From assembly GCA_029262415.1 (NCBI GenBank), contig JAJCZL010000058.1, positions 1 through 64,000 of the forward strand: DNA of 64,000 bases, written 5' to 3'. Position 1 is the stretch's first letter; each line of letters opens with the position of its first letter. The notes below the pieces were generated by a model. The model was given only the letters and a program-made list of their open reading frames with translations, was not told the origin of the DNA and ran no database searches. The translations under genes were made by a program, and so were the position numbers. Below, in pieces: positions 1-64,000 of this stretch. The stretch comes from Deltaproteobacteria bacterium. Lineage in GTDB: Bacteria; Desulfobacterota; Binatia; UBA1149; JAJCZL01.

Positions 1-664
1 TTTCCGGACCGATGACCCAGTTGTTCGATGCCGTCGCACGTACCAAACCGGAGGTCCAGCTCAAATACTCCGGCACGATTCGAGTAGGCGCGATTGTACG
101 CCTCAGCAACTCTTCGTCGAGCCCATCGAGCGCTGCAGGAAACAACTCTTCGAGATGGGAACGCGGCACGCCGGCCTGCACCATCTCGACCAACGCGTGC
201 TCCATGTCGCCTTGGCTTTGTGCAAGTCCGACATAGCCGGCAAGCCGGATGATGAGTATCGTATCGGCCGCCGTCCACGGCTCGGGACGATAGCCGAGCA
301 GGCGCAACTCCCAGGGAGCACGGCCGGCCAGCTCGTCATTGACCCCGTCGCTATAGGCCTGCAGGCAACCGGCCGTCTCCGCGCTGCAGCGTTGCGCCTC
401 GGCTTGCGCTTCGCGAGCGAAATTGAGGCGGCGAAAAAAGCGATCTAGTTCAAGCGTCTCATCGTCGTCGCGCAACAGCTCGCACGCGCGTCCACTACCG
501 AGAATACGCGCGAGTAGCAGTTGAACGCTGCGGTCGTGTGCGTGACAGAAGCCCAGTCCGCGATACAAGTCAGACTCGGTTTCCGCTCTGACGTGGAGTA
601 CGCCTTCGTCGTCACGCCGGACATCGACGGCGTGCTCCCCTTGCAGCTTCCAAGAATCAGGCAT
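1..664 (-). CDS. Penicillin-acylase-type Ntn amidohydrolase, 5' part only
   Basis: The frame runs leftwards from an ATG at 664 and is still open at the window edge, so only the first 221 codons are visible. Codon 213 is the Ser of an ASNNWVIGP stretch. In penicillin acylases and related N-terminal-nucleophile amidases this SNNW marks the start of the beta chain: the precursor cleaves itself there and the Ser becomes the nucleophile. The preceding ~210 residues fit the alpha chain plus linker, with the typical GFCHAHDR segment near residue 40. No secretion signal is evident, although many relatives are periplasmic. It begins 53 bp after hypB on the same strand and may share its transcript; no functional link to hydrogenase is known. 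The substrate (beta-lactam, acyl-homoserine lactone or another amide) cannot be read from this part. Confidence 0.85.
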   Translation of the reverse strand, partial: MPDSWKLQGEHAVDVRRDDEGVLHVRAETESDLYRGLGFCHAHDRSVQLLLARILGSGRACELLRDDDETLELDRFFRRLNFAREAQAEAQRCSAETAGCLQAYSDGVNDELAGRAPWELRLLGYRPEPWTAADTILIIRLAGYVGLAQSQGDMEHALVEMVQAGVPRSHLEELFPAALDGLDEELLRRTIAPTRIVPEYLSWTSGLVRATASNNWVIGPE

Positions 665-717
665 CGGCAAGACATAGCGGGACTGTCGAACAGATGAAAC
701 GCTGAGGCGTCAGGGCT

Positions 718-1443
718 TCACCTCACCGCGCCCGCGCCACTCGGCAACGCGTCGAGCCAATCTATCCACGGATCGACCCCGTCTTCGGCGAGTGCGGCTA
801 CGCGGATCATGCGCGGCGCAGGCATCACGCGCGCCAGCGCATCCTCGAGTTCGGCGATGTCGAAGCCGGGCAGGTGGGACTCAAGATCGGTTTTTGTGAG
901 CACGACGAGGTCCGCCTTGCGGAACATCACCGGGTACTTGAGCGGCTTGTCCTCGCCCTCGGTCACGGCCAAGCAAATCACATTCGCGGTTTGGCCGAGA
1001 TCGTAAATCGCCGGACAGACGAGGTTGCCGACGTTCTCGATGAATAGGTAGCCGCTACCCTGCCAGTTCAACCCGCTGCTGTCGTGAAGCGCGTCGTGGA
1101 CCATGCGCGCGTCGAGATGACAGGCCGAGCCCGTGGTGATCGAGCGCGAGTCGATCCCCGCGTTGCACAGGCGCACCGCATCGTTGTCCGTAGCAAGATC
1201 GCCGCTGAGCGCGCTCAGCCGCGGCGCGTCCTTTCCATAACGGCACGACAGCACGCGCGCTGTCGCCTCGAGCAGCGCCGTCTTTCCGGATCCGGGCGAT
1301 CCCATGACGTTGATGGCAGTGACCGACGCGGCCGCGAAGTGCTCGCGGTTGTGGCCGGCGACGCGGTCATTGTCGGCAAGGATGTTTTCGTGAATTTCGA
1401 CGGGGACGATCGAACTGTCTCCACATCCGCACGTATCACACAT
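718..1443 (-). CDS. hypB: Hydrogenase nickel incorporation GTPase HypB
   Basis: 241 residues. HypB hydrolyses GTP to drive nickel delivery into the [NiFe]-hydrogenase large subunit, working with HypA in the cytoplasm. The N-terminus MCDTCGCGD carries the CxxCGC metal motif; the P-loop GSPGSGKT lies at residues 48-55, and the G-domain metal ligands fit ACHLDARM and ENVGNLVCP. The later TKTD supplies the guanine-recognition motif. There is no histidine-rich nickel-storage stretch. The start overlaps the end of hypA by 8 bp, and it is the last recognisable hydrogenase gene of the operon. Confidence 0.96.
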   Translation of the reverse strand: MCDTCGCGDSSIVPVEIHENILADNDRVAGHNREHFAAASVTAINVMGSPGSGKTALLEATARVLSCRYGKDAPRLSALSGDLATDNDAVRLCNAGIDSRSITTGSACHLDARMVHDALHDSSGLNWQGSGYLFIENVGNLVCPAIYDLGQTANVICLAVTEGEDKPLKYPVMFRKADLVVLTKTDLESHLPGFDIAELEDALARVMPAPRMIRVAALAEDGVDPWIDWLDALPSGAGAVR

Positions 1444-1783
1444 CGGGAACCTCCATGTCTATCTTGTCGAGTATGATCTCGTCGCCGCGTACAAGGTCGA
1501 ACGGGCGCGCGCAGCGCTCGCAGCGCAAGTAGCTCTGCTGTCGGCGCTCGCGCCCGCACACGCGGCAGGCCCACGCGGCCGCGATTCGCCGGGAAACCAG
1601 CTCGGCTTTCGTGCAGATCGTGCGCTCACGAAAATACTCGAACGCCGTCTCGAGCAGGTCGGGCTCGACACCGGCGAGCTCGCCGATGCTGATCTCGACG
1701 CGCCTCACTGCGGTCGCGCCGTGGTTACGTGCTTCGGCGGTTACCTGCGCAAGCAATGCTTGGACGATCGAATACTCGTGCAC
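1436..1783 (-). CDS. hypA: Hydrogenase nickel incorporation protein HypA
   Basis: 115 residues from a GTG start at 1783; the frame is open further upstream, but VHEYSIVQALL is the family N-terminus, whose His2 and following Glu bind nickel. A C-terminal zinc site is visible as CRVCG ... CERC (CxxC pairs about 14 residues apart). HypA hands nickel to the hydrogenase large subunit together with HypB. The GTG sits one base after the stop of the enoyl-CoA hydratase gene, and the 3' end overlaps hypB, so translational coupling on both sides is likely. Confidence 0.94.
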   Translation of the reverse strand: MHEYSIVQALLAQVTAEARNHGATAVRRVEISIGELAGVEPDLLETAFEYFRERTICTKAELVSRRIAAAWACRVCGRERRQQSYLRCERCARPFDLVRGDEIILDKIDMEVPDV

Positions 1784-1784
1784 G

Positions 1785-2687
1785 TCAGCGGCTCCGCAAC
1801 AGACGCGACTCTCGGGCCGTGCCGGGCTCCTCGATCTCGTCGCCGCGGCGGAAATCGGGCGTACGTTTGCCGAGGAACGCGTCGAGTCCCTCGGCAAACT
1901 CGGGTCCGTCGGCGAGTTCGACCAGACGGTCGAGTTCACGGGCCAGATGCTCGTCGATCCTGTCCATACCCGACGCCTCGTTGAGCAGGCGCTTGGCGGC
2001 TGCGTATGCCCGCGTCGGCCCGCCGGCGAGTTGCGCCACGAGGACATCCAGCTCTTCTTCGAAGCGAGTGTTTTCGTACACGCAACTGATCAGGCCGAGC
2101 TCGTGTGCACGCCGCGCGTCAACGCACGTGCCGAGCAGCGCAAAATCCATCGCACGGCGCCAGCCGAGCAGGCGTGGCAGCAAGAAGGTAATGCTTTCGG
2201 CGCCGCTCAGACCGGTCTTGAAGTAGGCGAACTCGAACCGCGATCGTTCAGAGGCGACGACGAGATCGCAGCACAGCGCGATGCCAAGTCCGCCGGCTGC
2301 AGCGACGCCGTCGATCGCGGCGATCACCGGCTTGGGCGCTCGGCGGATTTCATGGATCGCGCTGTGGATGTAGCCGAGGATCTCCCCGAGCGCGGCCCCG
2401 CGGCCGGTGCCTTCCCGGCGGGCGTCGCCGTCAGTACCGCTATCGCGCAGATAACCCAGTTCAGCGGCGTCGCCGCCTTCAGCGACGTAGTGCAGATCGG
2501 CGCCGCTGCAGAAGACACCGGCGGTTGCGCGCAACACGACCACACGCACCGCATCGTCACGACACAGTGCCAGACCGGCGCGGCGCAGGTCGTGCGCCGC
2601 GCGCACGTCGAGCGAGTTGTGTCTATGCGAGCGGTCGATGGTGATCTCGCCGACTCCGCCGACGCAGCTTACTTTGATATCGCTCAT
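1785..2687 (-). CDS. Enoyl-CoA hydratase/isomerase (crotonase) family protein inside the hyp operon
   Basis: 300 residues from the ATG at 2687, which is preceded by GAGACGAG; an alternative ATG at 2717 sits almost on the hypE stop. The crotonase fold is clear: FCSGADLHYV for the first oxyanion-hole segment, AAIDGVAAAGGLGIALCCDLVVAS for the second, followed by a typical trimerisation C-terminus. A charged insert of about 25 residues (GDAAELGY through GRGAALGE) lies between them. Family members act on acyl-CoA thioesters in beta-oxidation or aromatic degradation. Here it is wedged between hypE and hypA with spacings of 31 and 1 bp, which is not a usual hyp-operon partner. Whether it has a role in hydrogenase assembly or is a passenger cannot be decided from sequence. 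Confidence 0.88.
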   Translation of the reverse strand: MSDIKVSCVGGVGEITIDRSHRHNSLDVRAAHDLRRAGLALCRDDAVRVVVLRATAGVFCSGADLHYVAEGGDAAELGYLRDSGTDGDARREGTGRGAALGEILGYIHSAIHEIRRAPKPVIAAIDGVAAAGGLGIALCCDLVVASERSRFEFAYFKTGLSGAESITFLLPRLLGWRRAMDFALLGTCVDARRAHELGLISCVYENTRFEEELDVLVAQLAGGPTRAYAAAKRLLNEASGMDRIDEHLARELDRLVELADGPEFAEGLDAFLGKRTPDFRRGDEIEEPGTARESRLLRSR

Positions 2688-2718
2688 GCGGCTCGTCTCG
2701 GTTTGCGGTCGTGGCATG

Positions 2719-3807
2719 TCAGCAGATCCTCGGTAGCGGTTCTCCGACCGGTTCGGGCAACAGGCGACGCCCAAAGCCGGTGTCAAGAACGATTTGGCCG
2801 ACGTGATCGCCGACGACGGTGCCGATGACGGCCGCCTCACGGCCGAGCGGGAGCGACCGCATCGCCTCGACTACGCGGTCGGCGGCGTGGGCGCGGACGG
2901 CGAGTACAGCCTTGCCCTCGTTGGCAACGACCAACGGATCGATGCCGAGCAATTCTGCGGCGCCCAAGACGGCTTGCGACACGGGTAGACACGCTTGCTC
3001 GATCACCACACCAACGCCGCTCTTGCCCGCCATCTCGTGCAGCGACGCGGCCACACCGCCACGTGTCGGATCTTTCATCGCGACCAGGTCTACGCCTCCC
3101 GCCTCGATCGCGGCCGCGATCAACTCGTTGATCGGCGCAACGTCACTGCGAAGCTCCCCTTCCAAGCCGAGATCTTCGCGCGCCGAGAGGACGGCGAGCC
3201 CGTGATCGCCGATCGTGCCGCTGACGAGGATGCGGTCGCCGCGCTGCAATCCGCCGTCGGTGACGACGCGATCGGTCAGGCCCAGTCCCGTTGTGTTGAG
3301 CACGATGCCGTCGATCTCACCGCGGCCCATGACCTTGGTGTCGCCGGTGACCACGGGCACGTTCACTTCGCGGCAGGTCTCGGCAAGCGAGCGTAGCACG
3401 CGATCGAGATCGGCCAGCGCGAAGCCCTCCTCAATAATGACCGCGCAAGTCAATGCCAGCGGCCGCACGGCACCCATCATCGCCAAGTCGTTAACCGTAC
3501 CGGCGACCGCCAGGCGGCCGATGTCGCCGCCGGGGAAGAAGATCGGATGGATGACGTGCGAGTCGGTTGTAACGACCAGCCATCGCTCCCCCAGGCGCAG
3601 CGCCGCGCCGTCGTCGAGCGCGCTGAGCCCGATGCCGTCGATGGCGGGACCCGCGAGCGCCGGAACGAACCGCTGTGCGATCAGCTCGCGCATTGCCCGG
3701 CCGCCCGCGCCGTGCTCGAGTGTGATCTGCGTTGCGCGCCCGTTGCCCGGTGTCGTCGCAACGGGGCTCCGTGCATCCGCGTTGATCCTTGTATACGCTC
3801 TGCTCAT
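2719..3807 (-). CDS. hypE: Carbamoyl dehydratase HypE
   Basis: 362 residues from the ATG at 3807, chosen because AGGA lies four bases upstream; an in-frame ATG at 3822 is possible. HypE takes the carbamoyl group from HypF onto its C-terminal Cys and dehydrates it with ATP to a thiocyanate, the source of the cyanide ligands of the NiFe site. The protein ends PRIC, giving the required terminal cysteine. The PurM/AIR-synthetase fold shows LEHGAGGRAM near the N-terminus, DDGAAL, TGDTKVMGRG and KDPTRGG. The first codons overlap the hypD stop. Confidence 0.96.
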   Translation of the reverse strand: MSRAYTRINADARSPVATTPGNGRATQITLEHGAGGRAMRELIAQRFVPALAGPAIDGIGLSALDDGAALRLGERWLVVTTDSHVIHPIFFPGGDIGRLAVAGTVNDLAMMGAVRPLALTCAVIIEEGFALADLDRVLRSLAETCREVNVPVVTGDTKVMGRGEIDGIVLNTTGLGLTDRVVTDGGLQRGDRILVSGTIGDHGLAVLSAREDLGLEGELRSDVAPINELIAAAIEAGGVDLVAMKDPTRGGVAASLHEMAGKSGVGVVIEQACLPVSQAVLGAAELLGIDPLVVANEGKAVLAVRAHAADRVVEAMRSLPLGREAAVIGTVVGDHVGQIVLDTGFGRRLLPEPVGEPLPRIC

Positions 3808-4970
3808 GGAATCCTCGGGCACACGCCGAGCACGGCCGCGTCGCCGTTGCCGCTTCGCACGCCGTACTGCTGCCAGATGCGACAGGTCCCTTCGCTGCTA
3901 ACCATGCACGCACCGACCGGTGCCTCAGGCGTGCACTCGCGCTCGAACAGCGCACAGTCGGCCGGCGTGGCGATACCCGACATGATGTCACCGCACCGAC
4001 AGCGTCCGGCGAGTGCGCGCGCTGCGGCGGTAGACGGCGAAGACGCGGCGCTCGTATCGAAGTGCTCGCGCGCATCGTAGCGGGCATAGGTGCCGCGCAG
4101 CCGAAGGTTGCCGTTGGGAACGTGGGCGATGCCGCGCCAGAGCCCGCCGGTCGCGCGGAACACGCGCCACAAGGTTTGTTGCGCACACCGGTTTCCTTCG
4201 CGGGTGACGCAGCGCGGATACACGTTGATCGTGCGCGGCTCTGCGCGCGCAATCATCTCGACCAAGCGGCACAGCGCCGCGAGGATATCGAGCGGTTCGA
4301 AGCCGGCTACGGCTACCGGCCGCCCATGCTCGGCGACGAAGTCGTCGAAGATGCCCCATCCGGTGATGGTCGCGGCGTGCCCGGCGGCCAGGAAACCCTC
4401 GACGCGCGAGCCGGGCATCTCGGCGACAATCTCCATGACGGGGGGGATGTACTTGTGCGCCGACAACACCTGAAACCCGGCCGGCGGCTCGCCCAACAGC
4501 ACTGCGGCGGTGGCCACGGCCGTGGTTTCAAAGCCGGTCGCGAAGAACACCACAGGAGCGTCGCTCGCCACCGCCTGTGCGGCCGCTTCGGCGACACTGT
4601 AGACGACACCGACATCGGCGCCCTCACGCTTTGCGTCTGCCAGCGACATCACCGATCCGGGCACGCGCAGCATGTCGCCGTAGGTGAGCACGCGTACGCC
4701 CTGTCGCGCCAACGCTACGGCTTCGTCGACTTCGTCGGTGTCGGTGATGCAGACCGGACAGCCGGGGCCCATGATGACTTCGAGCCGTTCGGGGAACAGA
4801 TCGCGCAGCCCATAGCGCGCGATCGCTTGCTCGTGTGATCCGCACACGTGCATCACCGTGATGCGCTCGCGACCGCTTTCGTCGACGGCACGCCGCAGGG
4901 CCTGCGCCAGCGCATGCCCACGTCCGGCATCACGGAACTCGATCATTGTACTCTCGCCGCCGACGGTCAT
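3804..4970 (-). CDS. hypD: Hydrogenase maturation protein HypD
   Basis: 388 residues. HypD carries a [4Fe-4S] cluster and, with HypC and HypE, assembles the Fe(CN)2CO unit. Diagnostic stretches are HVCGSHEQA, MGPGCPVC, GFETTAVATA and the C-terminal cysteines in RCGDIMSG, CALFERECTPEAPVGACMVSSEGTC split by short spacers. The ATG at 4970 overlaps the hypC stop as ATGA and has AGAGAGGA eight bases upstream; a second in-frame ATG at 4946 would give a shorter N-terminus. The 3' end overlaps hypE. Confidence 0.96.
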   Translation of the reverse strand: MTVGGESTMIEFRDAGRGHALAQALRRAVDESGRERITVMHVCGSHEQAIARYGLRDLFPERLEVIMGPGCPVCITDTDEVDEAVALARQGVRVLTYGDMLRVPGSVMSLADAKREGADVGVVYSVAEAAAQAVASDAPVVFFATGFETTAVATAAVLLGEPPAGFQVLSAHKYIPPVMEIVAEMPGSRVEGFLAAGHAATITGWGIFDDFVAEHGRPVAVAGFEPLDILAALCRLVEMIARAEPRTINVYPRCVTREGNRCAQQTLWRVFRATGGLWRGIAHVPNGNLRLRGTYARYDAREHFDTSAASSPSTAAARALAGRCRCGDIMSGIATPADCALFERECTPEAPVGACMVSSEGTCRIWQQYGVRSGNGDAAVLGVCPRIP

Positions 4971-5284
4971 TCGAGCGTTCCTCTCTTCGCCTTAGTAGGT
5001 GCCCGCGCGCGCCGGTTCGCGCGCAGTTCGCTGCGTACGTCTTGCGCCAGTAGGTCTGCCTCGGCGGCAGCGGCGAGCAACTCGTCATAAAGCGCCATGG
5101 TCGCAGTGACTTCGGCGTCGGGGATACGCCGGATGGCGAAGCCCACGTGGTTGAGAACGTAGTCGCCGGCGGCGACCGGCTCGTCGACGATATCCAAACG
5201 CACTTCGCGGTGAACACCCCAAAAATCGACTGTCGCGAGGTTGTCGTCAACGCTGACCACCCGGCCCGGTACGCCTAAACACAT
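4967..5284 (-). CDS. hypC: Hydrogenase assembly chaperone HypC
   Basis: 105 residues starting MCLGVPGRV; the conserved Cys2 binds the iron centre as it passes from HypD to the large subunit. The start at 5284 is fixed by this motif and by a GGGAGG ribosome binding site 8-13 bases upstream, although the frame is open further. The protein is slightly longer than usual (family members are about 75-95 residues) because of a basic C-terminal tail rich in Arg and Lys. Its start lies inside the last codons of hypF (10 bp overlap) and its stop overlaps the hypD start. Confidence 0.95.
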   Translation of the reverse strand: MCLGVPGRVVSVDDNLATVDFWGVHREVRLDIVDEPVAAGDYVLNHVGFAIRRIPDAEVTATMALYDELLAAAAEADLLAQDVRSELRANRRARAPTKAKRGTLE

Positions 5285-7665
5285 GGCATATTTCCTCCCA
5301 GCGCGCCGTCTTCGCCTGCGTTTGCTGCGCACCTGGCACGTGCAACGGCGATCTGCCCGAGCGCCAACCCGCCGTCGCCGCTCGGCACATCGAGACTTCG
5401 ATAGACAGTGCAGTCCCTCTCCAGCACGCGCTGCAAACCTTCGACCAGAAGCGCGTTCTGGAAGCAGCCACCGCCGAGCACGACCGCGTCGGTGTCGTGC
5501 TCGGCGCGCGCCATGACAATCAACTCACGACCAATATCGACAAGCGTACGGTGAAAGCTCGCGGAAATGCGCCGCCGATCTACACCCATGATGCGATCGG
5601 CCGTCAGTGCGCGGACCGTGCGCCGCAGGTCGACCTGCCAAGGTTGGGTCGAGGCGTCGATGTCGAAGGGACAGGCAGGCGCGGCCGAGGCTTCGGGGGC
5701 CGCACCGGCTTGCTGCCAGAACATAGCCGCTTGGCCCTCGTGCTCGGCAATCGCGCGGTCCAGTCCGATCGCCGCGACAGCGTCGAACCAGCGGCCGACG
5801 CCGTGCACGCGCGGCGCGTTGATGTCGGCGGCGATCATGCGTCGCACGGTGTCGATCCGCTGCGCTTCAATGTCGTCGAACACCGCGATGCGTTCGATCG
5901 GAGGCTCGCCGTCGTAGGCGTCGTCGAGCACCGCGAGCGCGGTGCGCCAGATCTCTCGCACCGCGGTGTCACCACCGGCCAGCGCGATCGGGCGGAATGT
6001 CGCCAAACGACGAAAGCCCGCGTAGTCGGCCAGCAGCAGTTCGCCGCCCCACAAGGCACCGTCGGTGCCGAGACCGGCGCCGTCCCAGGCCAGGCCGAGC
6101 ACCGGCCCTCCGAGATGATGCTCGGCCATTACAGCGGCAACATGGGCGTGGTGGTGTTGCACACCGACCGCTCGCGTTCCGGTGCGCGCGAGCGCATAAC
6201 GCGTCGAGAGATAGTCGGGATGTAGATCGTGTGCGACCACGCTGGGCCGCACGTCGAGAAATTGTTCCATGTGTTCGATCGTCTCGCAGAAGCTGTCGAA
6301 GGTCTCGACGCTTTCGAGATCACCCATGTGCGGCCCGAGGTAGGCCGCATCGCCGACGGCCAGACCGAAAGTATTTTTCAGCTGCGCCCCACATCCGAGC
6401 ACCACAGGACCGCTCGATCCGAGCGCCACGGCGCGGGGAACGTAACCACGCGAGCGGCGCAACAGCACGGGGCGGGCGGCAATGACGGCCGCTACAGAGT
6501 CGTCGGTGCGCGTGACGATCTCGCGATCGTGGAGCAGGAAGAAGTCGGCGATGCCCGCCAGCATCTCTAACGCGTCGGCGTCGCGATGGATGCTCGGCTC
6601 GTCGCGGCGGTTGGCCGAGGTCATGACGAGCGGCCGCGCGACGCGCACCACGAGCAGATGGTGCAGCGGCGTGTAGGCGAGATACACGCCGACACGGTCG
6701 TGACCGGCGCTGACGGCGGGCGCAATCGGCGCCGCCGGCCTGCGCGGCGCGAGCACGATCGGACGTTCGCGCCCGGTTAGAAGCCGCCGCGCCGCAGCGT
6801 CCAGAGCTACCAGCGTTTCGGCCTGGCCGAGGTCGGCACACATCACGGCGAAGGGTTTGCCGTCGCGACGCTTGCGCCGTCGCAGCTCGGCCACGGCCGC
6901 CTGATCGGTGGCGTCGCAGGCGAGGTGGTAGCCCCCGAGACCTTTGACGGCAACGACGGCGCCCGCCGCGAGCGCCTGCACAGCAGCGTCGAGCGGCTCA
7001 TCGGCGCCGGTCGCCCGGCCCCCGGCATCGAGTAGCGAGAGCCTCGGCCCGCACTGCGGGCACGCGTTGGGCTCGGCGTGGAAGCGGCGGCTGCCGGGCG
7101 ATTCGTATTCCGCACGGCAGGCATCGCACATGGGGAACGCCGCCATAGAAGTATTCGCACGATCGTAGGGAACCTGCCGCGTGATCGTAAAGCGTGGGCC
7201 GCAATCGGTGCAGTTGGTGAACGCGTAGCCGTAGCGTCGGTCGCCGGGATCGAAGAGTTCGGCCAGGCAACGGTCACAGGTCGGCAGGTCGGCTGGGATG
7301 CTCGCGCGGTGCTCGGTGCAGTCGCGGCTTGGCTCGATCTCGAAGCCCGCACACGGCTCCGGCTCGATCGCGTGGCAGCGCAGCTCCGAGATCTCCGCCG
7401 CCGCCGGCGGCGCTTGCACACGCAAGCGAAGCACCAAAGCGTCGAGCGCAGCGGAGGGTCCGAAGGCATCGATCGCCACACCGGCGCTGCCGTTGCGAAC
7501 GCGACCGCGCAGCCCGAGTTCGTGGGCGATGCGGAAGACCCACGGACGAAAACCGACACCCTGGACGATACCGCGAATCTCGATACGGCGGCCTTGCTGG
7601 TTCTCGTTCCTCGCGTGCTGGGCGGCTGGACTCGTCGCGCGTCGTGCTGCGGCAAACGTCGTCAT
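5275..7665 (-). CDS. hypF: Carbamoyltransferase HypF
   Basis: 796 residues, full family length. HypF converts carbamoyl phosphate and ATP to carbamoyl-AMP and transfers the group to HypE. Domains in order: acylphosphatase (IRGIVQGVGFRPWVFRIA, residues about 28-115), two zinc fingers (CDRC ... CTDC and CDAC ... CPQC, about 120-200), a YrdC-like domain (KGLGGYHLACDA and KRRDGKPFAVM, about 225-400), and a Kae1-like C-terminal domain with HHHAHVAAVMAEH, WDGAGLGTDGALWGGE and LGGGCFQNALL. It starts ATGA-overlapped with the cytochrome c gene upstream and overlaps hypC by 10 bp. Confidence 0.97.
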   Translation of the reverse strand: MTTFAAARRATSPAAQHARNENQQGRRIEIRGIVQGVGFRPWVFRIAHELGLRGRVRNGSAGVAIDAFGPSAALDALVLRLRVQAPPAAAEISELRCHAIEPEPCAGFEIEPSRDCTEHRASIPADLPTCDRCLAELFDPGDRRYGYAFTNCTDCGPRFTITRQVPYDRANTSMAAFPMCDACRAEYESPGSRRFHAEPNACPQCGPRLSLLDAGGRATGADEPLDAAVQALAAGAVVAVKGLGGYHLACDATDQAAVAELRRRKRRDGKPFAVMCADLGQAETLVALDAAARRLLTGRERPIVLAPRRPAAPIAPAVSAGHDRVGVYLAYTPLHHLLVVRVARPLVMTSANRRDEPSIHRDADALEMLAGIADFFLLHDREIVTRTDDSVAAVIAARPVLLRRSRGYVPRAVALGSSGPVVLGCGAQLKNTFGLAVGDAAYLGPHMGDLESVETFDSFCETIEHMEQFLDVRPSVVAHDLHPDYLSTRYALARTGTRAVGVQHHHAHVAAVMAEHHLGGPVLGLAWDGAGLGTDGALWGGELLLADYAGFRRLATFRPIALAGGDTAVREIWRTALAVLDDAYDGEPPIERIAVFDDIEAQRIDTVRRMIAADINAPRVHGVGRWFDAVAAIGLDRAIAEHEGQAAMFWQQAGAAPEASAAPACPFDIDASTQPWQVDLRRTVRALTADRIMGVDRRRISASFHRTLVDIGRELIVMARAEHDTDAVVLGGGCFQNALLVEGLQRVLERDCTVYRSLDVPSGDGGLALGQIAVARARCAANAGEDGALGGNMPCV

Positions 7666-8054
7666 CGATCTTTCTCAGCCTCAGCGAGCGAAAGTACGTA
7701 GGCCGTCAGGTCAACGATCTCCTCGTCGGCCAGCACACGCCATGCCGGCATCGACGTGCCGCGCTTGCCGTTGCGGATCGCGTCGAACACAGCGGCCGGC
7801 GTCATGCGGCTGCGCCATGCCGTGCTCGTGAAGTCGGCCGGCCGCGACTCGAAGCCGGCGCGCCGACGGCCGCGGCCATCACCCGCGTCTCCATGGCAGA
7901 TCGCGCAGTGCCGCACGAACAGCGCACCGACACGCGCACGCGCCGCGCTCGACAAGAGCCGCGCGCCTACTACGGGCGCGGTGTCGCGCTCACATCCAAC
8001 GATGACGGTCAGCGCAGCGACCATCGCCAGCATCGCTCCTGTCCAACGCGTCAT
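7662..8054 (-). CDS. Lipoprotein monoheme cytochrome c of the hydrogenase operon
   Basis: 130 residues from the ATG at 8054. The N-terminus is a lipoprotein signal ending VIVGC (Cys21), so the protein is predicted to be lipid-anchored on the periplasmic side. One heme motif, CAICH at residues 50-54, and a downstream TSMPAW that can supply the distal Met ligand, make it a class I cytochrome c. It lies between the hydrogenase maturation protease and hypF. The position suggests it takes electrons from periplasmic H2 oxidation, but this is inferred from context. The frame extends upstream to 8126; 8054 is preferred because longer versions overlap the protease gene more and bury the signal peptide. 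Confidence 0.85.
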   Translation of the reverse strand: MTRWTGAMLAMVAALTVIVGCERDTAPVVGARLLSSAARARVGALFVRHCAICHGDAGDGRGRRRAGFESRPADFTSTAWRSRMTPAAVFDAIRNGKRGTSMPAWRVLADEEIVDLTAYVLSLAEAEKDR

Positions 8055-8559
8055 GGTCGTCACCGTCTTTTTCGTCTTCATCTCGACGCTGCACGCTGAA
8101 TCCGTAACTGCGGATCTCATCGGCAACGCATTCCACCAAGCGGTCGATGCGGCTCGTTATCTCGGTCGACGGTCGCCCGAGGGCCTCGACGCTGGCCGCG
8201 ACAATACCGACCAGCGTCACCTCGGGGCAGACTTCGATCATGCGTGCGCACTCGAGCAGGTCGGCGACGCCGATTTGATGGCAGGAGAGTTTCTGCTGCG
8301 CGACCAGTGGTACCTCGTCTCCGTGAACGCGCACGATCGTCCCGGCCGGGTCATCGCTGACAATGGCATCGACCAGCAACGCGCGGTCGGCCGTCTCTAA
8401 GTACGGCAGTAGAGCCAGACCGAGCGTCCCGCCGTCGAGCACACGCACGGCCGGATCGACGACGTAGTCGCGCTCAAGGCGCAGCACGGCTTCGACACCG
8501 GCACCGTCATCGGCGCACAGAACGTTCCCCAGGCCGAGGACGAGGAGAGGCACACTCAC
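7990..8559 (-). CDS. hyaD: Hydrogenase maturation protease (HyaD/HupD/HoxM type)
   Basis: 189 residues. These endopeptidases remove the C-terminal tail of the large subunit after nickel insertion. The N-terminal LGLGNVLCADDGAGVEAV contains the family GxGNxLxxDDxxG signature; LVDAIVSDDPAG and SCHQIGVADLL supply the other conserved acidic and His positions that bind nickel. The last 25 or so residues are hydrophilic (DEDEKDGDDHD) and overlap the start of the cytochrome c gene in another frame. The start ATG overlaps the cytochrome b stop as ATGA. Confidence 0.93.
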   Translation of the reverse strand: MSVPLLVLGLGNVLCADDGAGVEAVLRLERDYVVDPAVRVLDGGTLGLALLPYLETADRALLVDAIVSDDPAGTIVRVHGDEVPLVAQQKLSCHQIGVADLLECARMIEVCPEVTLVGIVAASVEALGRPSTEITSRIDRLVECVADEIRSYGFSVQRRDEDEKDGDDHDALDRSDAGDGRCADRHRWM

Positions 8560-9296
8560 GGTTGTTTGTCCTCGGGATCCTCACGGGAGACCCACTTGTA
8601 CCCGGAGAACATCGAATCCATCTCACCGTTCTTCTCGACCGACGAGACCAGCAGCGCGCTGTAGATGTGGTGAACGGCGAAGCCGATCAGCAGCCACATG
8701 ACCACATGATGGATCCAGCGCGCGCCCTGCGCGCCGCCGAACCAAGCGAGCAGCTGCTCGCATGCGCGCAGTGGGGAGTCTACGTGCGCGTCGACCGCGT
8801 ACAGGCCCAGCCCGGTAGTGATAGTGACCAGGTAGAGCATGAACACGAACAGGTAGGCGATGCCGGCGACCGGGTTGTGTCCTTCCTCGGCCGGGGGCTT
8901 GGCGAGCATGAACATGTAGAACTTCAGCGTGCCCGGAATCTTCGCGATGCGTTCGCGCTTGGCGGGTACGAAGTTCCACCAGCGCGCGAACGGAGGTCCC
9001 GTGAACATCCACACGATGCGCGACAGCACCGCAATCGTGAAAACGATCGCGGTGGCGAAGTGAACCGCGCGCATCCAGCCCATCAGGAAGCTGGGCGTCG
9101 ATGTGCTCGGGATGATGAACGGGTTGCCGATGTAGAGACCCGTCACCGACAAGACGGCGATCGACGCGGCGATCGTCCAGTGCGTCACGCGGACGACGTG
9201 GTCCCACACGAACACCCGCTCGATGTGTCCGTGCCGAAACACCGGCTTATAGCCCGCCGCCAACGCGCCCGTCCGGCTTCCAGCACGCGTGCTCAC
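8556..9296 (-). CDS. hyaC: [NiFe]-hydrogenase cytochrome b subunit
   Basis: 246 residues from a GTG at 9296 that overlaps the large-subunit stop as GTGA; the frame is open upstream but that part is the antisense-like tail of hyaB in another frame. Di-heme membrane cytochrome b of the HyaC/HupC/HoxZ family, which anchors the hydrogenase and passes electrons to quinone. VWDHVVRVTHWT gives the first heme His; further His occur in AVHFATAIVF, WIHHVVMWLL and AVHHIYSALL, and four hydrophobic helices are evident. Presence of both this subunit and a lipoprotein cytochrome c leaves two possible electron exits. Confidence 0.93.
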   Translation of the reverse strand: MSTRAGSRTGALAAGYKPVFRHGHIERVFVWDHVVRVTHWTIAASIAVLSVTGLYIGNPFIIPSTSTPSFLMGWMRAVHFATAIVFTIAVLSRIVWMFTGPPFARWWNFVPAKRERIAKIPGTLKFYMFMLAKPPAEEGHNPVAGIAYLFVFMLYLVTITTGLGLYAVDAHVDSPLRACEQLLAWFGGAQGARWIHHVVMWLLIGFAVHHIYSALLVSSVEKNGEMDSMFSGYKWVSREDPEDKQP

Positions 9297-10999
9297 ACGG
9301 CCCTCACGTCGGCGAGACGGCGGCCGCTCGCATCCAACACGTGCACGCCGCAGGCCATACACGGATCGAAGGAGTGCACCGTGCGCAGAATCTCGACAGG
9401 CTGTTCGCCGTCGATCACCGGCGTATCGAGCAAGGCCGCCTCGTAGGGACCGCGTTTCCCACTTGCGTCGCGCGGCCCTGCATTCCAGGTGCTCGGCACT
9501 ATGCACTGATAGTTGGCGATGGCGCCGTCCTTGATGCGCACCCAGTGGCCGAGCGCGCCGCGCGGCGCTTCATGAAGACCGAAACCCTGGCAATCGGCGG
9601 GCCAGGTCGAAGGATCCCACTTCGCGTTATCGTGAATGCGCAACTCTCCGGTCTTCATGTTCTCGGCGAGCTGGTCGAGCCAGGTCTGCATGTGCTCAAC
9701 CACCAGCAGTGTCTCAATGCCGCGCGCCGCTACGCGACCGAGCGTGGAGAACAGCGCCCCGGGGCCCACGCCGAGCTTCGACAGCACCATGCCTACGGCA
9801 TCGCGCACGCCCTCGTGGCCGCGGCCGTAGGCGACCAACATGCGTGCCAGGGGACCGACCTCCATCGGCTCACCGCCGTAGCGCGGCGACTTGAGCCACG
9901 AGTACTTCGCGTCGGTGTCGAGGTAGTCATAGGGCGGCTCGGGTCCGGTGTAGTTGGGCTGGGTCTGCCCGTCGAACGGATGCAGATCGGCCCCATTGCC
10001 GGCGTCGTAGTCGTACCAGGAGTGCGTCACCGACTCGGTGATAAGACCCGGATCGAGATCCTCAACCTCGGTGAAGGCGCGGTTGCGGATCACGCCCGAG
10101 GGCAGGAAGCGCGGCGCATCGTCAGAATCACCCTCGGAGTACTCGCCGTAGACCATGTAGTTGCCCACGCCGGCACCGTGACCCGCCCAGTCCTTGTAAA
10201 AGCCGGCGATTGCCAGCAGATCGGGGATGTAGACCTGGGCGACAAACTCGCGCGCCTCGGCGATCAGCGACTTGAGCCGTGCGATGCTCCCGAGGTTGAT
10301 CGCTGCCTGTTCGTCGGGATCCACCGGCGTGGCCATCCCGCCGACCAGGAAGCTCTGCAGGTGCGGGTTCTTGCCGCCGAGCACCGCGTGCATCTTGATG
10401 AACTCACGCTGCCACTCGAGCGCTTCGAGGTAGTGGGCGACGGCGAGCAGGTTGGCCGGTGCGGGCAGCTTGTAGGCGGCATGCCCCCAGTAGGCGTTGC
10501 TCAGGTGGCCGAGCTGACCGCGCTCGACCAATCCCAGCAACCGCTTCTGGACTCCGGCGAAGTAGGTCTTCGACGACTTCGGCCACTGCGAGATTGACTG
10601 CGCCAGCGCCGCCGTCTCGCCGGGATCGGCCGACAGCGCCGAAACCGCATCCACCCAATCGAGCGCGTGCAGATGGTAGAAGTGGACGACGTGATCCTGC
10701 ACGAGCTGCGAAGCGATGATCAGGTTGCGGAGCAGGCGCGCGTTGGGCGGCGGCTTCGCACCGATCGCGTTCTCGACGGCGCGGATCGACGCGATCGCGT
10801 GCACTGTAGTGCACACGCCGCAGATGCGCTGCGTGAACACCCACGCATCGCGCGGATCGCGCCCCTTCAAGATGAGCTCGACACCGCGGAACATAGTCGA
10901 AGACGACCAGGCGTCGCGCACGCGCCCCCCGGCGACTTCGGCTTCGATGCGCAGATGCCCTTCGATACGGGTGACCGGGTCTACGACGATTCGGCTCAT
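9293..10999 (-). CDS. hyaB: Uptake [NiFe]-hydrogenase large subunit
   Basis: 568 residues. Holds the NiFe active site for H2 oxidation in the periplasm, carried across with the Tat-targeted small subunit. Both nickel-binding pairs are present: RICGVC (Cys60, Cys63) and DPCMACGVH (Cys547, Cys550). The protein continues 15 residues past His553 (beginning VLDAS), the tail expected to be cut off by the HyaD protease. The N-terminal DPVTRIEGHLRIE is the family signature. GGAGG-type binding site (CAGGAGGCACGACC) precedes the ATG. Length and motifs fit a membrane-bound group 1 enzyme. Confidence 0.97.
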   Translation of the reverse strand: MSRIVVDPVTRIEGHLRIEAEVAGGRVRDAWSSSTMFRGVELILKGRDPRDAWVFTQRICGVCTTVHAIASIRAVENAIGAKPPPNARLLRNLIIASQLVQDHVVHFYHLHALDWVDAVSALSADPGETAALAQSISQWPKSSKTYFAGVQKRLLGLVERGQLGHLSNAYWGHAAYKLPAPANLLAVAHYLEALEWQREFIKMHAVLGGKNPHLQSFLVGGMATPVDPDEQAAINLGSIARLKSLIAEAREFVAQVYIPDLLAIAGFYKDWAGHGAGVGNYMVYGEYSEGDSDDAPRFLPSGVIRNRAFTEVEDLDPGLITESVTHSWYDYDAGNGADLHPFDGQTQPNYTGPEPPYDYLDTDAKYSWLKSPRYGGEPMEVGPLARMLVAYGRGHEGVRDAVGMVLSKLGVGPGALFSTLGRVAARGIETLLVVEHMQTWLDQLAENMKTGELRIHDNAKWDPSTWPADCQGFGLHEAPRGALGHWVRIKDGAIANYQCIVPSTWNAGPRDASGKRGPYEAALLDTPVIDGEQPVEILRTVHSFDPCMACGVHVLDASGRRLADVRAV

Positions 11000-11027
11000 G
11001 GTCGTGCCTCCTGGCCCATGAGCCCAC

Positions 11028-12140
11028 TCATGAGTCGTCTTCGTCTTGTTCGCCGACGCCGAGCAGCTTCTGGCCGATCTTCGCTACGCCGTGCGCGGCG
11101 AACGCAGCGCCGACGACGGCGGCGGCGCCGAGCCCGACTTTGTCCAGATTCGAATGCACGCCGAATCCGGGGAATCCGGCAAGGTGCGCATAGAACGGCG
11201 TCATGCGATCCCAGAACTGCGGTTCGGCACAGCCGACGCAGGGGTGTCCGCAGCCGATCGGCCAGTTGGTTCCTTCGTTCCAGCGCACGGTTGGACAGTT
11301 CTGATAGGTGACGGGCCCCTTGCAACCCATCTTGTAGAGACAGTAGCCGTGGCGATGGCCGGCGTCGCCCCAGTCCTCGACGTACTGTCCTCCGTCGTAA
11401 TGGGCCCGCCGCTCGCAGTTGTCGTGAATCGTCTTGCCGTAGGCGAACAACGGTCGCCCCACGCGATCGAGCGGTGGGAACTTCGAATACGTCAAGTAGT
11501 AGACGACCAGTGCCGTGAGGTTTTCCGCGTTGGCGGGGCAGGCCGGCAGGTTGACGAGGTTGGTCAGGCCCGGCACGGCATCGGAAACACCGAGCGCACC
11601 GGTCGGATTGGGCGCCGCCGCCGGCAGGCCACCGTAAGCAGCGCAGGTGCCGATTGCGATGGTTCCGGCGGCCTTGCCGCACACTTCGCGCGCGATCTGC
11701 AACGCGCTTTGGCCGCCGATCGTGCAATAGGCGCCGTTCGCACCGGTGGGAATCGATCCCTCGACGACCACCAAGTACTGACCGTCGAGATCGTTAACAA
11801 CGCGATCTAGATTCTCCTGTGCGCGATGACCGGCAGCGGCCATCAAGGTTTCGTGGTAGTCGAGGCTCAGCGTCTCAAGGATGACGTCGGCGGCCGACGG
11901 CCGCGACGCGCGCAGGAAGCTCTCGCTGTTGCCGGCGCAGTCCTGGAACTCCAACCAGACCAGGACCGGTTTCTTCGCGCGTTCGACCGCTTCGGCGATG
12001 GCAGCGACGGCGCTCTTGGGCAGCGCGAAGTAGGTGGCGACTAAGCCACAGAACTCAAGAAATTCGCGGCGGGTAACGTGACGCGCCGCAAGCTCATCGG
12101 CAAACCAACCTCTGTCCTCGCCCATGACACGCCCTCCCAT
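11028..12140 (-). CDS. hyaA: Uptake [NiFe]-hydrogenase small subunit, Tat-exported
   Basis: 370 residues from the ATG at 12140 (GGAGG five to six bases upstream). ATG at 12125 also has GGGAGG, and GTG at 12152 is possible. A Tat signal, VTRREFLEFCG, lies at residues 22-32. The subunit carries three Fe-S clusters: the medial and distal ligands fit GHRHGYCLYKMGCKGP, QNCP, GCGHPCVGCAEP. The proximal cluster normally starts CxGC, but here it reads DCAGNSES, so the second Cys is Asn71. I recall the same CAGN in Geobacter-type periplasmic HyaS (group 1f), so this may be a subgroup feature rather than a defect. The C-terminal hydrophobic helix (LGAAAVVGAAFAAHGVA) is a membrane anchor. Confidence 0.95.
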   Translation of the reverse strand: MGGRVMGEDRGWFADELAARHVTRREFLEFCGLVATYFALPKSAVAAIAEAVERAKKPVLVWLEFQDCAGNSESFLRASRPSAADVILETLSLDYHETLMAAAGHRAQENLDRVVNDLDGQYLVVVEGSIPTGANGAYCTIGGQSALQIAREVCGKAAGTIAIGTCAAYGGLPAAAPNPTGALGVSDAVPGLTNLVNLPACPANAENLTALVVYYLTYSKFPPLDRVGRPLFAYGKTIHDNCERRAHYDGGQYVEDWGDAGHRHGYCLYKMGCKGPVTYQNCPTVRWNEGTNWPIGCGHPCVGCAEPQFWDRMTPFYAHLAGFPGFGVHSNLDKVGLGAAAVVGAAFAAHGVAKIGQKLLGVGEQDEDDS

Positions 12141-12217
12141 TGGGGCCTCCACAGATGAACAGGCTACACCGCCGGTCGATGCTCAGCACCGAAGGCCCTT
12201 TCCTGAACCCAATACGC

Positions 12218-12233
12218 TGCAAAATTTGTACCC
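12218..12233 (-). promoter_or_regulatory. Candidate sigma-54 (-24/-12) promoter of the hydrogenase operon
   Basis: Minus strand reads GGGTACAAATTTTGCA: GG and GC are exactly ten bases apart and the -12 half TTTTGCA is perfect, while the -24 half departs from TGGCAC at two positions. It ends 78 bp upstream of the hyaA ATG at 12140. RpoN control of uptake hydrogenase operons is known in several proteobacteria. This is a single-site visual match, so moderate confidence. Confidence 0.5.
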
Positions 12234-12240
12234 GCCCCAG

Positions 12241-12264
12241 GCGAAGGTGGACTCTCGCCTTCGC
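12241..12264. repeat. Inverted repeat upstream of hydrogenase promoter
   Basis: GCGAAGG (12241-12247) and CCTTCGC (12258-12264) form a perfect 7-bp stem around a 10-base loop. It lies 7 bp upstream of the candidate -24 box and about 175 bp downstream of the enoyl-CoA hydratase stop. There is no T-run on either side, so it is a better operator candidate than a terminator. Confidence 0.45.
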
Positions 12265-12439
12265 AGGCTTTTCGGATCCTGGCCGGCCCCTTCTTCCCAA
12301 GGCTGCGAAAGTATCCACACATGGATTCCCGGCACCGAGAACGGGGGAAATCCCACCGCCCATCATGCCGTCCGGAGCGATAGCGATGTTGTCGTCGCCC
12401 ATAACCACGCCGGTGGCCGGCAAAGCCGTGGCAAAACCA

Positions 12440-13252
12440 TCACAAGCCGTGGTTGGGCCAGTCGGGTTTCAGGTTGCCGGATTTAAAGGCTGCGGCACCT
12501 TGCGCATGACTGTCGCGACGCATGAACATCGAGATGACCATCTCGGCTTCTATGCGCAGCCGGTCCTCAAGGCTCCGGCCGACGCCGCGCAGAACCGTTT
12601 CTTTGTCGCTGCGGATGGCGCCCTGGGGCAAAGCCGCGATCTCGTGGGCGAGCTCCTGTGCGCGCGCAAGTGCTTGGCCTTCGGCAACGACCTCGTTGAC
12701 GAGACCGATGCGTTCGGCTTCTCGCGCATCGATACGCCGACCGGTGATGATGAGCTCCATCGCCTTAGCGAAGCCCACCACCAGCGGCAGCCGCGCCGTG
12801 AGCCCGTCGCCACCGACGATGTTCCAACGCCGCTCGAGTGCACCGAACTCAGCATTCTCGGCGGCGATACGGATGTCGGCGAGCAATGCTGTCTCGAGCC
12901 CGGCGGCGAACGCATAGCCGTTCACCGCGGCGATGATAGGCTTGAAGATGTCGACCTTGCGGGTGTAACCGCACGCGCCGGGCAGATTATAGAGGTCGCG
13001 ACGATACTTGTCGTAGTCGCCGAGTTCCGCAAGCTCGGCGGCGTCCTGGAGGTCCCAGCCGGCACAGAAAGTCGTCTCGCCCGCGCCGGTGATAACGAGC
13101 ACGAATGCGTCGTCATCGTCGCGAAAACGCTGCCACGCGTGGTGCAGCTCTTCGTTCATGGCGCGGCTGATCGCGTTGTGCTGCTCCGGCCGGTTGTAGG
13201 TCAGCGTAACGACGTGGTCTTGGTGCTCGTAGACGAGGGCCCTGTAGTCCAT
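12440..13252 (-). CDS. Enoyl-CoA hydratase/isomerase family protein
   Basis: 270 residues, standard crotonase length, with AGGAGG seven to eight bases before the ATG. TFCAGWDLQDA and AAVNGYAFAAGLETALLADIRIAAE form the two oxyanion-hole segments; Glu in GLETAL and in ALERRW occupy positions where catalytic carboxylates can sit. The HNAIS segment near residue 27 is the CoA-binding loop. It is a single gene between the hydrogenase operon and a divergent radical SAM gene, about 300 bp upstream of hyaA. It is a different subtype from the crotonases at 1785 and 37769. The substrate is not evident. Confidence 0.9.
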   Translation of the reverse strand: MDYRALVYEHQDHVVTLTYNRPEQHNAISRAMNEELHHAWQRFRDDDDAFVLVITGAGETTFCAGWDLQDAAELAELGDYDKYRRDLYNLPGACGYTRKVDIFKPIIAAVNGYAFAAGLETALLADIRIAAENAEFGALERRWNIVGGDGLTARLPLVVGFAKAMELIITGRRIDAREAERIGLVNEVVAEGQALARAQELAHEIAALPQGAIRSDKETVLRGVGRSLEDRLRIEAEMVISMFMRRDSHAQGAAAFKSGNLKPDWPNHGL

Positions 13253-13413
13253 CTGTGCCTCCTATGCTCGCTGGCGAGTGCAGCGTAAACACGGCGGCAG
13301 CCGTAACGCGAGCCTACGGCACCGGCGCGGCGCCGTTTCCCGCGTTGCCGTCTCTAGGGAAGGACGGCGACTCAGCTGGAGCCCGCCCTAGAACGTCACC
13401 CGCCTCCGAACTC

Positions 13414-13440
13414 TTGACCTACCGCGAAACTGAGTAAAGT
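13414..13440 (+). promoter_or_regulatory. Possible promoter for the radical SAM gene
   Basis: TTGACC (13414-13419) and TAAAGT (13435-13440) are separated by 15 bp, a little short for a vegetative promoter. They lie about 100 bp upstream of the ATG at 13540 in a 287-bp divergent gap that otherwise shows nothing recognisable. Confidence 0.3.
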
Positions 13441-13539
13441 CTCGGCGCGTAGTCGTTCGGGCGCAAACCGGTGTCTGGGTTGCAAACCCGCATAAACGGC
13501 GTAAGCGCACGTCCTCATGCGAAACTGTATTGTCTAACG

Positions 13540-14508
13540 ATGGGCTCGTATGAACACCTGGCAGTGCCGCAGCCCGGCGAACGGCTTACAATGGAGCCGC
13601 CACCGCAGTATCCGGCGGGCATCATCAACATCACCAACCGTTGCAACCTGAAGTGTACTCACTGCTATCTTTACGCAGACGGGAACCCGAGCGACCAAAG
13701 CGATCAGATTCCCGACCGGGAGCTGCTCGCGGAGGTGGAGCGGATTCGCGACCGGCACGGCCTTATATCCATGGTATGGCAAGGCGGTGAACCGATGATC
13801 CGCTGGCGGCTGCTCGAACGCGCCGTAAAGCTTTTCACCCGCAATACCATCACGACCAACGGAACGATCCCGCTGCGGGATTTCGGACCGACGGTGACTT
13901 ACGTCGTGTCACTGGACGGCCCCGAAGACTTAAGCGATCAGCTACGCGGAGACGGTGCATACGCGAAAGCGCGATCAACGATCGAAAAGGTGCCGACGGA
14001 CTTCGAACCGACGATTCAGGTGCAATGCGTGGTGACCAAGGCAAACCAGCACCGCTTGCACGAGCTCGTTGAGGATCTCATCGACAGCCGCGCAGACGGC
14101 ATGACTTTCAGCTTCTACTGCCCCAACAAGGGCGAAACACCGGCCATGGCGTGGGCCGACGCGAAGGAGCGCGAACAAGCTATCGATATTGTAGTCGGGT
14201 TGAAGCTGAGGTATCCGCGCTTTATATGGAACGCACAGCGCGCGCTCGATTTGATGCGCGCGCCAACTGCGCAGCTGGTAACGAGCAACTGCCCAGCTAT
14301 GCGCACAGTCATCCCTCTGTACGTGGAGAACGGCCGGATCGTCACGCCGTATTGTTGCCATGGCAACAACCTTGACTGCCGTCGCTGCGGCACCTGGGTA
14401 GCGTTTGCACACGCTGCCAAAATACCGGGGCCGTGGGACGAGGTGTTGCCGCCGGTGCGGCCCTACGGCTTCTTGGCAGACTACGTCAAGCGGACCGCGA
14501 TAGCGTGA
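13540..14508 (+). CDS. Radical SAM protein with Cys-rich C-terminal motif
   Basis: 322 residues from the ATG at 13540; a GTG at 13471 is in frame but its extra residues look unlike the family. The radical SAM cluster motif CNLKCTHC is at Cys35, Cys39 and Cys42, followed by GGEP (SAM binding) in MVWQGGEPMI and the sheet residues TITTNGT and VSLDG. Near the end, after NCPAMRTV, is CCHGNNLDCRRCG, which gives five closely spaced cysteines and could hold an auxiliary cluster, similar in layout to twitch/SPASM-type enzymes. It is transcribed alone, convergent with the toxin-antitoxin genes, so there is no peptide or substrate partner next door. The reaction is unknown. Confidence 0.85.
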   Translation: MGSYEHLAVPQPGERLTMEPPPQYPAGIINITNRCNLKCTHCYLYADGNPSDQSDQIPDRELLAEVERIRDRHGLISMVWQGGEPMIRWRLLERAVKLFTRNTITTNGTIPLRDFGPTVTYVVSLDGPEDLSDQLRGDGAYAKARSTIEKVPTDFEPTIQVQCVVTKANQHRLHELVEDLIDSRADGMTFSFYCPNKGETPAMAWADAKEREQAIDIVVGLKLRYPRFIWNAQRALDLMRAPTAQLVTSNCPAMRTVIPLYVENGRIVTPYCCHGNNLDCRRCGTWVAFAHAAKIPGPWDEVLPPVRPYGFLADYVKRTAIA

Positions 14509-14561
14509 AGCCGACCCTGACCCGGCGTCGCTCGAGTGAATAGTGCCGTTCACGACGCAGC

Positions 14562-14855
14562 TCAACCTTTTTGATCCCGCTTGACGATCCGTAACGTCTC
14601 CTCGTAGATAGTGCTACGAGGCCCGATCGCGACTAAGTCCACTGTGTCGCGGGAGCCCTTGCGATAGATGACGCGAATGCGACCGACGCGATAGCTTCGC
14701 AGACCGTCCAGCTCTTCCTTCAGGGCCTTCCCAGCGGCCGGATTCTTGAGGATATCGTCTAGAGCTGATCGCACCTTCCGTTTGATACTCGGGTGAAGCT
14801 TTCGCAGGAGCGACGCGACGTCTCTAGGTACCCTCAGCCGGCGCTTCGATCGCAC
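14562..14855 (-). CDS. RelE/ParE-family toxin
   Basis: 97 residues from a GTG. The fold is recognisable from LRVPRDVASLLRKLHPSIKRKV, LKEELDGLRSYRVGRIRVIYR and the C-terminal basic segment. The YRVGRIRVIYR core is the most conserved part of RelE/ParE toxins, which cut ribosome-bound mRNA or poison gyrase. It begins 6 bp after the stop of the Phd-type antitoxin gene, the usual order. Which of the two targets it uses cannot be told. Confidence 0.88.
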   Translation of the reverse strand: MRSKRRLRVPRDVASLLRKLHPSIKRKVRSALDDILKNPAAGKALKEELDGLRSYRVGRIRVIYRKGSRDTVDLVAIGPRSTIYEETLRIVKRDQKG

Positions 14856-14861
14856 GGGTTG

Positions 14862-15122
14862 TCAATCAAGGAGCTCGTCGAGAGTGTAGAGACGAGCGCG
14901 TTTGGCCTTCAAGGCGGTCAACCCCTTCTTCACCTCAGCGATTAGATCCCCTTGTGCGCGAACCGCAACCGTCTCCTTCCAGCTTTCGAACTCGTCGGGG
15001 CTCACGAGGACCGCGGCAGGGCGCCCGTTACGAGTTATGAGCACCTCTTCGTCGGTGCCTTCGACAGCGTCCACGAGGCTACTGAGCTTCATTTTCGCTT
15101 CGGACAGCGACAACGTTTTCAT
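14862..15122 (-). CDS. Phd/YefM-family antitoxin
   Basis: 86 residues with GGAG upstream of the ATG. The N-terminal LSEAKMKLSSLVDAVEGTDEEVLITRNGRPAAVLVSPDEF, given here only as its family landmarks (SEAK, ITRNGRPAAVL, SPDEF), is a typical Phd/YefM DNA-binding domain. The C-terminal stretch (residues about 55-86) should wrap the toxin. Antitoxin precedes toxin and a palindrome overlaps its promoter, fitting autoregulation by the pair. Confidence 0.9.
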   Translation of the reverse strand: MKTLSLSEAKMKLSSLVDAVEGTDEEVLITRNGRPAAVLVSPDEFESWKETVAVRAQGDLIAEVKKGLTALKAKRARLYTLDELLD

Positions 15123-15143
15123 CGATAGGACTCCATTCAGGAT

Positions 15144-15179
15144 GACCAGAATACTGGTCTATTTGTCGTAGGCTGTCAA
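15144..15179 (-). promoter_or_regulatory. Toxin-antitoxin promoter with overlapping operator palindrome
   Basis: On the minus strand a perfect TTGACA (15179-15174) is followed 17 bp later by CAGTAT (15156-15151) as -10. The -10 is embedded in GACCAG-AATA-CTGGTC (15144-15159), a perfect 6-bp inverted repeat. The ATG lies about 22 bp further on. The arrangement fits repression by the antitoxin or the toxin-antitoxin complex. Confidence 0.65.
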
Positions 15180-15289
15180 CTTTTTCCTCCCGACTTCGTC
15201 ACTAATGGTCGATGAAATGATCGGAAACTTCGAGTTCGGGGTTCGCTAAGCTGCTCGAAATCCTGCGGACATGCAACACCGGTTGGGGA

Positions 15290-16114
15290 TCAACGAGGTG
15301 CGCGAAGGAAAGCGTTTATGAAGCGGTCGCCGAGCGGAAGACGGGCGACGCGGCTAAGGTTGCGGACGATGAGATCGATCGGCAACAGCCGCAACATCGG
15401 ATTGTCGAGAAACGTGCGCGCGGCGTCGTGATAGTACTCGTGGAGGTCACAAGCCGTGTTCAGTGCCTTGATCGGCTCGCGCTCACCGACGGCGAAGGTT
15501 CCATGTCGGATCACGGCACAAATGTCCTTCTCAACGAGTGACGCAGAAACTGCTTCGGCCAGCTCATAGGTGCCGTGCTCGAGCGCATCAATGAGACCCA
15601 TCCCGTTCGGAGCAAATATCTGCAGCTGCTCGTGTTGGACCGAAAGCAGGCGGTTCATGTTTTCCTCGTCATGGAACAACCGGGCAAACACGTTGACGCT
15701 GGTAGGCTGGGCGTGAAGGAACGCCGTGACCGTCGGGCGGCGTTGGTAGGTCATTAGATGCGCGGGATGCTCCGAGGAGATGACATCGCCTCCGATCAAG
15801 CCCCACAAGATGTCATAGCCACCGTCTCGAATCTCAATCAGGCCTAGCGACTCATGCGGGCGTTCGGCGACATAGCGCAGATTCTTGCCCGACCCGGTGA
15901 TCAGAAAACGCATGCCTTCAAGGTCGGCAAACGATTTGTCGAGACTCTGCCTCGCCTTGGGCCGGGAGCCGGCCTCGGGGAAGGTTTCCAGCGGCAAACC
16001 ATCGACCCGGACCGAGATGTTTCCTGAGGTTCCCGCTGCCGCGCCGATCGCGCACAGGCGCTCGGCGACCTTGCCGATGTAATAGAAAACGTCGTCAACC
16101 GTGTAATGTGCCAT
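15290..16114 (-). CDS. Class II aldolase/adducin-family protein
   Basis: 274 residues from the ATG at 16114 (MAHYTVDD); a TTG at 16144 would add ten residues. GTSGNISVRV near residue 30 is the phosphate-binding segment of class II aldolases. The metal-binding histidines fit SSEHPAHLMTY and FLHAQPTSVNVFAR, and RHGTFAVGE supplies the third His. The size and the C-terminal extension resemble rhamnulose-1-phosphate aldolase more than the ~210-residue fuculose aldolases. No sugar kinase or isomerase lies nearby, so the substrate is open. It follows the RHS gene by about 95 bp on the same strand. Confidence 0.8.
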   Translation of the reverse strand: MAHYTVDDVFYYIGKVAERLCAIGAAAGTSGNISVRVDGLPLETFPEAGSRPKARQSLDKSFADLEGMRFLITGSGKNLRYVAERPHESLGLIEIRDGGYDILWGLIGGDVISSEHPAHLMTYQRRPTVTAFLHAQPTSVNVFARLFHDEENMNRLLSVQHEQLQIFAPNGMGLIDALEHGTYELAEAVSASLVEKDICAVIRHGTFAVGEREPIKALNTACDLHEYYHDAARTFLDNPMLRLLPIDLIVRNLSRVARLPLGDRFINAFLRAPR

Positions 16115-16209
16115 CGCCCAACCCGCCGTTATACCGCCCCGCAATCATAGCACTTAAGGCCGGCGCCGAAGCAAAGTATCCGGTATTCATCCAACAACGC
16201 CGGTGCCGT

Positions 16210-19200
16210 TCAGAACCATCCGTTGACGTTCGAGTGGATGACCCTTTGGATGTGCTGCTCCCAGGGGGTCAGTTTGGGCTTACCCAAGGGTGCGTGTTTT
16301 TGTTCCTTCCACCTGCCGCGCTTCTTTGTGTAGCTCCAGAAACTGTCATCGGGCGTGCCAACGTAGAAATTGCGATCACATTTTCTCGCTTGGTCAAGAT
16401 CGCAAGTCTTACAGCCACGACTGAAACGGTTCGCTTTCGGATAGTTCTTGCCGGCGTGGGTATGGTACGCACCGGTCTCCGACCAACCCTTTGGACAGTT
16501 GCCACCGAACAAACCGCCCGTGCGCCTAGGAGTCTTGCGCGGCCGCGTCGCCATATAGTCCTTTCCTTTCTTGCAGATTTTTCCGGCGTATTCCCAGTTC
16601 TGCTTTTTTGATGTGGGGTTGATCCCGTCAATCGCATCGCGCGCGGCTGCTCGTTCGCTTGAGTACTTATCGCCCGGCTTGAGCCCGCTCGGGTCGGTTC
16701 CGTTCATCGGATCCCCTAACAGATAGGCGTACAGGTTCGCGTCTCCTCCCTCGAAGCGGATCGGATCCTTAGCAGTCCAGCGGCCGACCTCGGCATCGTA
16801 GTCACGAGAGCCGAAGCGCACAAGACCCGTATCCGGGTCATAAAAGCCGGCAGCGAAGCCGAACGGCTGAAACCCGGGGTTCGTGTCCCGGAGCACGCGC
16901 CCGAAGGCGTCATAGTCGAGACGCTGGGCGATCTGTCCCGTCGACGCGTCGACGACCAAGCGTACACTACCCAGGTGGTCGGTGATGAGCCGGTAGATCG
17001 AACCGCCTTTTTCCATGTAATCCGGAACGGTGTCTCGCGTACCGTAGATAAAGCGGCCGACCACGGTGCCGTTTCCGTCCAACTCGACGACAGGACTGAT
17101 TTGCTCCGCGTACAGGAATCCTGCGACCAGCGTGCTGTCGATCTTTTTCCCGATTCGCCTGCCCTCGCCGTCGATCAGGTATTCCACTGTGCGGCCATCC
17201 GGCAAGCCTACAGTCAACAAATCTCCTAGCTCATCGTACGTGTAGCTGGTGATCTGACCGCTCACCGTCTTGGTCAGAAGCTCGCCGGCCGCCGAATAGG
17301 TATAGGTGTTGCTCCCTAAGCTCACCAGCCGATCTTGAGCGTCGTAACCTGCCGCGCGCGTTCCGCTCTGATCGGTCGCGCTCGTACGATTGCCGTTGGC
17401 GTCGTAGGCGTAAGACGCGGTCGTAACACCGTCTTCTCTTACTTGGGTCAGGCGCCCGTCGGTGTCGTAGACATAGTCGTAGACAATAGAACTCCCCTCG
17501 ACCGATTCGGTCTTGCTGTTGATGCGACCGAGCGCGTCCCCGGCGAACTGTACGTCGTAGATCGGAGTGGCGGAAAAGCTAGCCGTCAGACGATCTGTCT
17601 CCGCGAAACCGTTGTGGGTTTGAACAGTCGTAATGCCTCCGAGCGCAGTGCCCGTCACCACACCGGTGGCTGCATCGTGCGCGATACTAAGAGCACCAGC
17701 GCCGGTCACCAGCCCATCGTTGTCGTAGGTATAGCCGATCGGGGTGGCTCCGTTGACGCTCACCGATACCAGGTGTAGGTCGTTGTCGTAGACTGCGGCA
17801 ACATCCCCGGAGACCGTACCGGTCCAGGCAACTCCGGTTACCAATGTGCCGTCGTAGGAGTAGGTGACGGTTCCTCCGTCGGGAGCCGTAGCAGTAGCCA
17901 GTCGGCCCGCGGGGTCATAACCGTACAATAAACTACCCCTGCCCAGAGTGACCGCAGTCGGGCGCCGGGCCGGGTCGTATACAAACCCGACCGCCGTCGC
18001 ATCCGGGCGCGAGATGCCGCTGAGCTGACGATCCAAATCGTAGGCATAACCAGTCGTCCGGTTGCCGGAACCGACAGCGGGCGGCACGTAGGCCGATTCC
18101 TGATTGAGTATCGTGTAGGTGAAGCCGTGGGGGACGGATCCCGGCGGCGTAAGCGATGTCAGGTTGCCCGCAGCGTCGTGACCGTAGCCAACTTGACCGC
18201 CGCCGGGGAGACCGATTCCGGTGATATGATCCGCCGCATCGTAGAGGAAGCTGCGTACGCGCGACAGCGGGTCTGTGACCGCACCGAGCCGTCCCGACGC
18301 GTCATAGGTATAGGTCACCACGCGCGCGTCTACGCCGGTGCCCCGCGTCGCCTGCACGATCGAACCGACGGTATCGTAGCTCAGATACGAACGTTCGAAG
18401 CTACCAAGCTGATACTCGAGCACACGGCCTTGCCCGTCCACTACGGTTACGGTTTGCCTTCCCTCGGGAGTGGTCTCGGTAATCGTCTTTGTCGCCGCGT
18501 CATAACTGCTGGTATACACCTTGCCGTTAACGTCCGTCGTGTCGGTAACGGTGGTTACGCTGAACACATCGCCGGGGTCGGACAATGTCGCCGTACGCGT
18601 CTTCTTGATGGTCAGCGTCCGTCCCATTGGCGTGCCCACGGTGGTCTCCGTAGGCATCGGCGCGAGCGCTCCGAGTCGCGGATCTGCGGCTTGCTTGGTC
18701 ACCACGACGGTTCCATCCGGCAGCGTCGCCTGCTGGGTGCCGTCGCCGGCGATCGCGACCACCACGCTCGTTCCGTCGGGCAGCACGCTCGTGCGCCGAC
18801 GGCTGCCATCGGTGAGTTTCTCATATCTGTAGGTTGTAGTGCGGCCGAGTGCCGTGGCCTTGGCGACCTCGAAACCATTGGCAAGGTCGGTACGCGTCAG
18901 TGTCTGGTAACCGCCGGCCGGGTCGTCGTCGCGGATGAGGCGTCCCTCGGAGTCGTAGGAATACAGGTAGGGGTTGCCGCGTGGATCGGTCAGGCCACTC
19001 AACAGTCCGTCGGCCGTGTAAGTCATCGCGACCTGGTTGCCGGCCGGATTGGTCAGGCTCGCAAGCCGGCTACTCGCGTCGGTCGCCAGGACAGTGCGTT
19101 GGCCGAACGGGCCGAGAATGCCGGTTGGATTGCCCAATCCGTCCCGTTCGACGGTCGTGCGGTTGCCGTAGCCGTCGATTGTCGTCGTGAGCAGGCCGCG

Positions 19201-22200
19201 CGTGTCGTAGGTAAAACTATAAAGGGTCGCACCGGTCAACGCGTGCCGTGTCTGCAGGTGCCTGCCGCTGCGGTCGAAGACGTAGAGTTGGCTGCCGTCT
19301 TCGGAAGGCAACGCGATCTCGCTGGCCAGCGAGACTCCCGGCAGCGGCGCGCCGATGCGGCGGACGCGGTGGTTGCCGGCATCCAGGACGTAGAGCGCAC
19401 CGTCCGGACTGACGGCAAGATCTGCCAGCCCACTGAACAACGCGTTTGTCGCCGGGCCCCCGTCTCCCTCAAAGCCATTCCATGGCCAATTCCAGACAAT
19501 GCGCCCCGCCAACCGCGTCAGGATGCCCTGCTGGTCGATCTTCAGCACGCGTCTCAGGTTGCCGTCGTGTAGTACCACGTCACCGTTGGGGAACACGCCT
19601 ATCCCGGAGGGGACGAACATCACATCCATTGCGGGAATCCCATCGTCGCCAAGATGGTAGCCGCCGCTATCTCTGGCTATCGTCGTGATCGTTCCGTCCG
19701 GCCGCACGCGGCGGATCACGCCACCGAGCCTGCCGGGCCCCGCGGTCGTATTGCCCGTTGCGATGTACAAGCTCCCGTCCGGCGCGACGACGAGACCCTG
19801 GACGGACGCGATAGAAGACTGGTCGGCTGGAACCCCGTCCGGCCCGTCTCCTTCGATGCCGTTGCCTGCAAACGTGTCAATGGTTCCGTCCGGAGCAACG
19901 CGGCGCACACGATACGGCTCGCCAATGTAAAGGCTGCCATCCGGTCCTACGGCAATGCGTGCAGCCGACAGCGTGGCCTGGGTTGCCGGTCCGCCGTCGC
20001 CACTGGCAACGCCGGACTGACCGTTGCCCGCGACGGTCGTGATGATCCCGTCAGTCCCGATTTTGCGAATACGAAAGTTGGCTTGGTCGAGTACGTACAG
20101 ACTGCCGTCCGGTCCGACGGCAAGAGCGGGGATCGGGCCACCAAAGCGTGCGAAAAGCGCCGGCCCACCGTCACCGCCGTACCCGTAGCCGGGAAGCCCG
20201 GCTATGCGTGTGACGAGTCCATTGCGAATCGCCACGATTTGTCTACCGAGCATCGGCAAGTGTGCGGCAAGCATTGTGACGTAGATCGTTCCGTCGGGGC
20301 CCACGGCCATCGTATTGGGGTCTGAGAGATAGGAGTCCGTGGCCACACCCTGGCAAGGGCAACCCGAACCACAGTACTGGCTGCCCTGAGGACACGACCC
20401 TCCACCGGCCACGGTATTGATGATCGTCGGCATCGCCTCGGCGCTGCGCTGCCGCCCGTCGCCCAAGTAGAGCACCTTGCCGACCGGGTCGTAGGCGTGG
20501 TGGGCGTCGATCGTCCAGCCGCCAAGCCCCTGGCCGCGCGCATCCCAGGGACCGATCGCTCCGTTCCAGGTTCGCCACATGGTTACCTGGCGGCGCGTAC
20601 GGCTGCCCGCGATGTTGCCGCCGCCATTGTAGCCAAAACGAGTGGTCGACTGGTAGCTACCGCAATAAGTGAAGCCGATCTTCACAGTCACCGGTTGCTT
20701 ACCTTGCAAGGTGCGGCCGTAGGCGTCCTTGCCGTCCCAAGTGAAGTCGTAGCTTTGATTCGTGATGTCGGTCACGGTTGTCGCGGCGCGTCCGTTCGCA
20801 ACGCCGGCGATCAGTTGCCCGGCCCGGCTGGCGGTCAACCCGCCGATGCTTCCAATCCCGAGGAGCGGTGCTTGGTGTAGGCAGGGGTGGTCGCGGCCCA
20901 CGCTGTAAGTCGCCTTGCCTCCGGCAACCTGAATTTCCACTTCGACGCTGGTCAAACTGGCCGGCACCGAGGCGCCGGTGAGGGGAATGTGTAGCGTGTT
21001 GGCCGCCTTGCGTCCCGGTACCCTGCTGCTGCGGTAGTTAAGCGTAAACTCCGTGCCGGCTACCGGAAGTTCTTCACCGAGCACCTGGCTTTCGCATTCC
21101 AGGACCGAGCCACCTTCGTCTTCGCAAGGGTCGTCTGGTCTGTCATCGTCCTCGGGGTCGTCTTGATCCGGATAGGTTGCATCACCAGGCGGCCCCCATC
21201 CCCAGTTGGCGTCCCAGGCGCTGAAGTGCGCGACCTCGATGCGCCACAGGCTCTCGCCTGCCACATGCAGGTTGGCAAGCTCGGTGCGCTCTGCATTCGT
21301 GATACCGAGCGTATCGAGCGTGGCTTGGGCGTCGGCCACGCCGTCGCCGTCCGTGTCTAGGTCGGCCATGCCGCTCGTGATAGAAACGATCTCCACGATC
21401 ACGCCGCTCTTGCTCGGCTTCCACTGCCCAGTGCCGCGATCGTAGTAGCCCACCGGCACCGTCATGCCGACGGCGCCCTGCAGGAAGTTATCGACGTAGA
21501 ACACCACCGGCCGGTCGAAGGCCACGTCCTTGGCGCCGGCGGCGATTGCCTCGTCTGCGCTGAGCTCGAAAGCGTAGGTGTAGGCGCTCGTCGGCGGAAG
21601 CGCGGCCGGCATCGCCTCGGTACCGACGGCATCGTTCGTGTACTCCGTGGCGCGCACGTCGAGCGACGTGACCGCCCGCCGCGTACCGTCGGGCATCACC
21701 AGCTCGGCGCCGGTTCCCTGACTAAACATCAGTGTGGCGCGACGGTCGCCCGCGGCGTCGCTCACCAGGCTGGCCTGATGGACTTGGACCGCTGCCACCG
21801 AGCTTAGATCAATCGTCGTTACGACCGGATCGACCTGCAAGAGAACCACGTCGGGCGCGACCGACGTGCCTTGCCAGGCCACGTCGAGTTGGCGTTGGGC
21901 CGCCAGGTAGCCGGTCTTCTTAAAGGTCAGCGTAAGCGGTCCGCCGCCGTTTACAACCAAGTCGAACGCGCCGTCCGTGCGAGTCTGCGTCGCTCCGAGT
22001 TCGGGATGAAAGAGCACGCGGATCTCGACGCCCGACAGTGCGATGCCGCTCTTGTCCATGACCAAGCCGCGTATGAGAGCCGCGCGACGCACGTCGATCG
22101 TCTCTTCGAGCACCCCGTACTGGACTGGATCGGATCCGCTGTAGAGAAACCCGGTTACCGTTTTTACGTCGGTGGCAACCGTCGGATCGACGACGGGCGC

Positions 22201-23004
22201 AATTGATGCCGGGTCGGGAGGCAACTGGCTCGGGAAGTCGCAGGCCGTCGTATCGAAGCCGTTGCAGGCCGATGTACAGGCTAGGCTGCCGCCGGCAAAA
22301 CCGAGTCCAATGCAGGTCCGGTTGCCCACGTCGCTGCCATCGCACAACTCGCCCTGTTCACCTACACCGTTGCCGCAGGAGGGAGCGGGGCAACTGCAAT
22401 CGGTCTGACAAAGGCCCGGGCAAAGGTTGTCATCGGTACCGTCGCACTCCTCGACCGAGCGGTTCACCGTGCCGTCGCCGCAAGAAGGCGCTGTGCACCT
22501 GCAATCGGGCTGGCAAAGGCCCGGGCAACTGTTGTCATCGGTACCGTCGCACTCCTCGACCGAGCGGTTCACCGTGCCGTCGCCGCAGACGGCCGGCGCG
22601 CAGACCGGGCAGGCCATCACAACCGGCAGACCAACGGCGTACTGAAGAACCCGCAGGGCGTCGGTAGCGGTGACGCCCCCCGAGTCGTCGACATCGCAGA
22701 TGCACGCAAAGCACACCACTGAACCGACGGCGGCCCTCAGCACGTAGAAAGCATCGGTGGCCGTGACGCGACCATCCAGGCCGGTTTCCCCGCACACCGG
22801 AATCCACATCATCGTCGAGCTCGTCGTCGACGTCGAACCTGCGACCACGGTAGTGCTGGTGGTCGTTACCGCAGCCGCCACTGCCGGCTGGGCAAAGCCC
22901 GGCACCGTAGCCCAATCGGAAAATCCGTGTGTAGAAGCAGAAAGAAGCGCCGTCGTCAGCAAGACGACGAGCGCCGAGGCAATCATGCGGCCAGGTTGGT
23001 TCAC
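16210..23004 (-). CDS. Giant RHS/YD-repeat protein with dockerin-like, Cys-rich, NHL and DUF4329 modules
   Basis: 2264 residues from a GTG at 23004 (ATG at 22986 possible). The order is: signal peptide (1-45); Thr/Ser linker; two dockerin-like Ca-binding repeats (GRVTATDAFYVLRAAVG and GGVTATDALRVLQYAVG, about 75-130); CGDGTVNRSVEECDG cysteine-rich repeats (about 140-245); a carboxypeptidase-regulatory-like domain near 310-390; a large middle region; NHL-type propeller repeats (GGDGGPA..A, GPDGSLYV, about 870-1240); then about 30 YD repeats ending in the RHS core YDAFGRV ... DPDTGLVRFGSRDYDAEVGRW. The last ~150 residues form a DUF4329-like domain with INPTSKKQNWEYAGKI and AYHTHAG. RHS proteins form shells that carry a C-terminal effector. 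No immunity-like gene follows. Confidence 0.9.
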   Translation of the reverse strand: MNQPGRMIASALVVLLTTALLSASTHGFSDWATVPGFAQPAVAAAVTTTSTTVVAGSTSTTSSTMMWIPVCGETGLDGRVTATDAFYVLRAAVGSVVCFACICDVDDSGGVTATDALRVLQYAVGLPVVMACPVCAPAVCGDGTVNRSVEECDGTDDNSCPGLCQPDCRCTAPSCGDGTVNRSVEECDGTDDNLCPGLCQTDCSCPAPSCGNGVGEQGELCDGSDVGNRTCIGLGFAGGSLACTSACNGFDTTACDFPSQLPPDPASIAPVVDPTVATDVKTVTGFLYSGSDPVQYGVLEETIDVRRAALIRGLVMDKSGIALSGVEIRVLFHPELGATQTRTDGAFDLVVNGGGPLTLTFKKTGYLAAQRQLDVAWQGTSVAPDVVLLQVDPVVTTIDLSSVAAVQVHQASLVSDAAGDRRATLMFSQGTGAELVMPDGTRRAVTSLDVRATEYTNDAVGTEAMPAALPPTSAYTYAFELSADEAIAAGAKDVAFDRPVVFYVDNFLQGAVGMTVPVGYYDRGTGQWKPSKSGVIVEIVSITSGMADLDTDGDGVADAQATLDTLGITNAERTELANLHVAGESLWRIEVAHFSAWDANWGWGPPGDATYPDQDDPEDDDRPDDPCEDEGGSVLECESQVLGEELPVAGTEFTLNYRSSRVPGRKAANTLHIPLTGASVPASLTSVEVEIQVAGGKATYSVGRDHPCLHQAPLLGIGSIGGLTASRAGQLIAGVANGRAATTVTDITNQSYDFTWDGKDAYGRTLQGKQPVTVKIGFTYCGSYQSTTRFGYNGGGNIAGSRTRRQVTMWRTWNGAIGPWDARGQGLGGWTIDAHHAYDPVGKVLYLGDGRQRSAEAMPTIINTVAGGGSCPQGSQYCGSGCPCQGVATDSYLSDPNTMAVGPDGTIYVTMLAAHLPMLGRQIVAIRNGLVTRIAGLPGYGYGGDGGPALFARFGGPIPALAVGPDGSLYVLDQANFRIRKIGTDGIITTVAGNGQSGVASGDGGPATQATLSAARIAVGPDGSLYIGEPYRVRRVAPDGTIDTFAGNGIEGDGPDGVPADQSSIASVQGLVVAPDGSLYIATGNTTAGPGRLGGVIRRVRPDGTITTIARDSGGYHLGDDGIPAMDVMFVPSGIGVFPNGDVVLHDGNLRRVLKIDQQGILTRLAGRIVWNWPWNGFEGDGGPATNALFSGLADLAVSPDGALYVLDAGNHRVRRIGAPLPGVSLASEIALPSEDGSQLYVFDRSGRHLQTRHALTGATLYSFTYDTRGLLTTTIDGYGNRTTVERDGLGNPTGILGPFGQRTVLATDASSRLASLTNPAGNQVAMTYTADGLLSGLTDPRGNPYLYSYDSEGRLIRDDDPAGGYQTLTRTDLANGFEVAKATALGRTTTYRYEKLTDGSRRRTSVLPDGTSVVVAIAGDGTQQATLPDGTVVVTKQAADPRLGALAPMPTETTVGTPMGRTLTIKKTRTATLSDPGDVFSVTTVTDTTDVNGKVYTSSYDAATKTITETTPEGRQTVTVVDGQGRVLEYQLGSFERSYLSYDTVGSIVQATRGTGVDARVVTYTYDASGRLGAVTDPLSRVRSFLYDAADHITGIGLPGGGQVGYGHDAAGNLTSLTPPGSVPHGFTYTILNQESAYVPPAVGSGNRTTGYAYDLDRQLSGISRPDATAVGFVYDPARRPTAVTLGRGSLLYGYDPAGRLATATAPDGGTVTYSYDGTLVTGVAWTGTVSGDVAAVYDNDLHLVSVSVNGATPIGYTYDNDGLVTGAGALSIAHDAATGVVTGTALGGITTVQTHNGFAETDRLTASFSATPIYDVQFAGDALGRINSKTESVEGSSIVYDYVYDTDGRLTQVREDGVTTASYAYDANGNRTSATDQSGTRAAGYDAQDRLVSLGSNTYTYSAAGELLTKTVSGQITSYTYDELGDLLTVGLPDGRTVEYLIDGEGRRIGKKIDSTLVAGFLYAEQISPVVELDGNGTVVGRFIYGTRDTVPDYMEKGGSIYRLITDHLGSVRLVVDASTGQIAQRLDYDAFGRVLRDTNPGFQPFGFAAGFYDPDTGLVRFGSRDYDAEVGRWTAKDPIRFEGGDANLYAYLLGDPMNGTDPSGLKPGDKYSSERAAARDAIDGINPTSKKQNWEYAGKICKKGKDYMATRPRKTPRRTGGLFGGNCPKGWSETGAYHTHAGKNYPKANRFSRGCKTCDLDQARKCDRNFYVGTPDDSFWSYTKKRGRWKEQKHAPLGKPKLTPWEQHIQRVIHSNVNGWF
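22396..22587 (-). repeat. Tandem 105-bp repeat inside the RHS gene
   Basis: Two near-identical units of 105 bp (starting 22396 and 22501) encode the 35-residue repeat CGDGTVNRSVEECDGTDDN plus CPGLCQ(P/T)DC. The second unit lacks its last part. The near identity at DNA level suggests recent duplication or repeat homogenisation. Confidence 0.85.
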
Positions 23005-23107
23005 AGCGAAACTACCCGGTGACCCAACAGGCCGGCCCTCGTCATCCGACGACTGCCGGCCTTGTCACAACGGTGGAAAGTTAAGTAACGTCTCTGCCAG
23101 TCATCCC

Positions 23108-23128
23108 TTATATATATGTATATATATG
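23108..23128. promoter_or_regulatory. AT-alternating tract upstream of the RHS gene
   Basis: A 21-base run of alternating T and A interrupted by one G stands out in otherwise GC-rich sequence, 104 bp upstream of the RHS start. It offers several TATATA -10 candidates on both strands and could melt easily; no clear -35 is seen. Confidence 0.35.
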
Positions 23129-23173
23129 CCTTTCGCCCGCCTGAGTGTCGCGGGCAGCCTACGCGTCGCGCTA

Positions 23174-23255
23174 ACTAACCACATCGGACACGCTTCTCGC
23201 AACAGGTTTGCCATACATCAATTGTATGATGCCCCTCATACAATTGATGTATGGC
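23174..23255. repeat. Covarying hairpin element, copy 1
   Basis: A 36-bp block starting ACTAACCACATCGG leads into a perfect 20-bp stem (23210-23229 and 23236-23255) with loop TGCCCC. A second copy lies at 26210-26287 in the same orientation. It is 45 bp downstream of the molybdoenzyme stop and upstream of the RHS gene. No T-run follows on either strand, so a simple terminator is unlikely. Confidence 0.9.
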
Positions 23256-23300
23256 TGCCGAACATTAAATCAGATCGCCGAGGCCGAATGTCGCCGGCCG

Positions 23301-26159
23301 TCAGACTTTTTCCATGTCGATGCGCGTCTCACGGTCGCTCTGTCCCGGCTGCAATGATGCCGGTACCGGGCGTAGATGGTTATAGCCGCCCGCCAGCTCG
23401 ATGGGGTTGAGCGGGCTCGGCAAGACGTTTCGATAGCCCGTGGCGCCGCCGAACTGATAGTCCTCCCACGCGTGGTAGACGATCACCGTGCCGGGACGAA
23501 CCGCAGCCGCCACCTTGGCCCGAATGCGGAACTCGCCGACGTCGTTCCACAAACGAATGTTGTCGCCGTCGGCTATACCGCGCGCAGCAGCGTCGGCATC
23601 GGCGATAAAAGCCGCGGCCTCCCCGCGTTGTAGTTGCAGTAGCAGATTCAGGTTGCGCCAGCCCGCATGGATGCTCCAGCGGGTGTGCCCGCCGGTGAGG
23701 ATCAAAGGATGGTCGCCACCCGGCTGGGGAGGCTCCTTGTGCGCGGGCAGCTGCTCACCGAGTTCGAGATAAAGGGGATGGTCGATGTAGAACTGAATTC
23801 GTCGTGTCAGGGTAGGCCACGGACCGGGCCGGTCACGGCGCCGACTTCGGTTGATGACCGGAGCGTCGGCATGGACGTCGGTTGCGTTGCCGATATTGAA
23901 CGGATGACTGCCGATTCCCGTGACGCGCTCGAAGCCGTTTTCGCGAAGCTGGTCGAAGCTACTGTCAATGAACTCGGTCTTGCGGACAACCTCTTGTGCG
24001 ACCTCCGATTGAGCGCCGTTACCGAAGCGGCCGTCGAAGGTGAAGCGCCGGTGAAAGTCATCGAGCCGTTGCTCGTTGCCGTCGCGGTCGCGAAAGCCGG
24101 CGAGGCCACGGGCGCGGGCGCGCTTCTCGATCCACTCCGCCAACCTTGCATGGATCTCCCATTCGGGTTTCGAGTCGCCAACCGGCTCTACGGCGGCTTG
24201 GGTGATGTGCGCGTAGGGCGAAAGCAACGTCAGCCAGTTGGTGGCGTCGTCTTTCTCATACGAACCGGCTCCCGGCAGCAAGATGTCGGAATGCAAACAG
24301 GTAGTCGACATTCGTATGTCGGTGTCGACGATGAGATCGATTTTCGGCCATAGTTTCTTAAGTAGGAGGTCCGAGGAACGCAGGCGCCGCAAAAGATTGC
24401 TGCCGGCAATCAGCAGCACCTTCGGCGCAGCCGGTGGGGGCTGTTTTTGCCAGCCCTTTGCATAAGACTCACCGAGGTAATCCTCGACCGAGCGCGGAAG
24501 ATTGCGACCCCAATCTTGGTCGGTCCGCTCTTGCATACCGCCGTGGTGCCGCCAGTAGAGCACCGAGGATACGATATTGCCGTCCTTCATATAGTCGCGG
24601 AAGAAGTCATAGATGATGCGTTCGGCCGTCTCGCCCTGAAAGCGGCGTTTCAGGTAGGTCGGGGCCAGCTTGAGCTTTGTCGCCAAGCCTTCCATCTGGC
24701 TCGCGCCGACTTTGTCGAGTCCGTCAAGCCACAGAAACGGAGTTGTGTCGTACCCTGCGCCCGGCCGACCCAGATGCCCACCGAGCACAAACAAAAGTAT
24801 CTGTGCGCGCATGATGAGATCGCCGTGGTAAAGCTTGGGGATACAAGAGCCTGCCACTCCTGCCACCGAGCGAGCACCGACGAGAAGTTCCGCAAAGTTC
24901 CGGATGAGTTGCGGCGATGTGCCGCAGATGCGTGAGGCTTTCTCGGGCGTGTATTCCGCGTTGAGCCGTTCGCGCAAGATGTCGATGACAGGACGCACCG
25001 TTACTTTCCCCGTAAGGGTTTCTACCTCGTAGCTTCCGGTCAACGCAGGTTTCGCGCCGTCCCAGTCGAGCCCGGAAGTCGGCGCGGCGACGATTGCAGC
25101 ACTGTTCTCGTCGTAAGCGTAAAAAACATCGGACCGGCCGCCCTCTTCGATATCGGCGGCGCGCAGAAAACGTCCGTCGGCACGTACCAAGAAAGGCAGA
25201 TCGCTCTGCGCTCGGATGAACTCGGTATCAACGCCGCCGCCCTCGCCCCTGCTGTAGCGCTCGAGCATCACCTGAGCTGCGGCTAGAGCCAGCGCTGCAT
25301 CGGTACCCGGACGCACGGGAACGAACAGGTCGGAGTGGATCGCCGAAGCCGAGTAGTCCGGCGCGACGGTTACGACACGAGTCCCGTTGTAGCGGGCTTC
25401 GTTGAAAAAGTGGGCGTTGGGGATCTGCGTGTAAGTCGGGTTGGCGCCCCAGACTAAAATTACGTCGGAGTAGAAAAAATCGTCGGCAGAGCGTGACGAC
25501 ACCGGCGTTCCGAAAGTCACCGCTGCACCGGCCTGGCCGTCGTCGAGTTCGGTGTTAGTGTCGAGTTCGAGGCCGTCGAGCATTTTCACCAGCCTCTCGA
25601 CGGCAACCCGCCAAGTGGCCGAGGCCAGGCTGCCGCCGGGTTCGAGTACAACGCTGTCGGGACCGGCTTCGGTCACTGCATCGAGCAACTTGTCGGCAAC
25701 CTCGGAAAGGGCCTCGTCCCAACTGACGCGTTTCCATTGCCCGGAACCACGACGGCCGACCCTTCTCAGCGGGTAGCGCAGCCGATCGGGGGCATACATC
25801 AACGCCGAGTAGCAGGCGCCCTTTTGGCAACCACGCGGGTTGAAGTCGGGGATCTCAGCAGCGACGGCCGGGTAGACTCCGGCTTGCTCTTCGCGCAACA
25901 CCACCCCGTCTTTGACGAACACGGTCCACGCGCAGTTACGCTGGTACCAACAGTTGACGATGTGGGTACACCGGACGCGCCGATCCCACTCGAACTTTTG
26001 GCGGTAGAGGTCAGCCCAGCCTGCGTAGGGCGGCACCGGGTCGGAAAACGCGGCCTCCGCTCGCGACACCCCCGTCCACCGCAGCCTACCCAGCGCGAGG
26101 CAGGCGGCACCGCAACCGGTAAGCTTCAGAAACTCTCGCCGCGTGATCTCGTAGCGCAT
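23301..26159 (-). CDS. Type II DMSO-reductase-family molybdenum catalytic subunit, Tat-exported
   Basis: 952 residues from the ATG at 26159 (AAGGA nine to ten bases upstream). Tat signal ITRREFLKLTGCG. The [4Fe-4S] site reads CTHIVNCWYQRNCAW then PRGCQKGACYS (His66, Cys70, Cys76, Cys111): the leading His and the PRGC segment match NarG/EbdA/DdhA/SerA-type (type II) enzymes, though the Cys70-Cys76 gap is two residues longer than NarG's. RVVTVAPDYSASA, DTDIRMSTTC and the C-terminal HAWEDYQFGG ... LNPIELAGGYNHL also fit ethylbenzene-, steroid C25- and dimethylsulfide-dehydrogenase relatives. No beta (Fe-S), gamma (heme b) or delta (chaperone) gene adjoins it. Two hairpin elements bracket the gene. 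The substrate is unknown. Confidence 0.88.
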   Translation of the reverse strand: MRYEITRREFLKLTGCGAACLALGRLRWTGVSRAEAAFSDPVPPYAGWADLYRQKFEWDRRVRCTHIVNCWYQRNCAWTVFVKDGVVLREEQAGVYPAVAAEIPDFNPRGCQKGACYSALMYAPDRLRYPLRRVGRRGSGQWKRVSWDEALSEVADKLLDAVTEAGPDSVVLEPGGSLASATWRVAVERLVKMLDGLELDTNTELDDGQAGAAVTFGTPVSSRSADDFFYSDVILVWGANPTYTQIPNAHFFNEARYNGTRVVTVAPDYSASAIHSDLFVPVRPGTDAALALAAAQVMLERYSRGEGGGVDTEFIRAQSDLPFLVRADGRFLRAADIEEGGRSDVFYAYDENSAAIVAAPTSGLDWDGAKPALTGSYEVETLTGKVTVRPVIDILRERLNAEYTPEKASRICGTSPQLIRNFAELLVGARSVAGVAGSCIPKLYHGDLIMRAQILLFVLGGHLGRPGAGYDTTPFLWLDGLDKVGASQMEGLATKLKLAPTYLKRRFQGETAERIIYDFFRDYMKDGNIVSSVLYWRHHGGMQERTDQDWGRNLPRSVEDYLGESYAKGWQKQPPPAAPKVLLIAGSNLLRRLRSSDLLLKKLWPKIDLIVDTDIRMSTTCLHSDILLPGAGSYEKDDATNWLTLLSPYAHITQAAVEPVGDSKPEWEIHARLAEWIEKRARARGLAGFRDRDGNEQRLDDFHRRFTFDGRFGNGAQSEVAQEVVRKTEFIDSSFDQLRENGFERVTGIGSHPFNIGNATDVHADAPVINRSRRRDRPGPWPTLTRRIQFYIDHPLYLELGEQLPAHKEPPQPGGDHPLILTGGHTRWSIHAGWRNLNLLLQLQRGEAAAFIADADAAARGIADGDNIRLWNDVGEFRIRAKVAAAVRPGTVIVYHAWEDYQFGGATGYRNVLPSPLNPIELAGGYNHLRPVPASLQPGQSDRETRIDMEKV

Positions 26160-26209
26160 CCGATCAGTATCCTTAGAAAAGCGAATCTGGGACAAAGCCG
26201 TCGCAGCAT

Positions 26210-26287
26210 ACTAACCACATCGGCCATGTTTCTCGCAACAGGTTTGCTGTACATCAATTGCATGAGTCCCTCATGCAATTGATGTAC
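26210..26287. repeat. Covarying hairpin element, copy 2
   Basis: The leading block (ACTAACCACATCGG onward) matches copy 1 at 35 of 38 positions. The stem is 18 bp (26249-26266 and 26270-26287) with loop TCC. Relative to copy 1 two stem pairs change on both sides (A-T to G-C, T-A to C-G), and one becomes a T-G wobble, so pairing is kept. It sits 13 bp past the SDR stop and upstream of the molybdoenzyme. Confidence 0.9.
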
Positions 26288-26299
26288 GACTAGCGCGCA

Positions 26300-27133
26300 C
26301 TACATTCTGAGCCCACCTGAGGCGACGACGATCTCTCCGCTGATGAAGTCCGATTCCGGCAGACAGAAGAGGTACACCGCACCGGCACCTTCTTGCGGCG
26401 TACCGGCACGGCCGAGAGGGATCAGCCTCTTCATCAACTCGGCCTGCGCTGCATCTAGGCCGACGTTGAGCTTGTGCTCGCCGATCTCAATCTGCGGCAC
26501 TTCACCCTCGAAAACTTGGGTCAGGCGCGTCTCTATCATTCCGAACGCCACACAGTTGACGGTGACGTTGTAGCGTCCCCAATCCTTGGCCAACGACCGG
26601 GTCATCCCCACCAGCGCCGACTTAGCGGCCGAATAGCTGAACTGGGTGGCCTCGCCGAACAATCCGGATATCGACGAAACATTCACGACCTTTCGCGCCT
26701 GCTCGCTACCCCCTTGCTTGGCCATCTGCCGGAAATGTCGCCCGGCGGCGCGCAGCAATCGGAAAGGTCCGGTCGCGTGGACGTCAATCATCGCGTACCA
26801 CTGCTCGTCGCTATGATTGACGATACGGGAATTCCATATGTAGCCGGCATTGTTGACAAGGATGTGCAGGTCGCCAAGACGCCGCAGACACTCTTCGAGC
26901 GCACGGTCGCCGAAATCCTGAGCGGTCACATCGCCTGCAAAAATTTCGCAGATGCCCCCGGATCGGACGACATCGGCCTGCAGAACCGCCAAGCGGCCGG
27001 CATCGAGATCGTTGGCTAGAATCGAAGCTCCTTCACCGGCCAGCTTGAGCGCTATCTCACGACCGATCCCCTGCCCCGCACCGGTGACGAGCGCCACGCG
27101 GCCGTCGAGCTTACCTTCGTTAGCTTGGCTCAC
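26300..27133 (-). CDS. Short-chain dehydrogenase/reductase
   Basis: 277 residues. The Rossmann motif TGAGQGIG begins near residue 17, NNAG is at about 93, the catalytic Ser is in VNVSSISG, and YSAAK gives Tyr and Lys. The C-terminus VYLFCLPESDFISGEIVVASGG is typical of FabG-like and 3-hydroxyacyl-CoA dehydrogenases. An acidic residue (NDLDAGR) after the second beta strand favours NAD(H). The start overlaps the VOC gene stop as ATGA. The pair suggests acyl-CoA metabolism. Its 3' end is followed at once by a hairpin element. Confidence 0.9.
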   Translation of the reverse strand: MSQANEGKLDGRVALVTGAGQGIGREIALKLAGEGASILANDLDAGRLAVLQADVVRSGGICEIFAGDVTAQDFGDRALEECLRRLGDLHILVNNAGYIWNSRIVNHSDEQWYAMIDVHATGPFRLLRAAGRHFRQMAKQGGSEQARKVVNVSSISGLFGEATQFSYSAAKSALVGMTRSLAKDWGRYNVTVNCVAFGMIETRLTQVFEGEVPQIEIGEHKLNVGLDAAQAELMKRLIPLGRAGTPQEGAGAVYLFCLPESDFISGEIVVASGGLRM

Positions 27134-27573
27134 CGCTCAGCCTCGCTCCAGTCGTCCCACTCTTCTATGCCCTCTACCATGATGCCGTTGGCGGCCTTGG
27201 GATGAATGAGCCAGCGGCCTTGCACGGCAGTACTCACAGGAGGGCGCTCGATGATCGGGAGCGATAGCTGCTGGAGCGTCTTAGCGCTCGCCGACACATC
27301 ATCGGTCACCACCGCGAGATGGTAGAAGCCCTCGCCCGACTTGGCGAGGCGTCGCGCCACAGGGTTGCTCATGTCCGACTTGTCGACCGGCTCCATGAGT
27401 TCGATGCTCATCTCACCGGCGTTGCCCGACAGCGAAAGAAATACGCTGCGGATGCCTTCCACGTCGAAGTCAGCCTCGGAGAATTGCTTGAATCCGAGCT
27501 TGTCTCGCCAGATCTTTAGCGCCTCTTCCATGTCGTTAACCACCACGCCGATGTGACTGATACGATTGAGCAT
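27130..27573 (-). CDS. Methylmalonyl-CoA-epimerase-like VOC protein
   Basis: 147 residues with AGAGGAGG upstream of the ATG. Two paired beta-alpha-beta-beta-beta modules of the vicinal-oxygen-chelate fold are visible: RISHIGVVVNDMEEALKIW, then EGFYHLAVVTDDVSASA; metal ligands fit His7, the Glu in MSIELMEP, His in YHLAV and Glu near MVEGIEEW. Length and the opening residues match methylmalonyl-CoA epimerase, which interconverts the (2R) and (2S) thioesters. No mutase lies nearby, so a related acyl-CoA lyase or isomerase cannot be ruled out. It is first gene of a two-gene operon with the SDR. Confidence 0.75.
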   Translation of the reverse strand: MLNRISHIGVVVNDMEEALKIWRDKLGFKQFSEADFDVEGIRSVFLSLSGNAGEMSIELMEPVDKSDMSNPVARRLAKSGEGFYHLAVVTDDVSASAKTLQQLSLPIIERPPVSTAVQGRWLIHPKAANGIMVEGIEEWDDWSEAER

Positions 27574-27753
27574 GATTACGCCTCCTCTTGTTTACTTCTT
27601 ATCGCGCGCCGGGCTGAACAAAGTAGACGCTACTAGCGAGCTACTTACAATCGCCTAGAGCGCAGTAACAGCGGCCGGATTCTCCGGCTCGGTGGCAACT
27701 GGATCGAGCCTGCATGTTTGTCTCAGCGATGCAGAACGCCTAAGTGGAAACCC

Positions 27754-28491
27754 GTGAACGACATACGTCGGCTGTCGGCCGGACTGAGCCTAGCCGCAAT
27801 AGTGGCCGCCGGTGCAGTCTCCGTTTGCGCAGGCAGCGGCGATGTCGATGTAGAAACGCTAAGGCACGCGATGGTCGATACGATCGAGCGACACTCCAAA
27901 CAGAGCTCCGAGCAGATCAGCAACCGCGTGCTCGAGGCGGTGTCGCGCGTAGCGCGCAATGAGTTCGTGCCGGCCGAATTCGCAGACGCGGCCTATCAAG
28001 ACCGGCCGCTACCGATCGGCCACGGTCAGACCATCTCTCAACCCTACATCGTGGCGCTAATGACCGAACTCGCCAAGGTCGACCCAGCGGATGTCGTACT
28101 CGAGGTCGGCACCGGCTCGGGATACCAAGCGGCAATTTTGTCGCGCCTTGCCCGGCGGGTCTACACGATCGAGATCGTCGAAGCGCTCGCGCGCGAGGCG
28201 GCAGGACGACTCGAGCGACTCGGGTTCAGCAACGTCGAAGTGAAAGTCGGCGACGGCTACAAAGGCTGGCCCGCGCATGCACCGTTCGACGCTATCGTGG
28301 TCACGGCGGCGCCGGAACAAATTCCCGCTCCGTTGATCGAACAATTGGCACCGGGCGGCAGGCTGGTGATTCCGGTCGGCCCCCGCGATGCCGTGCAACG
28401 CCTAACCGTGGTCGAGAAGAACGCCGAGGGCTTGATCACCAAGCGCGAAGTGACACCCGTACGATTCGTTCCTCTGACCGGGGAACACTAA
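27754..28491 (+). CDS. pcm: Protein-L-isoaspartate O-methyltransferase with signal peptide
   Basis: 245 residues from a GTG at 27754 (a TTG at 27718 is in frame). Pcm methylates isoaspartyl residues with SAM to start repair of damaged proteins. The family signatures are LPIGHGQTISQPYIVALMTE split across the active site, VLEVGTGSGYQAAIL for SAM binding, and GDGYKGWPAHAPFDAIVVTAA. Unlike cytoplasmic Pcm, the N-terminus reads RRLSAGLSLAAIVAAGAVSVCAGSG, a plausible Sec or lipoprotein signal, so this copy may work in the periplasm on aged exported proteins. It is divergent from the VOC/SDR pair and convergent with the DUF4215 gene. Confidence 0.92.
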   Translation: MNDIRRLSAGLSLAAIVAAGAVSVCAGSGDVDVETLRHAMVDTIERHSKQSSEQISNRVLEAVSRVARNEFVPAEFADAAYQDRPLPIGHGQTISQPYIVALMTELAKVDPADVVLEVGTGSGYQAAILSRLARRVYTIEIVEALAREAAGRLERLGFSNVEVKVGDGYKGWPAHAPFDAIVVTAAPEQIPAPLIEQLAPGGRLVIPVGPRDAVQRLTVVEKNAEGLITKREVTPVRFVPLTGEH

Positions 28492-28519
28492 AAACGGTTT
28501 GGTTTCGACCTTACCAGTT

Positions 28520-31500
28520 TCACTCGCACACGAGCTTCAAGTTATCCCGATCGGAACGACCGGCGATGCGGCGCACAAACGATTTAAGTCGTAGCGAGGT
28601 ACCGCGGACAACGGGGATGTCGATGCTACTCGTGCACGTCGACTGCTGATCGCCGCCGTCGGCGGGCTGGCTGATAGACGGCAGGAAACGAACCCCGGTG
28701 CCGAGGTCGCACTTTCCGTTGTTGCCGCCGAAGGTACCATCGCACTCGAAGTCGTTGCCAATAGTGCAGGTGGTGTTCTTAGCGCCCCTGCGGCAGCGGC
28801 CGAGGATGACAGCCGAACAGGCTCCGTCGGCAGCGCCGAGCGAGGTGTCACAATCCTGGTTGTCGGTGCACGCAGAACCGGTCAGCCCCTCCGTGCATTG
28901 ACCTGGGGATAGACCGCGCACGGCCTCTGTGATGCGAGAGGTCGCGAGCGCCTGCTGTTGGTTGGTCACTTTCATTGCGCGCAATTCGAAGCTGACGATC
29001 TCACGCGAGTCGCAGTCCGGCACTCCGATTCTGTTCAGACACGCGGCAAGTTTGAAGGTACACACGCCGGCGGCCGAGTCGGCATCACAAGCGTTACAAA
29101 TACCGTCGCCGGCCCCAAACGCGGAATCGCAATCGGCCGCTTCGCTTGGTTTACAGCAAGCTGCGCCGATGTTGCCGGCGGTACAGGTGCCGGTTTTTGC
29201 TGTCGATGAGCAATCCGTGCACTTCTGTTTCTTCTTGGTCAGCGGATCCGGAGCATCGTCGAGCGACCAGCCGGCGACGCACTCGCGCGCTTTACTGAAC
29301 TCGGTCCTGCCGACAATGCCGGTGCGCGTGCAATCGGTATCGCAGCCGCTACCGGCCAGTCCGTTGGCCGAGCCGGCGTCGCACTCTTCGCTGCACTCGC
29401 GCAGGGCGTTGCCGCAACCGGCAGTCTGGCAGAAATCCGAACAGATGGGTGCACTGGTCCCGCAGAACAGATTGACCGACCCGGCAGGATCGCACGACGG
29501 ACCGTTACACACGCCATCGCCGGCGGCCGGCGCGGTCTCGCAATCGGTGTTGGTCGAGCATCCAGAACCGACGGTGCCGGCTGTGCAGGCCGGTGTATTC
29601 GCACCGGTGCCGGTCAAACCAACCGTGCAGCCCGCCCCGCAAGTCGATCCCAGACAAAGTCCGTCGCCGCTCGCAGGCGCGGTGTCGCAGTCGGCATTCG
29701 CCGCGCAAGTGCCGCTGATGCCGGCTGCGCACAGACCGTCGGTTGTTGCGATACCGCAACCGACATCGCAGGTCTCGCCGGCGCAGCGACCGTCGCCGGC
29801 GGCCGGTGCAGTGTCACAATCGCTGTTGGTACTGCAAGATGTTCCGAACGGCAGGCCCAGAGAGCACGAGCCGTCGAGCAAGCCGTTACCGCATTCGGTC
29901 TGACAGCTGGGATCGCAGCCGTCGCCGGGCAGGTTATTGCCGTCGTCGCACTGCTCGCTACCGCCGGTTTCATGTACAAAACCGTCGCCGCAGCTCGCGA
30001 GCTGACAGTTGGTCGGGCAGCCGTCGTTGTCACTACTGTTTCCGTCATCACAGGTCTCGATGACGTTGCACACGCCGTCGCCCGAGCCCGACGAACTGTC
30101 GCAATCGGAGTTGATCAGGCAAGTGTTACCCACTTTAGCCACCGGCGCCGTGCACAGACCGTTGACCACTCCGTCTAAACACGGGCTGGCAATCTCGCCG
30201 CATTCGGCCGTGCAGGTCGTTCCGTCGGGGGGATCGCACCGTTCGGGCCCGCCGCCGGGGCCGCTCGTGCACGATGCGCTGGTACACTTGATCCCGTCGC
30301 CGCAAAGCGCGCTGCTGCAGTTGTTAAGGCACGCGTCCTTGTTGCTCGCATTACCGTCATCGCACTGTTCGCCGGGATCGATCTGACCGTCGCCGCAGAT
30401 CAGTTGTTCGCAGATGCTGGTACAGCCGTCTGTCTCGTTGAGGTTCGCGTCGTCGCACTCTTCGGGCCCTCCACCCGGACCGGTGGTGCAGGAGGCGGCC
30501 GAACAGGTACTCGCGTCTCCGCAGGCCGCGATCGTACACGTGGCGGTGCAAGGGTCGTTGTCGTTGGTGTTGCCGTCGTCACACAACTCACTACCGGCCA
30601 CAACACCATTGCCGCAGGCAGTGGTTGTACAGTTGCCGCCGTTAGCAACATCGTCGTCGCAACCGTCGCCGTTGGTCAAGTTGCCGTCGTCGCATTGCTC
30701 GTCGAGACCCGAGGAGGTCGTGTCTATTACACCGTTGCCGCACAAGGTGGACTCTGCGATACCGTTGGCGCCGCTGTCGGCGCAGACAGTGGTTGCGGGG
30801 AATCCTGGAGACTGTTGGAATCCTTCACCAACAACGATTTGAGGCTCGTCGTCGCCTGCCGGGGCCGAATCGGAGATGCCGTCCGCTCCCGTCAAGATCA
30901 CCGGCAGGGTGAAATCGTTGCCGCCGAGCGTGGTCTCCAAGACCCCATTGGCGCCGGGTACTATGCAAATGTTGGGGTTACTTACACAGAAGAAGCAGTT
31001 GAGGCTTACTGACTCGATAAAATCGTCGCCCGCCGTCGATGATTCAATGGTGTTGCCCGCGCCCGGGCAGATCAGCGCCGAGATCACATCGTCGTTTGCG
31101 GCACCGGTATCCAACGTTGCGTTGGGCCCCGGCGCAACGCCGACCTGCTGAGGCGTGCTCTGACCGGCGGGTATCAAGAGCGTATCGTCGGATCCGGGCA
31201 GGAAGACAATCGTGTTGTCACAGACGCCGTTGTCTTGGTCGTTGTTCTGGACGTCACGACCCGAAACAATCATGCGTCCGTTAGGCTCGCTCTGGCCGAC
31301 CGGAATCGATTGCACGTCGTCGCCGGCCGCCGTGGTATCGCAGACGCCGTTGGGACCGGCGAGAACCTTCGGTGTAGCGGGCGGATTGGTCGCGGTATCG
31401 TCGCCTACGGGGACAGAGTCTATGGTCCCGTTAACACCCGCGGCGATGCATGCGACCGAGACTACGCCGTTGCCGACGGCAACTAGTTGGAAATCCGGCT

Positions 31501-31633
31501 GCGCTGCGGCCGGAACCGCCATGGCAAAAAACCACAACGCCGCCGAAAAAACCGCAGGGAGAAGCCGAACAGAGCCGTGCAGCCTACAGCGAGCCGGACG
31601 CCCGTTGGCCTGAGCTTCAGCGCTAGTGCGCAT
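28520..31633 (-). CDS. Large secreted Cys-rich protein with DUF4215-type repeats
   Basis: 1037 residues from the ATG at 31633, which has AAGGGGG eight bases upstream. A long signal peptide ends near AVPAAAQ (residue 44). Residues about 65-310 hold eight copies of a G-x-N-G-x-x-(D/E)-(S/T) ... GDD motif. A central block has CGNG/CGDG ... EQCDDGNxxNGDGC repeats (DUF4215, Myxococcus cysteine-rich type), followed by CSTNxDCDTAPAAGDGxC repeats. The C-terminal ~250 residues (KARECVAGWSLDD onward) have no evident family. Such repeats occur in exported proteins of myxobacteria and related groups; function is unknown, disulfide-stabilised or Ca-binding adhesion modules being the usual guess. It is divergent from another protein of the same style. 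Confidence 0.88.
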   Translation of the reverse strand: MRTSAEAQANGRPARCRLHGSVRLLPAVFSAALWFFAMAVPAAAQPDFQLVAVGNGVVSVACIAAGVNGTIDSVPVGDDTATNPPATPKVLAGPNGVCDTTAAGDDVQSIPVGQSEPNGRMIVSGRDVQNNDQDNGVCDNTIVFLPGSDDTLLIPAGQSTPQQVGVAPGPNATLDTGAANDDVISALICPGAGNTIESSTAGDDFIESVSLNCFFCVSNPNICIVPGANGVLETTLGGNDFTLPVILTGADGISDSAPAGDDEPQIVVGEGFQQSPGFPATTVCADSGANGIAESTLCGNGVIDTTSSGLDEQCDDGNLTNGDGCDDDVANGGNCTTTACGNGVVAGSELCDDGNTNDNDPCTATCTIAACGDASTCSAASCTTGPGGGPEECDDANLNETDGCTSICEQLICGDGQIDPGEQCDDGNASNKDACLNNCSSALCGDGIKCTSASCTSGPGGGPERCDPPDGTTCTAECGEIASPCLDGVVNGLCTAPVAKVGNTCLINSDCDSSSGSGDGVCNVIETCDDGNSSDNDGCPTNCQLASCGDGFVHETGGSEQCDDGNNLPGDGCDPSCQTECGNGLLDGSCSLGLPFGTSCSTNSDCDTAPAAGDGRCAGETCDVGCGIATTDGLCAAGISGTCAANADCDTAPASGDGLCLGSTCGAGCTVGLTGTGANTPACTAGTVGSGCSTNTDCETAPAAGDGVCNGPSCDPAGSVNLFCGTSAPICSDFCQTAGCGNALRECSEECDAGSANGLAGSGCDTDCTRTGIVGRTEFSKARECVAGWSLDDAPDPLTKKKQKCTDCSSTAKTGTCTAGNIGAACCKPSEAADCDSAFGAGDGICNACDADSAAGVCTFKLAACLNRIGVPDCDSREIVSFELRAMKVTNQQQALATSRITEAVRGLSPGQCTEGLTGSACTDNQDCDTSLGAADGACSAVILGRCRRGAKNTTCTIGNDFECDGTFGGNNGKCDLGTGVRFLPSISQPADGGDQQSTCTSSIDIPVVRGTSLRLKSFVRRIAGRSDRDNLKLVCE

Positions 31634-31679
31634 AGGCGAAACCCCCTTGGCGGCCCGTCGCGCGGGCTGTGCCTCCACT

Positions 31680-31709
31680 CGTGTAGCGCATCGCACCTGA
31701 CGCTGTCAA
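31680..31709 (-). promoter_or_regulatory. Candidate promoter of the DUF4215 gene
   Basis: A perfect TTGACA (31709-31704, minus strand) lies 18 bp from TACACG (31685-31680). The predicted transcript would have a leader of about 40 bases before the ATG at 31633. The -10 is poor. Confidence 0.45.
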
Positions 31710-31793
31710 CGAAAAAAACCGGTGGCGGGGCCTGAGCGTGCGCCCCATCCCCCAACTGGGTGTGGCTCCGGACCCTCGGCGAATGCACGCCCC

Positions 31794-31823
31794 TTGACAA
31801 AGCTATCCGCGGACGCGTTAGGT
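31794..31823 (+). promoter_or_regulatory. Candidate promoter of the plus-strand Cys-rich gene
   Basis: A perfect TTGACA (31794-31799) is followed after 18 bp by TTAGGT (31818-31823), about 37 bp before the ATG at 31861. It mirrors the TTGACA of the divergent gene 85 bp away, so both large secreted proteins may be made under the same conditions. Confidence 0.45.
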
Positions 31824-31860
31824 GTGCGTGAACGACCTGCGCACCAAAAAGGGGGAGCTT

Positions 31861-34800
31861 ATGGCTTTGACGGGCATTCGAACCTTTGCGTTGGCTGCAC
31901 TATCTGCGGCCGCGCTTCTCGTACTCGCGTCGCCATCGAATAGTTTCGCGGGCAAAGATCACTGCCGCACGCTGTTGATCGACGGATCCGCGGGCGAAAC
32001 TTCGACCGACAGCGTCGTTTTTCAACTAGTCGACGAAAACGGCGGCACCGTCATCAACCAATCCTGCCAGGTCACCGTTCAGGAGAGCGAAGCGGCGGCC
32101 AGTTTCGGCGAACGTTTGACGATTCAGTGGGGCAACAACGTCAAGACCCCCGGCGACCCGCCGTGCCCGAGCGATGCTGAAGCGATTGTACTCGCGACCA
32201 AATCGAACGGCACGATCAAGTTCCCGAAGAAACTATGCAGCGACAGCAACGGCGGCGCGGGTCCGTCGTGCAAAATCAAGTTCACCCACAAGGTGAAAAA
32301 GTCGACCCTTGAAGTCAAAAAAGGCCCACAGCTGGATATCTGCTGCTGGGAGGGACCTGAATGCAAAGGGGCCAAGTGGGGTACCACCACGGACAACCCC
32401 ATCAATCTTCAGGTTCGCAACAACAGTGTCTCTCTGAGTTTTCTACCGATTGCCGCGACTCTTCCGGCGGCGATCGGTGCCGCCAGCGATCTAGTCGTTG
32501 ATCCGATCGGTATCGAGCAGTTGCCCGTACCGGAGATCCAGGAGTGCCGTCAGGCGATCACAAACGACGTCGCCAAACTTACCAATAGAATCAACTCGGT
32601 GCTCAGTACCTGTCATCTGGCTCAATCGGTGCCTGATCAATCGATCTGCAACACGGTGAGTCCGGCCTCCGACCCTACCGGTTTGGTGTCAGCCGCCGTG
32701 ATCGCTCTTCGCCAAGAAGTTCGCGACGCCTGCGCGGCTCTGGGGTCGCCGGCCAAGCTTTCCTACGCTGAATGTCCGGCTCCCTGCGGCGGCTTAATCG
32801 CCGGACCTGAATGCTTTGGCGGACCGAACAACGGCCTGAGTTGCCGTACCGACGCAGAATGTGATTCGGAGAAACGGTGTTCGGCCGGGACCCTGGGATC
32901 GGCCTGCACCATCGACGGCGATTGTCTGGTGAGCGGTGTGTGCCTTGGGTCGGGTTTTTGCGCCGGCCCGATTTGCACGGTCGATGCCGACTGCGACACC
33001 GTACCCGGCAACGGAAAATGCGTTCGCAAAGGAGACGGTGTGTGCAAGGACCGTTGCGCGGCACCGGGGGCGACTGCGGGCAACCCCTGCGGTGTAGACG
33101 CCGACTGCGATTCGGTGCCCAGTGCAGGCGACGGACGCTGCGCCGACTGGGGCGAGGTCGGAGACTGTGCGGCCTGCCTAACACGAAACTCGATCGAGGC
33201 TGCAATGCTTACGCTGTTCGGCGCTTCGGGATCGACGATCGGTTCCCTGACCCCGGAGGCACAGGACTGCAAGTCTTGGCTTACGCAAATCATGGGCCAA
33301 CTCCTGAAGCTTGAACTGAAAGAGACCAGTAGTTGTCAAAAATTGCTCGATGGCGGCAAGACCGCCTTGCCGACGGCCGCGAGAAAATGTAAGGACGCCG
33401 ACCGTAAAGGAAAACGCGCCAAGGCCGTGGCTGCCATCCTAAACACCCTGCAGAGCGGGAAACAATGCGGCGGCGTGATCCCGGAACTCGACAGTTGCGG
33501 CAACGATGCGGCGACTCTGGGCGCATGCTTGGTGGCTGCGGTCAAGGCGGTGAATCAGGCCTACGGTGTCGCGGCAATCCCCGACTCGCGTTGCGGTGAC
33601 GGCAAGCGGATCGGCGAACAGTGCGACGACGGCAATACCACCGCCGGTGACGGCTGCGCCGCCGACTGCACCTGCGAAGGCAGCTGCGGTGACGGGACTC
33701 GCAACCCGCTATCGGTATGCGGTGAACTCTGCGACGACGGCAACAGCACCAACGGTGACGGTTGCGACAACAACTGTACGCCGACCAGCTGCGGCAACGG
33801 CATCATCACTGCGGGCGAGCAGTGCGAAGCCGATAGCGACTGCCCCGCCGGTCAGCCTTGCAACAACTGTCTATGCGGCGGCTCGGGGACATCGTGCCCG
33901 ACGGCCATGCTGTGGGAGACCCAATCCGACGGTGGCGTAGCCAGTGCCACCGAATACGATTTCGGTTGGAGCGGCGTGTTCCACGGCGCGGACCGCGTTG
34001 CCGGAGCACAGGTAAAACTAGGCCTAGACTGTGGAGCGGGCTCTCCTCCTGCTTGCGGTTCCTGCTCCATCACGGGCATCGATCCTGCGCCTGGAAACTG
34101 CCGCTGTGCAAACGATAACTCAGTCGTTTGCAGTCAGCCCTTCACGGCAGCGGCCGAATGTGGCGGAACGCTTTGCGAGTGCTACCTGTCACCGCCGCAA
34201 GCGCTTTCGGCCGGCGGCGTCGCGCTGTGTTCGCTCCCATTGCTTGCCTCCGAGGTCTCGGGATCGTGGAACGTGGAGGGCGGTGGCGGCAGCGCCAATT
34301 GGGATGAGCTGTCGCTCGTTCGTCTCGGCGTCTCGTTAGGCCAGCCTTGCCCGCTCTGCGTCGGGGATCCCACGCCAAACGACGGCGTCCGCGGCGGGAC
34401 GTGCAGCGGCGGACCCGATAACGGCAGCCCCTGCGATGTAAACGGGACCGGGCCCACCTTCGGAGCGGTCAGTTATGATTGCTTGCCCGACCCGGCCGTA
34501 AACGTCTCCGGCGCGGGGCTAGTAATGAAGAGAACCGAGAGCACGGGTAGCCGGACTCTAGCGGACACCGCCACTACCGGCGCCGCCGCCTGCGGCCTCG
34601 GCGGCGTACTCGACTGTCACTGCGCTGTGTGCTCCGCTGACAACACAGTTGCCTGCAATACAGACGCGGATTGCACGGCCGTCGGCGCAGGCACCTGCAG
34701 TTCCGACGGTTTGGGTGCTTCCCGTATGCCGAACAACTGCAGCAACGATTCGTTCGTGTGTACGGACGACGGCGACGGCGTGCACGGTCACTGCTCTGCG

Positions 34801-35109
34801 ACGGTTGACTCTTTCTGCGACCTTTTCTTACGTGCCAACGGCAGCGGCGTTGTCGGCTGTCTTACCAATGGCGACTGCCTGGCTCAGGGCTCCGCATGCC
34901 CTGGGGGCGATTGCGGGGTCTGCGCACTGACTCAGAACCGATCTTGTTTCCTTCCCGCCATCAACGCCGCGGGAGTGCCAAACCCGGGCAATCCGATTTC
35001 GGTCGGAATTGTCTGCGTTGCGCCTACAGTCAGTCCCGCAGCCAACGCCGTCATCGGCTTGTCGGGGCCGGCGCGCTCGGTCACGCAACGAACGGTGACG
35101 TTTGAATAG
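31861..35109 (+). CDS. Large secreted Cys-rich protein, DUF4215 repeats in the middle
   Basis: 1082 residues from the ATG at 31861 (GGGGGAG five bases upstream). Signal peptide ends near SNSFAG (residue 31). The first ~280 residues are a compact domain of unknown family, with Lys-rich KFTHKVKKSTLEVKKGP. Then come CSAGTLGSACTIDGDC and DADCDTVPGNGKC repeats shared with the divergent gene, a Lys/Leu-rich helical segment, two or three DUF4215 repeats (EQCDDGNTTAGDGC, ELCDDGNSTNGDGC) near residues 585-650, and a long C-terminal region with further scattered cysteines. No LPxTG, beta-barrel or autotransporter end is seen. The function is unknown; export and disulfide-rich structure are the only safe statements. 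Confidence 0.85.
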   Translation: MALTGIRTFALAALSAAALLVLASPSNSFAGKDHCRTLLIDGSAGETSTDSVVFQLVDENGGTVINQSCQVTVQESEAAASFGERLTIQWGNNVKTPGDPPCPSDAEAIVLATKSNGTIKFPKKLCSDSNGGAGPSCKIKFTHKVKKSTLEVKKGPQLDICCWEGPECKGAKWGTTTDNPINLQVRNNSVSLSFLPIAATLPAAIGAASDLVVDPIGIEQLPVPEIQECRQAITNDVAKLTNRINSVLSTCHLAQSVPDQSICNTVSPASDPTGLVSAAVIALRQEVRDACAALGSPAKLSYAECPAPCGGLIAGPECFGGPNNGLSCRTDAECDSEKRCSAGTLGSACTIDGDCLVSGVCLGSGFCAGPICTVDADCDTVPGNGKCVRKGDGVCKDRCAAPGATAGNPCGVDADCDSVPSAGDGRCADWGEVGDCAACLTRNSIEAAMLTLFGASGSTIGSLTPEAQDCKSWLTQIMGQLLKLELKETSSCQKLLDGGKTALPTAARKCKDADRKGKRAKAVAAILNTLQSGKQCGGVIPELDSCGNDAATLGACLVAAVKAVNQAYGVAAIPDSRCGDGKRIGEQCDDGNTTAGDGCAADCTCEGSCGDGTRNPLSVCGELCDDGNSTNGDGCDNNCTPTSCGNGIITAGEQCEADSDCPAGQPCNNCLCGGSGTSCPTAMLWETQSDGGVASATEYDFGWSGVFHGADRVAGAQVKLGLDCGAGSPPACGSCSITGIDPAPGNCRCANDNSVVCSQPFTAAAECGGTLCECYLSPPQALSAGGVALCSLPLLASEVSGSWNVEGGGGSANWDELSLVRLGVSLGQPCPLCVGDPTPNDGVRGGTCSGGPDNGSPCDVNGTGPTFGAVSYDCLPDPAVNVSGAGLVMKRTESTGSRTLADTATTGAAACGLGGVLDCHCAVCSADNTVACNTDADCTAVGAGTCSSDGLGASRMPNNCSNDSFVCTDDGDGVHGHCSATVDSFCDLFLRANGSGVVGCLTNGDCLAQGSACPGGDCGVCALTQNRSCFLPAINAAGVPNPGNPISVGIVCVAPTVSPAANAVIGLSGPARSVTQRTVTFE

Positions 35110-35129
35110 GGCCCCATTGCGGGGCCTAT
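35106..35129 (+). terminator. Hairpin at the end of the plus-strand Cys-rich gene
   Basis: ATAGG-GCCCC and GGGGCCTAT pair into a 9-bp GC-rich stem with one bulged base around ATTGC. The left arm overlaps the stop codon at 35107. No T-run follows, so termination strength is doubtful. The next ~260 bp up to the phosphotransferase stop hold nothing I recognise. Confidence 0.45.
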
Positions 35130-35389
35130 CAGGAGACCGACTCAAGACCCACCCGGCCCGGGCGAGTTGGTCAGTGATGTGGCGAAATCGAGCGAGAGAT
35201 CGTCGAGCAAGGCTGCGCGGCGGGTCATCGAGGTTATCCACATTCCGCACGGAATGTGCAGCCGGGCCTGTCAGCGTGCGGTCCAGGCGCACCGTCTGTT
35301 TGAATAAATCCGCGAAGTCCGCCGCGTGGCGTGCTCGGAATCGATTGATCTTGCCGCTGGAACCGCTCCGCCTACGGGGATGACCGGGT

Positions 35390-36448
35390 TCAGCCCGGGA
35401 TGCGCAGTTCGTCGGCCAGATAGCGGTTGCAGAGATCAATGACCAGTTCGGCCAGCAGCGGTGCGAACGCGCGGGCTTCATCGATCTCCGGTCGGCTGAC
35501 CGGCCAGCCTAGGTAGCTGAGTCCACGCGCCATCATCATGGTGGGCATCATCTGTTCGTACTCGGCCGGCATGGCTCTAACCGAACGGTAGCCTGCCGTC
35601 AGTGCCTTGCAGATGGTCTCAAAGTCCGGATCCAACTGCAGAAAGAACAACGAGGTCGCGAACTCGAACAGGAACCAGCCGCTGCCGGCGTCGTTGAAGT
35701 CGATCAAGTAGGCGCAGTCGTCGGCGACCAGGATGTTTTCGGGAAGGAAGTCGCCGTGTAGCAACCCGTAACGGTCGGGTGCCTCGCCGAAGTCGAGCAG
35801 GCGCTGACGGACACGATCGCGCGTCTCGATAATGCGGCTACGTTGCGCGTCGCTGAGGCAGTCAAGCTCCCAGAACCGGCCCCACTCCGGATCCTCACCA
35901 ACGAGGCTGTCGGCGTTCCATGCCGGCAGAGCGAAATCCGACGGTGGTGACCACGATGCACCGAAAGAGTGCAGTCGCGCGGCAAACTCACCGAGGGTGT
36001 AGTAGTTGCGCGCCTTGGTCTCAACGGCGCCGCTCGCGCCGTGCTCGACACTGCCGAACGGAGCACCGTCGATCCAGCTCAGAACGTCGCAACGCCGCGC
36101 TTCGGGAATCCCGTCGACGACGACGTAAGCGAAGGGTTCGCCGTCCACCGTCGGTATCGGTGCGGGCGTCGGCAGACCGTGCCCGGCAAGTGCCCCCATC
36201 CAAATGTACTCCGAGCGCACGTGTTGGTCGCTGCGGTAGCCGGGCCGGTGAATACGTAGGACACTGCGCTCGCCGTCGGGGCGCTGGATCGCAAAGACGG
36301 CGTTCTCCCGGTACTTGATCGGGCTGATCTTCGAGCCTTGCGCATTCCAATGCGCCAAGGCCTTCTCGGCCATGCGCTCGAGTCTCAGCAACTGCTCGGA
36401 AGTCGGGATCCGGTAAAAGCCGTCGTCGCTCGGCTTCGGCCCCGTCAT
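35390..36448 (-). CDS. APH-family kinase (aminoglycoside phosphotransferase fold)
   Basis: 352 residues. The ATP/phosphotransfer loop LLHGDFLPENILV (HGDxxxxN) and metal site LIDFNDAGSGWFLFEFA are clear; the N-terminal lobe shows YRENAVFAIQRPDGERSVLRIHRPGYRS. Family members phosphorylate aminoglycosides, choline, homoserine or hydroxylysine. The ATG overlaps by one base the stop of a class III aminotransferase-like gene (TGATG), so the two are almost surely co-translated. In animals an APH-like hydroxylysine kinase works with a class III PLP phospholyase of the same kind, which makes an amino-alcohol kinase more likely than antibiotic resistance. Substrate not known. Confidence 0.85.
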   Translation of the reverse strand: MTGPKPSDDGFYRIPTSEQLLRLERMAEKALAHWNAQGSKISPIKYRENAVFAIQRPDGERSVLRIHRPGYRSDQHVRSEYIWMGALAGHGLPTPAPIPTVDGEPFAYVVVDGIPEARRCDVLSWIDGAPFGSVEHGASGAVETKARNYYTLGEFAARLHSFGASWSPPSDFALPAWNADSLVGEDPEWGRFWELDCLSDAQRSRIIETRDRVRQRLLDFGEAPDRYGLLHGDFLPENILVADDCAYLIDFNDAGSGWFLFEFATSLFFLQLDPDFETICKALTAGYRSVRAMPAEYEQMMPTMMMARGLSYLGWPVSRPEIDEARAFAPLLAELVIDLCNRYLADELRIPG

Positions 36449-37767
36449 CAGCCCGCCGCTCTTTTGTTCTCGACGTCGCTCAACGCAGCCTCGAGTTTGG
36501 CAATCACTAAGTCACAGTAGGGTTCGTCGACGAGAAGCCCCGGCTTGAACTGCAGCACCGAGAAATCGAAACCGGCGAACATCGCCCACAGCCCGTGCTT
36601 GTAGAGCTGGGTGGACATCAGAATCCCACCCATCGCGTCGTCGAACTCCAGACCCATGACCAACCCGGTGCGGCGAATGCCTGTCAAGAACGGATGGCGT
36701 CGCTGAAGTTCCGTCAGTTGCTTACCGAGGTACTCAGAGATGCTGCGGGCGTTGGCCAGCGAACTCTCGCTGCTGCAAATGTCGAGGACGCGCGAAGCGA
36801 CCAGGCAACCGATCTCGGCCCCCCCAAACGTCGAGACGTAGCCCCACCCTTTCTCTTTGAGCCATGCACCGACGGCCCTGGTCATCACTACCGCGGCGAT
36901 CGGATACAAACCCGCAGACAGACCTTTGCCGGTAACGAGGATGTCGGGCTCGATACCCCAATTCTCTACCGCCCATAGTTTGCCGGTGCGGCCGAGTCCG
37001 GTTTGCACCTCGTCGGCGATGTAGAGGGTTCCAAAACGCTCGCACAAAGACTTGACACCTTCGAGGTAGCCGTCTTGCGGCGGGCAAAAGCCTGCGGTCG
37101 CGGGAATCGTCTCGATCAGAACCGCGGCGATGTCGCCGGGTGTCAGCGCATTTTGCATCGCGTCGAGATCATTAAAGGGAACTTTAACGAAGTCAGCGGG
37201 AAAGTCGCTGTGAAAGTAGCGCGCGTTATCGTCATTGCCGGCCGCACCCGAGAGCCCGTTGCTACCGTGAAAGCCGCTTTCGAGGCAGACGATCTTGCGG
37301 CGTCCGGTCGCATAGCGCGCCGACTTGATGGCGACGTCGTTGGCCTCGCTGCCGCCGGCGGCGAAGACCGTGTAGTGAAGATCGCCGGGGGTCAACCTTG
37401 CGAGCTTCTCGGCGAGTAGTGCCCGCGGCTCGCTCGGGAAATGGTGGTTGCCGATGTCCCAATCGGCCAGCGCGTCGTTGAGTGCCGCCAGCGCATCGGG
37501 GTGTCGGTGACCGAGATTGTAGGTACCGCCGTTCAGGTGCAGGTCGAGCAGTTCGTGTCCGTCGAGGTCCCAGATGCGGTAGCCTTCGCGCCTGCCGATC
37601 ACCAACGGAAGGCCGAGGCCGACGAAAGTCTCGACGCGGTTGGGCACCATGTACTCGTGGGCCAGCATCAGCGTGCGCCGCTTACGCTCGGAGATTGCCT
37701 TGAGATCGTCGAGAAAGCCGGGCGGCGGTGCGGCAGTTAACGTGTCGTCTTGTCGCGCGTGGGCCAT
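36448..37767 (-). CDS. Class III aminotransferase-like PLP enzyme
   Basis: 439 residues from the ATG at 37767, with AGGAGG upstream; the frame is open further but that part overlaps the crotonase gene. The PLP fold is clear: AAGGSEANDVAIKSAR for cofactor phosphate, IADEVQTGLGRTGKLWA with the Asp that pairs with the pyridine nitrogen, and TGKGLSAGLYPI with the Schiff-base Lys. Class III members include omega-amino-acid transaminases, glutamate-1-semialdehyde aminomutase and the phospholyases acting on phosphoethanolamine or phosphohydroxylysine. The overlapping APH-like kinase favours the phospholyase possibility, but an ordinary transaminase is not excluded. Confidence 0.88.
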   Translation of the reverse strand: MAHARQDDTLTAAPPPGFLDDLKAISERKRRTLMLAHEYMVPNRVETFVGLGLPLVIGRREGYRIWDLDGHELLDLHLNGGTYNLGHRHPDALAALNDALADWDIGNHHFPSEPRALLAEKLARLTPGDLHYTVFAAGGSEANDVAIKSARYATGRRKIVCLESGFHGSNGLSGAAGNDDNARYFHSDFPADFVKVPFNDLDAMQNALTPGDIAAVLIETIPATAGFCPPQDGYLEGVKSLCERFGTLYIADEVQTGLGRTGKLWAVENWGIEPDILVTGKGLSAGLYPIAAVVMTRAVGAWLKEKGWGYVSTFGGAEIGCLVASRVLDICSSESSLANARSISEYLGKQLTELQRRHPFLTGIRRTGLVMGLEFDDAMGGILMSTQLYKHGLWAMFAGFDFSVLQFKPGLLVDEPYCDLVIAKLEAALSDVENKRAAG

Positions 37768-37768
37768 G

Positions 37769-38548
37769 TCATCGTCCTCCTGGTTTGCGTTTACCCGGTG
37801 GTTTGAGCACTGCCATCGATGCATCTTGGGCTTGCGGGCTGATCCATTGCTCGAGCATCGGATCGGTGCCGCTAGAGATCACTGCTTGGATCTTCTCTAT
37901 AGCAGCCTCGCGCACCTGGTGCTTGATGCGCCGGTAACCGTCGGCGGGCATACCCGCCATGTCGCGTGCGATTTCGATTGCGCGCTCAAGTACGGCTTGC
38001 GGCCGCTGGAGTTCATCGAAGATGCCGCGCCTGAGCGCTTCGTCGGATCCGAAAGTCCGCGCAAAGAGCGTGATGTAGCGAACGTCCTGCGGCGGGCACT
38101 CGGCGTGGAGCACGATCATGGGAACCGCCGGAAAAGGAATCCCGACCCGAGCCTCGGTCAAGCCGAAGCTGGCGGTCCCGGTCGGGCCGATCCGGTAATC
38201 GGCGGTCAGTGCCAAGATGAAGGCACCGGCAACCGCGTGCCCGTTGACGGCGGCGACGACCGGAACCGGGCATGCGTATAGTTTGCCGACGAGACCATTC
38301 AAAACTCCGAGGAATTCTCGTTGCTCTGCTTGCGTGTAAGTCGGCACACGCCTGAGGTCAAGGCCGCCGGAGAAAAAACTGCCGGTGCCGGTGAGCACCA
38401 GAGCCGCGGCCTCGCGCACCGGCTCGCTCTCCATTGCGGCTTCGACTGCGTGCGCAAGTTCGAGGCCGATCGCGTTGGCCGGCGGCCTGTTGAGGCTGAG
38501 CACGGTGACCGCGCCGCGCCGCTCGATCAATACCAAGTCTGCTGACAT
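37769..38548 (-). CDS. Enoyl-CoA hydratase/isomerase family protein
   Basis: 259 residues. SFFSGGLDLRRV and AAVNGHAVAGAFILALTADYRIG are the oxyanion-hole segments of the crotonase fold. The catalytic Glu positions are less clear than in true hydratases: the second region reads FGLTEARVGIPFP, which is closer to isomerase/lyase-like relatives. The GRRRGAVTVLSLNRPPANAIG beginning is typical. The stop lies one base before the aminotransferase ATG, so it heads a three-gene operon with the PLP enzyme and kinase. Confidence 0.88.
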   Translation of the reverse strand: MSADLVLIERRGAVTVLSLNRPPANAIGLELAHAVEAAMESEPVREAAALVLTGTGSFFSGGLDLRRVPTYTQAEQREFLGVLNGLVGKLYACPVPVVAAVNGHAVAGAFILALTADYRIGPTGTASFGLTEARVGIPFPAVPMIVLHAECPPQDVRYITLFARTFGSDEALRRGIFDELQRPQAVLERAIEIARDMAGMPADGYRRIKHQVREAAIEKIQAVISSGTDPMLEQWISPQAQDASMAVLKPPGKRKPGGR

Positions 38549-38578
38549 GCTCGCTCCCGCCTCGTCTCTGCGGCTCTC

Positions 38579-39355
38579 CTACACTGAACGGGGGACCACC
38601 GCTCGGCCGCTGGTAACTTCCGAGAAAAACCATTCGTGAAACCCGTGCGCCAAAAGCCACTCAATCCGGTCGCCGCGCCAGACGATCTTTTCACCCTCGT
38701 AGGGCGAGCCACCCGCCATGAACTTCTCGACGGCGGTGCGCATCACGTACTCGAGATCCTCTCTTACCACATCGTGAAGCCGCATCCGTCGGTTCCACGC
38801 CAGAAGCTTCGGATAGGTGGACGCTTCGAGCACAATTCCAAGCACCTTCAGTGACGAAACGTGGGGAAACAAAGAGAAATCGGCGATCGACAGGCGGCCG
38901 CACACGAAGCCTTCCGCATCGATGGACGCTTCGAGTGTAGCAAGGATCTTGTGCAACTCTTCGCGACCGGCCTCCAGCAATCCTTGCGGGGGCTGGTCGG
39001 ACCGGCGGTGGGTAGGCCACGTCCAGATCGAGATGTCGTGAATGATCGCATCGATCACGGTATCGGCGACGCGCTGCCAGCGCCGTGCCTCGGCACGAGG
39101 TTCGGCACCGGCGGGAAAGATCGCAGGATCAGGAAATCGGTCGTCCAGGTAAGCGACGATGTCGGCTGAGTCGGTCACCGTGAGCGAACCATCGACCAGC
39201 ACCGGCACCTCGGAGCGCGCGTTGACCCGGGCGAGACGCCCGTGCTCTTTCAGGGCAAGAGCATCGATCGAATCGTACTGCACTCCCTTGAAGGCAAGTA
39301 CCATCCGCACCTTGCGCGCAAAGGGGCTGAACGGATTGTCGTACAGGGTCAACAC
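38579..39355 (-). CDS. Glutathione S-transferase-like protein
   Basis: 258 residues from a GTG. The thioredoxin-like N-terminal domain has LYDNPFSPFARKVRMVLAFKG, with Ser in the SPFA position that activates glutathione in many bacterial GSTs, and SEVPVLVDGSLTVTDSADIVAYLDDRF with the cis-Pro and the Ser/Asp that hold the gamma-glutamyl end. The helical C-terminal domain runs from about residue 85, longer than usual by some 40 residues because of a tail after VEKFMAGGS. It sits 30 bp upstream of the crotonase gene. Real glutathione use is not shown. Confidence 0.85.
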   Translation of the reverse strand: MLTLYDNPFSPFARKVRMVLAFKGVQYDSIDALALKEHGRLARVNARSEVPVLVDGSLTVTDSADIVAYLDDRFPDPAIFPAGAEPRAEARRWQRVADTVIDAIIHDISIWTWPTHRRSDQPPQGLLEAGREELHKILATLEASIDAEGFVCGRLSIADFSLFPHVSSLKVLGIVLEASTYPKLLAWNRRMRLHDVVREDLEYVMRTAVEKFMAGGSPYEGEKIVWRGDRIEWLLAHGFHEWFFSEVTSGRAVVPRSV

Positions 39356-39573
39356 GGCGTTCTGTCTTTGTCACGAATCCAGTGGTGTATGAAGCGAGTG
39401 ACTCACAGGCGGCCCTTGCGGTACTCGGTCGGACAACGACACTGCGCGCAGCCGCGCTACATCGGGTTTGCGACGTGGATCAAATGGCTCTCCTTGTCGC
39501 CGCGGCGTAGATGTCTCCGTCGCCCGACCGGCGGCTTTCCGGTACTCCCCAAAACCCGCACACGAGAGCCGCG

Positions 39574-41328
39574 TCAATACTCCTCCGGGTTGTGCCTCTC
39601 TCCGTGACACGTCAGATAGCATCGTCCGTGCTTGTTCCCAAGATCTATAAACTCCAGTCGACCGGTCCCGGGATCCGCCGATACCACCGAGAGATCGAAG
39701 TTGATGAGGTGGGAATTGTTTACCGAGTTGCCCTGGGTGGAACTTATGCCGTGAGGGTCGTGACAAACACTACATGGGGCGTCTTCGCCTCGGATGTGTT
39801 TGTCGTGCTCGTCGAAACTGTCGTCATTGAGCAAACTCGTTTGGCTATGACACTTGAAACACATCTGGTACTGGACCGGAGTGTACCCGATGCCGTCAAG
39901 CAAGTTGTAGCGTCGCTCGAGTATATGATCGTACATAGAACCGTGCGGCCCGGCGGGGCCGCTTCCGCCTGCTCCGGGCCCCGTGTCGCTCGCATGGCAG
40001 TCGGTGCAGTAGATGTAACTAGATTCGGTGTAGGGCGGAAGAAGACTGGGAACATCGTTGTTATTACCGAGGGCAACGACAGGATGAAACGAAGGACCCG
40101 GAAATTCGAACTGTAGCCGCTTGTCCACCTGCGCAAGCTGTCGGTTTACCGGAGGGGTCGTCATGGAAAACTCGCCGTGACACTTGAAGCATACCTCGTA
40201 CTGGAAAGTGACATTAGCGACAGGCTGCCCAGCGGCATCTATTCCCGTCGCGCCACGCAACGCCCCGCTCGCAAACGGCGCGATCGCGGCCGTCTCGGTG
40301 GCAGCATGCGGATTGTGACAGTCAGTGCACTCTACGTGACTGGTCATCGGTAGGCCGGCATCCTCGTTGGGCTCGTGAACGTCGGTCTCGGCCGCAACGG
40401 GGTGGTTGAACGGCGTCGTGATGTCTGCCGCAATGTCAGTGGCCGCTACCTGTCCGTTGTGACATACGAGGCAATTGTCCTCTTCAAACCCGTAGTTCAG
40501 TATCCACGCGGTGCTCCCGGCGGCATGCGGGCGGTGACAGTTAGCACACGCGTTATCCGCAACCGTCGTCAAATCACTCCCCGGCCACGGATCGGGTAGT
40601 GTACCGTTCCATGTCGCCAGTGACGTCGCATGTACTGACGTCGTCCAGTCGGAGTGATCGTGGCAAGTACGGCACAGTTCCGAGCCCACGGTGGACGCCA
40701 CCAGGAACTTCCCAAAGCCCTCCTCGTGGGGGTCGTGGCAAGAGGTGCACTGAAGTTGCCCGAACCCATCCAACCTAACGTCGCCTGTCAACGCTACCGG
40801 GTCTACTAGATCCGGGTTAGTTGCAGCTAGATTGCCGTCGTAATCGAATGACACCGGATGGTCGTCACTCAAGTCGCTACCAATCAGACCCGGCCCGGCG
40901 GGCAGGAATCGTACGCCACCGACAAAACCGACCTCTGCAGCTTCACTCAACAGCGCACCCAACGCGACGGTTCCGTCGTGACACGACAGACATAGTTTGC
41001 TCGCCCCGGTGGGCTGGCCGACTACGGCCGTTAGTGTCGGACTGTCATACGGGATGTATGTGGCCGTCGAATCCTCACGGTTCCACAGTATGCCCTGAGT
41101 TACCGACGCATGGTGCGGTGTGTGGCAGAAGATACAAAGGCGCGATTCTTGATCAGCCTTGACCGTTCCCGGTCCGGACACCGACAAGTTGTGCTTGGTG
41201 TTCTGAATCCCGGCGTGAACTGGTAACGCCAGCAAAGTAACGAACGACAGAGCGAGGGGAATGATATAATACACGGCTGATCTAGTTCCCAAGGTACTCG
41301 AAGACCTGAACCCGCTTATTGTATCCAT
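39574..41328 (-). CDS. Dodecaheme cytochrome c, exported
   Basis: 584 residues from the ATG at 41328, chosen because it gives a full signal peptide (LALSFVTLLALPVHAG); a GTG at 41274, 7 bases after the upstream stop, is an alternative. Twelve heme sites: eleven CxxCH (CIFCH, CLSCH, CTSCH, CRTCH, CANCH, CLVCH, CTDCH, CFKCH, CTDCH, CFKCH, CSVCH) and a final CYLTCH with three intervening residues. The first four-heme stretch (CHTPHH, GILWNRE, GASKLCLSCHDGT, DDHPVSFDYD) matches the tetraheme protein at 47277. It is the last gene of the porin/propeller operon and is probably periplasmic or surface-exposed, completing an outer-membrane conduit. Confidence 0.88.
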   Translation of the reverse strand: MDTISGFRSSSTLGTRSAVYYIIPLALSFVTLLALPVHAGIQNTKHNLSVSGPGTVKADQESRLCIFCHTPHHASVTQGILWNREDSTATYIPYDSPTLTAVVGQPTGASKLCLSCHDGTVALGALLSEAAEVGFVGGVRFLPAGPGLIGSDLSDDHPVSFDYDGNLAATNPDLVDPVALTGDVRLDGFGQLQCTSCHDPHEEGFGKFLVASTVGSELCRTCHDHSDWTTSVHATSLATWNGTLPDPWPGSDLTTVADNACANCHRPHAAGSTAWILNYGFEEDNCLVCHNGQVAATDIAADITTPFNHPVAAETDVHEPNEDAGLPMTSHVECTDCHNPHAATETAAIAPFASGALRGATGIDAAGQPVANVTFQYEVCFKCHGEFSMTTPPVNRQLAQVDKRLQFEFPGPSFHPVVALGNNNDVPSLLPPYTESSYIYCTDCHASDTGPGAGGSGPAGPHGSMYDHILERRYNLLDGIGYTPVQYQMCFKCHSQTSLLNDDSFDEHDKHIRGEDAPCSVCHDPHGISSTQGNSVNNSHLINFDLSVVSADPGTGRLEFIDLGNKHGRCYLTCHGERHNPEEY

Positions 41329-42364
41329 CGGCGATGTAGATTCGGTTGCCGTCGGTGACCTCAAGGCCCGCAGGTAACCAGAACTGCCCAGCCCCTGCGC
41401 CCGGTTCGCCAAAGTATAGCAACAACCTTCCCTGATCGTCGAAGATCTGTACGTTCTCAAATAACGCATCGACCACATAGATGTGTCCCTCGCCGTCGAC
41501 ATCGGCCCCTTTCGGCCGTAACAACGCTCCCGGTCCGTCCCCGACCCGCCCTAGAGTAAACAGCGGCACCCCCGAAGAAGACAAGACCTGAACTCGGAAG
41601 TTCAAGGTATCGGTAACGTAGAACCTCCCTGCACCGTCGATGGCAAGGTGCGTTGGGTAGTTGAACTCGCCCGGCTTATCGCCACGACCTCCGACCGCAC
41701 GCTGCACCGCACCCCTCTCATCGAGAGCGACAAGGCGGTGTGCGCCGCTATCAACCACCCACAACAGGTGCTCCTCGGGGGCAAACGCCACTCCCGTGGG
41801 ACGAACAAGTTCTCCCCCCGCATCCCAGCTGGGCAGCATATCTCCACGCGCATTGAACCTCAGGATCAACCCAAGCGCAGAATCTGATACGTAGGCGGTA
41901 CCCTCCGTGTCATGCGTTACCGCAATCGGAGACTGTATCTTGTCGCGCGGTCGCTTCGGCAGTACCTGGTATCGGCCGCCCTTTAGGTCAAAGACGTGGA
42001 CGGCATGCGCGCCCGGATCGGTAACCCACAGTCTGCCGCGCGCATCGACGGCGACATCGTGAGGGCGAACTATCCGCGGCGGTTGTTTGCCGCTCACCCA
42101 GTTCCAGAAACGCGACAGCACGCCGTCGCGAATCCCCAAGTCCGCCGGTCCCCTAATCTCAGAGACCCAGCGGATCCTGGCTCGCGACGGTTCCCGCGGC
42201 CAGACCGGCCCACTCAACTCTGTATCGAGACCGTTGCGCGCGGCAACGGTGGGCCCACAGGCGCTGATCATCAAGCAACCGCAGATAACAAACAGTAGCA
42301 GTATCCGAGCCAGTCGTCGGCCGGTCCCAGCAATTCTGCACAGCGTATGAATGCCACAAGCCAC
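41282..42364 (-). CDS. NHL-repeat beta-propeller lipoprotein (downstream copy)
   Basis: 360 residues from a GTG at 42364 with GAGGAG nine bases before it; a TTG at 42370 overlaps the barrel gene stop. The lipobox is LMISAC. Six NHL-type blades follow (RPHDVAVDARGRLWVTDPG, SPIAVTHDTEGTAYVSD, PTGVAFAPEEHLLWVVD, PTHLAIDGAGRFYVTDT, LRPKGADVDGEGHIYVVDA, GLEVTDGNRIYIADGYNKR). Such propellers often accompany multiheme outer-membrane complexes of metal reducers. It is 30-40% recognisably alike in layout to the propeller at 45296 by eye (ENVQIWD/ENVQIFD, GDGPG). No catalytic role is evident; a scaffold is likely. Confidence 0.87.
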   Translation of the reverse strand: MACGIHTLCRIAGTGRRLARILLLFVICGCLMISACGPTVAARNGLDTELSGPVWPREPSRARIRWVSEIRGPADLGIRDGVLSRFWNWVSGKQPPRIVRPHDVAVDARGRLWVTDPGAHAVHVFDLKGGRYQVLPKRPRDKIQSPIAVTHDTEGTAYVSDSALGLILRFNARGDMLPSWDAGGELVRPTGVAFAPEEHLLWVVDSGAHRLVALDERGAVQRAVGGRGDKPGEFNYPTHLAIDGAGRFYVTDTLNFRVQVLSSSGVPLFTLGRVGDGPGALLRPKGADVDGEGHIYVVDALFENVQIFDDQGRLLLYFGEPGAGAGQFWLPAGLEVTDGNRIYIADGYNKRVQVFEYLGN

Positions 42365-42366
42365 CG

Positions 42367-44427
42367 TCAATAGCTCCTCTCTATTCGGAAAAACAACACG
42401 TTAACCAGCTCTTTAGTGCGTTCAAGATCACCAATCTTATTACTCACCTTGTTCCAGCTAAACTGGTCCTGAAGCTGCAGACGCAGACGACCGTAGTGAT
42501 AGACGAAGGAGACATTCGCCCCTTGAACAGTAGTTTCATGCTCAACTTCGTCTAACAGGCGCGCCAACAAGCCGAATCGTCCGAGAATACCGTAACGAAA
42601 CCAGACCGTAGCGTTTGCATCTGCGGAATAGACCTCGGACAGCCGGCCGGTATCGGTGATGAGATCACGCACATAGCCGACTGAAGCATTCAGAGCGGCC
42701 CGTCGCAGCGGCCTAAAATTCACGCTGTGGACGGCACTGTACCGTTCACGCGGAGTAATGTCCGACTCGGTGCGTTCGTATTCCAGCCGCGTACTATTGT
42801 GAGCGAACAACGCACTCAGACTCGCATTGAAGCGACTCTCGTCACTCAGGGTGTTGTCTTCTTCGCTGCCACGGATGAGATCCTGGACGGTCTCGCTGTA
42901 GCTAACGTCGGCACTCCAATGTTCGAACAAGTAGAGACTGGCACCGTACAACATCGTACGAGTCGTAAACGTCCGAGCAGGCTCACGAACAAAATCATAA
43001 GCGATGGAGAGCTGCGGCGTCGTCGTGGGATCAATATTACCCGCGGGTTTTATCAGCAGAAACGTTCGCGTGTTTTCGACAATCACATCGTAGTCGATAC
43101 CTTCGGTAAACAGATTCTGCGTCGCGGCGTCTATGACCACAATGCTGGTCACGACCGCATTGAGGTTGTCGATCTCGATTGGCACGCCGATCAGGACGTC
43201 GGCCAGCTCGCTGAGAATACTGGCGAGTGAAGATTCGACGTCTTCGTCCTGATACGCATACGAAGGAGAAAACCTCAGTCCGAAGCGCCCACCGGGGATT
43301 TGCTTGGTGTATCGGAGGCTCACGGAGCCGTCAGCCTGCTGAGTACTCCCGGTGTCAAAATCAGTGTAGGCGACGCTGGCAAGGACGGTACTGCTGAGAG
43401 ACTGATAAAGCTGATGTGTCAGACCGGCAAACCCACGATTGCTGGTCTGTCTACTACTGGCGCTCTCCTGGAAGTTAAAGGAATATCCATAGTTCGAGTT
43501 TAACGTTTCTCCGTGGGTTACAATCAGAGTTTCGTACAGGGAAAGGGACTGAGAATTAAAGTCCCCACCGGTGTCAGTAGCGAGCAGCTGGCTCGAGAGT
43601 CTGCTGTTAGCCAACTCGAGTTCCTGGGACATCCTCAGGTACTGCCGCTCGAACGTACGGGTGTTGCCGCTACGCCCTGACTCCTGCAAGTCCCATTCGT
43701 ATTCCAGCTGGTTGCGCGCACGCTCGGTTTCATTGTCGACGACGACCTCGATCTCGTCAGCGACACGATCGGTGCCGAAGGGTCCATTCGTGGTCGTCTC
43801 GATGTGACGATACTGCGCCCTGGCGGGGGTACTCAACTCACCAATTCCCAGATCACGTAGTCGCAATCCAGCGCCGTACTGAAAGGTGTCGACACTACGC
43901 CGCGGAGCAAACGGCGAATTGATGTCGGAGTGAATCTGGCTCGTGAAAAAAGACACCGGATAAGGCTTGTCCGGCAACACCTGCAGGTTGACGTTAAAGC
44001 TTTCCTGTAGGGCATCGATTTGCGACAGTCCCTTTTCTCCCGAAGACTCGACAAAGTCTTGCTCAAACTTCAAACCGAGATCTACTGAAACGCGTAGTAG
44101 CGCCGGGTGATAGATCCAGCCCTGCGCACCCGTTGAGATCTCCTCAGACACGGCCCACTCATTGAGATCGGTTTTCGGGTTTTGGTCGGACTCGCGCACT
44201 TCCCGATCATTGCGCACCTCGACAGCGGTCTTACCGTGCCAGCCATACATACGGTAGTAGGGGCCGCGCCGACGCTGCGCCTCGACGACTTGGGGAACCA
44301 AGGCTTGAAGACAAAACGTGGCGATCAATAGTGCTACGCACACCGGCCAAGGTGCGTAAGCCCACGCGGGTCCGGCACTTGGCCTAGGCCCTTCCAGCGG
44401 GGCGTATCTACCACCAAGCGACCTCAT
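42367..44427 (-). CDS. Predicted outer-membrane beta-barrel (porin-like) protein
   Basis: 686 residues. A signal peptide-like N-terminus (ALLIATFCLQALVPQVVEAQ) is followed by long stretches of alternating polar/hydrophobic strands rich in aromatic and Arg residues, such as LSLYETLIVTHGETLNSNYGYSFNF and YADFD-like turns, and the chain ends in an aromatic (RIERSY), as outer-membrane barrels do. No CxxCH is present. It lies between a pentaheme cytochrome and an NHL propeller and overlaps the former as ATGA. In porin-cytochrome complexes a barrel of this kind insulates a heme wire through the outer membrane. It does not resemble MtrB closely by eye; family is unassigned. Confidence 0.7.
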   Translation of the reverse strand: MRSLGGRYAPLEGPRPSAGPAWAYAPWPVCVALLIATFCLQALVPQVVEAQRRRGPYYRMYGWHGKTAVEVRNDREVRESDQNPKTDLNEWAVSEEISTGAQGWIYHPALLRVSVDLGLKFEQDFVESSGEKGLSQIDALQESFNVNLQVLPDKPYPVSFFTSQIHSDINSPFAPRRSVDTFQYGAGLRLRDLGIGELSTPARAQYRHIETTTNGPFGTDRVADEIEVVVDNETERARNQLEYEWDLQESGRSGNTRTFERQYLRMSQELELANSRLSSQLLATDTGGDFNSQSLSLYETLIVTHGETLNSNYGYSFNFQESASSRQTSNRGFAGLTHQLYQSLSSTVLASVAYTDFDTGSTQQADGSVSLRYTKQIPGGRFGLRFSPSYAYQDEDVESSLASILSELADVLIGVPIEIDNLNAVVTSIVVIDAATQNLFTEGIDYDVIVENTRTFLLIKPAGNIDPTTTPQLSIAYDFVREPARTFTTRTMLYGASLYLFEHWSADVSYSETVQDLIRGSEEDNTLSDESRFNASLSALFAHNSTRLEYERTESDITPRERYSAVHSVNFRPLRRAALNASVGYVRDLITDTGRLSEVYSADANATVWFRYGILGRFGLLARLLDEVEHETTVQGANVSFVYHYGRLRLQLQDQFSWNKVSNKIGDLERTKELVNVLFFRIERSY

Positions 44428-45290
44428 GGCTTCAGCGTAGCCTTGGCAATCTTGCGCACTACATGCTGCACAGACGAGCTACTTTCCGACTCCCTAGCGG
44501 CTTTCAGGATGAAGCGATTCACGCCACGGTGTGGGTCGTGGCAACGCGTACAGTCCGCGATGACTTGAGCGTCAGCCGGTCGAGCTGGATCTTCTCCGGC
44601 ATCTCCATCCGTCTGTTCTTGGGTCGGTACCGAGGCTGGATACGTAGTGTCGAGCTCGGAGGGCCGATGCTCCGGCGTAAACGCGAGTAAATCTCCGCGT
44701 ATGTGGCATTGGGTACACAGCCGAGCAGACGGCTCAGCGTGCACGAGGTGTTCGTATGACGATGAGTGGGCCTGGTGGCACGTCACGCACCAGCCGACAT
44801 GTACGGGACCATGCATCCATAGGCCGGCATTCTCCGGCGCACTGGGGGCAAAATCGCTATGGCAACGTATGCAGAGTTTGTCTACCGGCATGCGCAGACG
44901 TCCCGCTTCCGCCAGCTCGCCACCGGCACCCGGCATCAACGGCAAATTTGCACCCGCGCTTCTGAAACCAGAGGCAGCCGCCAGATCGTGACAGCTCCCA
45001 CATTCCTTCGCGGCAAAGGGACCGTGGGTAAAGCGACTTATCTTCGCTACTTGCCTTCCACGGCGCACGCGCTCTGATTCCGCTTGCGCTGCCTCCTCAA
45101 CGGCTTGCTCTTCCGCCTCGGCAAGCAGCCGAACGCGGTCCTCCGGAGAGACATAGGGCGGCACACCATCGAAGATAACCGCAAGGACATCGTGTCGCGC
45201 CTGCTCACTGCAGGCTGAGGTAAGAGCCATGATCGGCGCGCCGACTAAGACGAGCACCGCGGGCATGAACCATGCTGAGCGGCACGCCAT
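44424..45290 (-). CDS. Pentaheme lipoprotein cytochrome c
   Basis: 288 residues from the ATG at 45290; a GTG at 45296 is in frame and overlaps the upstream stop. Lipobox MALTSAC. Residues about 55-80 form a charged helix rich in Glu and Ala (EEQAVEEAAQAESERVRRG). Five CxxCH: CGSCH, CIRCH, CVTCH, CTQCH, CTRCH, with extra His in FTHGPF, MHGPVH and EHLVH as candidate distal ligands. FTHGPFAAKECGSCH and HGPVHVGWCVTCH resemble the NrfB/ doubled-CxxCH periplasmic cytochromes. Directly upstream of the barrel gene, it is the best candidate for the cytochrome that docks into the barrel from the periplasmic side. Confidence 0.85.
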   Translation of the reverse strand: MACRSAWFMPAVLVLVGAPIMALTSACSEQARHDVLAVIFDGVPPYVSPEDRVRLLAEAEEQAVEEAAQAESERVRRGRQVAKISRFTHGPFAAKECGSCHDLAAASGFRSAGANLPLMPGAGGELAEAGRLRMPVDKLCIRCHSDFAPSAPENAGLWMHGPVHVGWCVTCHQAHSSSYEHLVHAEPSARLCTQCHIRGDLLAFTPEHRPSELDTTYPASVPTQEQTDGDAGEDPARPADAQVIADCTRCHDPHRGVNRFILKAARESESSSSVQHVVRKIAKATLKP

Positions 45291-45295
45291 CGACA

Positions 45296-46393
45296 CTACT
45301 CAACTTCAGCGTCGTCTCCCGAAGAGAAGTCCACATATTTGCTGGGATCCTTCGGGTTAACGAAGCCGTATACCGCGACTTTGTTCGGACCGTAGTTGTT
45401 GGCGACAAGGACGACATACTCGAGAGTGAAATCCGGAGACACGTAGTCCTTGAAGTAATCGACGAGGTCATAGCTCACGAACACGGACCCCGGCAGGTAC
45501 ATCTGCCCCGGCCCAACACCGCTTCCGCCGAACGCGAGGACGACTTGCGCGTTGCTGCTATCCCAGATCTGCACGTTCTCGAAGGCGGCATCCACCGTGT
45601 ATAGGTAACCTTCTCGATCCGATGCCGTGCCCTTCGGACGCGCAAACGTACCGGGCCCGTCGCCGAGAAACCCGTAGGACTTCACGTACTCTCCCTTCTC
45701 ATCGAATTCCTGCACGCGAAAGTTGGCCATGTCGGTAACGAACAGATGGCCGTCCTCGTTCAACGACAGAGAGGTCGGAGTATTGAACTCCCCCTCGTCC
45801 TTTCCCGGACCTCCTATTGTCCTGACGGCCTTCCTACTACGACGGTCGAACACCAAGACCTGATGGCCACGTCGATCGCAGACGTAGAGACGACGCTCGT
45901 CGACGGCAACGCCTGTAGGAAGAATCTCAGCCGGGTCTCCATAGGACCCCACAAACTCGTTTTCAGCATTGAACTGCACGACTTGCCTACGCCCGCTGTC
46001 CGCGAAGAACTTGTCGCCATTCTTATCAATCGCGATCGCTACGGGGACGTTGAGCTTACCGTCATCGTGGTCGCCTATCGTCTCGAACAGTTTCTGCTTC
46101 AAGTCGATCTTAATGACCGTATCCCATCCCGGATCCGCCACGTAGATAACGCCGTCGTGGGCGGCTATACCAGTCGGCTTTCTCAGTTTTCGAACGCTCG
46201 AGACGTCGCCCACCAAGAAGTTCATCAAGCGGCTCTCCTTCTCGATGTCACGTGCTTCGACGATCTTTGTCAGGAACTGAATCCGCGGCCTTTGCGGTGG
46301 TGGCGGATAGGCGACATACGCCGTAGAAACCTGACCGCCGGTCGAGCATCCGCCCGCGATGACGCCCACGACCAGTACGATCATTGTCCGCAT
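45296..46393 (-). CDS. NHL-repeat beta-propeller lipoprotein (upstream copy)
   Basis: 365 residues from the ATG at 46393, with AAGGA six bases upstream and lipobox IAGGC; longer starts at 46423 and 46453 are possible. Blades include KPTGIAAHDGVIYVADPGWD, VPVAIAIDKNGDKFFADSG, LPTGVAVDERRLYVCDRRG, TPTSLSLNEDGHLFVTDMA and RPKGTASDREGYLYTVDAA. It ends with an acidic tail (SSGDDAEVE). It is a paralogue of the propeller at 41282; the two bracket the pentaheme cytochrome and the barrel in gene order. Probably a periplasmic or outer-leaflet scaffold. Confidence 0.87.
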   Translation of the reverse strand: MRTMIVLVVGVIAGGCSTGGQVSTAYVAYPPPPQRPRIQFLTKIVEARDIEKESRLMNFLVGDVSSVRKLRKPTGIAAHDGVIYVADPGWDTVIKIDLKQKLFETIGDHDDGKLNVPVAIAIDKNGDKFFADSGRRQVVQFNAENEFVGSYGDPAEILPTGVAVDERRLYVCDRRGHQVLVFDRRSRKAVRTIGGPGKDEGEFNTPTSLSLNEDGHLFVTDMANFRVQEFDEKGEYVKSYGFLGDGPGTFARPKGTASDREGYLYTVDAAFENVQIWDSSNAQVVLAFGGSGVGPGQMYLPGSVFVSYDLVDYFKDYVSPDFTLEYVVLVANNYGPNKVAVYGFVNPKDPSKYVDFSSGDDAEVE

Positions 46394-46445
46394 CAAGTTC
46401 CTTGCTGGGATTGAAAGAGTCATCGCGTCCCCAACTACCAACCTG

Positions 46446-47108
46446 CTACCCATGTGGATCTCCAAGCCGCATAGGCGACTCGATGGCTTCCTGCCGACTG
46501 TACTCGACAGAAACATGACAGCTTGTTGCACACTTGCCACCGTTTTCGGTCTCCTCGAACTTCAGCGTAAGTCGCTGCTGCCCATATAGCATGAAGTTGC
46601 TAATCAGTGGCGCGTTACTGGCGCCATGCGCCTCATGACAAAGACGACAAGAGCGACCTCGACGCAGCTTCGCGACATGCCGGTAATGGAGATTGTCGTC
46701 ACCATTGCGGAAAGCCGTCGCCGTACTCGTTTCTTGCTCTTCAACCAGCGTCGGGTCGTGACAGGACTTGAAGCAAGCAGAATACTGCGCACGAGTGTAA
46801 GTGGCATAGGAGCCGGCCGGGATCGTTCCGTGGAGTATGCTCGACGGCAGCTTGCCTTTCGCGTGAGTGAGATGACACGCCAAACACTCGCCGTCTCGGA
46901 GGGGACCATGCAAGTACAGCTTCGAGTTAGCCCAAGCCCGCCCTTCCTCACTCTCGGCCTCAACTCTCTTGCCAAGCATGGAAGAAAACTCCTGGTGACA
47001 ACCGCTACTAGTACACGCGCCCCCGTCCGCTGCACCAACAACCGTCACCCACATCAATAGACACGCGGTAGCGAGAAACACTACTGCCCCTCGGGCCGCT
47101 CCGGTCAT
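46446..47108 (-). CDS. Pentaheme cytochrome c with atypical heme motifs
   Basis: 220 residues with a signal peptide ending VVGAADG. Heme sites in order: CTSSGCH (four residues between the cysteines), CLACH, CFKSCH (three), CRLCH and CATSCH (three); only two of five are canonical CxxCH. The C-terminal ~100 residues (ETSTATAFRNGDDNLHYRHV, CRLCHEAHGASN, CATSCH ... YSRQEA) are clearly homologous to the end of the 15-heme protein at 48466. It is the first gene of the propeller/barrel operon, after a terminator-like hairpin. Predicted periplasmic electron carrier. Confidence 0.85.
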   Translation of the reverse strand: MTGAARGAVVFLATACLLMWVTVVGAADGGACTSSGCHQEFSSMLGKRVEAESEEGRAWANSKLYLHGPLRDGECLACHLTHAKGKLPSSILHGTIPAGSYATYTRAQYSACFKSCHDPTLVEEQETSTATAFRNGDDNLHYRHVAKLRRGRSCRLCHEAHGASNAPLISNFMLYGQQRLTLKFEETENGGKCATSCHVSVEYSRQEAIESPMRLGDPHG

Positions 47109-47206
47109 GCGCAGGTCTCGTGGTTAGCCATGGTGCAGTTCTCAAGGACGAAAAAACAAAGACAATCCTACACTTAGATGCACCCGAAAAACACCCTTTG
47201 TAACTA

Positions 47207-47238
47207 GAAAGGGCCGACCCCGAAGGACCGGCCCTTTC
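47207..47238 (-). terminator. Intrinsic-terminator-like hairpin after the tetraheme gene
   Basis: GAAAGGGCCG (47207-47216) and CGGCCCTTTC (47229-47238) form a perfect 10-bp stem, 39 bp past the stop of the tetraheme gene on the minus strand. The 3' arm ends TTTC and runs into TAGTTAC, a weak U-tract. It separates the tetraheme gene from the propeller/barrel operon. Confidence 0.6.
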
Positions 47239-47276
47239 TCTACTAGACTATTCGAATCACAAGTCTCCAGTCATAC

Positions 47277-48056
47277 CTACTTGTCGTGGCAGGTCAGGCA
47301 AAGAGCACTCGCATTAAGTCCGGTGAGATCGTCACCCTTGGTCGTCGTCCGCAGTAGATGAGTACCCGCAACGGACTCTCTGTCGTGAACATCGTGGCAG
47401 GTTGAACACTCTACTCGGTTGTTATCGAGCAGTGAGGCAACCGTATCACCGTTGGCCATGGTAATGGTCGCGGGATCGAACAACTGCGTATCGTTCAAGT
47501 TGTCATACGTGATCGATATCGGGTGGTTGTTGGTCAGGCTCGCAGCCGTGTTACCGATTACAAATCCCCCACTGTAATCGCCCATGAGATAGGTCGTGCC
47601 GCCGCCGTAACCGGCATCGGCAGGCCCCTTTCCGTCGTACTGGTTGACGGCAGTGACGCCATCATGACAGCCAAGACACAGCTTCGACGTTCCCGCCGGC
47701 GCAGCTTCGATCGTTCCATCGATGAAATCGATCAGGTTGGGATCCGATGCGTACATCGCCCAACTCGCCTTGGTTGTCACCTCGTGATTCCACAAGATGC
47801 CCTGGTTGCCGTAACGAACCGCACCATGGTCATGAGGAACGTGGCAAGTCCGACAGATCTCTTTCCTTTTGTTGTTCCACGCGGCGGTGTTTGCGTTGTC
47901 ATTCTCGATGTTCAACGCAGCACCAGCGACAATGTTGTCGGTGAAATCATGCGGGCTGCCCACTATCCCGGTGCCCGTTCCGTTGGCCAGGACCAGGCCG
48001 GGACTCGCAACCGCAAGTGCGAGGAGACCCATCCCCAAAACCCTACTTAAACGCAT
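47277..48056 (-). CDS. Tetraheme cytochrome c, exported
   Basis: 259 residues from the ATG at 48056, which has a strong AAGGAGG eight bases upstream. Signal peptide ends SPGLVLANG. Four CxxCH: CRTCH, CLGCH, CSTCH and the last CLTCH two residues from the C-terminus. Besides the heme His, PHDF, PHDHG, WNHE, NNHP, DVHD and GTHL provide more than four candidate distal ligands. It is transcribed by itself between a hairpin and a 400-bp gap, suggesting high or separate expression. The same module forms the N-terminus of the 12-heme protein. It may be an abundant periplasmic carrier or a polymer-forming extracellular cytochrome of OmcE-like size; the latter is speculation. Confidence 0.85.
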   Translation of the reverse strand: MRLSRVLGMGLLALAVASPGLVLANGTGTGIVGSPHDFTDNIVAGAALNIENDNANTAAWNNKRKEICRTCHVPHDHGAVRYGNQGILWNHEVTTKASWAMYASDPNLIDFIDGTIEAAPAGTSKLCLGCHDGVTAVNQYDGKGPADAGYGGGTTYLMGDYSGGFVIGNTAASLTNNHPISITYDNLNDTQLFDPATITMANGDTVASLLDNNRVECSTCHDVHDRESVAGTHLLRTTTKGDDLTGLNASALCLTCHDK

Positions 48057-48465
48057 TTTACTTGACCTCCTTATTGGCAAGAACCGTTGCAACCCACGGA
48101 TACTTCGTCTCTACACTCTGCTTGGTTGCGCTTACTTATTAGCAAGAAGCTCGCCGCCGCTACACGACAATCGAAATCGCTAATATTACTTTTAAGCCGT
48201 TGAGAACTCGGTTTCGAAAAGTGACTCAAGTACTTGTTTTTCCTTGCACTTGAATAGTTGACTGCTACCTATTCGGGTGGTCCGAACTCTCCACGGAAGA
48301 AACGGAATAAACTCCTACTTACATCTAGTATTAGGATCAGGGCCGCTCAATTCCCGGACCTGAGAGACGTAATCCAGCCGGATTCCCGCGTTCAGGAATC
48401 CGACCGACGCCTCCATATCCAGCTAACGTATGCGGCGGGCGTTGCGGTGCGCGGAGAACCGAACC
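48057..48465. other. 409-bp gap between two cytochrome genes
   Basis: No coding frame with family features was seen. The left part must hold the leader and promoter of the tetraheme gene. I looked for the GGGCAAACC core of a c-di-GMP riboswitch, which often precedes such cytochromes, and did not find it. The right part has an 8-bp stem, CGGATTCC (48379-48386) and GGAATCCG (48395-48402), 64 bp after the 15-heme gene stop, without a T-run. Confidence 0.5.
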
Positions 48466-49806
48466 TCAGCGCGCCGCTTCCCGATCGTAACCAACGGCGG
48501 GATGGCAACCAGGCTGGCATGACCCGCCGGTAGGGGTGATCTCAAAGTCGATGGGTAGCATCCACTGTCCGAAACGAACTCGGTCGCGCACGAGCTTGAC
48601 GTTGCCCGCAGCGTGAAAATCGTGGCACGCGCGACAGGTGCGGCCCTTTTCTGCCCGGTTCACATGCAGGTAATGGAGGTTACGCGTCCCATCACGAAAG
48701 CCGGTAGACGAACTCGTTTCTCGCAGGGTGAACGCTTTCCGGTCATGACAAGAAAAGCAGAGCTCATAACGATCGACCTTGAATCCTGCATAGAAGCCAG
48801 CGGGGAAAGGGGCTTTGAGCAGCCGCAGATGCTCGCTTCCGTGAGGGGAGTGGCACTGCACGCAGGTGTCCTTTTCCGTTAACGGCTTGTGCCGCTGCTC
48901 GTTGTCGTCGAGCCAGGCTTGCATATCAAGCAGCACTGAGTTGCCCGACCGCAGACGCTTATCGTGACAGCCGAGACAGAGGTTCTGCGGCTTATCCTTC
49001 AACAGCGGTTTCTCATCCGCTCCATGGGGGGAATGGCAGTTTACGCACTCGTCTCCCTTTAGAGCGGCACCGTGATCGACAGCCGAACCCTCGACCGCCT
49101 CGACAACCTCCTCGTGACACTCCGCGCAAAGTCGGCGACCCTTGGCCGGCAGCATTCTGGGGTGGTCAGCACTATGCGGATTGTGGCAATTCGTACAGTC
49201 TCCGGCCTCGTGCTGGTACTTAGCACCGTTCATCGCTTTGCCATGGTCATCGTGGCAATCCCAACACAACGCGGAAATCTCCGCATTAAGAAGCAGACTA
49301 CTGTTAGGAGAAGAGTGAGGATCATGGCACGAGACGCACTGTCCCTCTTGCGCCGGCTCGTGCTTGTACTCGCCTTCGATGAGGTCATCGTGGCAGTCGA
49401 GACAAAGGCCGTCTTCAGGCTCGGCCGACAGCAACGCACTCGCCTCGCTGCCATGAACTTTGTGACAATCGAGGCACCCGTCCTCTAGCGGAAAGTGGAT
49501 ATTCTTCTGAGCGTAAATCTCCTTCACCCGATCCTCATGACACTGCGAGCACAACTCGGGCGCATCAGCGACGGTGAACTCGTGTCCGCTGCCCGCCGGT
49601 CGGTGACACTCCCCGCACTCCTGCGCCAATCCGGGCCAGTGCAGAGTACTGTGCTCGTTGAAATCGCTATGGCACCCGGACGAGACACAGGGAGCTGCCG
49701 GATCGACTGCCGGCGCAGCGGCCGCATCGCCTGCAGCGCCGGCGCTAACAGCCGACGCCAGCAAGAACAGCAACGCAACCTGCTGCACTACGTTGCCCGC
49801 GACCAT
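48466..49806 (-). CDS. Fifteen-heme cytochrome c
   Basis: 446 residues with a signal peptide ending VSAGAAG. Fifteen heme sites: CVSSGCH (four-residue spacer), thirteen CxxCH (CGECH, CSQCH, CLDCH twice, CVSCH, CWDCH, CTNCH, CAECH, CVNCH, CLGCH, CVQCH, CFSCH, CRACH) and CQPGCH (three-residue spacer). Middle hemes come as doubled-CxxCH repeats with CHxPHxS/G between them (CHDPHSS, CHNPHSA, CHSPHGA, CHSPHGS), one heme per about 27 residues. The C-terminal module is shared with the pentaheme protein at 46446. It probably spans the periplasm as a long wire between the inner-membrane module and the outer-membrane conduit. Confidence 0.88.
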   Translation of the reverse strand: MVAGNVVQQVALLFLLASAVSAGAAGDAAAAPAVDPAAPCVSSGCHSDFNEHSTLHWPGLAQECGECHRPAGSGHEFTVADAPELCSQCHEDRVKEIYAQKNIHFPLEDGCLDCHKVHGSEASALLSAEPEDGLCLDCHDDLIEGEYKHEPAQEGQCVSCHDPHSSPNSSLLLNAEISALCWDCHDDHGKAMNGAKYQHEAGDCTNCHNPHSADHPRMLPAKGRRLCAECHEEVVEAVEGSAVDHGAALKGDECVNCHSPHGADEKPLLKDKPQNLCLGCHDKRLRSGNSVLLDMQAWLDDNEQRHKPLTEKDTCVQCHSPHGSEHLRLLKAPFPAGFYAGFKVDRYELCFSCHDRKAFTLRETSSSTGFRDGTRNLHYLHVNRAEKGRTCRACHDFHAAGNVKLVRDRVRFGQWMLPIDFEITPTGGSCQPGCHPAVGYDREAAR

Positions 49807-49922
49807 TTTTTCTTACCGGCCTGCACTCTCTGTCTTTCACCGCGAAAGAACGACACGAGACTAAGAGGCTCCCACGGGCCCCTTAACTCAACCACATCCA
49901 GCCGAGCCAAGCCCCTGGCGGA

Positions 49923-50495
49923 TCAATGCTCGTACTTCAGTTTAAAGTGCTCGTGGACACCCTCTTTAGCTTTCTCGAAATCGAACTCTTTGAAGAACGG
50001 GCTCTTCTCGTTGTGGCAGGTGGTACATTGCTCTTTAGTCGGCTTACCGACAAAGCCCAGTGGCGCAAGATCGGCTGTCTTGAACTCCTTGTTCTTGTTG
50101 GAGTGTAAGTCGTCGGCGAGGAATCCGCCACCAGCGCCGTGGCACATCTCGCAGCCAACCCCGCGGAGTCCGGCATCGTCTTCGGCCACGCTGTACCCGC
50201 CAGGTTTTCCGTAGCCGGTAACGTGACAAGAAAGGCACTCGGGGTCCGCAGTGTAATCCTTGGCCGGGTCTACGCCTGCCGCCTGCTTCTCGGCCGCACG
50301 CTCGTTCGGCTTCAACGCGTCAAAAGCCTTGGACATCTTCGTCTTTTCCCAGGCTTTGTACTGTTTGATGTGGCACTTCTTACAGGCACCCGGCCCCACG
50401 TAGGTGGACTCGGCCGCTGCCGGCTTCGCAACGACAAGTGCCAGCACGCACACAGCGAAAACGGCGCTCCAGGAACTACTAGGTTTCATAGTCAC
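49923..50495 (-). CDS. Tetraheme cytochrome c554-like protein
   Basis: 190 residues from a GTG at 50495, seven bases after GAGGAG; it overlaps by one base the stop of the four-domain cytochrome. Signal peptide ends KPAAAES. CKKCH, CLSCH, CEMCH and CTTCH are the four hemes; YVGPGACKKCHIKQYKAWEKTKMSKAF is, in parts, the classic start of cytochrome c554-type domains, and GVGCEMCHGAGGG their third heme. Such proteins shuttle electrons in the periplasm. It closes the inner-membrane operon that begins at 56708. Confidence 0.88.
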   Translation of the reverse strand: MTMKPSSSWSAVFAVCVLALVVAKPAAAESTYVGPGACKKCHIKQYKAWEKTKMSKAFDALKPNERAAEKQAAGVDPAKDYTADPECLSCHVTGYGKPGGYSVAEDDAGLRGVGCEMCHGAGGGFLADDLHSNKNKEFKTADLAPLGFVGKPTKEQCTTCHNEKSPFFKEFDFEKAKEGVHEHFKLKYEH

Positions 50496-51742
50496 TATTT
50501 TTCTCCTCTGGTCTCTCGGTTCAAGAAAGCAATCAAGTCGGCCATTTCGTTACCCTCGAAGCGAGGCCAAGGAACTCCAACTTTCGCCATCTCGCCGAGC
50601 ATCTCTTGACCGAACCGCCACATGGCATGCGCCATAAGAACGGGGGACGCGTTGCCGGCTATTGCATCGAACCCAGGGCCGACGTCCCCCCCGCTCTCGC
50701 CAATCGCGTGACACCTAACGCACTGCTTCTCCAAAAACACCTTTCCCCCGGCCTCGGCGTCTCCCTCGGCAAAGAAATAGCGACGCGCAATCAGAAACGT
50801 GATCACGTCCGCCATCTCCTGCGCTTGCAGTTCTTGGGCCGGCGCACCCGTGCGTCGGATCTCTTCCAGCATGCGCGGGGCATGATTCCAGAGCCGCGCC
50901 GCAATACCCGAAAGGGTATCCGGCAGCTCTATCCTTTCCAAATCCGGGGCACCCTCTTCACCATCGTCCGCAGTGTGACAGCTGGCACAGCCTCGCACTT
51001 CAAAGACCTGCTTGCCGCGTGAGATCGAACCGGGCTCGAGGTACTCCTTCTCTCCACTTGCCGCGCGAGAGCGGACATAGGCAACGACATCGTTCAGGTC
51101 GCTGTCTCTGAACTCCGGCCAAGCTATACCGGCCTCGTCCATTGCAGCCTTCATCGCATCCGCGTGCGTCCACATCTTCTGTGCCCACACGACCGGATTG
51201 ACGTAGCGGGCCCACTCGACGAGATCAGGTCCTACCGTTTCTCCCGGTTCATCCACGGAGTGGCATTGGGTACATTGGTGTTCGTTCAATACTTTCTTGC
51301 CGGAATCCGCGTCTCCAGGTTCATCCGCGTAGCGGATGAACAACAGAAGCGCGAATAGGTGGCTCATTTCTTCTGGAGAGATCGGTGTGAGTTCCATCCC
51401 CCCTTCTTCCATCCTCTCCCACATACGCGGAACATGGTTCCACATTACTCCCGCGAGTTGTCCAGCAGTGGTATGTTTGAGGGTCCGCGTTCTTCCTAGG
51501 TCTGGTCCCGAGACTCCGCCTTGCCCCCAGACGGCATGGCAACTAACGCACCCTTTATCGCGAAAGAGACTCCAACCTCGCTCGGCCTCGCCGGTCAACG
51601 TGGTGCGCTTGGCATCCTCAGCCGTGAGTGCGAGCTCCTTCTCGCTCTCGGTAGCCTGAGAAGCACCCGCGTACGATACCGTCCAGGCACCGGCGACAAA
51701 CGCCATTGCGAAAACCATCACCGCAACTTTCTTGGAGGTCAT
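50495..51742 (-). CDS. Four-domain cytochrome c (four tandem monoheme domains)
   Basis: 415 residues. After a signal peptide (MVFAMAFVAGAWTVSYAG), four class I domains of about 90 residues repeat, with CVSCH at 65, CTQCH at 157, CASCH at 252 and CVRCH at 341. Each has a GPDL-like loop and a helix bearing MWNHVPRM, MWTHADAM, LWNHAPRM or MWRFGQEM, in which the Met is the probable distal ligand. It overlaps the NrfD gene as ATGA. Its place right after the A-B-C module suggests it takes electrons from the quinol-oxidising complex, in the way ActE or a cytochrome c acceptor does. Confidence 0.88.
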   Translation of the reverse strand: MTSKKVAVMVFAMAFVAGAWTVSYAGASQATESEKELALTAEDAKRTTLTGEAERGWSLFRDKGCVSCHAVWGQGGVSGPDLGRTRTLKHTTAGQLAGVMWNHVPRMWERMEEGGMELTPISPEEMSHLFALLLFIRYADEPGDADSGKKVLNEHQCTQCHSVDEPGETVGPDLVEWARYVNPVVWAQKMWTHADAMKAAMDEAGIAWPEFRDSDLNDVVAYVRSRAASGEKEYLEPGSISRGKQVFEVRGCASCHTADDGEEGAPDLERIELPDTLSGIAARLWNHAPRMLEEIRRTGAPAQELQAQEMADVITFLIARRYFFAEGDAEAGGKVFLEKQCVRCHAIGESGGDVGPGFDAIAGNASPVLMAHAMWRFGQEMLGEMAKVGVPWPRFEGNEMADLIAFLNRETRGEK

Positions 51743-53154
51743 TGCCGCCCCCCTCCACCGGCAGGCAGTGCTGCTGCCAAAGCACCGCTATCGGCTTCCG
51801 GCTCCGGCGACTCGACCTTATAGGCATCAATCCTGTCGAGCATGTCCTGTTTCGCATTCATACGTCCTTCTTGAATCTCCCAGATGGAAACGATGGGGAA
51901 GAAGCGGGTGAAGAGTACGTAGAGCAAGATAAAGAAACTGAAGCACCCCACCAGCATCGACCACTCTACCCAGGTTGGATGATAGAGGCCCCTGTCGATC
52001 GGGAGTCGTGGATTCGCGATCGTCGGAATGACTATTATGAAACGTTCGAGCCACATACCAATGGTGATGAAAATCGACACTACCACCGTGCCCGCAACCG
52101 TGCGGGTCTTGCTGCGGCTAAGGATGGCCATCGGAACGATGAAACAACACACGACCATCGTCCAAAAATAGCCGGAATACTCGCCGTTGATCTTCGCCCA
52201 CCACACCGTCAGTTGAACCGGCTCACCGCCGTACCATGTGGTCAGGTACTCACTGAATGTGAAGTAGAACCACAACAAGGTCATCACCAGGAGCAACTGG
52301 CCCAGGTAGTCGAAGTGGATGTTCTTCAGATAGCCCTCCAGGTGGTAGGCCCAGCGGATGATCGCCATAGCAATGATGAGAGCTGCAATTCCGCTAAAGA
52401 TCGCGCCCACCACGAAATACGGACCAAAGATCGCCGCGTGCCACATAGGCTGTACGGTCATCGCGAACACAAACGAAACCACAGTGTGTACTGATACCGC
52501 GACAGGAATTACCAGTACCATCATGAAGCCCATCGCTTTCTCAAGCCGCTCATACTGACGTTCGGTGCCTTGCCATCCGAGAGCCAGCATCCGATAGAGC
52601 CACTTTCTTTTGTTCGTCTGATCGCGAAGAATCGCGATATCCGGGATCAGCGGAAGATAGAGATAAATCGTACTGCAGCAAAGATAGACACTGATCGAAC
52701 AGACGTCCCACAACAGCGGCGACTGTAGGCGCCCGTGTTTGAGGACGTAAAGCAAACGATCCGGGCGACCGAGATCGAAAATCACATTGCCCACGCCGAA
52801 TACGATGACCATCACGGTAATCACTTCGGCCGACCTGGTGATGGCTCTCCGCCATTCAGCCCCGGCCAATCGCAAGATCGCGGAGATCAGCGTTCCGGCA
52901 TGGCTGATGCCGATGAAGAACACAAAATTGATGATGTACATGCCCCAGTACACCGGCCGGTTCATCCCGGTCACGCCCAGGCCGGTTCGAACCTGATATA
53001 CGTAGGCCGATACTCCGAGGCTTACCCCTGCAAGCAGGCAGGCAACGACAATCCAAAAGCGTGAATCCGACTCGACGGTCGGCCTTACAAGAGCCCAATC
53101 GGGTCCCAACGGATCGGTAGGTTTCGGCATGCGCCTGTTATGTGAGTGACTCAC
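51739..53154 (-). CDS. NrfD/PsrC/ActC-type quinol-interacting membrane subunit
   Basis: 471 residues from a GTG at 53154 (GGGAG upstream) that overlaps the ferredoxin stop as GTGA. About ten transmembrane helices are evident, for example FWIVVACLLAGVSLGVSAYVY, IINFVFFIGISHAGTLISAIL and WFYFTFSEYLTTWYG in shortened form. GISHAGTLISAILRL and the FxxxSEYL region match the ActC/QrcD type rather than the shorter NrfD. The protein exchanges electrons with menaquinone. The C-terminus (residues about 435-471) is a cytoplasmic tail rich in Pro, Ala and Gly. Confidence 0.9.
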   Translation of the reverse strand: MSHSHNRRMPKPTDPLGPDWALVRPTVESDSRFWIVVACLLAGVSLGVSAYVYQVRTGLGVTGMNRPVYWGMYIINFVFFIGISHAGTLISAILRLAGAEWRRAITRSAEVITVMVIVFGVGNVIFDLGRPDRLLYVLKHGRLQSPLLWDVCSISVYLCCSTIYLYLPLIPDIAILRDQTNKRKWLYRMLALGWQGTERQYERLEKAMGFMMVLVIPVAVSVHTVVSFVFAMTVQPMWHAAIFGPYFVVGAIFSGIAALIIAMAIIRWAYHLEGYLKNIHFDYLGQLLLVMTLLWFYFTFSEYLTTWYGGEPVQLTVWWAKINGEYSGYFWTMVVCCFIVPMAILSRSKTRTVAGTVVVSIFITIGMWLERFIIVIPTIANPRLPIDRGLYHPTWVEWSMLVGCFSFFILLYVLFTRFFPIVSIWEIQEGRMNAKQDMLDRIDAYKVESPEPEADSGALAAALPAGGGGRQ

Positions 53155-53843
53155 TTGCCGCTCCCTACTCGCAGGTAATACACCTTTGGTTCAGTCCCGA
53201 GATCTTCCAGCAGGCGAGACGCACGCGACGAACGCGACAGTTTAGACACCTCGCTGTCCGGGTCCGCGAGGTCACCGAATACCATTGCGTCGGTAGGACA
53301 GGTCTCGACACAAGCCGGAACGTATTCTCCCGGTCGAAGGTCTCGCCCTTCGAATGCAGCCGCATCGCGAGCTTTCATCAGCCGGTGATTGCAGAAGGTG
53401 CACTTCTCGACCACCCCCTTGTAACGAACCGAAACGTCCGGGTTAATGCCCTGCTCATAAGTTTCGGGAACGTCGGGGGGAAACCAATTGAACTGCCGCA
53501 CAGTATAAGGACAGGCGTTGGTGCAATAGCGACAACCTATACACCGGCTGTAGACCTGGCCGACTATTCCTTCTGACTCGCTGAAGAACGTGGCACCAAC
53601 CGGGCATACCTTGATGCACGGTGGATGCTCACATTGCTGGCACATCACCGGAAGTACCGACATCTTCGTATGAGGGTATTCGTCTTCGTAGACCGGCATC
53701 ATGTTAATCCAACGAATGGACCTGCTCTGTGCCCCGAGCTTAGGATTCGACGGCGGCACGTTGTTTTCTTCGTGGCACGCGGTAACGCATCCTTGACAGG
53801 CGGTGCAGCGGTTGAGATCGATTACCATTCCCCAGCGAGCCAT
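53151..53843 (-). CDS. Four-cluster ferredoxin subunit (NrfC/PsrB/QrcC type)
   Basis: 230 residues with GAGGAG upstream. Four cysteine groups each able to take part in [4Fe-4S] clusters: CTACQGCVTAC, CQQCEHPPCIKVC, CIGCRYCTNAC, and CTFC with CVETC, the DmsB/PsrB arrangement. MARWGMVIDLNRC is the typical opening and no signal peptide is present, so it would be exported by riding with the Tat-borne molybdopterin-fold subunit. It links that subunit to the NrfD-type protein. Confidence 0.93.
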   Translation of the reverse strand: MARWGMVIDLNRCTACQGCVTACHEENNVPPSNPKLGAQSRSIRWINMMPVYEDEYPHTKMSVLPVMCQQCEHPPCIKVCPVGATFFSESEGIVGQVYSRCIGCRYCTNACPYTVRQFNWFPPDVPETYEQGINPDVSVRYKGVVEKCTFCNHRLMKARDAAAFEGRDLRPGEYVPACVETCPTDAMVFGDLADPDSEVSKLSRSSRASRLLEDLGTEPKVYYLRVGSGK

Positions 53844-53859
53844 CGTTCGTTCTCCTCGG

Positions 53860-56181
53860 CTATGCGGTCTGTTTTACGCGAACCAAGGTTGGGTCCCGCG
53901 GAAGCGCGAATCCGGAATCCTGCAGCCGGCCCGATAGCAGTTCGAGAGGTTTCGAACCGACCCCCGCATCGTAGCGCCCGCCGTAAACGCGGCCGCCACC
54001 TGTATGGAGGGCTACTACATCGGGACGAATCGCCGGGGAGAGCACCGCTCGTGCCTCGACTTCTCCGTGTTCACTGCTGACGAGCACGCGACCACCGTGC
54101 TCAATATCCAGATGGTGGGCGGTCTCCGGGTTCAGTTCTGCAGTGTTGGTCCAGCCCATCTCGGCCAGGGGAGAAGCAATGTCCTGTAGATAGGGAAGCG
54201 ATCCACCCGGACGCACGCTCAGAGTCTGTTCGGTGGTCACGTAGAGCAAGAGCCCTCGATCGTGAGACCCGGCTGTGGCAGGCGATAGCGTCGGGCGAGC
54301 CGGAACGCGTACGGCAGCCAAGTCGATCCGATGATCTCCCCCGGGTGCCAATCGCCGCCATTCTCCATGCGCGTGACTCGAATCCCACCAACCACCGGTC
54401 GAGTGCAGTTGCTTCTCTAACCGGGTGACACTGTCATAGGCGGGACTCCGCCAACCGCTGCGCTCGAGTAACTGCGTCCACTCAGAACGTTCGGCCGCAG
54501 CAAAGGTGTCGCCCACGCCGGAACTGTAAAGCGCATTACTCTGAGCCGAGACCAGCTCGTCGTAGCTCTTCCAGCCAAACCTCTCGGCGACACCGCCACC
54601 GATCTGACCGGCCAGCGCGATGACTACGTCTGCGATATTTCGCGTGTCGGCTCGTCGCGGTGCCGCCGCCGCGCTAACCGACACCACCGGACGTCCGTGC
54701 TCGTCGGCAACGCTCGCATCACAGTGCCTTTCGATCCATAGGCTCCCGGGGAGAACAAGGTTCGCTGCTTGTAGAGTGTCGGTTACTACCGGCGAAGTTG
54801 AAACCACCACCGGGATCTTCGCGAGCGCTTCCGCAACTTTGTCTCCGGCCGTACTCGAGAATACCGGGTCGGCATCGTGCACGAACAACACCTCGATCGT
54901 CGGCCCGCGGCCTTCCAGAACCCAGGTCGCCAGTTCTTCAACGGTCCTGCGCTCTACAAGGGTGCGGCGGTCTGCGCGCACCGTACCCTCGGCATCGGGG
55001 GGCGGCTCTACAGGCCCATCAAGTATCGGCAACGGATTCGAGCCGGCAAGCAGCACACCACCCGGAACATCGATGGAACCGACTACCGCATTCAGGGTGT
55101 GTACGGCCATCGCATCGAAGAGCCCCGCGGAGGCCGGCCCCTCGGTGGGCCCGATCGCCAGCGGCCTCTGAGCGGCACCGAATTCGCGGGCCGTGCGGAT
55201 GATTTGCTCCAGAGATACGCCGGTAACCTCCGCGACACGCCGTGGTGAGAACTCACGAAGCAGCCAAGATCGTACACCATCGTGATGCATGCCGAGTTGG
55301 TCGGTCCAATCGTAGTACCCTTTGGTTTTCGCACTCAAGAAAGTCGTCTGCTCGTAGCCCTCTTTGATGAGCATGTGGGCAATTCCAAGCGCCAGCGTCC
55401 CTACTGTGGACGGACGAATCGGCACCCACTCGTCGGCTTTCGATCCGGTCACGCCCATCCGCGGCCCGGCGTGCACGAATGACCCCCCGCTGGAACGCAT
55501 GTCTGCGAATCCTCGATGCAGGGTCATGGTCGCCGACGCAGACTCGAGTAACCCGCTGTCGATGGAAAGCAAGAAGTCTGCATTCGCAATGTCGTAGACA
55601 AAGCGGCCTTCGGTTCCGTGCATCGCGCGTAAGGTCTCGTCTGCGGCACGATCGGCAGGGGTCTGGGAATCGACTATCCAGTCGGACCCGGCAGAGCGGA
55701 CCAGACGCCCAAGCAACTGCGAGGAAATGTCCTGACCATCGCCACGAATCACCGCCACGCGTCCCGGCCCCCCGGCGATCACCCTCTTCAAGCGAACCGC
55801 AACCTCCGCAATCCCCTCGTCCCAGCCGATCGGTGCCCAACCTCCAACCGCGTCGGCAACTTTCCGGATCGGCCCAGCCAATCTATCGGGGTCATAGTAG
55901 AGTTGGAGGCTTGCCGCTCCCCGAGCGCACAACCCGCCCCGGTTCACCGGATGCAACGGGTTGCCGGTGACAGTAACCGGATGACCATTGGCAAGCCGCA
56001 CTCGCAGACCGCACGCGGACGGGCACAGCTGGCAAATACTGTTCGCCCAAGCCTCCGTGGGCTCGAGAATCAGAGTGGAAGCTATGCGCTCATCATCACG
56101 TGAGCACCCTACCACCGGGCCAAAGCCGACCAGCATTGCGCCACTGCCTAGACCGAGAAGGAACTGTCGACGATTCAGCAT
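53860..56181 (-). CDS. Molybdopterin-oxidoreductase-fold subunit of a Qrc/ACIII-like complex
   Basis: 773 residues from the ATG at 56181 (AGAGG five bases upstream). The N-terminus combines a Tat motif (NRRQFLLGLGSG) with a lipobox-like VVGC at 26, suggesting a Tat lipoprotein. The [4Fe-4S] ligands are Cys50, Cys53, Cys57 and Cys85 (CQLCPSAC ... GLCARG). The usual Mo-ligand and pterin-contact sequences are weak: where catalytic members have GSNP-type loops this reads LLSIDSGLLES. Loss of molybdenum is known for QrcB and ActB, which keep only the fold and clusters. It lies between the pentaheme and ferredoxin genes. Confidence 0.85.
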   Translation of the reverse strand: MLNRRQFLLGLGSGAMLVGFGPVVGCSRDDERIASTLILEPTEAWANSICQLCPSACGLRVRLANGHPVTVTGNPLHPVNRGGLCARGAASLQLYYDPDRLAGPIRKVADAVGGWAPIGWDEGIAEVAVRLKRVIAGGPGRVAVIRGDGQDISSQLLGRLVRSAGSDWIVDSQTPADRAADETLRAMHGTEGRFVYDIANADFLLSIDSGLLESASATMTLHRGFADMRSSGGSFVHAGPRMGVTGSKADEWVPIRPSTVGTLALGIAHMLIKEGYEQTTFLSAKTKGYYDWTDQLGMHHDGVRSWLLREFSPRRVAEVTGVSLEQIIRTAREFGAAQRPLAIGPTEGPASAGLFDAMAVHTLNAVVGSIDVPGGVLLAGSNPLPILDGPVEPPPDAEGTVRADRRTLVERRTVEELATWVLEGRGPTIEVLFVHDADPVFSSTAGDKVAEALAKIPVVVSTSPVVTDTLQAANLVLPGSLWIERHCDASVADEHGRPVVSVSAAAAPRRADTRNIADVVIALAGQIGGGVAERFGWKSYDELVSAQSNALYSSGVGDTFAAAERSEWTQLLERSGWRSPAYDSVTRLEKQLHSTGGWWDSSHAHGEWRRLAPGGDHRIDLAAVRVPARPTLSPATAGSHDRGLLLYVTTEQTLSVRPGGSLPYLQDIASPLAEMGWTNTAELNPETAHHLDIEHGGRVLVSSEHGEVEARAVLSPAIRPDVVALHTGGGRVYGGRYDAGVGSKPLELLSGRLQDSGFALPRDPTLVRVKQTA

Positions 56182-56189
56182 TATCACCT

Positions 56190-56708
56190 CTACCTATGGC
56201 AATGGATGCAATCCGAGCTGACTCCGCGTTCCTCGTGACACTGCAGACACCAGTCCATCGTCTGGTCGACTAGCGGATACGACGGTGGGGCGATAGTTTC
56301 CGCTATGGCACCGTGGCACTGGGAGCAAGTAAGCTCGGCAACGGCTACATGCCTACGGTGCGAATAGAAGACGTGGTCGGCTACGGCGTACACACGTTGC
56401 CAAGGTACGTTGCGGCCCTCGGCTGCAAACGCCAGCAGTTTGATCATCTCGGGATCATCCGAGGAGTCGTCCTCGTGACAGTCCATGCAAAGCTCGGTGG
56501 TCGGTAAGCCTGAGAAAGTCGCTGTCGCGAAGTTCTGGTGGCAGTCGGCACACTCGATATCTTGCTCGATGTGCTTCTTGTGACTGAACTGTATCGGCTG
56601 CTCTATCGCCGGTGGGCCCGCGCAGGCCCCCAGTCCGACAGCAACAACGATCATCACGCCGCAAAGGGCTGCCTGACCTCCGAGCATGAGAACCCACTCC
56701 CTCGCCAT
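56190..56708 (-). CDS. Pentaheme cytochrome c lipoprotein (ActA/QrcA-like)
   Basis: 172 residues from the ATG at 56708; the ATG at 56687 has a better ribosome site (GAGGGAG) but would lose the positive n-region. Lipobox GLGAC. Hemes CADCH, CMDCH, CSQCH, CLQCH and CIHCH, with QFSHKKHI and FYSHRRHVA giving the HxxH distal histidines of class III cytochromes c. Five hemes equals ActA; QrcA has six. It is the first gene of the inner-membrane module and probably the electron exit or entry point at the periplasmic face. Confidence 0.87.
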   Translation of the reverse strand: MAREWVLMLGGQAALCGVMIVVAVGLGACAGPPAIEQPIQFSHKKHIEQDIECADCHQNFATATFSGLPTTELCMDCHEDDSSDDPEMIKLLAFAAEGRNVPWQRVYAVADHVFYSHRRHVAVAELTCSQCHGAIAETIAPPSYPLVDQTMDWCLQCHEERGVSSDCIHCHR

Positions 56709-56898
56709 TTTTCGACGCAGACACCGACGGCTTGCTTGATCGGCGAAACTCGATCGCTGAACGGGGTGGACCCCCTCGACCCGTGGCGGCACCGAGACGG
56801 CAGCCCTGACACCCTCAGTGCACACAGGGGCTACGCGCTCTCCCACCCGGGGGAACAAACAATACTGTGAGACCGTGGCATCAAGTCACGCCTGCTGC

Positions 56899-56914
56899 AG
56901 CACAACTTGTGCCA
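56899..56914 (-). promoter_or_regulatory. Candidate sigma-54 promoter (or palindromic operator) of the cytochrome operon
   Basis: Minus strand reads TGGCACAAGTTGTGCT. TGGCAC is a perfect -24 box, GG and GC are ten bases apart, and the -12 half is TGTGCT instead of TTGCA. The site also contains the perfect palindrome GCACAA-C-TTGTGC (56900-56912), so it could instead bind a dimeric regulator. It is about 190 bp upstream of the pentaheme ATG. Confidence 0.5.
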
Positions 56915-57056
56915 TCTGATGGAGCGGGGTTCCGCCTTCATTTAGTAAGCTTTATCAGGCGCGAAGTTCCCGCTCTTCTCATAACCGAGAGAAAAGAGTT
57001 CCCGCCATTCCTGCTGGTGAGAGAGTGAAGCTACCTTTACACCCGCACCGCCGCGC

Positions 57057-58334
57057 TCAACGCGACAGGTTCGCCCCGCGTTTGGTGAGCCGAGCACGCA
57101 GCACCCTCGGGTCGAGATCGGCGGGGTCGGTGTCGGAAGCGACACACAGCGCCGCTGCGGTCCCTGCGGCCTCCCCGGTTGCCATGCAGGCCGGTATCTC
57201 CTTGGTTGCGTGGTGGACACGATGGTCGACCGAGATGCAGCGTCCCGCTACCAACAAGTTGTCGATCCCGGTGGGAAGAATGCAGCGGTATGGAATCTCA
57301 TAGACCGCCCCGTACTTCGTCCAGTGACCGGTGATCGCAACGGCGTCGTCAAAGCCTTGATCCATATCCTCGTGGCGCAAGACGTAGCGCCCGCGCAATC
57401 GACGGCTCTCGGTAATTCCCAACTGGTCTGCGATCCGGCACAGATGCGCGCGTTCGAAACCCGGCACCTCGCGGCATAGGCGATCGACCTCGGCCATCAC
57501 ACGTTTGCGGCATTCAATCTCAGCGTGCGTGAGATCTTCGGGAGAGGTTGCGTCGATCCGCCGCGCGATCTTCTCGGTGGCTCCCCAAGGAAACAGCGCC
57601 TTCCCCTCACCGAGTGCTTGGAAGCAGCCGGCACCGGCGTCAATCGCGGCGTCGACATCTGCGATCCCGCCCATGGTGAACCACAGCCAGGGCAAGACTC
57701 GCTCGCTGTCGTGGGCGCAGCCCGTCGCCGCGTAGATGTCGCCGTCGCCCGATGCGTCGATAACCACCCGCGCCTTGATGGCAAAACGGCCGGATTTACC
57801 CTGGAAGGCCACGGCGCCAATGCGTCCGTCGCGCGCGATGGGATCGCAGGCCCAGGCGTGCAGTAGCAAGCGTACGCCGGCGTCCTCGACCATCTCGTTG
57901 AGGGCATATTTCATCTCCTCGGGATCGAAGGCCGCGGAGTAACGCACGCGGTGGGGCGCATGGCCCCACACCAAACCACGGCGGAAGTCGCGTTGGATCA
58001 GCGCTTCGTCATCGAGACCCCACTCCTGTCGGGGCGGAAACCAGGCAGCATCACGGCGGGCGAGACGATCCACCAGTTCCTGGCAAAGCCCGGCGATCAC
58101 CTGATGTCCGCGGCCGTCGTCGAGCGTAAGCAGCAGGATAATCAGCCCGCCGGTGGCGAGTCCGCCGAGGTAGCCGTAACGCTCGACCAGCATCACGTCG
58201 GCGCCGTTGCGAGCCGCAGCCACGGCCGCGGCCACCCCCGCCGAACCCCCGCCGACGACAAGAACTTCGGTTTCGTGGCGGACCGGCGTGCGGCGTGCGG
58301 CCTCGTGCAGAAACTGTGTGTCTTCACCGGCCAT
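57057..58334 (-). CDS. FAD-dependent oxidoreductase, FAD_oxidored (PF12831-like) family
   Basis: 425 residues with AAGGG before the ATG. EVLVVGGGSAGVAAAVAAARNG is the dinucleotide-binding start (here cited in part), followed by VERYGYLGGLATGG, which is characteristic of this FAD_oxidored group. DASGDGDIYAATGC and the C-terminal NLLVAGRCISVDHRVHHATKEIPACMATGEAAGTAA region close the FAD site. Substrates of the family are mostly unknown. It stands about 190 bp before the cytochrome operon promoter region, on the same strand as its neighbours, 30 bp after the acyl-CoA dehydrogenase gene. Confidence 0.88.
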   Translation of the reverse strand: MAGEDTQFLHEAARRTPVRHETEVLVVGGGSAGVAAAVAAARNGADVMLVERYGYLGGLATGGLIILLLTLDDGRGHQVIAGLCQELVDRLARRDAAWFPPRQEWGLDDEALIQRDFRRGLVWGHAPHRVRYSAAFDPEEMKYALNEMVEDAGVRLLLHAWACDPIARDGRIGAVAFQGKSGRFAIKARVVIDASGDGDIYAATGCAHDSERVLPWLWFTMGGIADVDAAIDAGAGCFQALGEGKALFPWGATEKIARRIDATSPEDLTHAEIECRKRVMAEVDRLCREVPGFERAHLCRIADQLGITESRRLRGRYVLRHEDMDQGFDDAVAITGHWTKYGAVYEIPYRCILPTGIDNLLVAGRCISVDHRVHHATKEIPACMATGEAAGTAAALCVASDTDPADLDPRVLRARLTKRGANLSR

Positions 58335-58363
58335 GCGTTACCCTTCTAGGTCACGTCATCCTT

Positions 58364-59581
58364 TTAAGACAAGATCGAGCGTGCAATGGTCTGAAGCTGG
58401 ATCTCGTTGGTGCCGCCTCCGATCTCGAACATCTTCGCGTCGCGCATCAGTTTCTCCAGAGGCAACTCGGCCATGTAGCCCGCACCGCCGTGAACCTGGA
58501 TGGCCGCCAGCGAGACTTCGACGGCCTGCTCGGCGCAGTAGAGTTTGGCCAGCGAAGCGAGCCGTGCGTCCAGCTTTCCCTCGCGCTGGGCCCAAGCCAG
58601 CTTAAACACCAGGTTGCGCGCGTTCTCCAAGGCGAGTTCCATTCGTGCCAGCTTGAAGGCGATCCCTTGAAATTCGGCGATCGGCCGGCCGAACTGCTTG
58701 CGTTCTTTCGCATAACGAACCGATTCTTCGACACAACGCTCGATGATCCCGAGGCACATGGCGGGCATCACCGTACGTTCAAGGTTGAGCGTTTGCAGCG
58801 CCGCGTCGTCGCGGCCGTGGGTTCGCTCTGTAAGCGAGCCCAGCAGGTTCGTGCGCGGCACGCGGCAGTCGTTCAGAAAGATTTCGCCGGTGGGCGAGTC
58901 GTGCATGCCCATCTTGCGCAGCGGCGGGCCGGTTTCGAGTCCCTCGGTGCCGCGCTCCACCAGCACGGCTCGAACGACGGGCTCGCCGTCGCCTTGGACA
59001 ACACGCGCGTAGATCGCGAACAGGTCGGCGTGGGGCGCATTGCTGATGAAGGTCTTCTGGCCGTTCAACACCAACTCGTTACCATCGACCACGGCGCGGG
59101 TCTGCATACCGCCGAACGCGTCGCTACCCGCCCCGGGCTCGGTCAGAGCCCAAGCGCCGATCTTCTCAAAGCGCAGCAGCGGCAGCGCGTGGCTTTTGAT
59201 CAGCGCCGCGGTGCCTTGCGCCAAGATCGTCATCGCGCAGCCGAGCGTCGAGATCAGCACCAGGGCGAGACCCGGCGACACGCGCGAGAGTTCCTTGAGC
59301 AGCACGCTGGTGAGCAGCGGATCGCCGCCAAGCCCGCTCTGCTCCGTGGCGCCGTCGCGCGGCGGCGCGGAACCGGACGCGCGGCTCAGGTCGGCAAGCC
59401 GGCGCTCGCCCATGGCGTCAAGCAACTCTGCGATCCCGAGGTCACGTCCAAGCGAGCGCAGCAGTTCGTAGGGAAGGCGCGCGCCGGATTCGAGAGCGTG
59501 AACCGCGGGGGCGAGTTCGCGTTCGCACCAACTGCGTACCGCGCTCTCGAATGCCAGTTGGGTCTCGTCGAGTTCAAACAT
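58364..59581 (-). CDS. Acyl-CoA dehydrogenase
   Basis: 405 residues from MFELDETQLAF at 59581; the frame is open upstream but that part overlaps the methyltransferase gene. Family signatures: WALTEPGAGSDAFGGM for FAD/substrate binding and the C-terminal GGAGYMAELPLEKLMRDAK with FEIGGGTNEIQ, where the Glu after MF or nearby serves as base. RKQFGRPIAEFQGIAFKLA is the dimer/FAD segment. The N-terminal domain carries an extra ~20-residue loop (SRASGSAPPRDGATEQSGLGG, in part). It oxidises an acyl-CoA at the alpha-beta bond and passes electrons to ETF. Chain length is not evident. Confidence 0.93.
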   Translation of the reverse strand: MFELDETQLAFESAVRSWCERELAPAVHALESGARLPYELLRSLGRDLGIAELLDAMGERRLADLSRASGSAPPRDGATEQSGLGGDPLLTSVLLKELSRVSPGLALVLISTLGCAMTILAQGTAALIKSHALPLLRFEKIGAWALTEPGAGSDAFGGMQTRAVVDGNELVLNGQKTFISNAPHADLFAIYARVVQGDGEPVVRAVLVERGTEGLETGPPLRKMGMHDSPTGEIFLNDCRVPRTNLLGSLTERTHGRDDAALQTLNLERTVMPAMCLGIIERCVEESVRYAKERKQFGRPIAEFQGIAFKLARMELALENARNLVFKLAWAQREGKLDARLASLAKLYCAEQAVEVSLAAIQVHGGAGYMAELPLEKLMRDAKMFEIGGGTNEIQLQTIARSILS

Positions 59582-59595
59582 CAGTGCTCCAAGCG

Positions 59596-60252
59596 CTACC
59601 GACGCGCCTCGATTATATAGCCCCAGAGCGCGAGGTACCGGTACAGCGGAGGGAACTCGCCGAACGTGATCGAGGCAAAGCCCGCGTCGCGGAAGGCTTG
59701 CTCGAGTTCGCTCTTCGCGTAGAGATTCGAGCGCCACCAGCGGCCAATAAGGGGCCTGGTAAGCCAGTTGCGCCGCGTGATGAAGAGCACGAGGCTGCCA
59801 CCTTCCTTCAGAAGGGAGCGAAGCCCGGTTAGCGCGGTGCTCAACCGCGAGCGCGGCAGGTACTCGAGCATGGAGGCCGACACGATAAGATCGTAGTTGC
59901 CCCATGAGTCCGCAAGCCGCTCCAACTCGAGGACATTGGCCTGCGCAAGGTCGATGCCTTCGATCTCACGCTTGCGAAGCGTGTCGCGAAAATGTTCGAG
60001 CATTGCCGGCGTGAGATCGAAGGCGTGCACGGGCCCGGGAACCAGACCCCGGCGCAGCAAGGCGTCGCGCAGCGCAAGCGTTACGATCCCAGTGCCGCAC
60101 CCGGCATCGAGCACACGAAGCTCCGAGTCGAGCAGCGATGAGCGGAGAAAGTACGCGCGAAGCCCCTGCGGGTAGCGCACGAAACGAACAAACCGAACGT
60201 AGCTATCGGCCCTGTCCGAGTACAACTCCACGGGATCTGAGGTCGGCTTCAC
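59596..60252 (-). CDS. Class I SAM-dependent methyltransferase
   Basis: 218 residues from a GTG three bases after the molybdoenzyme stop. VLDAGCGTGIVTLALRD is SAM motif I; VHAFDLTPAMLEHFRD, NYDLIVSASMLEYLP and LLKEGGSLVLFITRR are the following motifs. The C-terminus (FPPLYRYLALWGYIIEARR) is hydrophobic but short. The substrate is unknown. Tight spacing suggests co-transcription with the molybdoenzyme upstream and the acyl-CoA dehydrogenase downstream (14 bp). Confidence 0.88.
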   Translation of the reverse strand: MKPTSDPVELYSDRADSYVRFVRFVRYPQGLRAYFLRSSLLDSELRVLDAGCGTGIVTLALRDALLRRGLVPGPVHAFDLTPAMLEHFRDTLRKREIEGIDLAQANVLELERLADSWGNYDLIVSASMLEYLPRSRLSTALTGLRSLLKEGGSLVLFITRRNWLTRPLIGRWWRSNLYAKSELEQAFRDAGFASITFGEFPPLYRYLALWGYIIEARR

Positions 60253-60255
60253 CCG

Positions 60256-62445
60256 TTAAGGAGGCCCTGCGTGCGCGGCAGTGTCAACGGGATTGTCAAC
60301 TCGAGCGGCGGTAGAATTCCGGCTACGCTCGATTCGGCACGGGCGTCCGTTGTAGATGGGCATACCAGAAAACTCATCGAGCACGCGGTCGTCATGCAAG
60401 AAGTTCACATTGGTACCCGGGTACTTGCGGCTCGTCATCGTACTGCTCTCGTAGTTGTGCCCCCAGAACTGGTGAACCGAGACGACGCCTGGCCGGATGT
60501 CGGGAGAGCTGCGCGCCTCGACGTCGAGTGAACCGACATCGGTGGTGATACGAATCGTCTGCCCCTCGCTCAGATCCATTTCACGTGCATCCTCAGGGTT
60601 CAGTGTCGCCCAATTCCCCCTCATCTTCTCCATCAGAGCCGGGATGTTGTGGGTCCATGAGTTGTAGCCCGCTGTGCGGCGCGCACCCGAAATAAGCAGG
60701 AACGGATAGCGCGGCGTGGGCAGTGGCGGCCGCTCGAGCACTCGGCCGAGCGCTTCGATAAGATCGCTCGGCGCGAGGTGGATCTTGTGGTCGTTGGTGC
60801 GCAGTCCTTTACGCAAGAACTCGCCCCATTTTATCTCGGAGAATTTCACGCCCCCCGAGGCCTTCTTGAGCTTGCCGAGACCGGTCTTGCCCATGAGTAA
60901 GTAGCGGTAAAGGAGATCTTCGGTAAACTTAAAGCCTAGTGACTCGATTGCTTTGGCTGCGCCGCTCACCAGCGGGTCGTTTAAGAATGGTACCCCGGCG
61001 GCGCGCGCGATAGCCTTGATGATGTCCCATTCGCTGCGCGCCTGCCCACGCGGCTCTACAACTTTCGGTTTCCACTCGGCGTAAGGGTAAGGCTCGAACG
61101 TGGAGGTTAGGAAATGAAACGTTCCTTTCTCGTACATCGTTGCAGCCGGCAGGTTGTAGTGTGCAAACGACCCGGTATCGGAGCGGTAGAGATCAACGCA
61201 GACCAGCAGTTCGAGGCGCTTCAATGCCTTTTCCACTCGGGGCGTGTTCGGGAAAGTTATTACCGGGTTGCCGGCGATGATAACGAGGGCTCGGATGCGC
61301 TCGGGGTCATCCGATAGGATGTCTTCGGCCAAGACCGACGCCGGCGGCCCGCCGAAGATCTGCGGATAGTTGCCAATTCGAGACGCTGCCGGATTACGCC
61401 GTTTAGTGAACTGCTCGATCAGAGCGGGAACGTCGATAGCTCCCGGGTTGAAGTATACGCCGCCGGGACGGTCGATGTTGCCGGTGACCGCGTTCAGCGT
61501 CTGCACCGCCCACTCTGTCAGAGTTGTGTTGGGGCCGGTTTGTACACCGACACGTGTGGTGACAAACGCGCTGTCGGCCGCGGCGAACTCCTCGGCTAGG
61601 CGCGTTACCACAGCTTTCGGCACGTCGGTCACTTTGCTCACAGTGTCGAGATCGATGCCGGCCAGAGCACCCTCGACATCGCTCCACCCGGCACAGTGCT
61701 CTGCGACGAAGTGCTTATCGTACATGCCGTGGGAGAGAATCCACTGGAGCATCCCTAACAGAAGGAATAGATCGCTACCGGGGCGAATCGCTATGTGTTG
61801 CTGTGCTACGCGGGCGGTCTCGGTGTAGCGCGGATCGACCACGACGACCTTGCCCCCGGCGCGCTGTATGGCCTTGAAATCAGCTGCAATCCGCGGCCGC
61901 CGTTGCAGGAGCGTCATTCCTTGTGTGACCAACGGGTTGGTCCCGAGAAGAAGCGCAAACTTCGCATTTGCTGCATCGGGCTGAAGAATGAGATTCTCAT
62001 TGCCGAACATTCGCTCGGCCACCGCCCCGCGGTCGGTATATTCAAGCGAGAGCACGTTGAATGAGTTCGGCGAGCCGAACGAGTGGCATAGGGTATTTGC
62101 AAGCGTGATCGAGATACTGTCGGCGGCGTTCCCCCAATAGGTAGCGATCGCGCCGGGGCCGTGTTTATCGCGCAGCGCGCGAAGCTTCTGTCCTATCTCA
62201 CTGGTCGCGCGCTCCCAGGGCACCGGTTCCCAGCCCGACGGACCGCGCTTTTCCGGATGTAACAAGCGGTCGGGGTCGTTTTGATAGTCGGCGACGTGCA
62301 TGCCCTTGATGCAGGCGTAGCCTTGTGTGATTGGGTGCTTTGGGTCTGGACGCACCTCCACCATTCGTCCGTCTTCGACATCGACCTCGATGCCGCAGAA
62401 CGGCTCGCATGCGCCGATTTTGCACGTGGTTCGATAGGTTTTCAC
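60256..62445 (-). CDS. Molybdopterin oxidoreductase, formate-dehydrogenase-like, cytoplasmic
   Basis: 729 residues from a GTG with GGAGGG six bases upstream. There is no Tat or Sec signal. The [4Fe-4S] ligands fit CKIGACEPFC (Cys8, Cys13, Cys17) and ACIKG (Cys45); the first spacing is four residues, longer than the usual two. Pterin contacts include LLGTNPLVTQGM, VVVDPRYTETA, IRPGSDLFLLLGM, IIAGNPVITFPN and ISGARRTAGYNSWTHN. No Sec or Cys is seen at the usual formate-dehydrogenase position by eye. Acetylene-hydratase-like or thiosulfate/arsenate-type relatives are alternatives. The divergent AraC gene probably controls it. Confidence 0.87.
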   Translation of the reverse strand: MKTYRTTCKIGACEPFCGIEVDVEDGRMVEVRPDPKHPITQGYACIKGMHVADYQNDPDRLLHPEKRGPSGWEPVPWERATSEIGQKLRALRDKHGPGAIATYWGNAADSISITLANTLCHSFGSPNSFNVLSLEYTDRGAVAERMFGNENLILQPDAANAKFALLLGTNPLVTQGMTLLQRRPRIAADFKAIQRAGGKVVVVDPRYTETARVAQQHIAIRPGSDLFLLLGMLQWILSHGMYDKHFVAEHCAGWSDVEGALAGIDLDTVSKVTDVPKAVVTRLAEEFAAADSAFVTTRVGVQTGPNTTLTEWAVQTLNAVTGNIDRPGGVYFNPGAIDVPALIEQFTKRRNPAASRIGNYPQIFGGPPASVLAEDILSDDPERIRALVIIAGNPVITFPNTPRVEKALKRLELLVCVDLYRSDTGSFAHYNLPAATMYEKGTFHFLTSTFEPYPYAEWKPKVVEPRGQARSEWDIIKAIARAAGVPFLNDPLVSGAAKAIESLGFKFTEDLLYRYLLMGKTGLGKLKKASGGVKFSEIKWGEFLRKGLRTNDHKIHLAPSDLIEALGRVLERPPLPTPRYPFLLISGARRTAGYNSWTHNIPALMEKMRGNWATLNPEDAREMDLSEGQTIRITTDVGSLDVEARSSPDIRPGVVSVHQFWGHNYESSTMTSRKYPGTNVNFLHDDRVLDEFSGMPIYNGRPCRIERSRNSTAARVDNPVDTAAHAGPP

Positions 62446-62496
62446 GCTAAGCCCTCCATCGAGTGGGCAAGCTTACACCATAGGGAGTTCTCACGG

Positions 62497-62565
62497 CTTG
62501 AAGGGAATGGCTGTTTCGCGGCGGAGTATGGCAGTTTGTATGGCGGTACTTGAAGCGAATGGCTG
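62497..62565. promoter_or_regulatory. Direct-repeat operator candidates between molybdoenzyme and AraC genes
   Basis: CTTGAAGSGAATGGCTG occurs twice as a 17-bp direct repeat with one mismatch (62497-62513 and 62549-62565), 52 bp start to start, about five helical turns. The second copy covers the AraC ATG at 62559; the first is 52 bp from the molybdoenzyme start. AraC proteins commonly bind such direct half-sites. Confidence 0.6.
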
Positions 62566-63383
62566 ACAGCTGGACAGGCCGGGTGCTTATCTCCGTTACC
62601 CGGGCGCTTTACGTGGGGCAGGCCTTCGATACCCACGTCCATACCCATCACGCGATTCAGATATCGGTTGCGCTGGACTCGCCTTTTGCTCTGCGTGAAG
62701 GAGAAGATTGTGCATGGCGTAGTTACAATGCGGCGATCGTAGCGTCTAATGTTCGTCACCAGCTGGACGGACGTGGTGGACGTCATGCGCTGCTCCATAT
62801 CGAGCCGGAGAGCGTTGACGGGCGGCGGATAAGCCGGGCGGCGGCGACCACGGGAATCGGAGAGTTGTCGGCCTCGGTCGTCGAGAAGGTAAGGGGCGCC
62901 GTTGAGCGAGCCGAGTGCGAAGCGCCGAGCGCAGTGCGCGCGCGTGAGCTGTTCGTTGAGGTCTTCGATGCGGTAGATTTGGCGCCGCTCAGGAGATCCG
63001 CGCTTGATGACCGCATCGGCGCTGCCGTCAGGGAACTCCGTGCTGACCCGAACCGCTACGGCTCGATCCCGGCGCTTGCTGCCGGCGCGGGTCTCTCAGC
63101 AAGTCGCTTCCGGCATCTGTTCAAAGCCGAAATAGGAGTGAGTTGCCGCCGGTATCTTCTCTGGGTGCGCCTTTACAATGCCGTGCGTGAGCTCGCCGGC
63201 GGCGGATCGGTCACCGACGCTGCCCACGCGGTAGGCTTCGCCGATGCGGCGTATCTTACCCGCACCTTCCGGCGCATGTTCGGCATCGTACCGTCGGCGA
63301 TCAGCCGTTCGGTGCATCTGGTTGACGGTGACACCCAACCCGAGGTTGGTGATCATGGCCTCGACCGACGGGACGACCGCTGA
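62559..63383 (+). CDS. AraC-family transcriptional regulator
   Basis: 274 residues from the ATG at 62559. The N-terminal ~100 residues resemble a cupin sensor (FDTHVHTHHAIQISVAL, WRSYNAAIVASNVRHQLDG). The C-terminal double helix-turn-helix is clear: SIPALAAGAGLSASRFRHLFKAEIG in part, then VTDAAHAVGFADAAYLTRTFRRMFGIVPS in part. Divergent from the molybdoenzyme gene across 113 bp that contain two direct repeats, so it likely regulates that operon and itself. The HTHHA stretch may bind a metal or small molecule. Confidence 0.92.
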   Translation: MADSWTGRVLISVTRALYVGQAFDTHVHTHHAIQISVALDSPFALREGEDCAWRSYNAAIVASNVRHQLDGRGGRHALLHIEPESVDGRRISRAAATTGIGELSASVVEKVRGAVERAECEAPSAVRARELFVEVFDAVDLAPLRRSALDDRIGAAVRELRADPNRYGSIPALAAGAGLSASRFRHLFKAEIGVSCRRYLLWVRLYNAVRELAGGGSVTDAAHAVGFADAAYLTRTFRRMFGIVPSAISRSVHLVDGDTQPEVGDHGLDRRDDR

Positions 63384-63438
63384 TACCGACGCCGACGCGA
63401 ACGGTATCGACAAAACCGCCGGGTTTCGGCTTTCGTCA

Positions 63439-64000
63439 TCAGACCGGATCGACGTCTCGGGTCCGATCGAGATCGGGTGAGCCCGGCGGGAGCAACGTGT
63501 TCCCGTAGCGCCCGACTTGGGCGTGCTCGTAGGCCTTCGCGCACTTCAGGAACGCGTAGTAGCCGGCGTTGACGGATGTGACGAACCCCGCCCAGCCGTT
63601 CAGGAAATTGCGGTGCAGGAAGAACATGCGCAGAAAGTACAGCGGCGGATAGAACAACATCGCAAAAGGCGACGAGCTCTTGCCTCTCTGCAAGCGCTCG
63701 GCAACCAATCCAGTCGAATATTTGTTGAACTTTTCGGCGCGTCTGTGGATGTCGACGTCGCCAAAATGGTAAAAGCGATTGCGCAGTTTCAGCTTTGTGC
63801 CGCCGGGTATGATCGGCTCCGAGTGCACCGGCATGTCCTTGAGTCGCCCCTTCGTCTTGTCAAAGAGCCGTAGAAAATAAGTGAGATGCATACCCGGGTG
63901 GGCCATGCGCCAGTACATCAACTCTTGGCGCCGCATCTCATATCCGTCGGCTTTGGGACCGGCGCGCATGACGTCCTGGATCTCTTCGGCAAGTTCGGGC
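63439..64000 (-). CDS. Family 2 glycosyltransferase, C-terminal part (runs off the window)
   Basis: The frame is open through the right edge; 187 codons are visible, ending at the stop at 63439. PELAEEIQDVMRAGPKADGYEMRRQELMYWRM in parts, HPGMHLTYFLRLFDKTKGRLKD, then FYHFGDVDIHRRAEKFNKYST match the C-terminal half of WaaE/KdtX-like family 2 enzymes that add sugars to the lipopolysaccharide core. A hydrophobic pair of segments (FAMLFYPPLYFLRMFFLH, FVTSVNAGYYAFLK) may sit on the membrane. The catalytic DxD region lies outside the window, so activity cannot be checked. Confidence 0.85.
   Translation of the reverse strand, partial: PELAEEIQDVMRAGPKADGYEMRRQELMYWRMAHPGMHLTYFLRLFDKTKGRLKDMPVHSEPIIPGGTKLKLRNRFYHFGDVDIHRRAEKFNKYSTGLVAERLQRGKSSSPFAMLFYPPLYFLRMFFLHRNFLNGWAGFVTSVNAGYYAFLKCAKAYEHAQVGRYGNTLLPPGSPDLDRTRDVDPV

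Follow-up and report, generated by a model that had tools for sequence, protein, structure and literature searches.

A putative nanowire-bearing outer-membrane electron-transfer cassette beside an ACIII/Qrc-like quinone complex in a Binatia genome

Introduction

The undecaheme electron transfer (Uet) cluster has been described in Tenderiales and some Gallionella (PMC10734462). In Desulfovibrio ferrophilus, the clusters DFE_0448-0451 and DFE_0461-0465 place multiheme cytochromes beside NHL/beta-propeller proteins (PMC9769857; PMC8322314), an arrangement likened by description to the one reported here, and the DFE clusters have been counted among the most frequent multiheme families (PMC11475568). 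PCC3 and PCC4 were proposed as gene clusters that hold the inner-membrane and outer-membrane parts of a conduit together, as does the present locus (He et al. 2017; PMC5566968). The locus was analysed within a 64-kb window (the whole stretch of DNA under study) and was compared with these clusters, with MtrCAB and OmcE, and with the quinone complexes Qrc and alternative complex III (ACIII). To our knowledge, the joint between cytochrome nanowires and the outer-membrane conduits feeding them is an open question.

Results

The block comprises 14 consecutive genes on the minus strand (to which all coordinates below refer), and all 14 open reading frames of the original prediction were present. 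A recount of CXXCH, CX3CH and CX4CH motifs gave 5+4+4+15+4+5+5+12 and returned the predicted total of 54 hemes; the CX3CH at residue 19 of the gene 3 ferredoxin is an Fe-S cysteine and had rightly been excluded. The clustering of heme motifs is not due to chance, since the 14 genes hold all but two of the window's 50 minus-strand CXXCH motifs (48) and the three plus-strand frames together contain four. The unusual CX3CH and CX4CH sites look real because the motif patterns of the 15-heme protein (13 CXXCH, an N-terminal CX4CH and a C-terminal CX3CH) and of the 12-heme protein (11 CXXCH and one CX3CH in 82/85 homologues) are conserved across phyla. Several open reading frames were overlong at the start, and likely starts were chosen by signal peptides and lipoboxes (56708 for gene 1, 48056 for gene 8, 46423 for gene 10 and 41328 for gene 14). 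Spacing is uneven: genes 1–6 and genes 9–14 are tightly packed, gaps of 116 nt and 373 nt lie on either side of gene 7, and genes 8 and 9 are 168 nt apart. The largest intergenic gap, 373 nt, separates gene 7 from the outer cassette; a promoter/terminator scan at this module boundary gave counts not above those of shuffled sequence. The block is better read as two modules plus a shared wire (gene 7).

Genes 1–6 encode an inner-membrane quinol/quinone complex that mixes ACIII and Qrc features, plus a four-domain cytochrome c. Gene 1 (56190–56708) is a QrcA-like/ActA-like pentaheme cytochrome c7-type lipoprotein (lipobox LGAC, five CXXCH, Pfam Cytochrome_C7) that scored 91 bits against NCBIfam QrcA (cut-off 180). 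Gene 2 (53860–56187), a QrcB-like molybdopterin-fold subunit with 297 bits against QrcB (cut-off 440), has kept its N-terminal 4Fe-4S cysteines and lost the Mo-ligand Cys. The Mo-ligand column is A, S, G, P or R in 9/9 members of the family, in which the four Cys are invariant, and this family-wide loss ruled out an active Mo enzyme. Gene 3 (53151–53843), a QrcC-like four-cluster ferredoxin with 16 Cys, scored 286 bits against QrcC (cut-off 400) and 201 bits against DsrO (cut-off 200). Gene 4 (51739–53154) is an NrfD-type quinone-binding membrane subunit (Pfam NrfD) of ActC-like type, with PDB matches to ActC (6f0k_C, E=2e-77) and 6btm_C (E=4e-72); the QrcD score was 42 bits against an NCBIfam cut-off of 570, so that none of the curated QrcA, QrcB, QrcC and QrcD cut-offs was reached. 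Classification as plain Qrc or plain ACIII was dropped on account of the mixed features. Gene 5 (50495–51742) is a cytochrome with four class-I mono-heme domains (Pfam Cytochrom_C in four stretches) and adjoins genes 1–4 in relatives too, and gene 6 (49923–50495) is a tetraheme c554-like periplasmic cytochrome (Pfam Cytochrome_C554, 1.8e-27) whose relative in genome G011 adjoins the inner module.

Gene 7 (48466–49806) encodes an MtrA/DmsE-like 15-heme wire, which matched MtrA (6r2q_A) with E=1.6e-13 and scored 128 bits against TIGR03508, below the cut-off of 192.2 for DmsE/MtrA-family decaheme cytochromes. Relatives of gene 7 lie beside the outer cassette in many phyla, and in genome G012 beside the inner module.

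Gene 8 (47277–48056) encodes a tetraheme cytochrome. A search with the single sequence gave no meaningful match, and the link to the nanowire cytochrome OmcE was visible by family profiles only: the profile of the gene 8 family matched OmcE (7tfs) with E=4e-46 over residues 7–232 of 7tfs and 9yuq with E=4e-44, the next cytochrome being MtrA with E=9e-6 only. As in OmcE, there are four CXXCH motifs with the last one C-terminal (CLTCHDK in gene 8, CLGCHKK in OmcE), and the eight heme-ligand (bis-His) histidines of OmcE are invariant in 42/42 tetrahemes. In a midpoint-rooted tree, OmcE and 9yuq clustered with the tetrahemes, separate from 59/59 12-heme domains (support 0.93). The protein had been predicted to be a soluble carrier; that reading was dropped after the OmcE match, and by profile it belongs to the OmcE family of nanowire cytochromes.

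Gene 14 (39574–41328) encodes a 12-heme protein in which an OmcE-like N-terminal domain is joined to an MtrA-like heme chain. In its AF2 model (pLDDT 89.5), residues 45–224 aligned on OmcE (Z 17.9, rmsd 2.0, 38% identity) and residues 107–543 on MtrA in the same N-to-C direction (Z 10.5, rmsd 3.6, 31% identity); all eight heme-ligand histidines of OmcE are invariant in 58–59 of 59 12-heme N-domains. As modelled, the fusion suggests a built-in anchor that may join a nanowire to a conduit. What appears to be new here, with earlier recognition in the literature possible, is the assignment of the tetraheme to the OmcE family and the reading of the 12-heme protein as a fusion of an OmcE domain with an MtrA-like heme chain.

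The remaining cassette genes encode a predicted barrel and its neighbours, the order from gene 8 to gene 14 being tetraheme, pentaheme, NHL, pentaheme, barrel, NHL and 12-heme. Gene 9 (46446–47108) is a pentaheme cytochrome and a short relative of gene 7, with the same CX4CH and CX3CH ends and cross-matches with 15-heme proteins down to about E=1e-39. Genes 10 (45296–46423; lipobox IAGGC, Pfam NHL 1.7e-18) and 13 (41282–42370; lipobox ISAC, Pfam NHL 6e-30) are NHL beta-propeller lipoproteins. Gene 11 (44424–45296), a pentaheme lipoprotein whose gene has a 4-nt overlap with the barrel gene, is a candidate barrel-threading cytochrome; a pentaheme gene immediately precedes the barrel in 39/80 barrel genes. 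The protein at 42367–44427 (gene 12) had been called an outer-membrane beta-barrel, and structure prediction agreed, giving a large beta-barrel (AF2 pLDDT 90). The model matched MtrB best (6r2q_B, Z 18.0, 439 aligned, rmsd 9.6), with FhuA as runner-up (Z 16.3), and the sequence had no match in Pfam or NCBIfam. A large predicted barrel adjoins a multiheme cytochrome, as is expected of MtrAB-type porin-cytochrome systems.

The core of the outer cassette recurs in about ten phyla, with the barrel in 71/80 named loci, and among the 44 named loci that span 18 kb or more, 40 have the barrel and an OmcE-type tetraheme next to the 12-heme gene; homologous cassettes occur in Geobacteraceae and Desulforhopalus loci, Desulforhopalus sp. 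IMCC35007 being one carrier. Adjacency of the inner and outer modules was not found in any relative examined, and in genomes G007, G011, G012 and G103 orthologues of both modules are present on different contigs. Within the class, the 12-heme gene was present in 5/5 genomes that have a close MopB orthologue vs 15/148 overall; shared ancestry inflates the former count, since four of the five co-occurring genomes belong to one order (within-order Fisher p about 0.05). Phylum-wide, the 12-heme protein was found in 2/10 genomes with the MopB family and most genomes with an outer cassette lacked the inner module, the modules being mostly independent. Of the original prediction that the whole path lies in one block, the side-by-side placement of inner module, periplasmic cytochromes and outer set held, while the separate contigs and the phylum-wide count mark two separable modules; as to gene order in relatives, adjacency failed and co-occurrence in close relatives stood. 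A single inner-to-outer pathway is partly supported.

Discussion

The block is rather likely to be an extracellular electron transfer (EET) system in which an outer conduit and nanowire are fed by an inner quinone complex. Genes 1–6 would form the ACIII/Qrc-like inner-membrane complex, exchanging electrons with quinones via the ActC-type NrfD subunit and conducting also through four Fe-S clusters, a molybdopterin fold devoid of its Mo ligand and the pentaheme cytochrome; electrons would then move by gene 5 or gene 6 to gene 7, a putative MtrA-like periplasmic wire with 15 hemes at about 30 residues per heme. Genes 8–14 would constitute the outer-membrane unit, whose large MtrB-like barrel would be braced by the two lipid-anchored NHL propellers and would house a short heme wire; the likeliest candidate for this wire is the gene 11 pentaheme, which is translationally coupled to the barrel. 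Gene 14 would receive electrons at the barrel exit, and gene 8 would polymerise into a heme nanowire that has the gene 14 OmcE-like domain as its starting point. A more specific version is tentative and on balance doubtful: the OmcE-like domain would copy one filament subunit and seed or terminate the filament, and the MtrA-like part would plug it into the barrel, making the cassette a self-contained 'nanowire socket' across many phyla, coupled here to an ACIII/Qrc hybrid quinone complex.

The two modules may instead be neighbours by chance, a reading that falls somewhat short of even probability: genes 1–6 would supply a terminal oxidase with electrons as an alternative quinol:cytochrome c oxidoreductase, and genes 8–14 (with 7) a stand-alone EET cassette with another inner-membrane partner. 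The unlinked modules in four genomes, the phylum-wide scarcity of the inner module beside outer cassettes and the 373-nt gap argue for it, and the four class-I domains of gene 5 and the two COX1-family heme-copper oxidases of this genome fit an ACIII-like role; it is opposed by the adjacency of the modules on one strand here, their joint retention in all five close-orthologue genomes and the position of 15-heme proteins beside either module. Electrons could also run inward, taken by nanowire and conduit from Fe(II), minerals or partner cells, used for quinone reduction by a Qrc-like inner module and consumed by a heme-copper oxidase. The Qrc-like subunits B and C, the two encoded oxidases and the description of Uet in cathode-oxidising Tenderiales and iron oxidisers (PMC10734462) are consistent with this direction, but the membrane subunit is ActC-like, as in quinol-oxidising ACIII, homologous cassettes are present also at Geobacteraceae and Desulforhopalus loci, and conduits of such type are generally reversible; inward flow is a substantial possibility that is not quite the favoured one. 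Within the outer unit, the same-direction MtrA match of gene 14 over residues 107–543 (Z 10.5) would allow this protein to thread the barrel, with a periplasmic OmcE domain, a periplasmic chain of OmcE-type tetrahemes and gene 11 as an accessory lipoprotein only. In the MtrCAB orientation, threading like MtrA would turn the OmcE domain towards the periplasm, a point that counts against the preferred reading. Threading by gene 14 is improbable, as in 39/80 cases the gene directly coupled to the barrel gene encodes the pentaheme and not the 12-heme protein, and the known OmcE filament is extracellular (7tfs).

Under the preferred reading of an outer conduit and nanowire fed from the inner membrane, a cassette with an OmcE-family protein, a barrel and an OmcE/MtrA-like chimera in about ten phyla is a testable candidate for the joint between nanowire and conduit. 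It would also add many uncultured lineages to those with likely nanowire-based electron exchange. In this genome, the quinone complex paired with the putative nanowire cassette is of a kind intermediate between ACIII and Qrc.

With ACIII the inner module shares the ActC-type NrfD subunit (gene 4 vs 6f0k_C, E=2.2e-77), whereas the fused ActB (molybdopterin fold and Fe-S) is represented here by separate genes 2 and 3, ActD and ActF are not in the block, a pentaheme replaces the hexaheme and the four-domain cytochrome c is extra. With Qrc it shares QrcA/B/C-like subunits, all under curated cut-offs, and the molybdopterin-fold subunit of Qrc and ACIII, like gene 2, has no Mo ligand. The gene 8 family and the gene 14 N-domain resemble OmcE from Geobacter sulfurreducens (7tfs) in sequence and have all eight of its ligand histidines, and the gene 14 model has its fold as well; gene 8, a putative filament protein, sits inside a barrel/NHL/12-heme cassette here. 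Of the MtrCAB components (6r2q), MtrB gave the top structural match to the barrel and MtrA is matched by genes 7 and 14, but here there is no MtrC, a pentaheme lies beside the barrel and the propellers are extra. Porin-cytochrome conduits were reported as not apparent in the D. ferrophilus genome (PMC9769857), whereas a barrel is predicted here.

The original prediction regarded the complete conduit in one cluster as an unrecognised arrangement. PCC3 and PCC4 had been proposed before (PMC5566968), with a five-helix HX13H inner-membrane protein where the present locus has an ActC-like NrfD complex, and the outer set holds most of the Uet content, with its barrel in most named loci. By described gene content (PMC10734462), the Uet barrel, two NHL proteins, tetraheme and 11–12-heme doubled-CXXCH cytochrome are matched here, and the 12-heme protein would read as 'undecaheme' if only its 11 CXXCH were counted. 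Three triheme cytochromes (UetDEG) stand there in place of two pentahemes here, none of the 14 genes gave a Pfam match for a peptidylprolyl isomerase such as UetB, and an ACIII/Qrc-like module adjoins the cassette here. Formal assignment to Uet was not adopted, as the locus has neither trihemes nor isomerase and the comparison with Tenderia was by described gene content; locus L076, a gammaproteobacterial-type relative with trihemes, had no peptidylprolyl isomerase among the open reading frames tested. The outer cassette resembles Uet, a described, uncharacterised cluster.

Gene cluster and heme count

All 14 minus-strand ORFs of the original prediction (39574–56914, numbered 1–14 from the high-coordinate end) were present in the window, several with over-long starts, and its total of 54 heme motifs was reproduced on recounting (5+4+4+15+4+5+5+12). 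Of the window's 50 minus-strand CXXCH motifs, 48 lay in the cluster. Genes 1–6 (inner-membrane module) were closely spaced (gaps of 2, 16, −4, −4 and −1 nt), gene 7 (15 hemes) was flanked by gaps of 116 and 373 nt, and within the outer-membrane cassette (genes 8–14) a 168-nt gap followed gene 8, genes 9–14 being closely spaced again.

Outer-membrane cassette

The main reinterpretation is that the cassette includes a nanowire-family subunit and a protein in which a copy of this subunit is fused with a longer heme chain. The tetraheme (gene 8), predicted originally as a soluble carrier, is reread from its sequence as a member of the family of OmcE, the Geobacter nanowire cytochrome. A profile built on 42 relatives matched OmcE (7tfs) at 4e-46 and 9yuq, an entry with 16 chains, at 4e-44; MtrA followed as the next cytochrome at 9e-6. 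All eight heme-ligating histidines of OmcE were invariant in the tetraheme family. In a midpoint-rooted tree with 59 12-heme N-domains, OmcE and 9yuq fell among the tetrahemes, separate from every 12-heme domain (support 0.93). The gene 14 model (pLDDT 89.5) matched OmcE over residues 45–224 (Z 17.9, rmsd 2.0, 38% identity) and MtrA over residues 107–543 (Z 10.5, rmsd 3.6, 31% identity); by this model the 12-heme protein is a chimera of OmcE-like and MtrA-like parts. No statement naming the cassette tetraheme and the 12-heme N-domain OmcE-type was found in the part of the relevant literature that was covered.

The gene 12 product (42367), predicted as a barrel, had zero matches in Pfam or NCBIfam; its model (pLDDT 90) bore out the prediction with about 26 long strands. 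VIA-align placed MtrB at the top (Z 18.0, 439 residues, rmsd 9.6) and TonB-dependent receptors modestly below (16.3), and because this lead is modest, the product is most safely described as a predicted 'large barrel, MtrB-like'.

A 12-heme family scan gave 80 named loci, with taxa assigned from record titles (among them Nitrospirae, Planctomycetes, Verrucomicrobia, Bacteroidetes, Calditrichota, Zixibacteria, Gammaproteobacteria, Desulforhopalus and Geobacteraceae). The barrel was found in 71 and an OmcE-type tetraheme in 60 of these, and both in 40 of the 44 that span 18 kb or more, typically in the order 4-heme, NHL, pentaheme, barrel, NHL, 12-heme. At five loci of gammaproteobacterial type (L103, L065, L054, L055, L062) a second cluster of 8-heme, triheme, NHL and 16–24-heme genes adjoined the cassette. 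A second cassette type (loci L160, L162 and L141 in genomes G007, G005 and G103) had a 12-heme gene with 10 CXXCH plus one CX3CH and one CX4CH, followed directly by a 15-heme gene; a tetraheme was not seen close by. In G005 and G007 the 12-heme match was reported with one internal TGA.

Inner-membrane module

Genes 1, 2 and 3 matched QrcA (91 bits, cut-off 180), QrcB (297, cut-off 440) and QrcC (286, cut-off 400) best. With 201 bits, gene 3 (53151–53843, minus strand) also barely exceeded the curated cut-off for DsrO (200 bits), a lower score than with QrcC; the DsrO name would be misleading. The gene 4 membrane subunit, in contrast, matched ActC of alternative complex III (ACIII; 6f0k_C) at E 2e-77 and QrcD at just 42 bits, and is much nearer ActC. 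Gene 5 carried four class-I cytochrome domains. In nine members of the gene 2 (MopB) family the Mo-ligand position was A, S, G, P or R and the four N-terminal Fe-S cysteines were invariant, which fits the fold without cofactor that PMC6303296 describes in QrcB and ActB.

The block of genes 1–5 recurred in G007, G011, G012 and G103 (MopB identity 58–60%). G101, G124, a Planctomycetota MAG and a Zixibacteria MAG also had it, in a more divergent form or truncated where the contig ends. This recurrence marks the block as a separate complex, intermediate between ACIII and Qrc. Upstream of gene 1, G012 (L029:2604–3890) and G011 (L031:4027–5373) carried a c554-domain pentaheme gene adjoined by a divergent PAS/histidine kinase gene, both absent from the window's block. 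A second molybdopterin-family protein (60256–62445, minus strand), 3.5 kb off the cluster, was formate dehydrogenase/thiosulfate reductase-like, under every cut-off.

Linkage of the modules and direction of electron flow

Gene 7, which resembles MtrA and has gene 9 as a short relative, is the best candidate for a link between the modules. Its pattern (13 CXXCH, an N-terminal CX4CH, a C-terminal CX3CH) was kept across phyla, and 32 of the 80 named loci had a family protein with at least 13 motifs in the vicinity of the outer cassette; the family adjoined the inner module in G012 and was solitary in G011. An AhpC/TSA-TPR protein followed the 15-heme gene in both (L029:12505–13782; L159:4494–5621).

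The single conduit originally proposed held in part. Within the class, all five genomes with a close MopB orthologue had the 12-heme gene, vs 15 of 148 overall (Fisher 5e-6), four of the five coming from one order, within which p was 0.05. Among the genomes compared, adjacency of the modules was confined to the window's genome. In 395 genomes of the phylum, the 12-heme gene was present in just 2 of the 10 that have the wider MopB family, and that family was missing from 23 of the 25 genomes that have the 12-heme gene. A joint inner-to-outer pathway is therefore plausible in the window's genome and is not a general rule. Electrons may flow outward or inward: this genome encodes two COX1-family oxidases, and homologues of the cassette are present both in lineages known for the one direction and in lineages known for the other.

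Comparison with known systems

Complete conduits have been proposed previously (PCC3 and PCC4; PMC5566968), and PMC12016550 points out a Geoalkalibacter locus that encodes an OmcE homologue along with two NHL proteins. Cytochrome/NHL clusters of related appearance occur in D. ferrophilus, and PMC11475568 reports their families to be among the most common. The undecaheme electron transfer (Uet) cluster of Tenderiales and some Gallionella contains a barrel, two NHL proteins, a tetraheme and an 11–12-heme cytochrome (PMC10734462), all of which have counterparts here; the window lacks the Uet trihemes and isomerase, and the cluster is therefore Uet-like rather than Uet.
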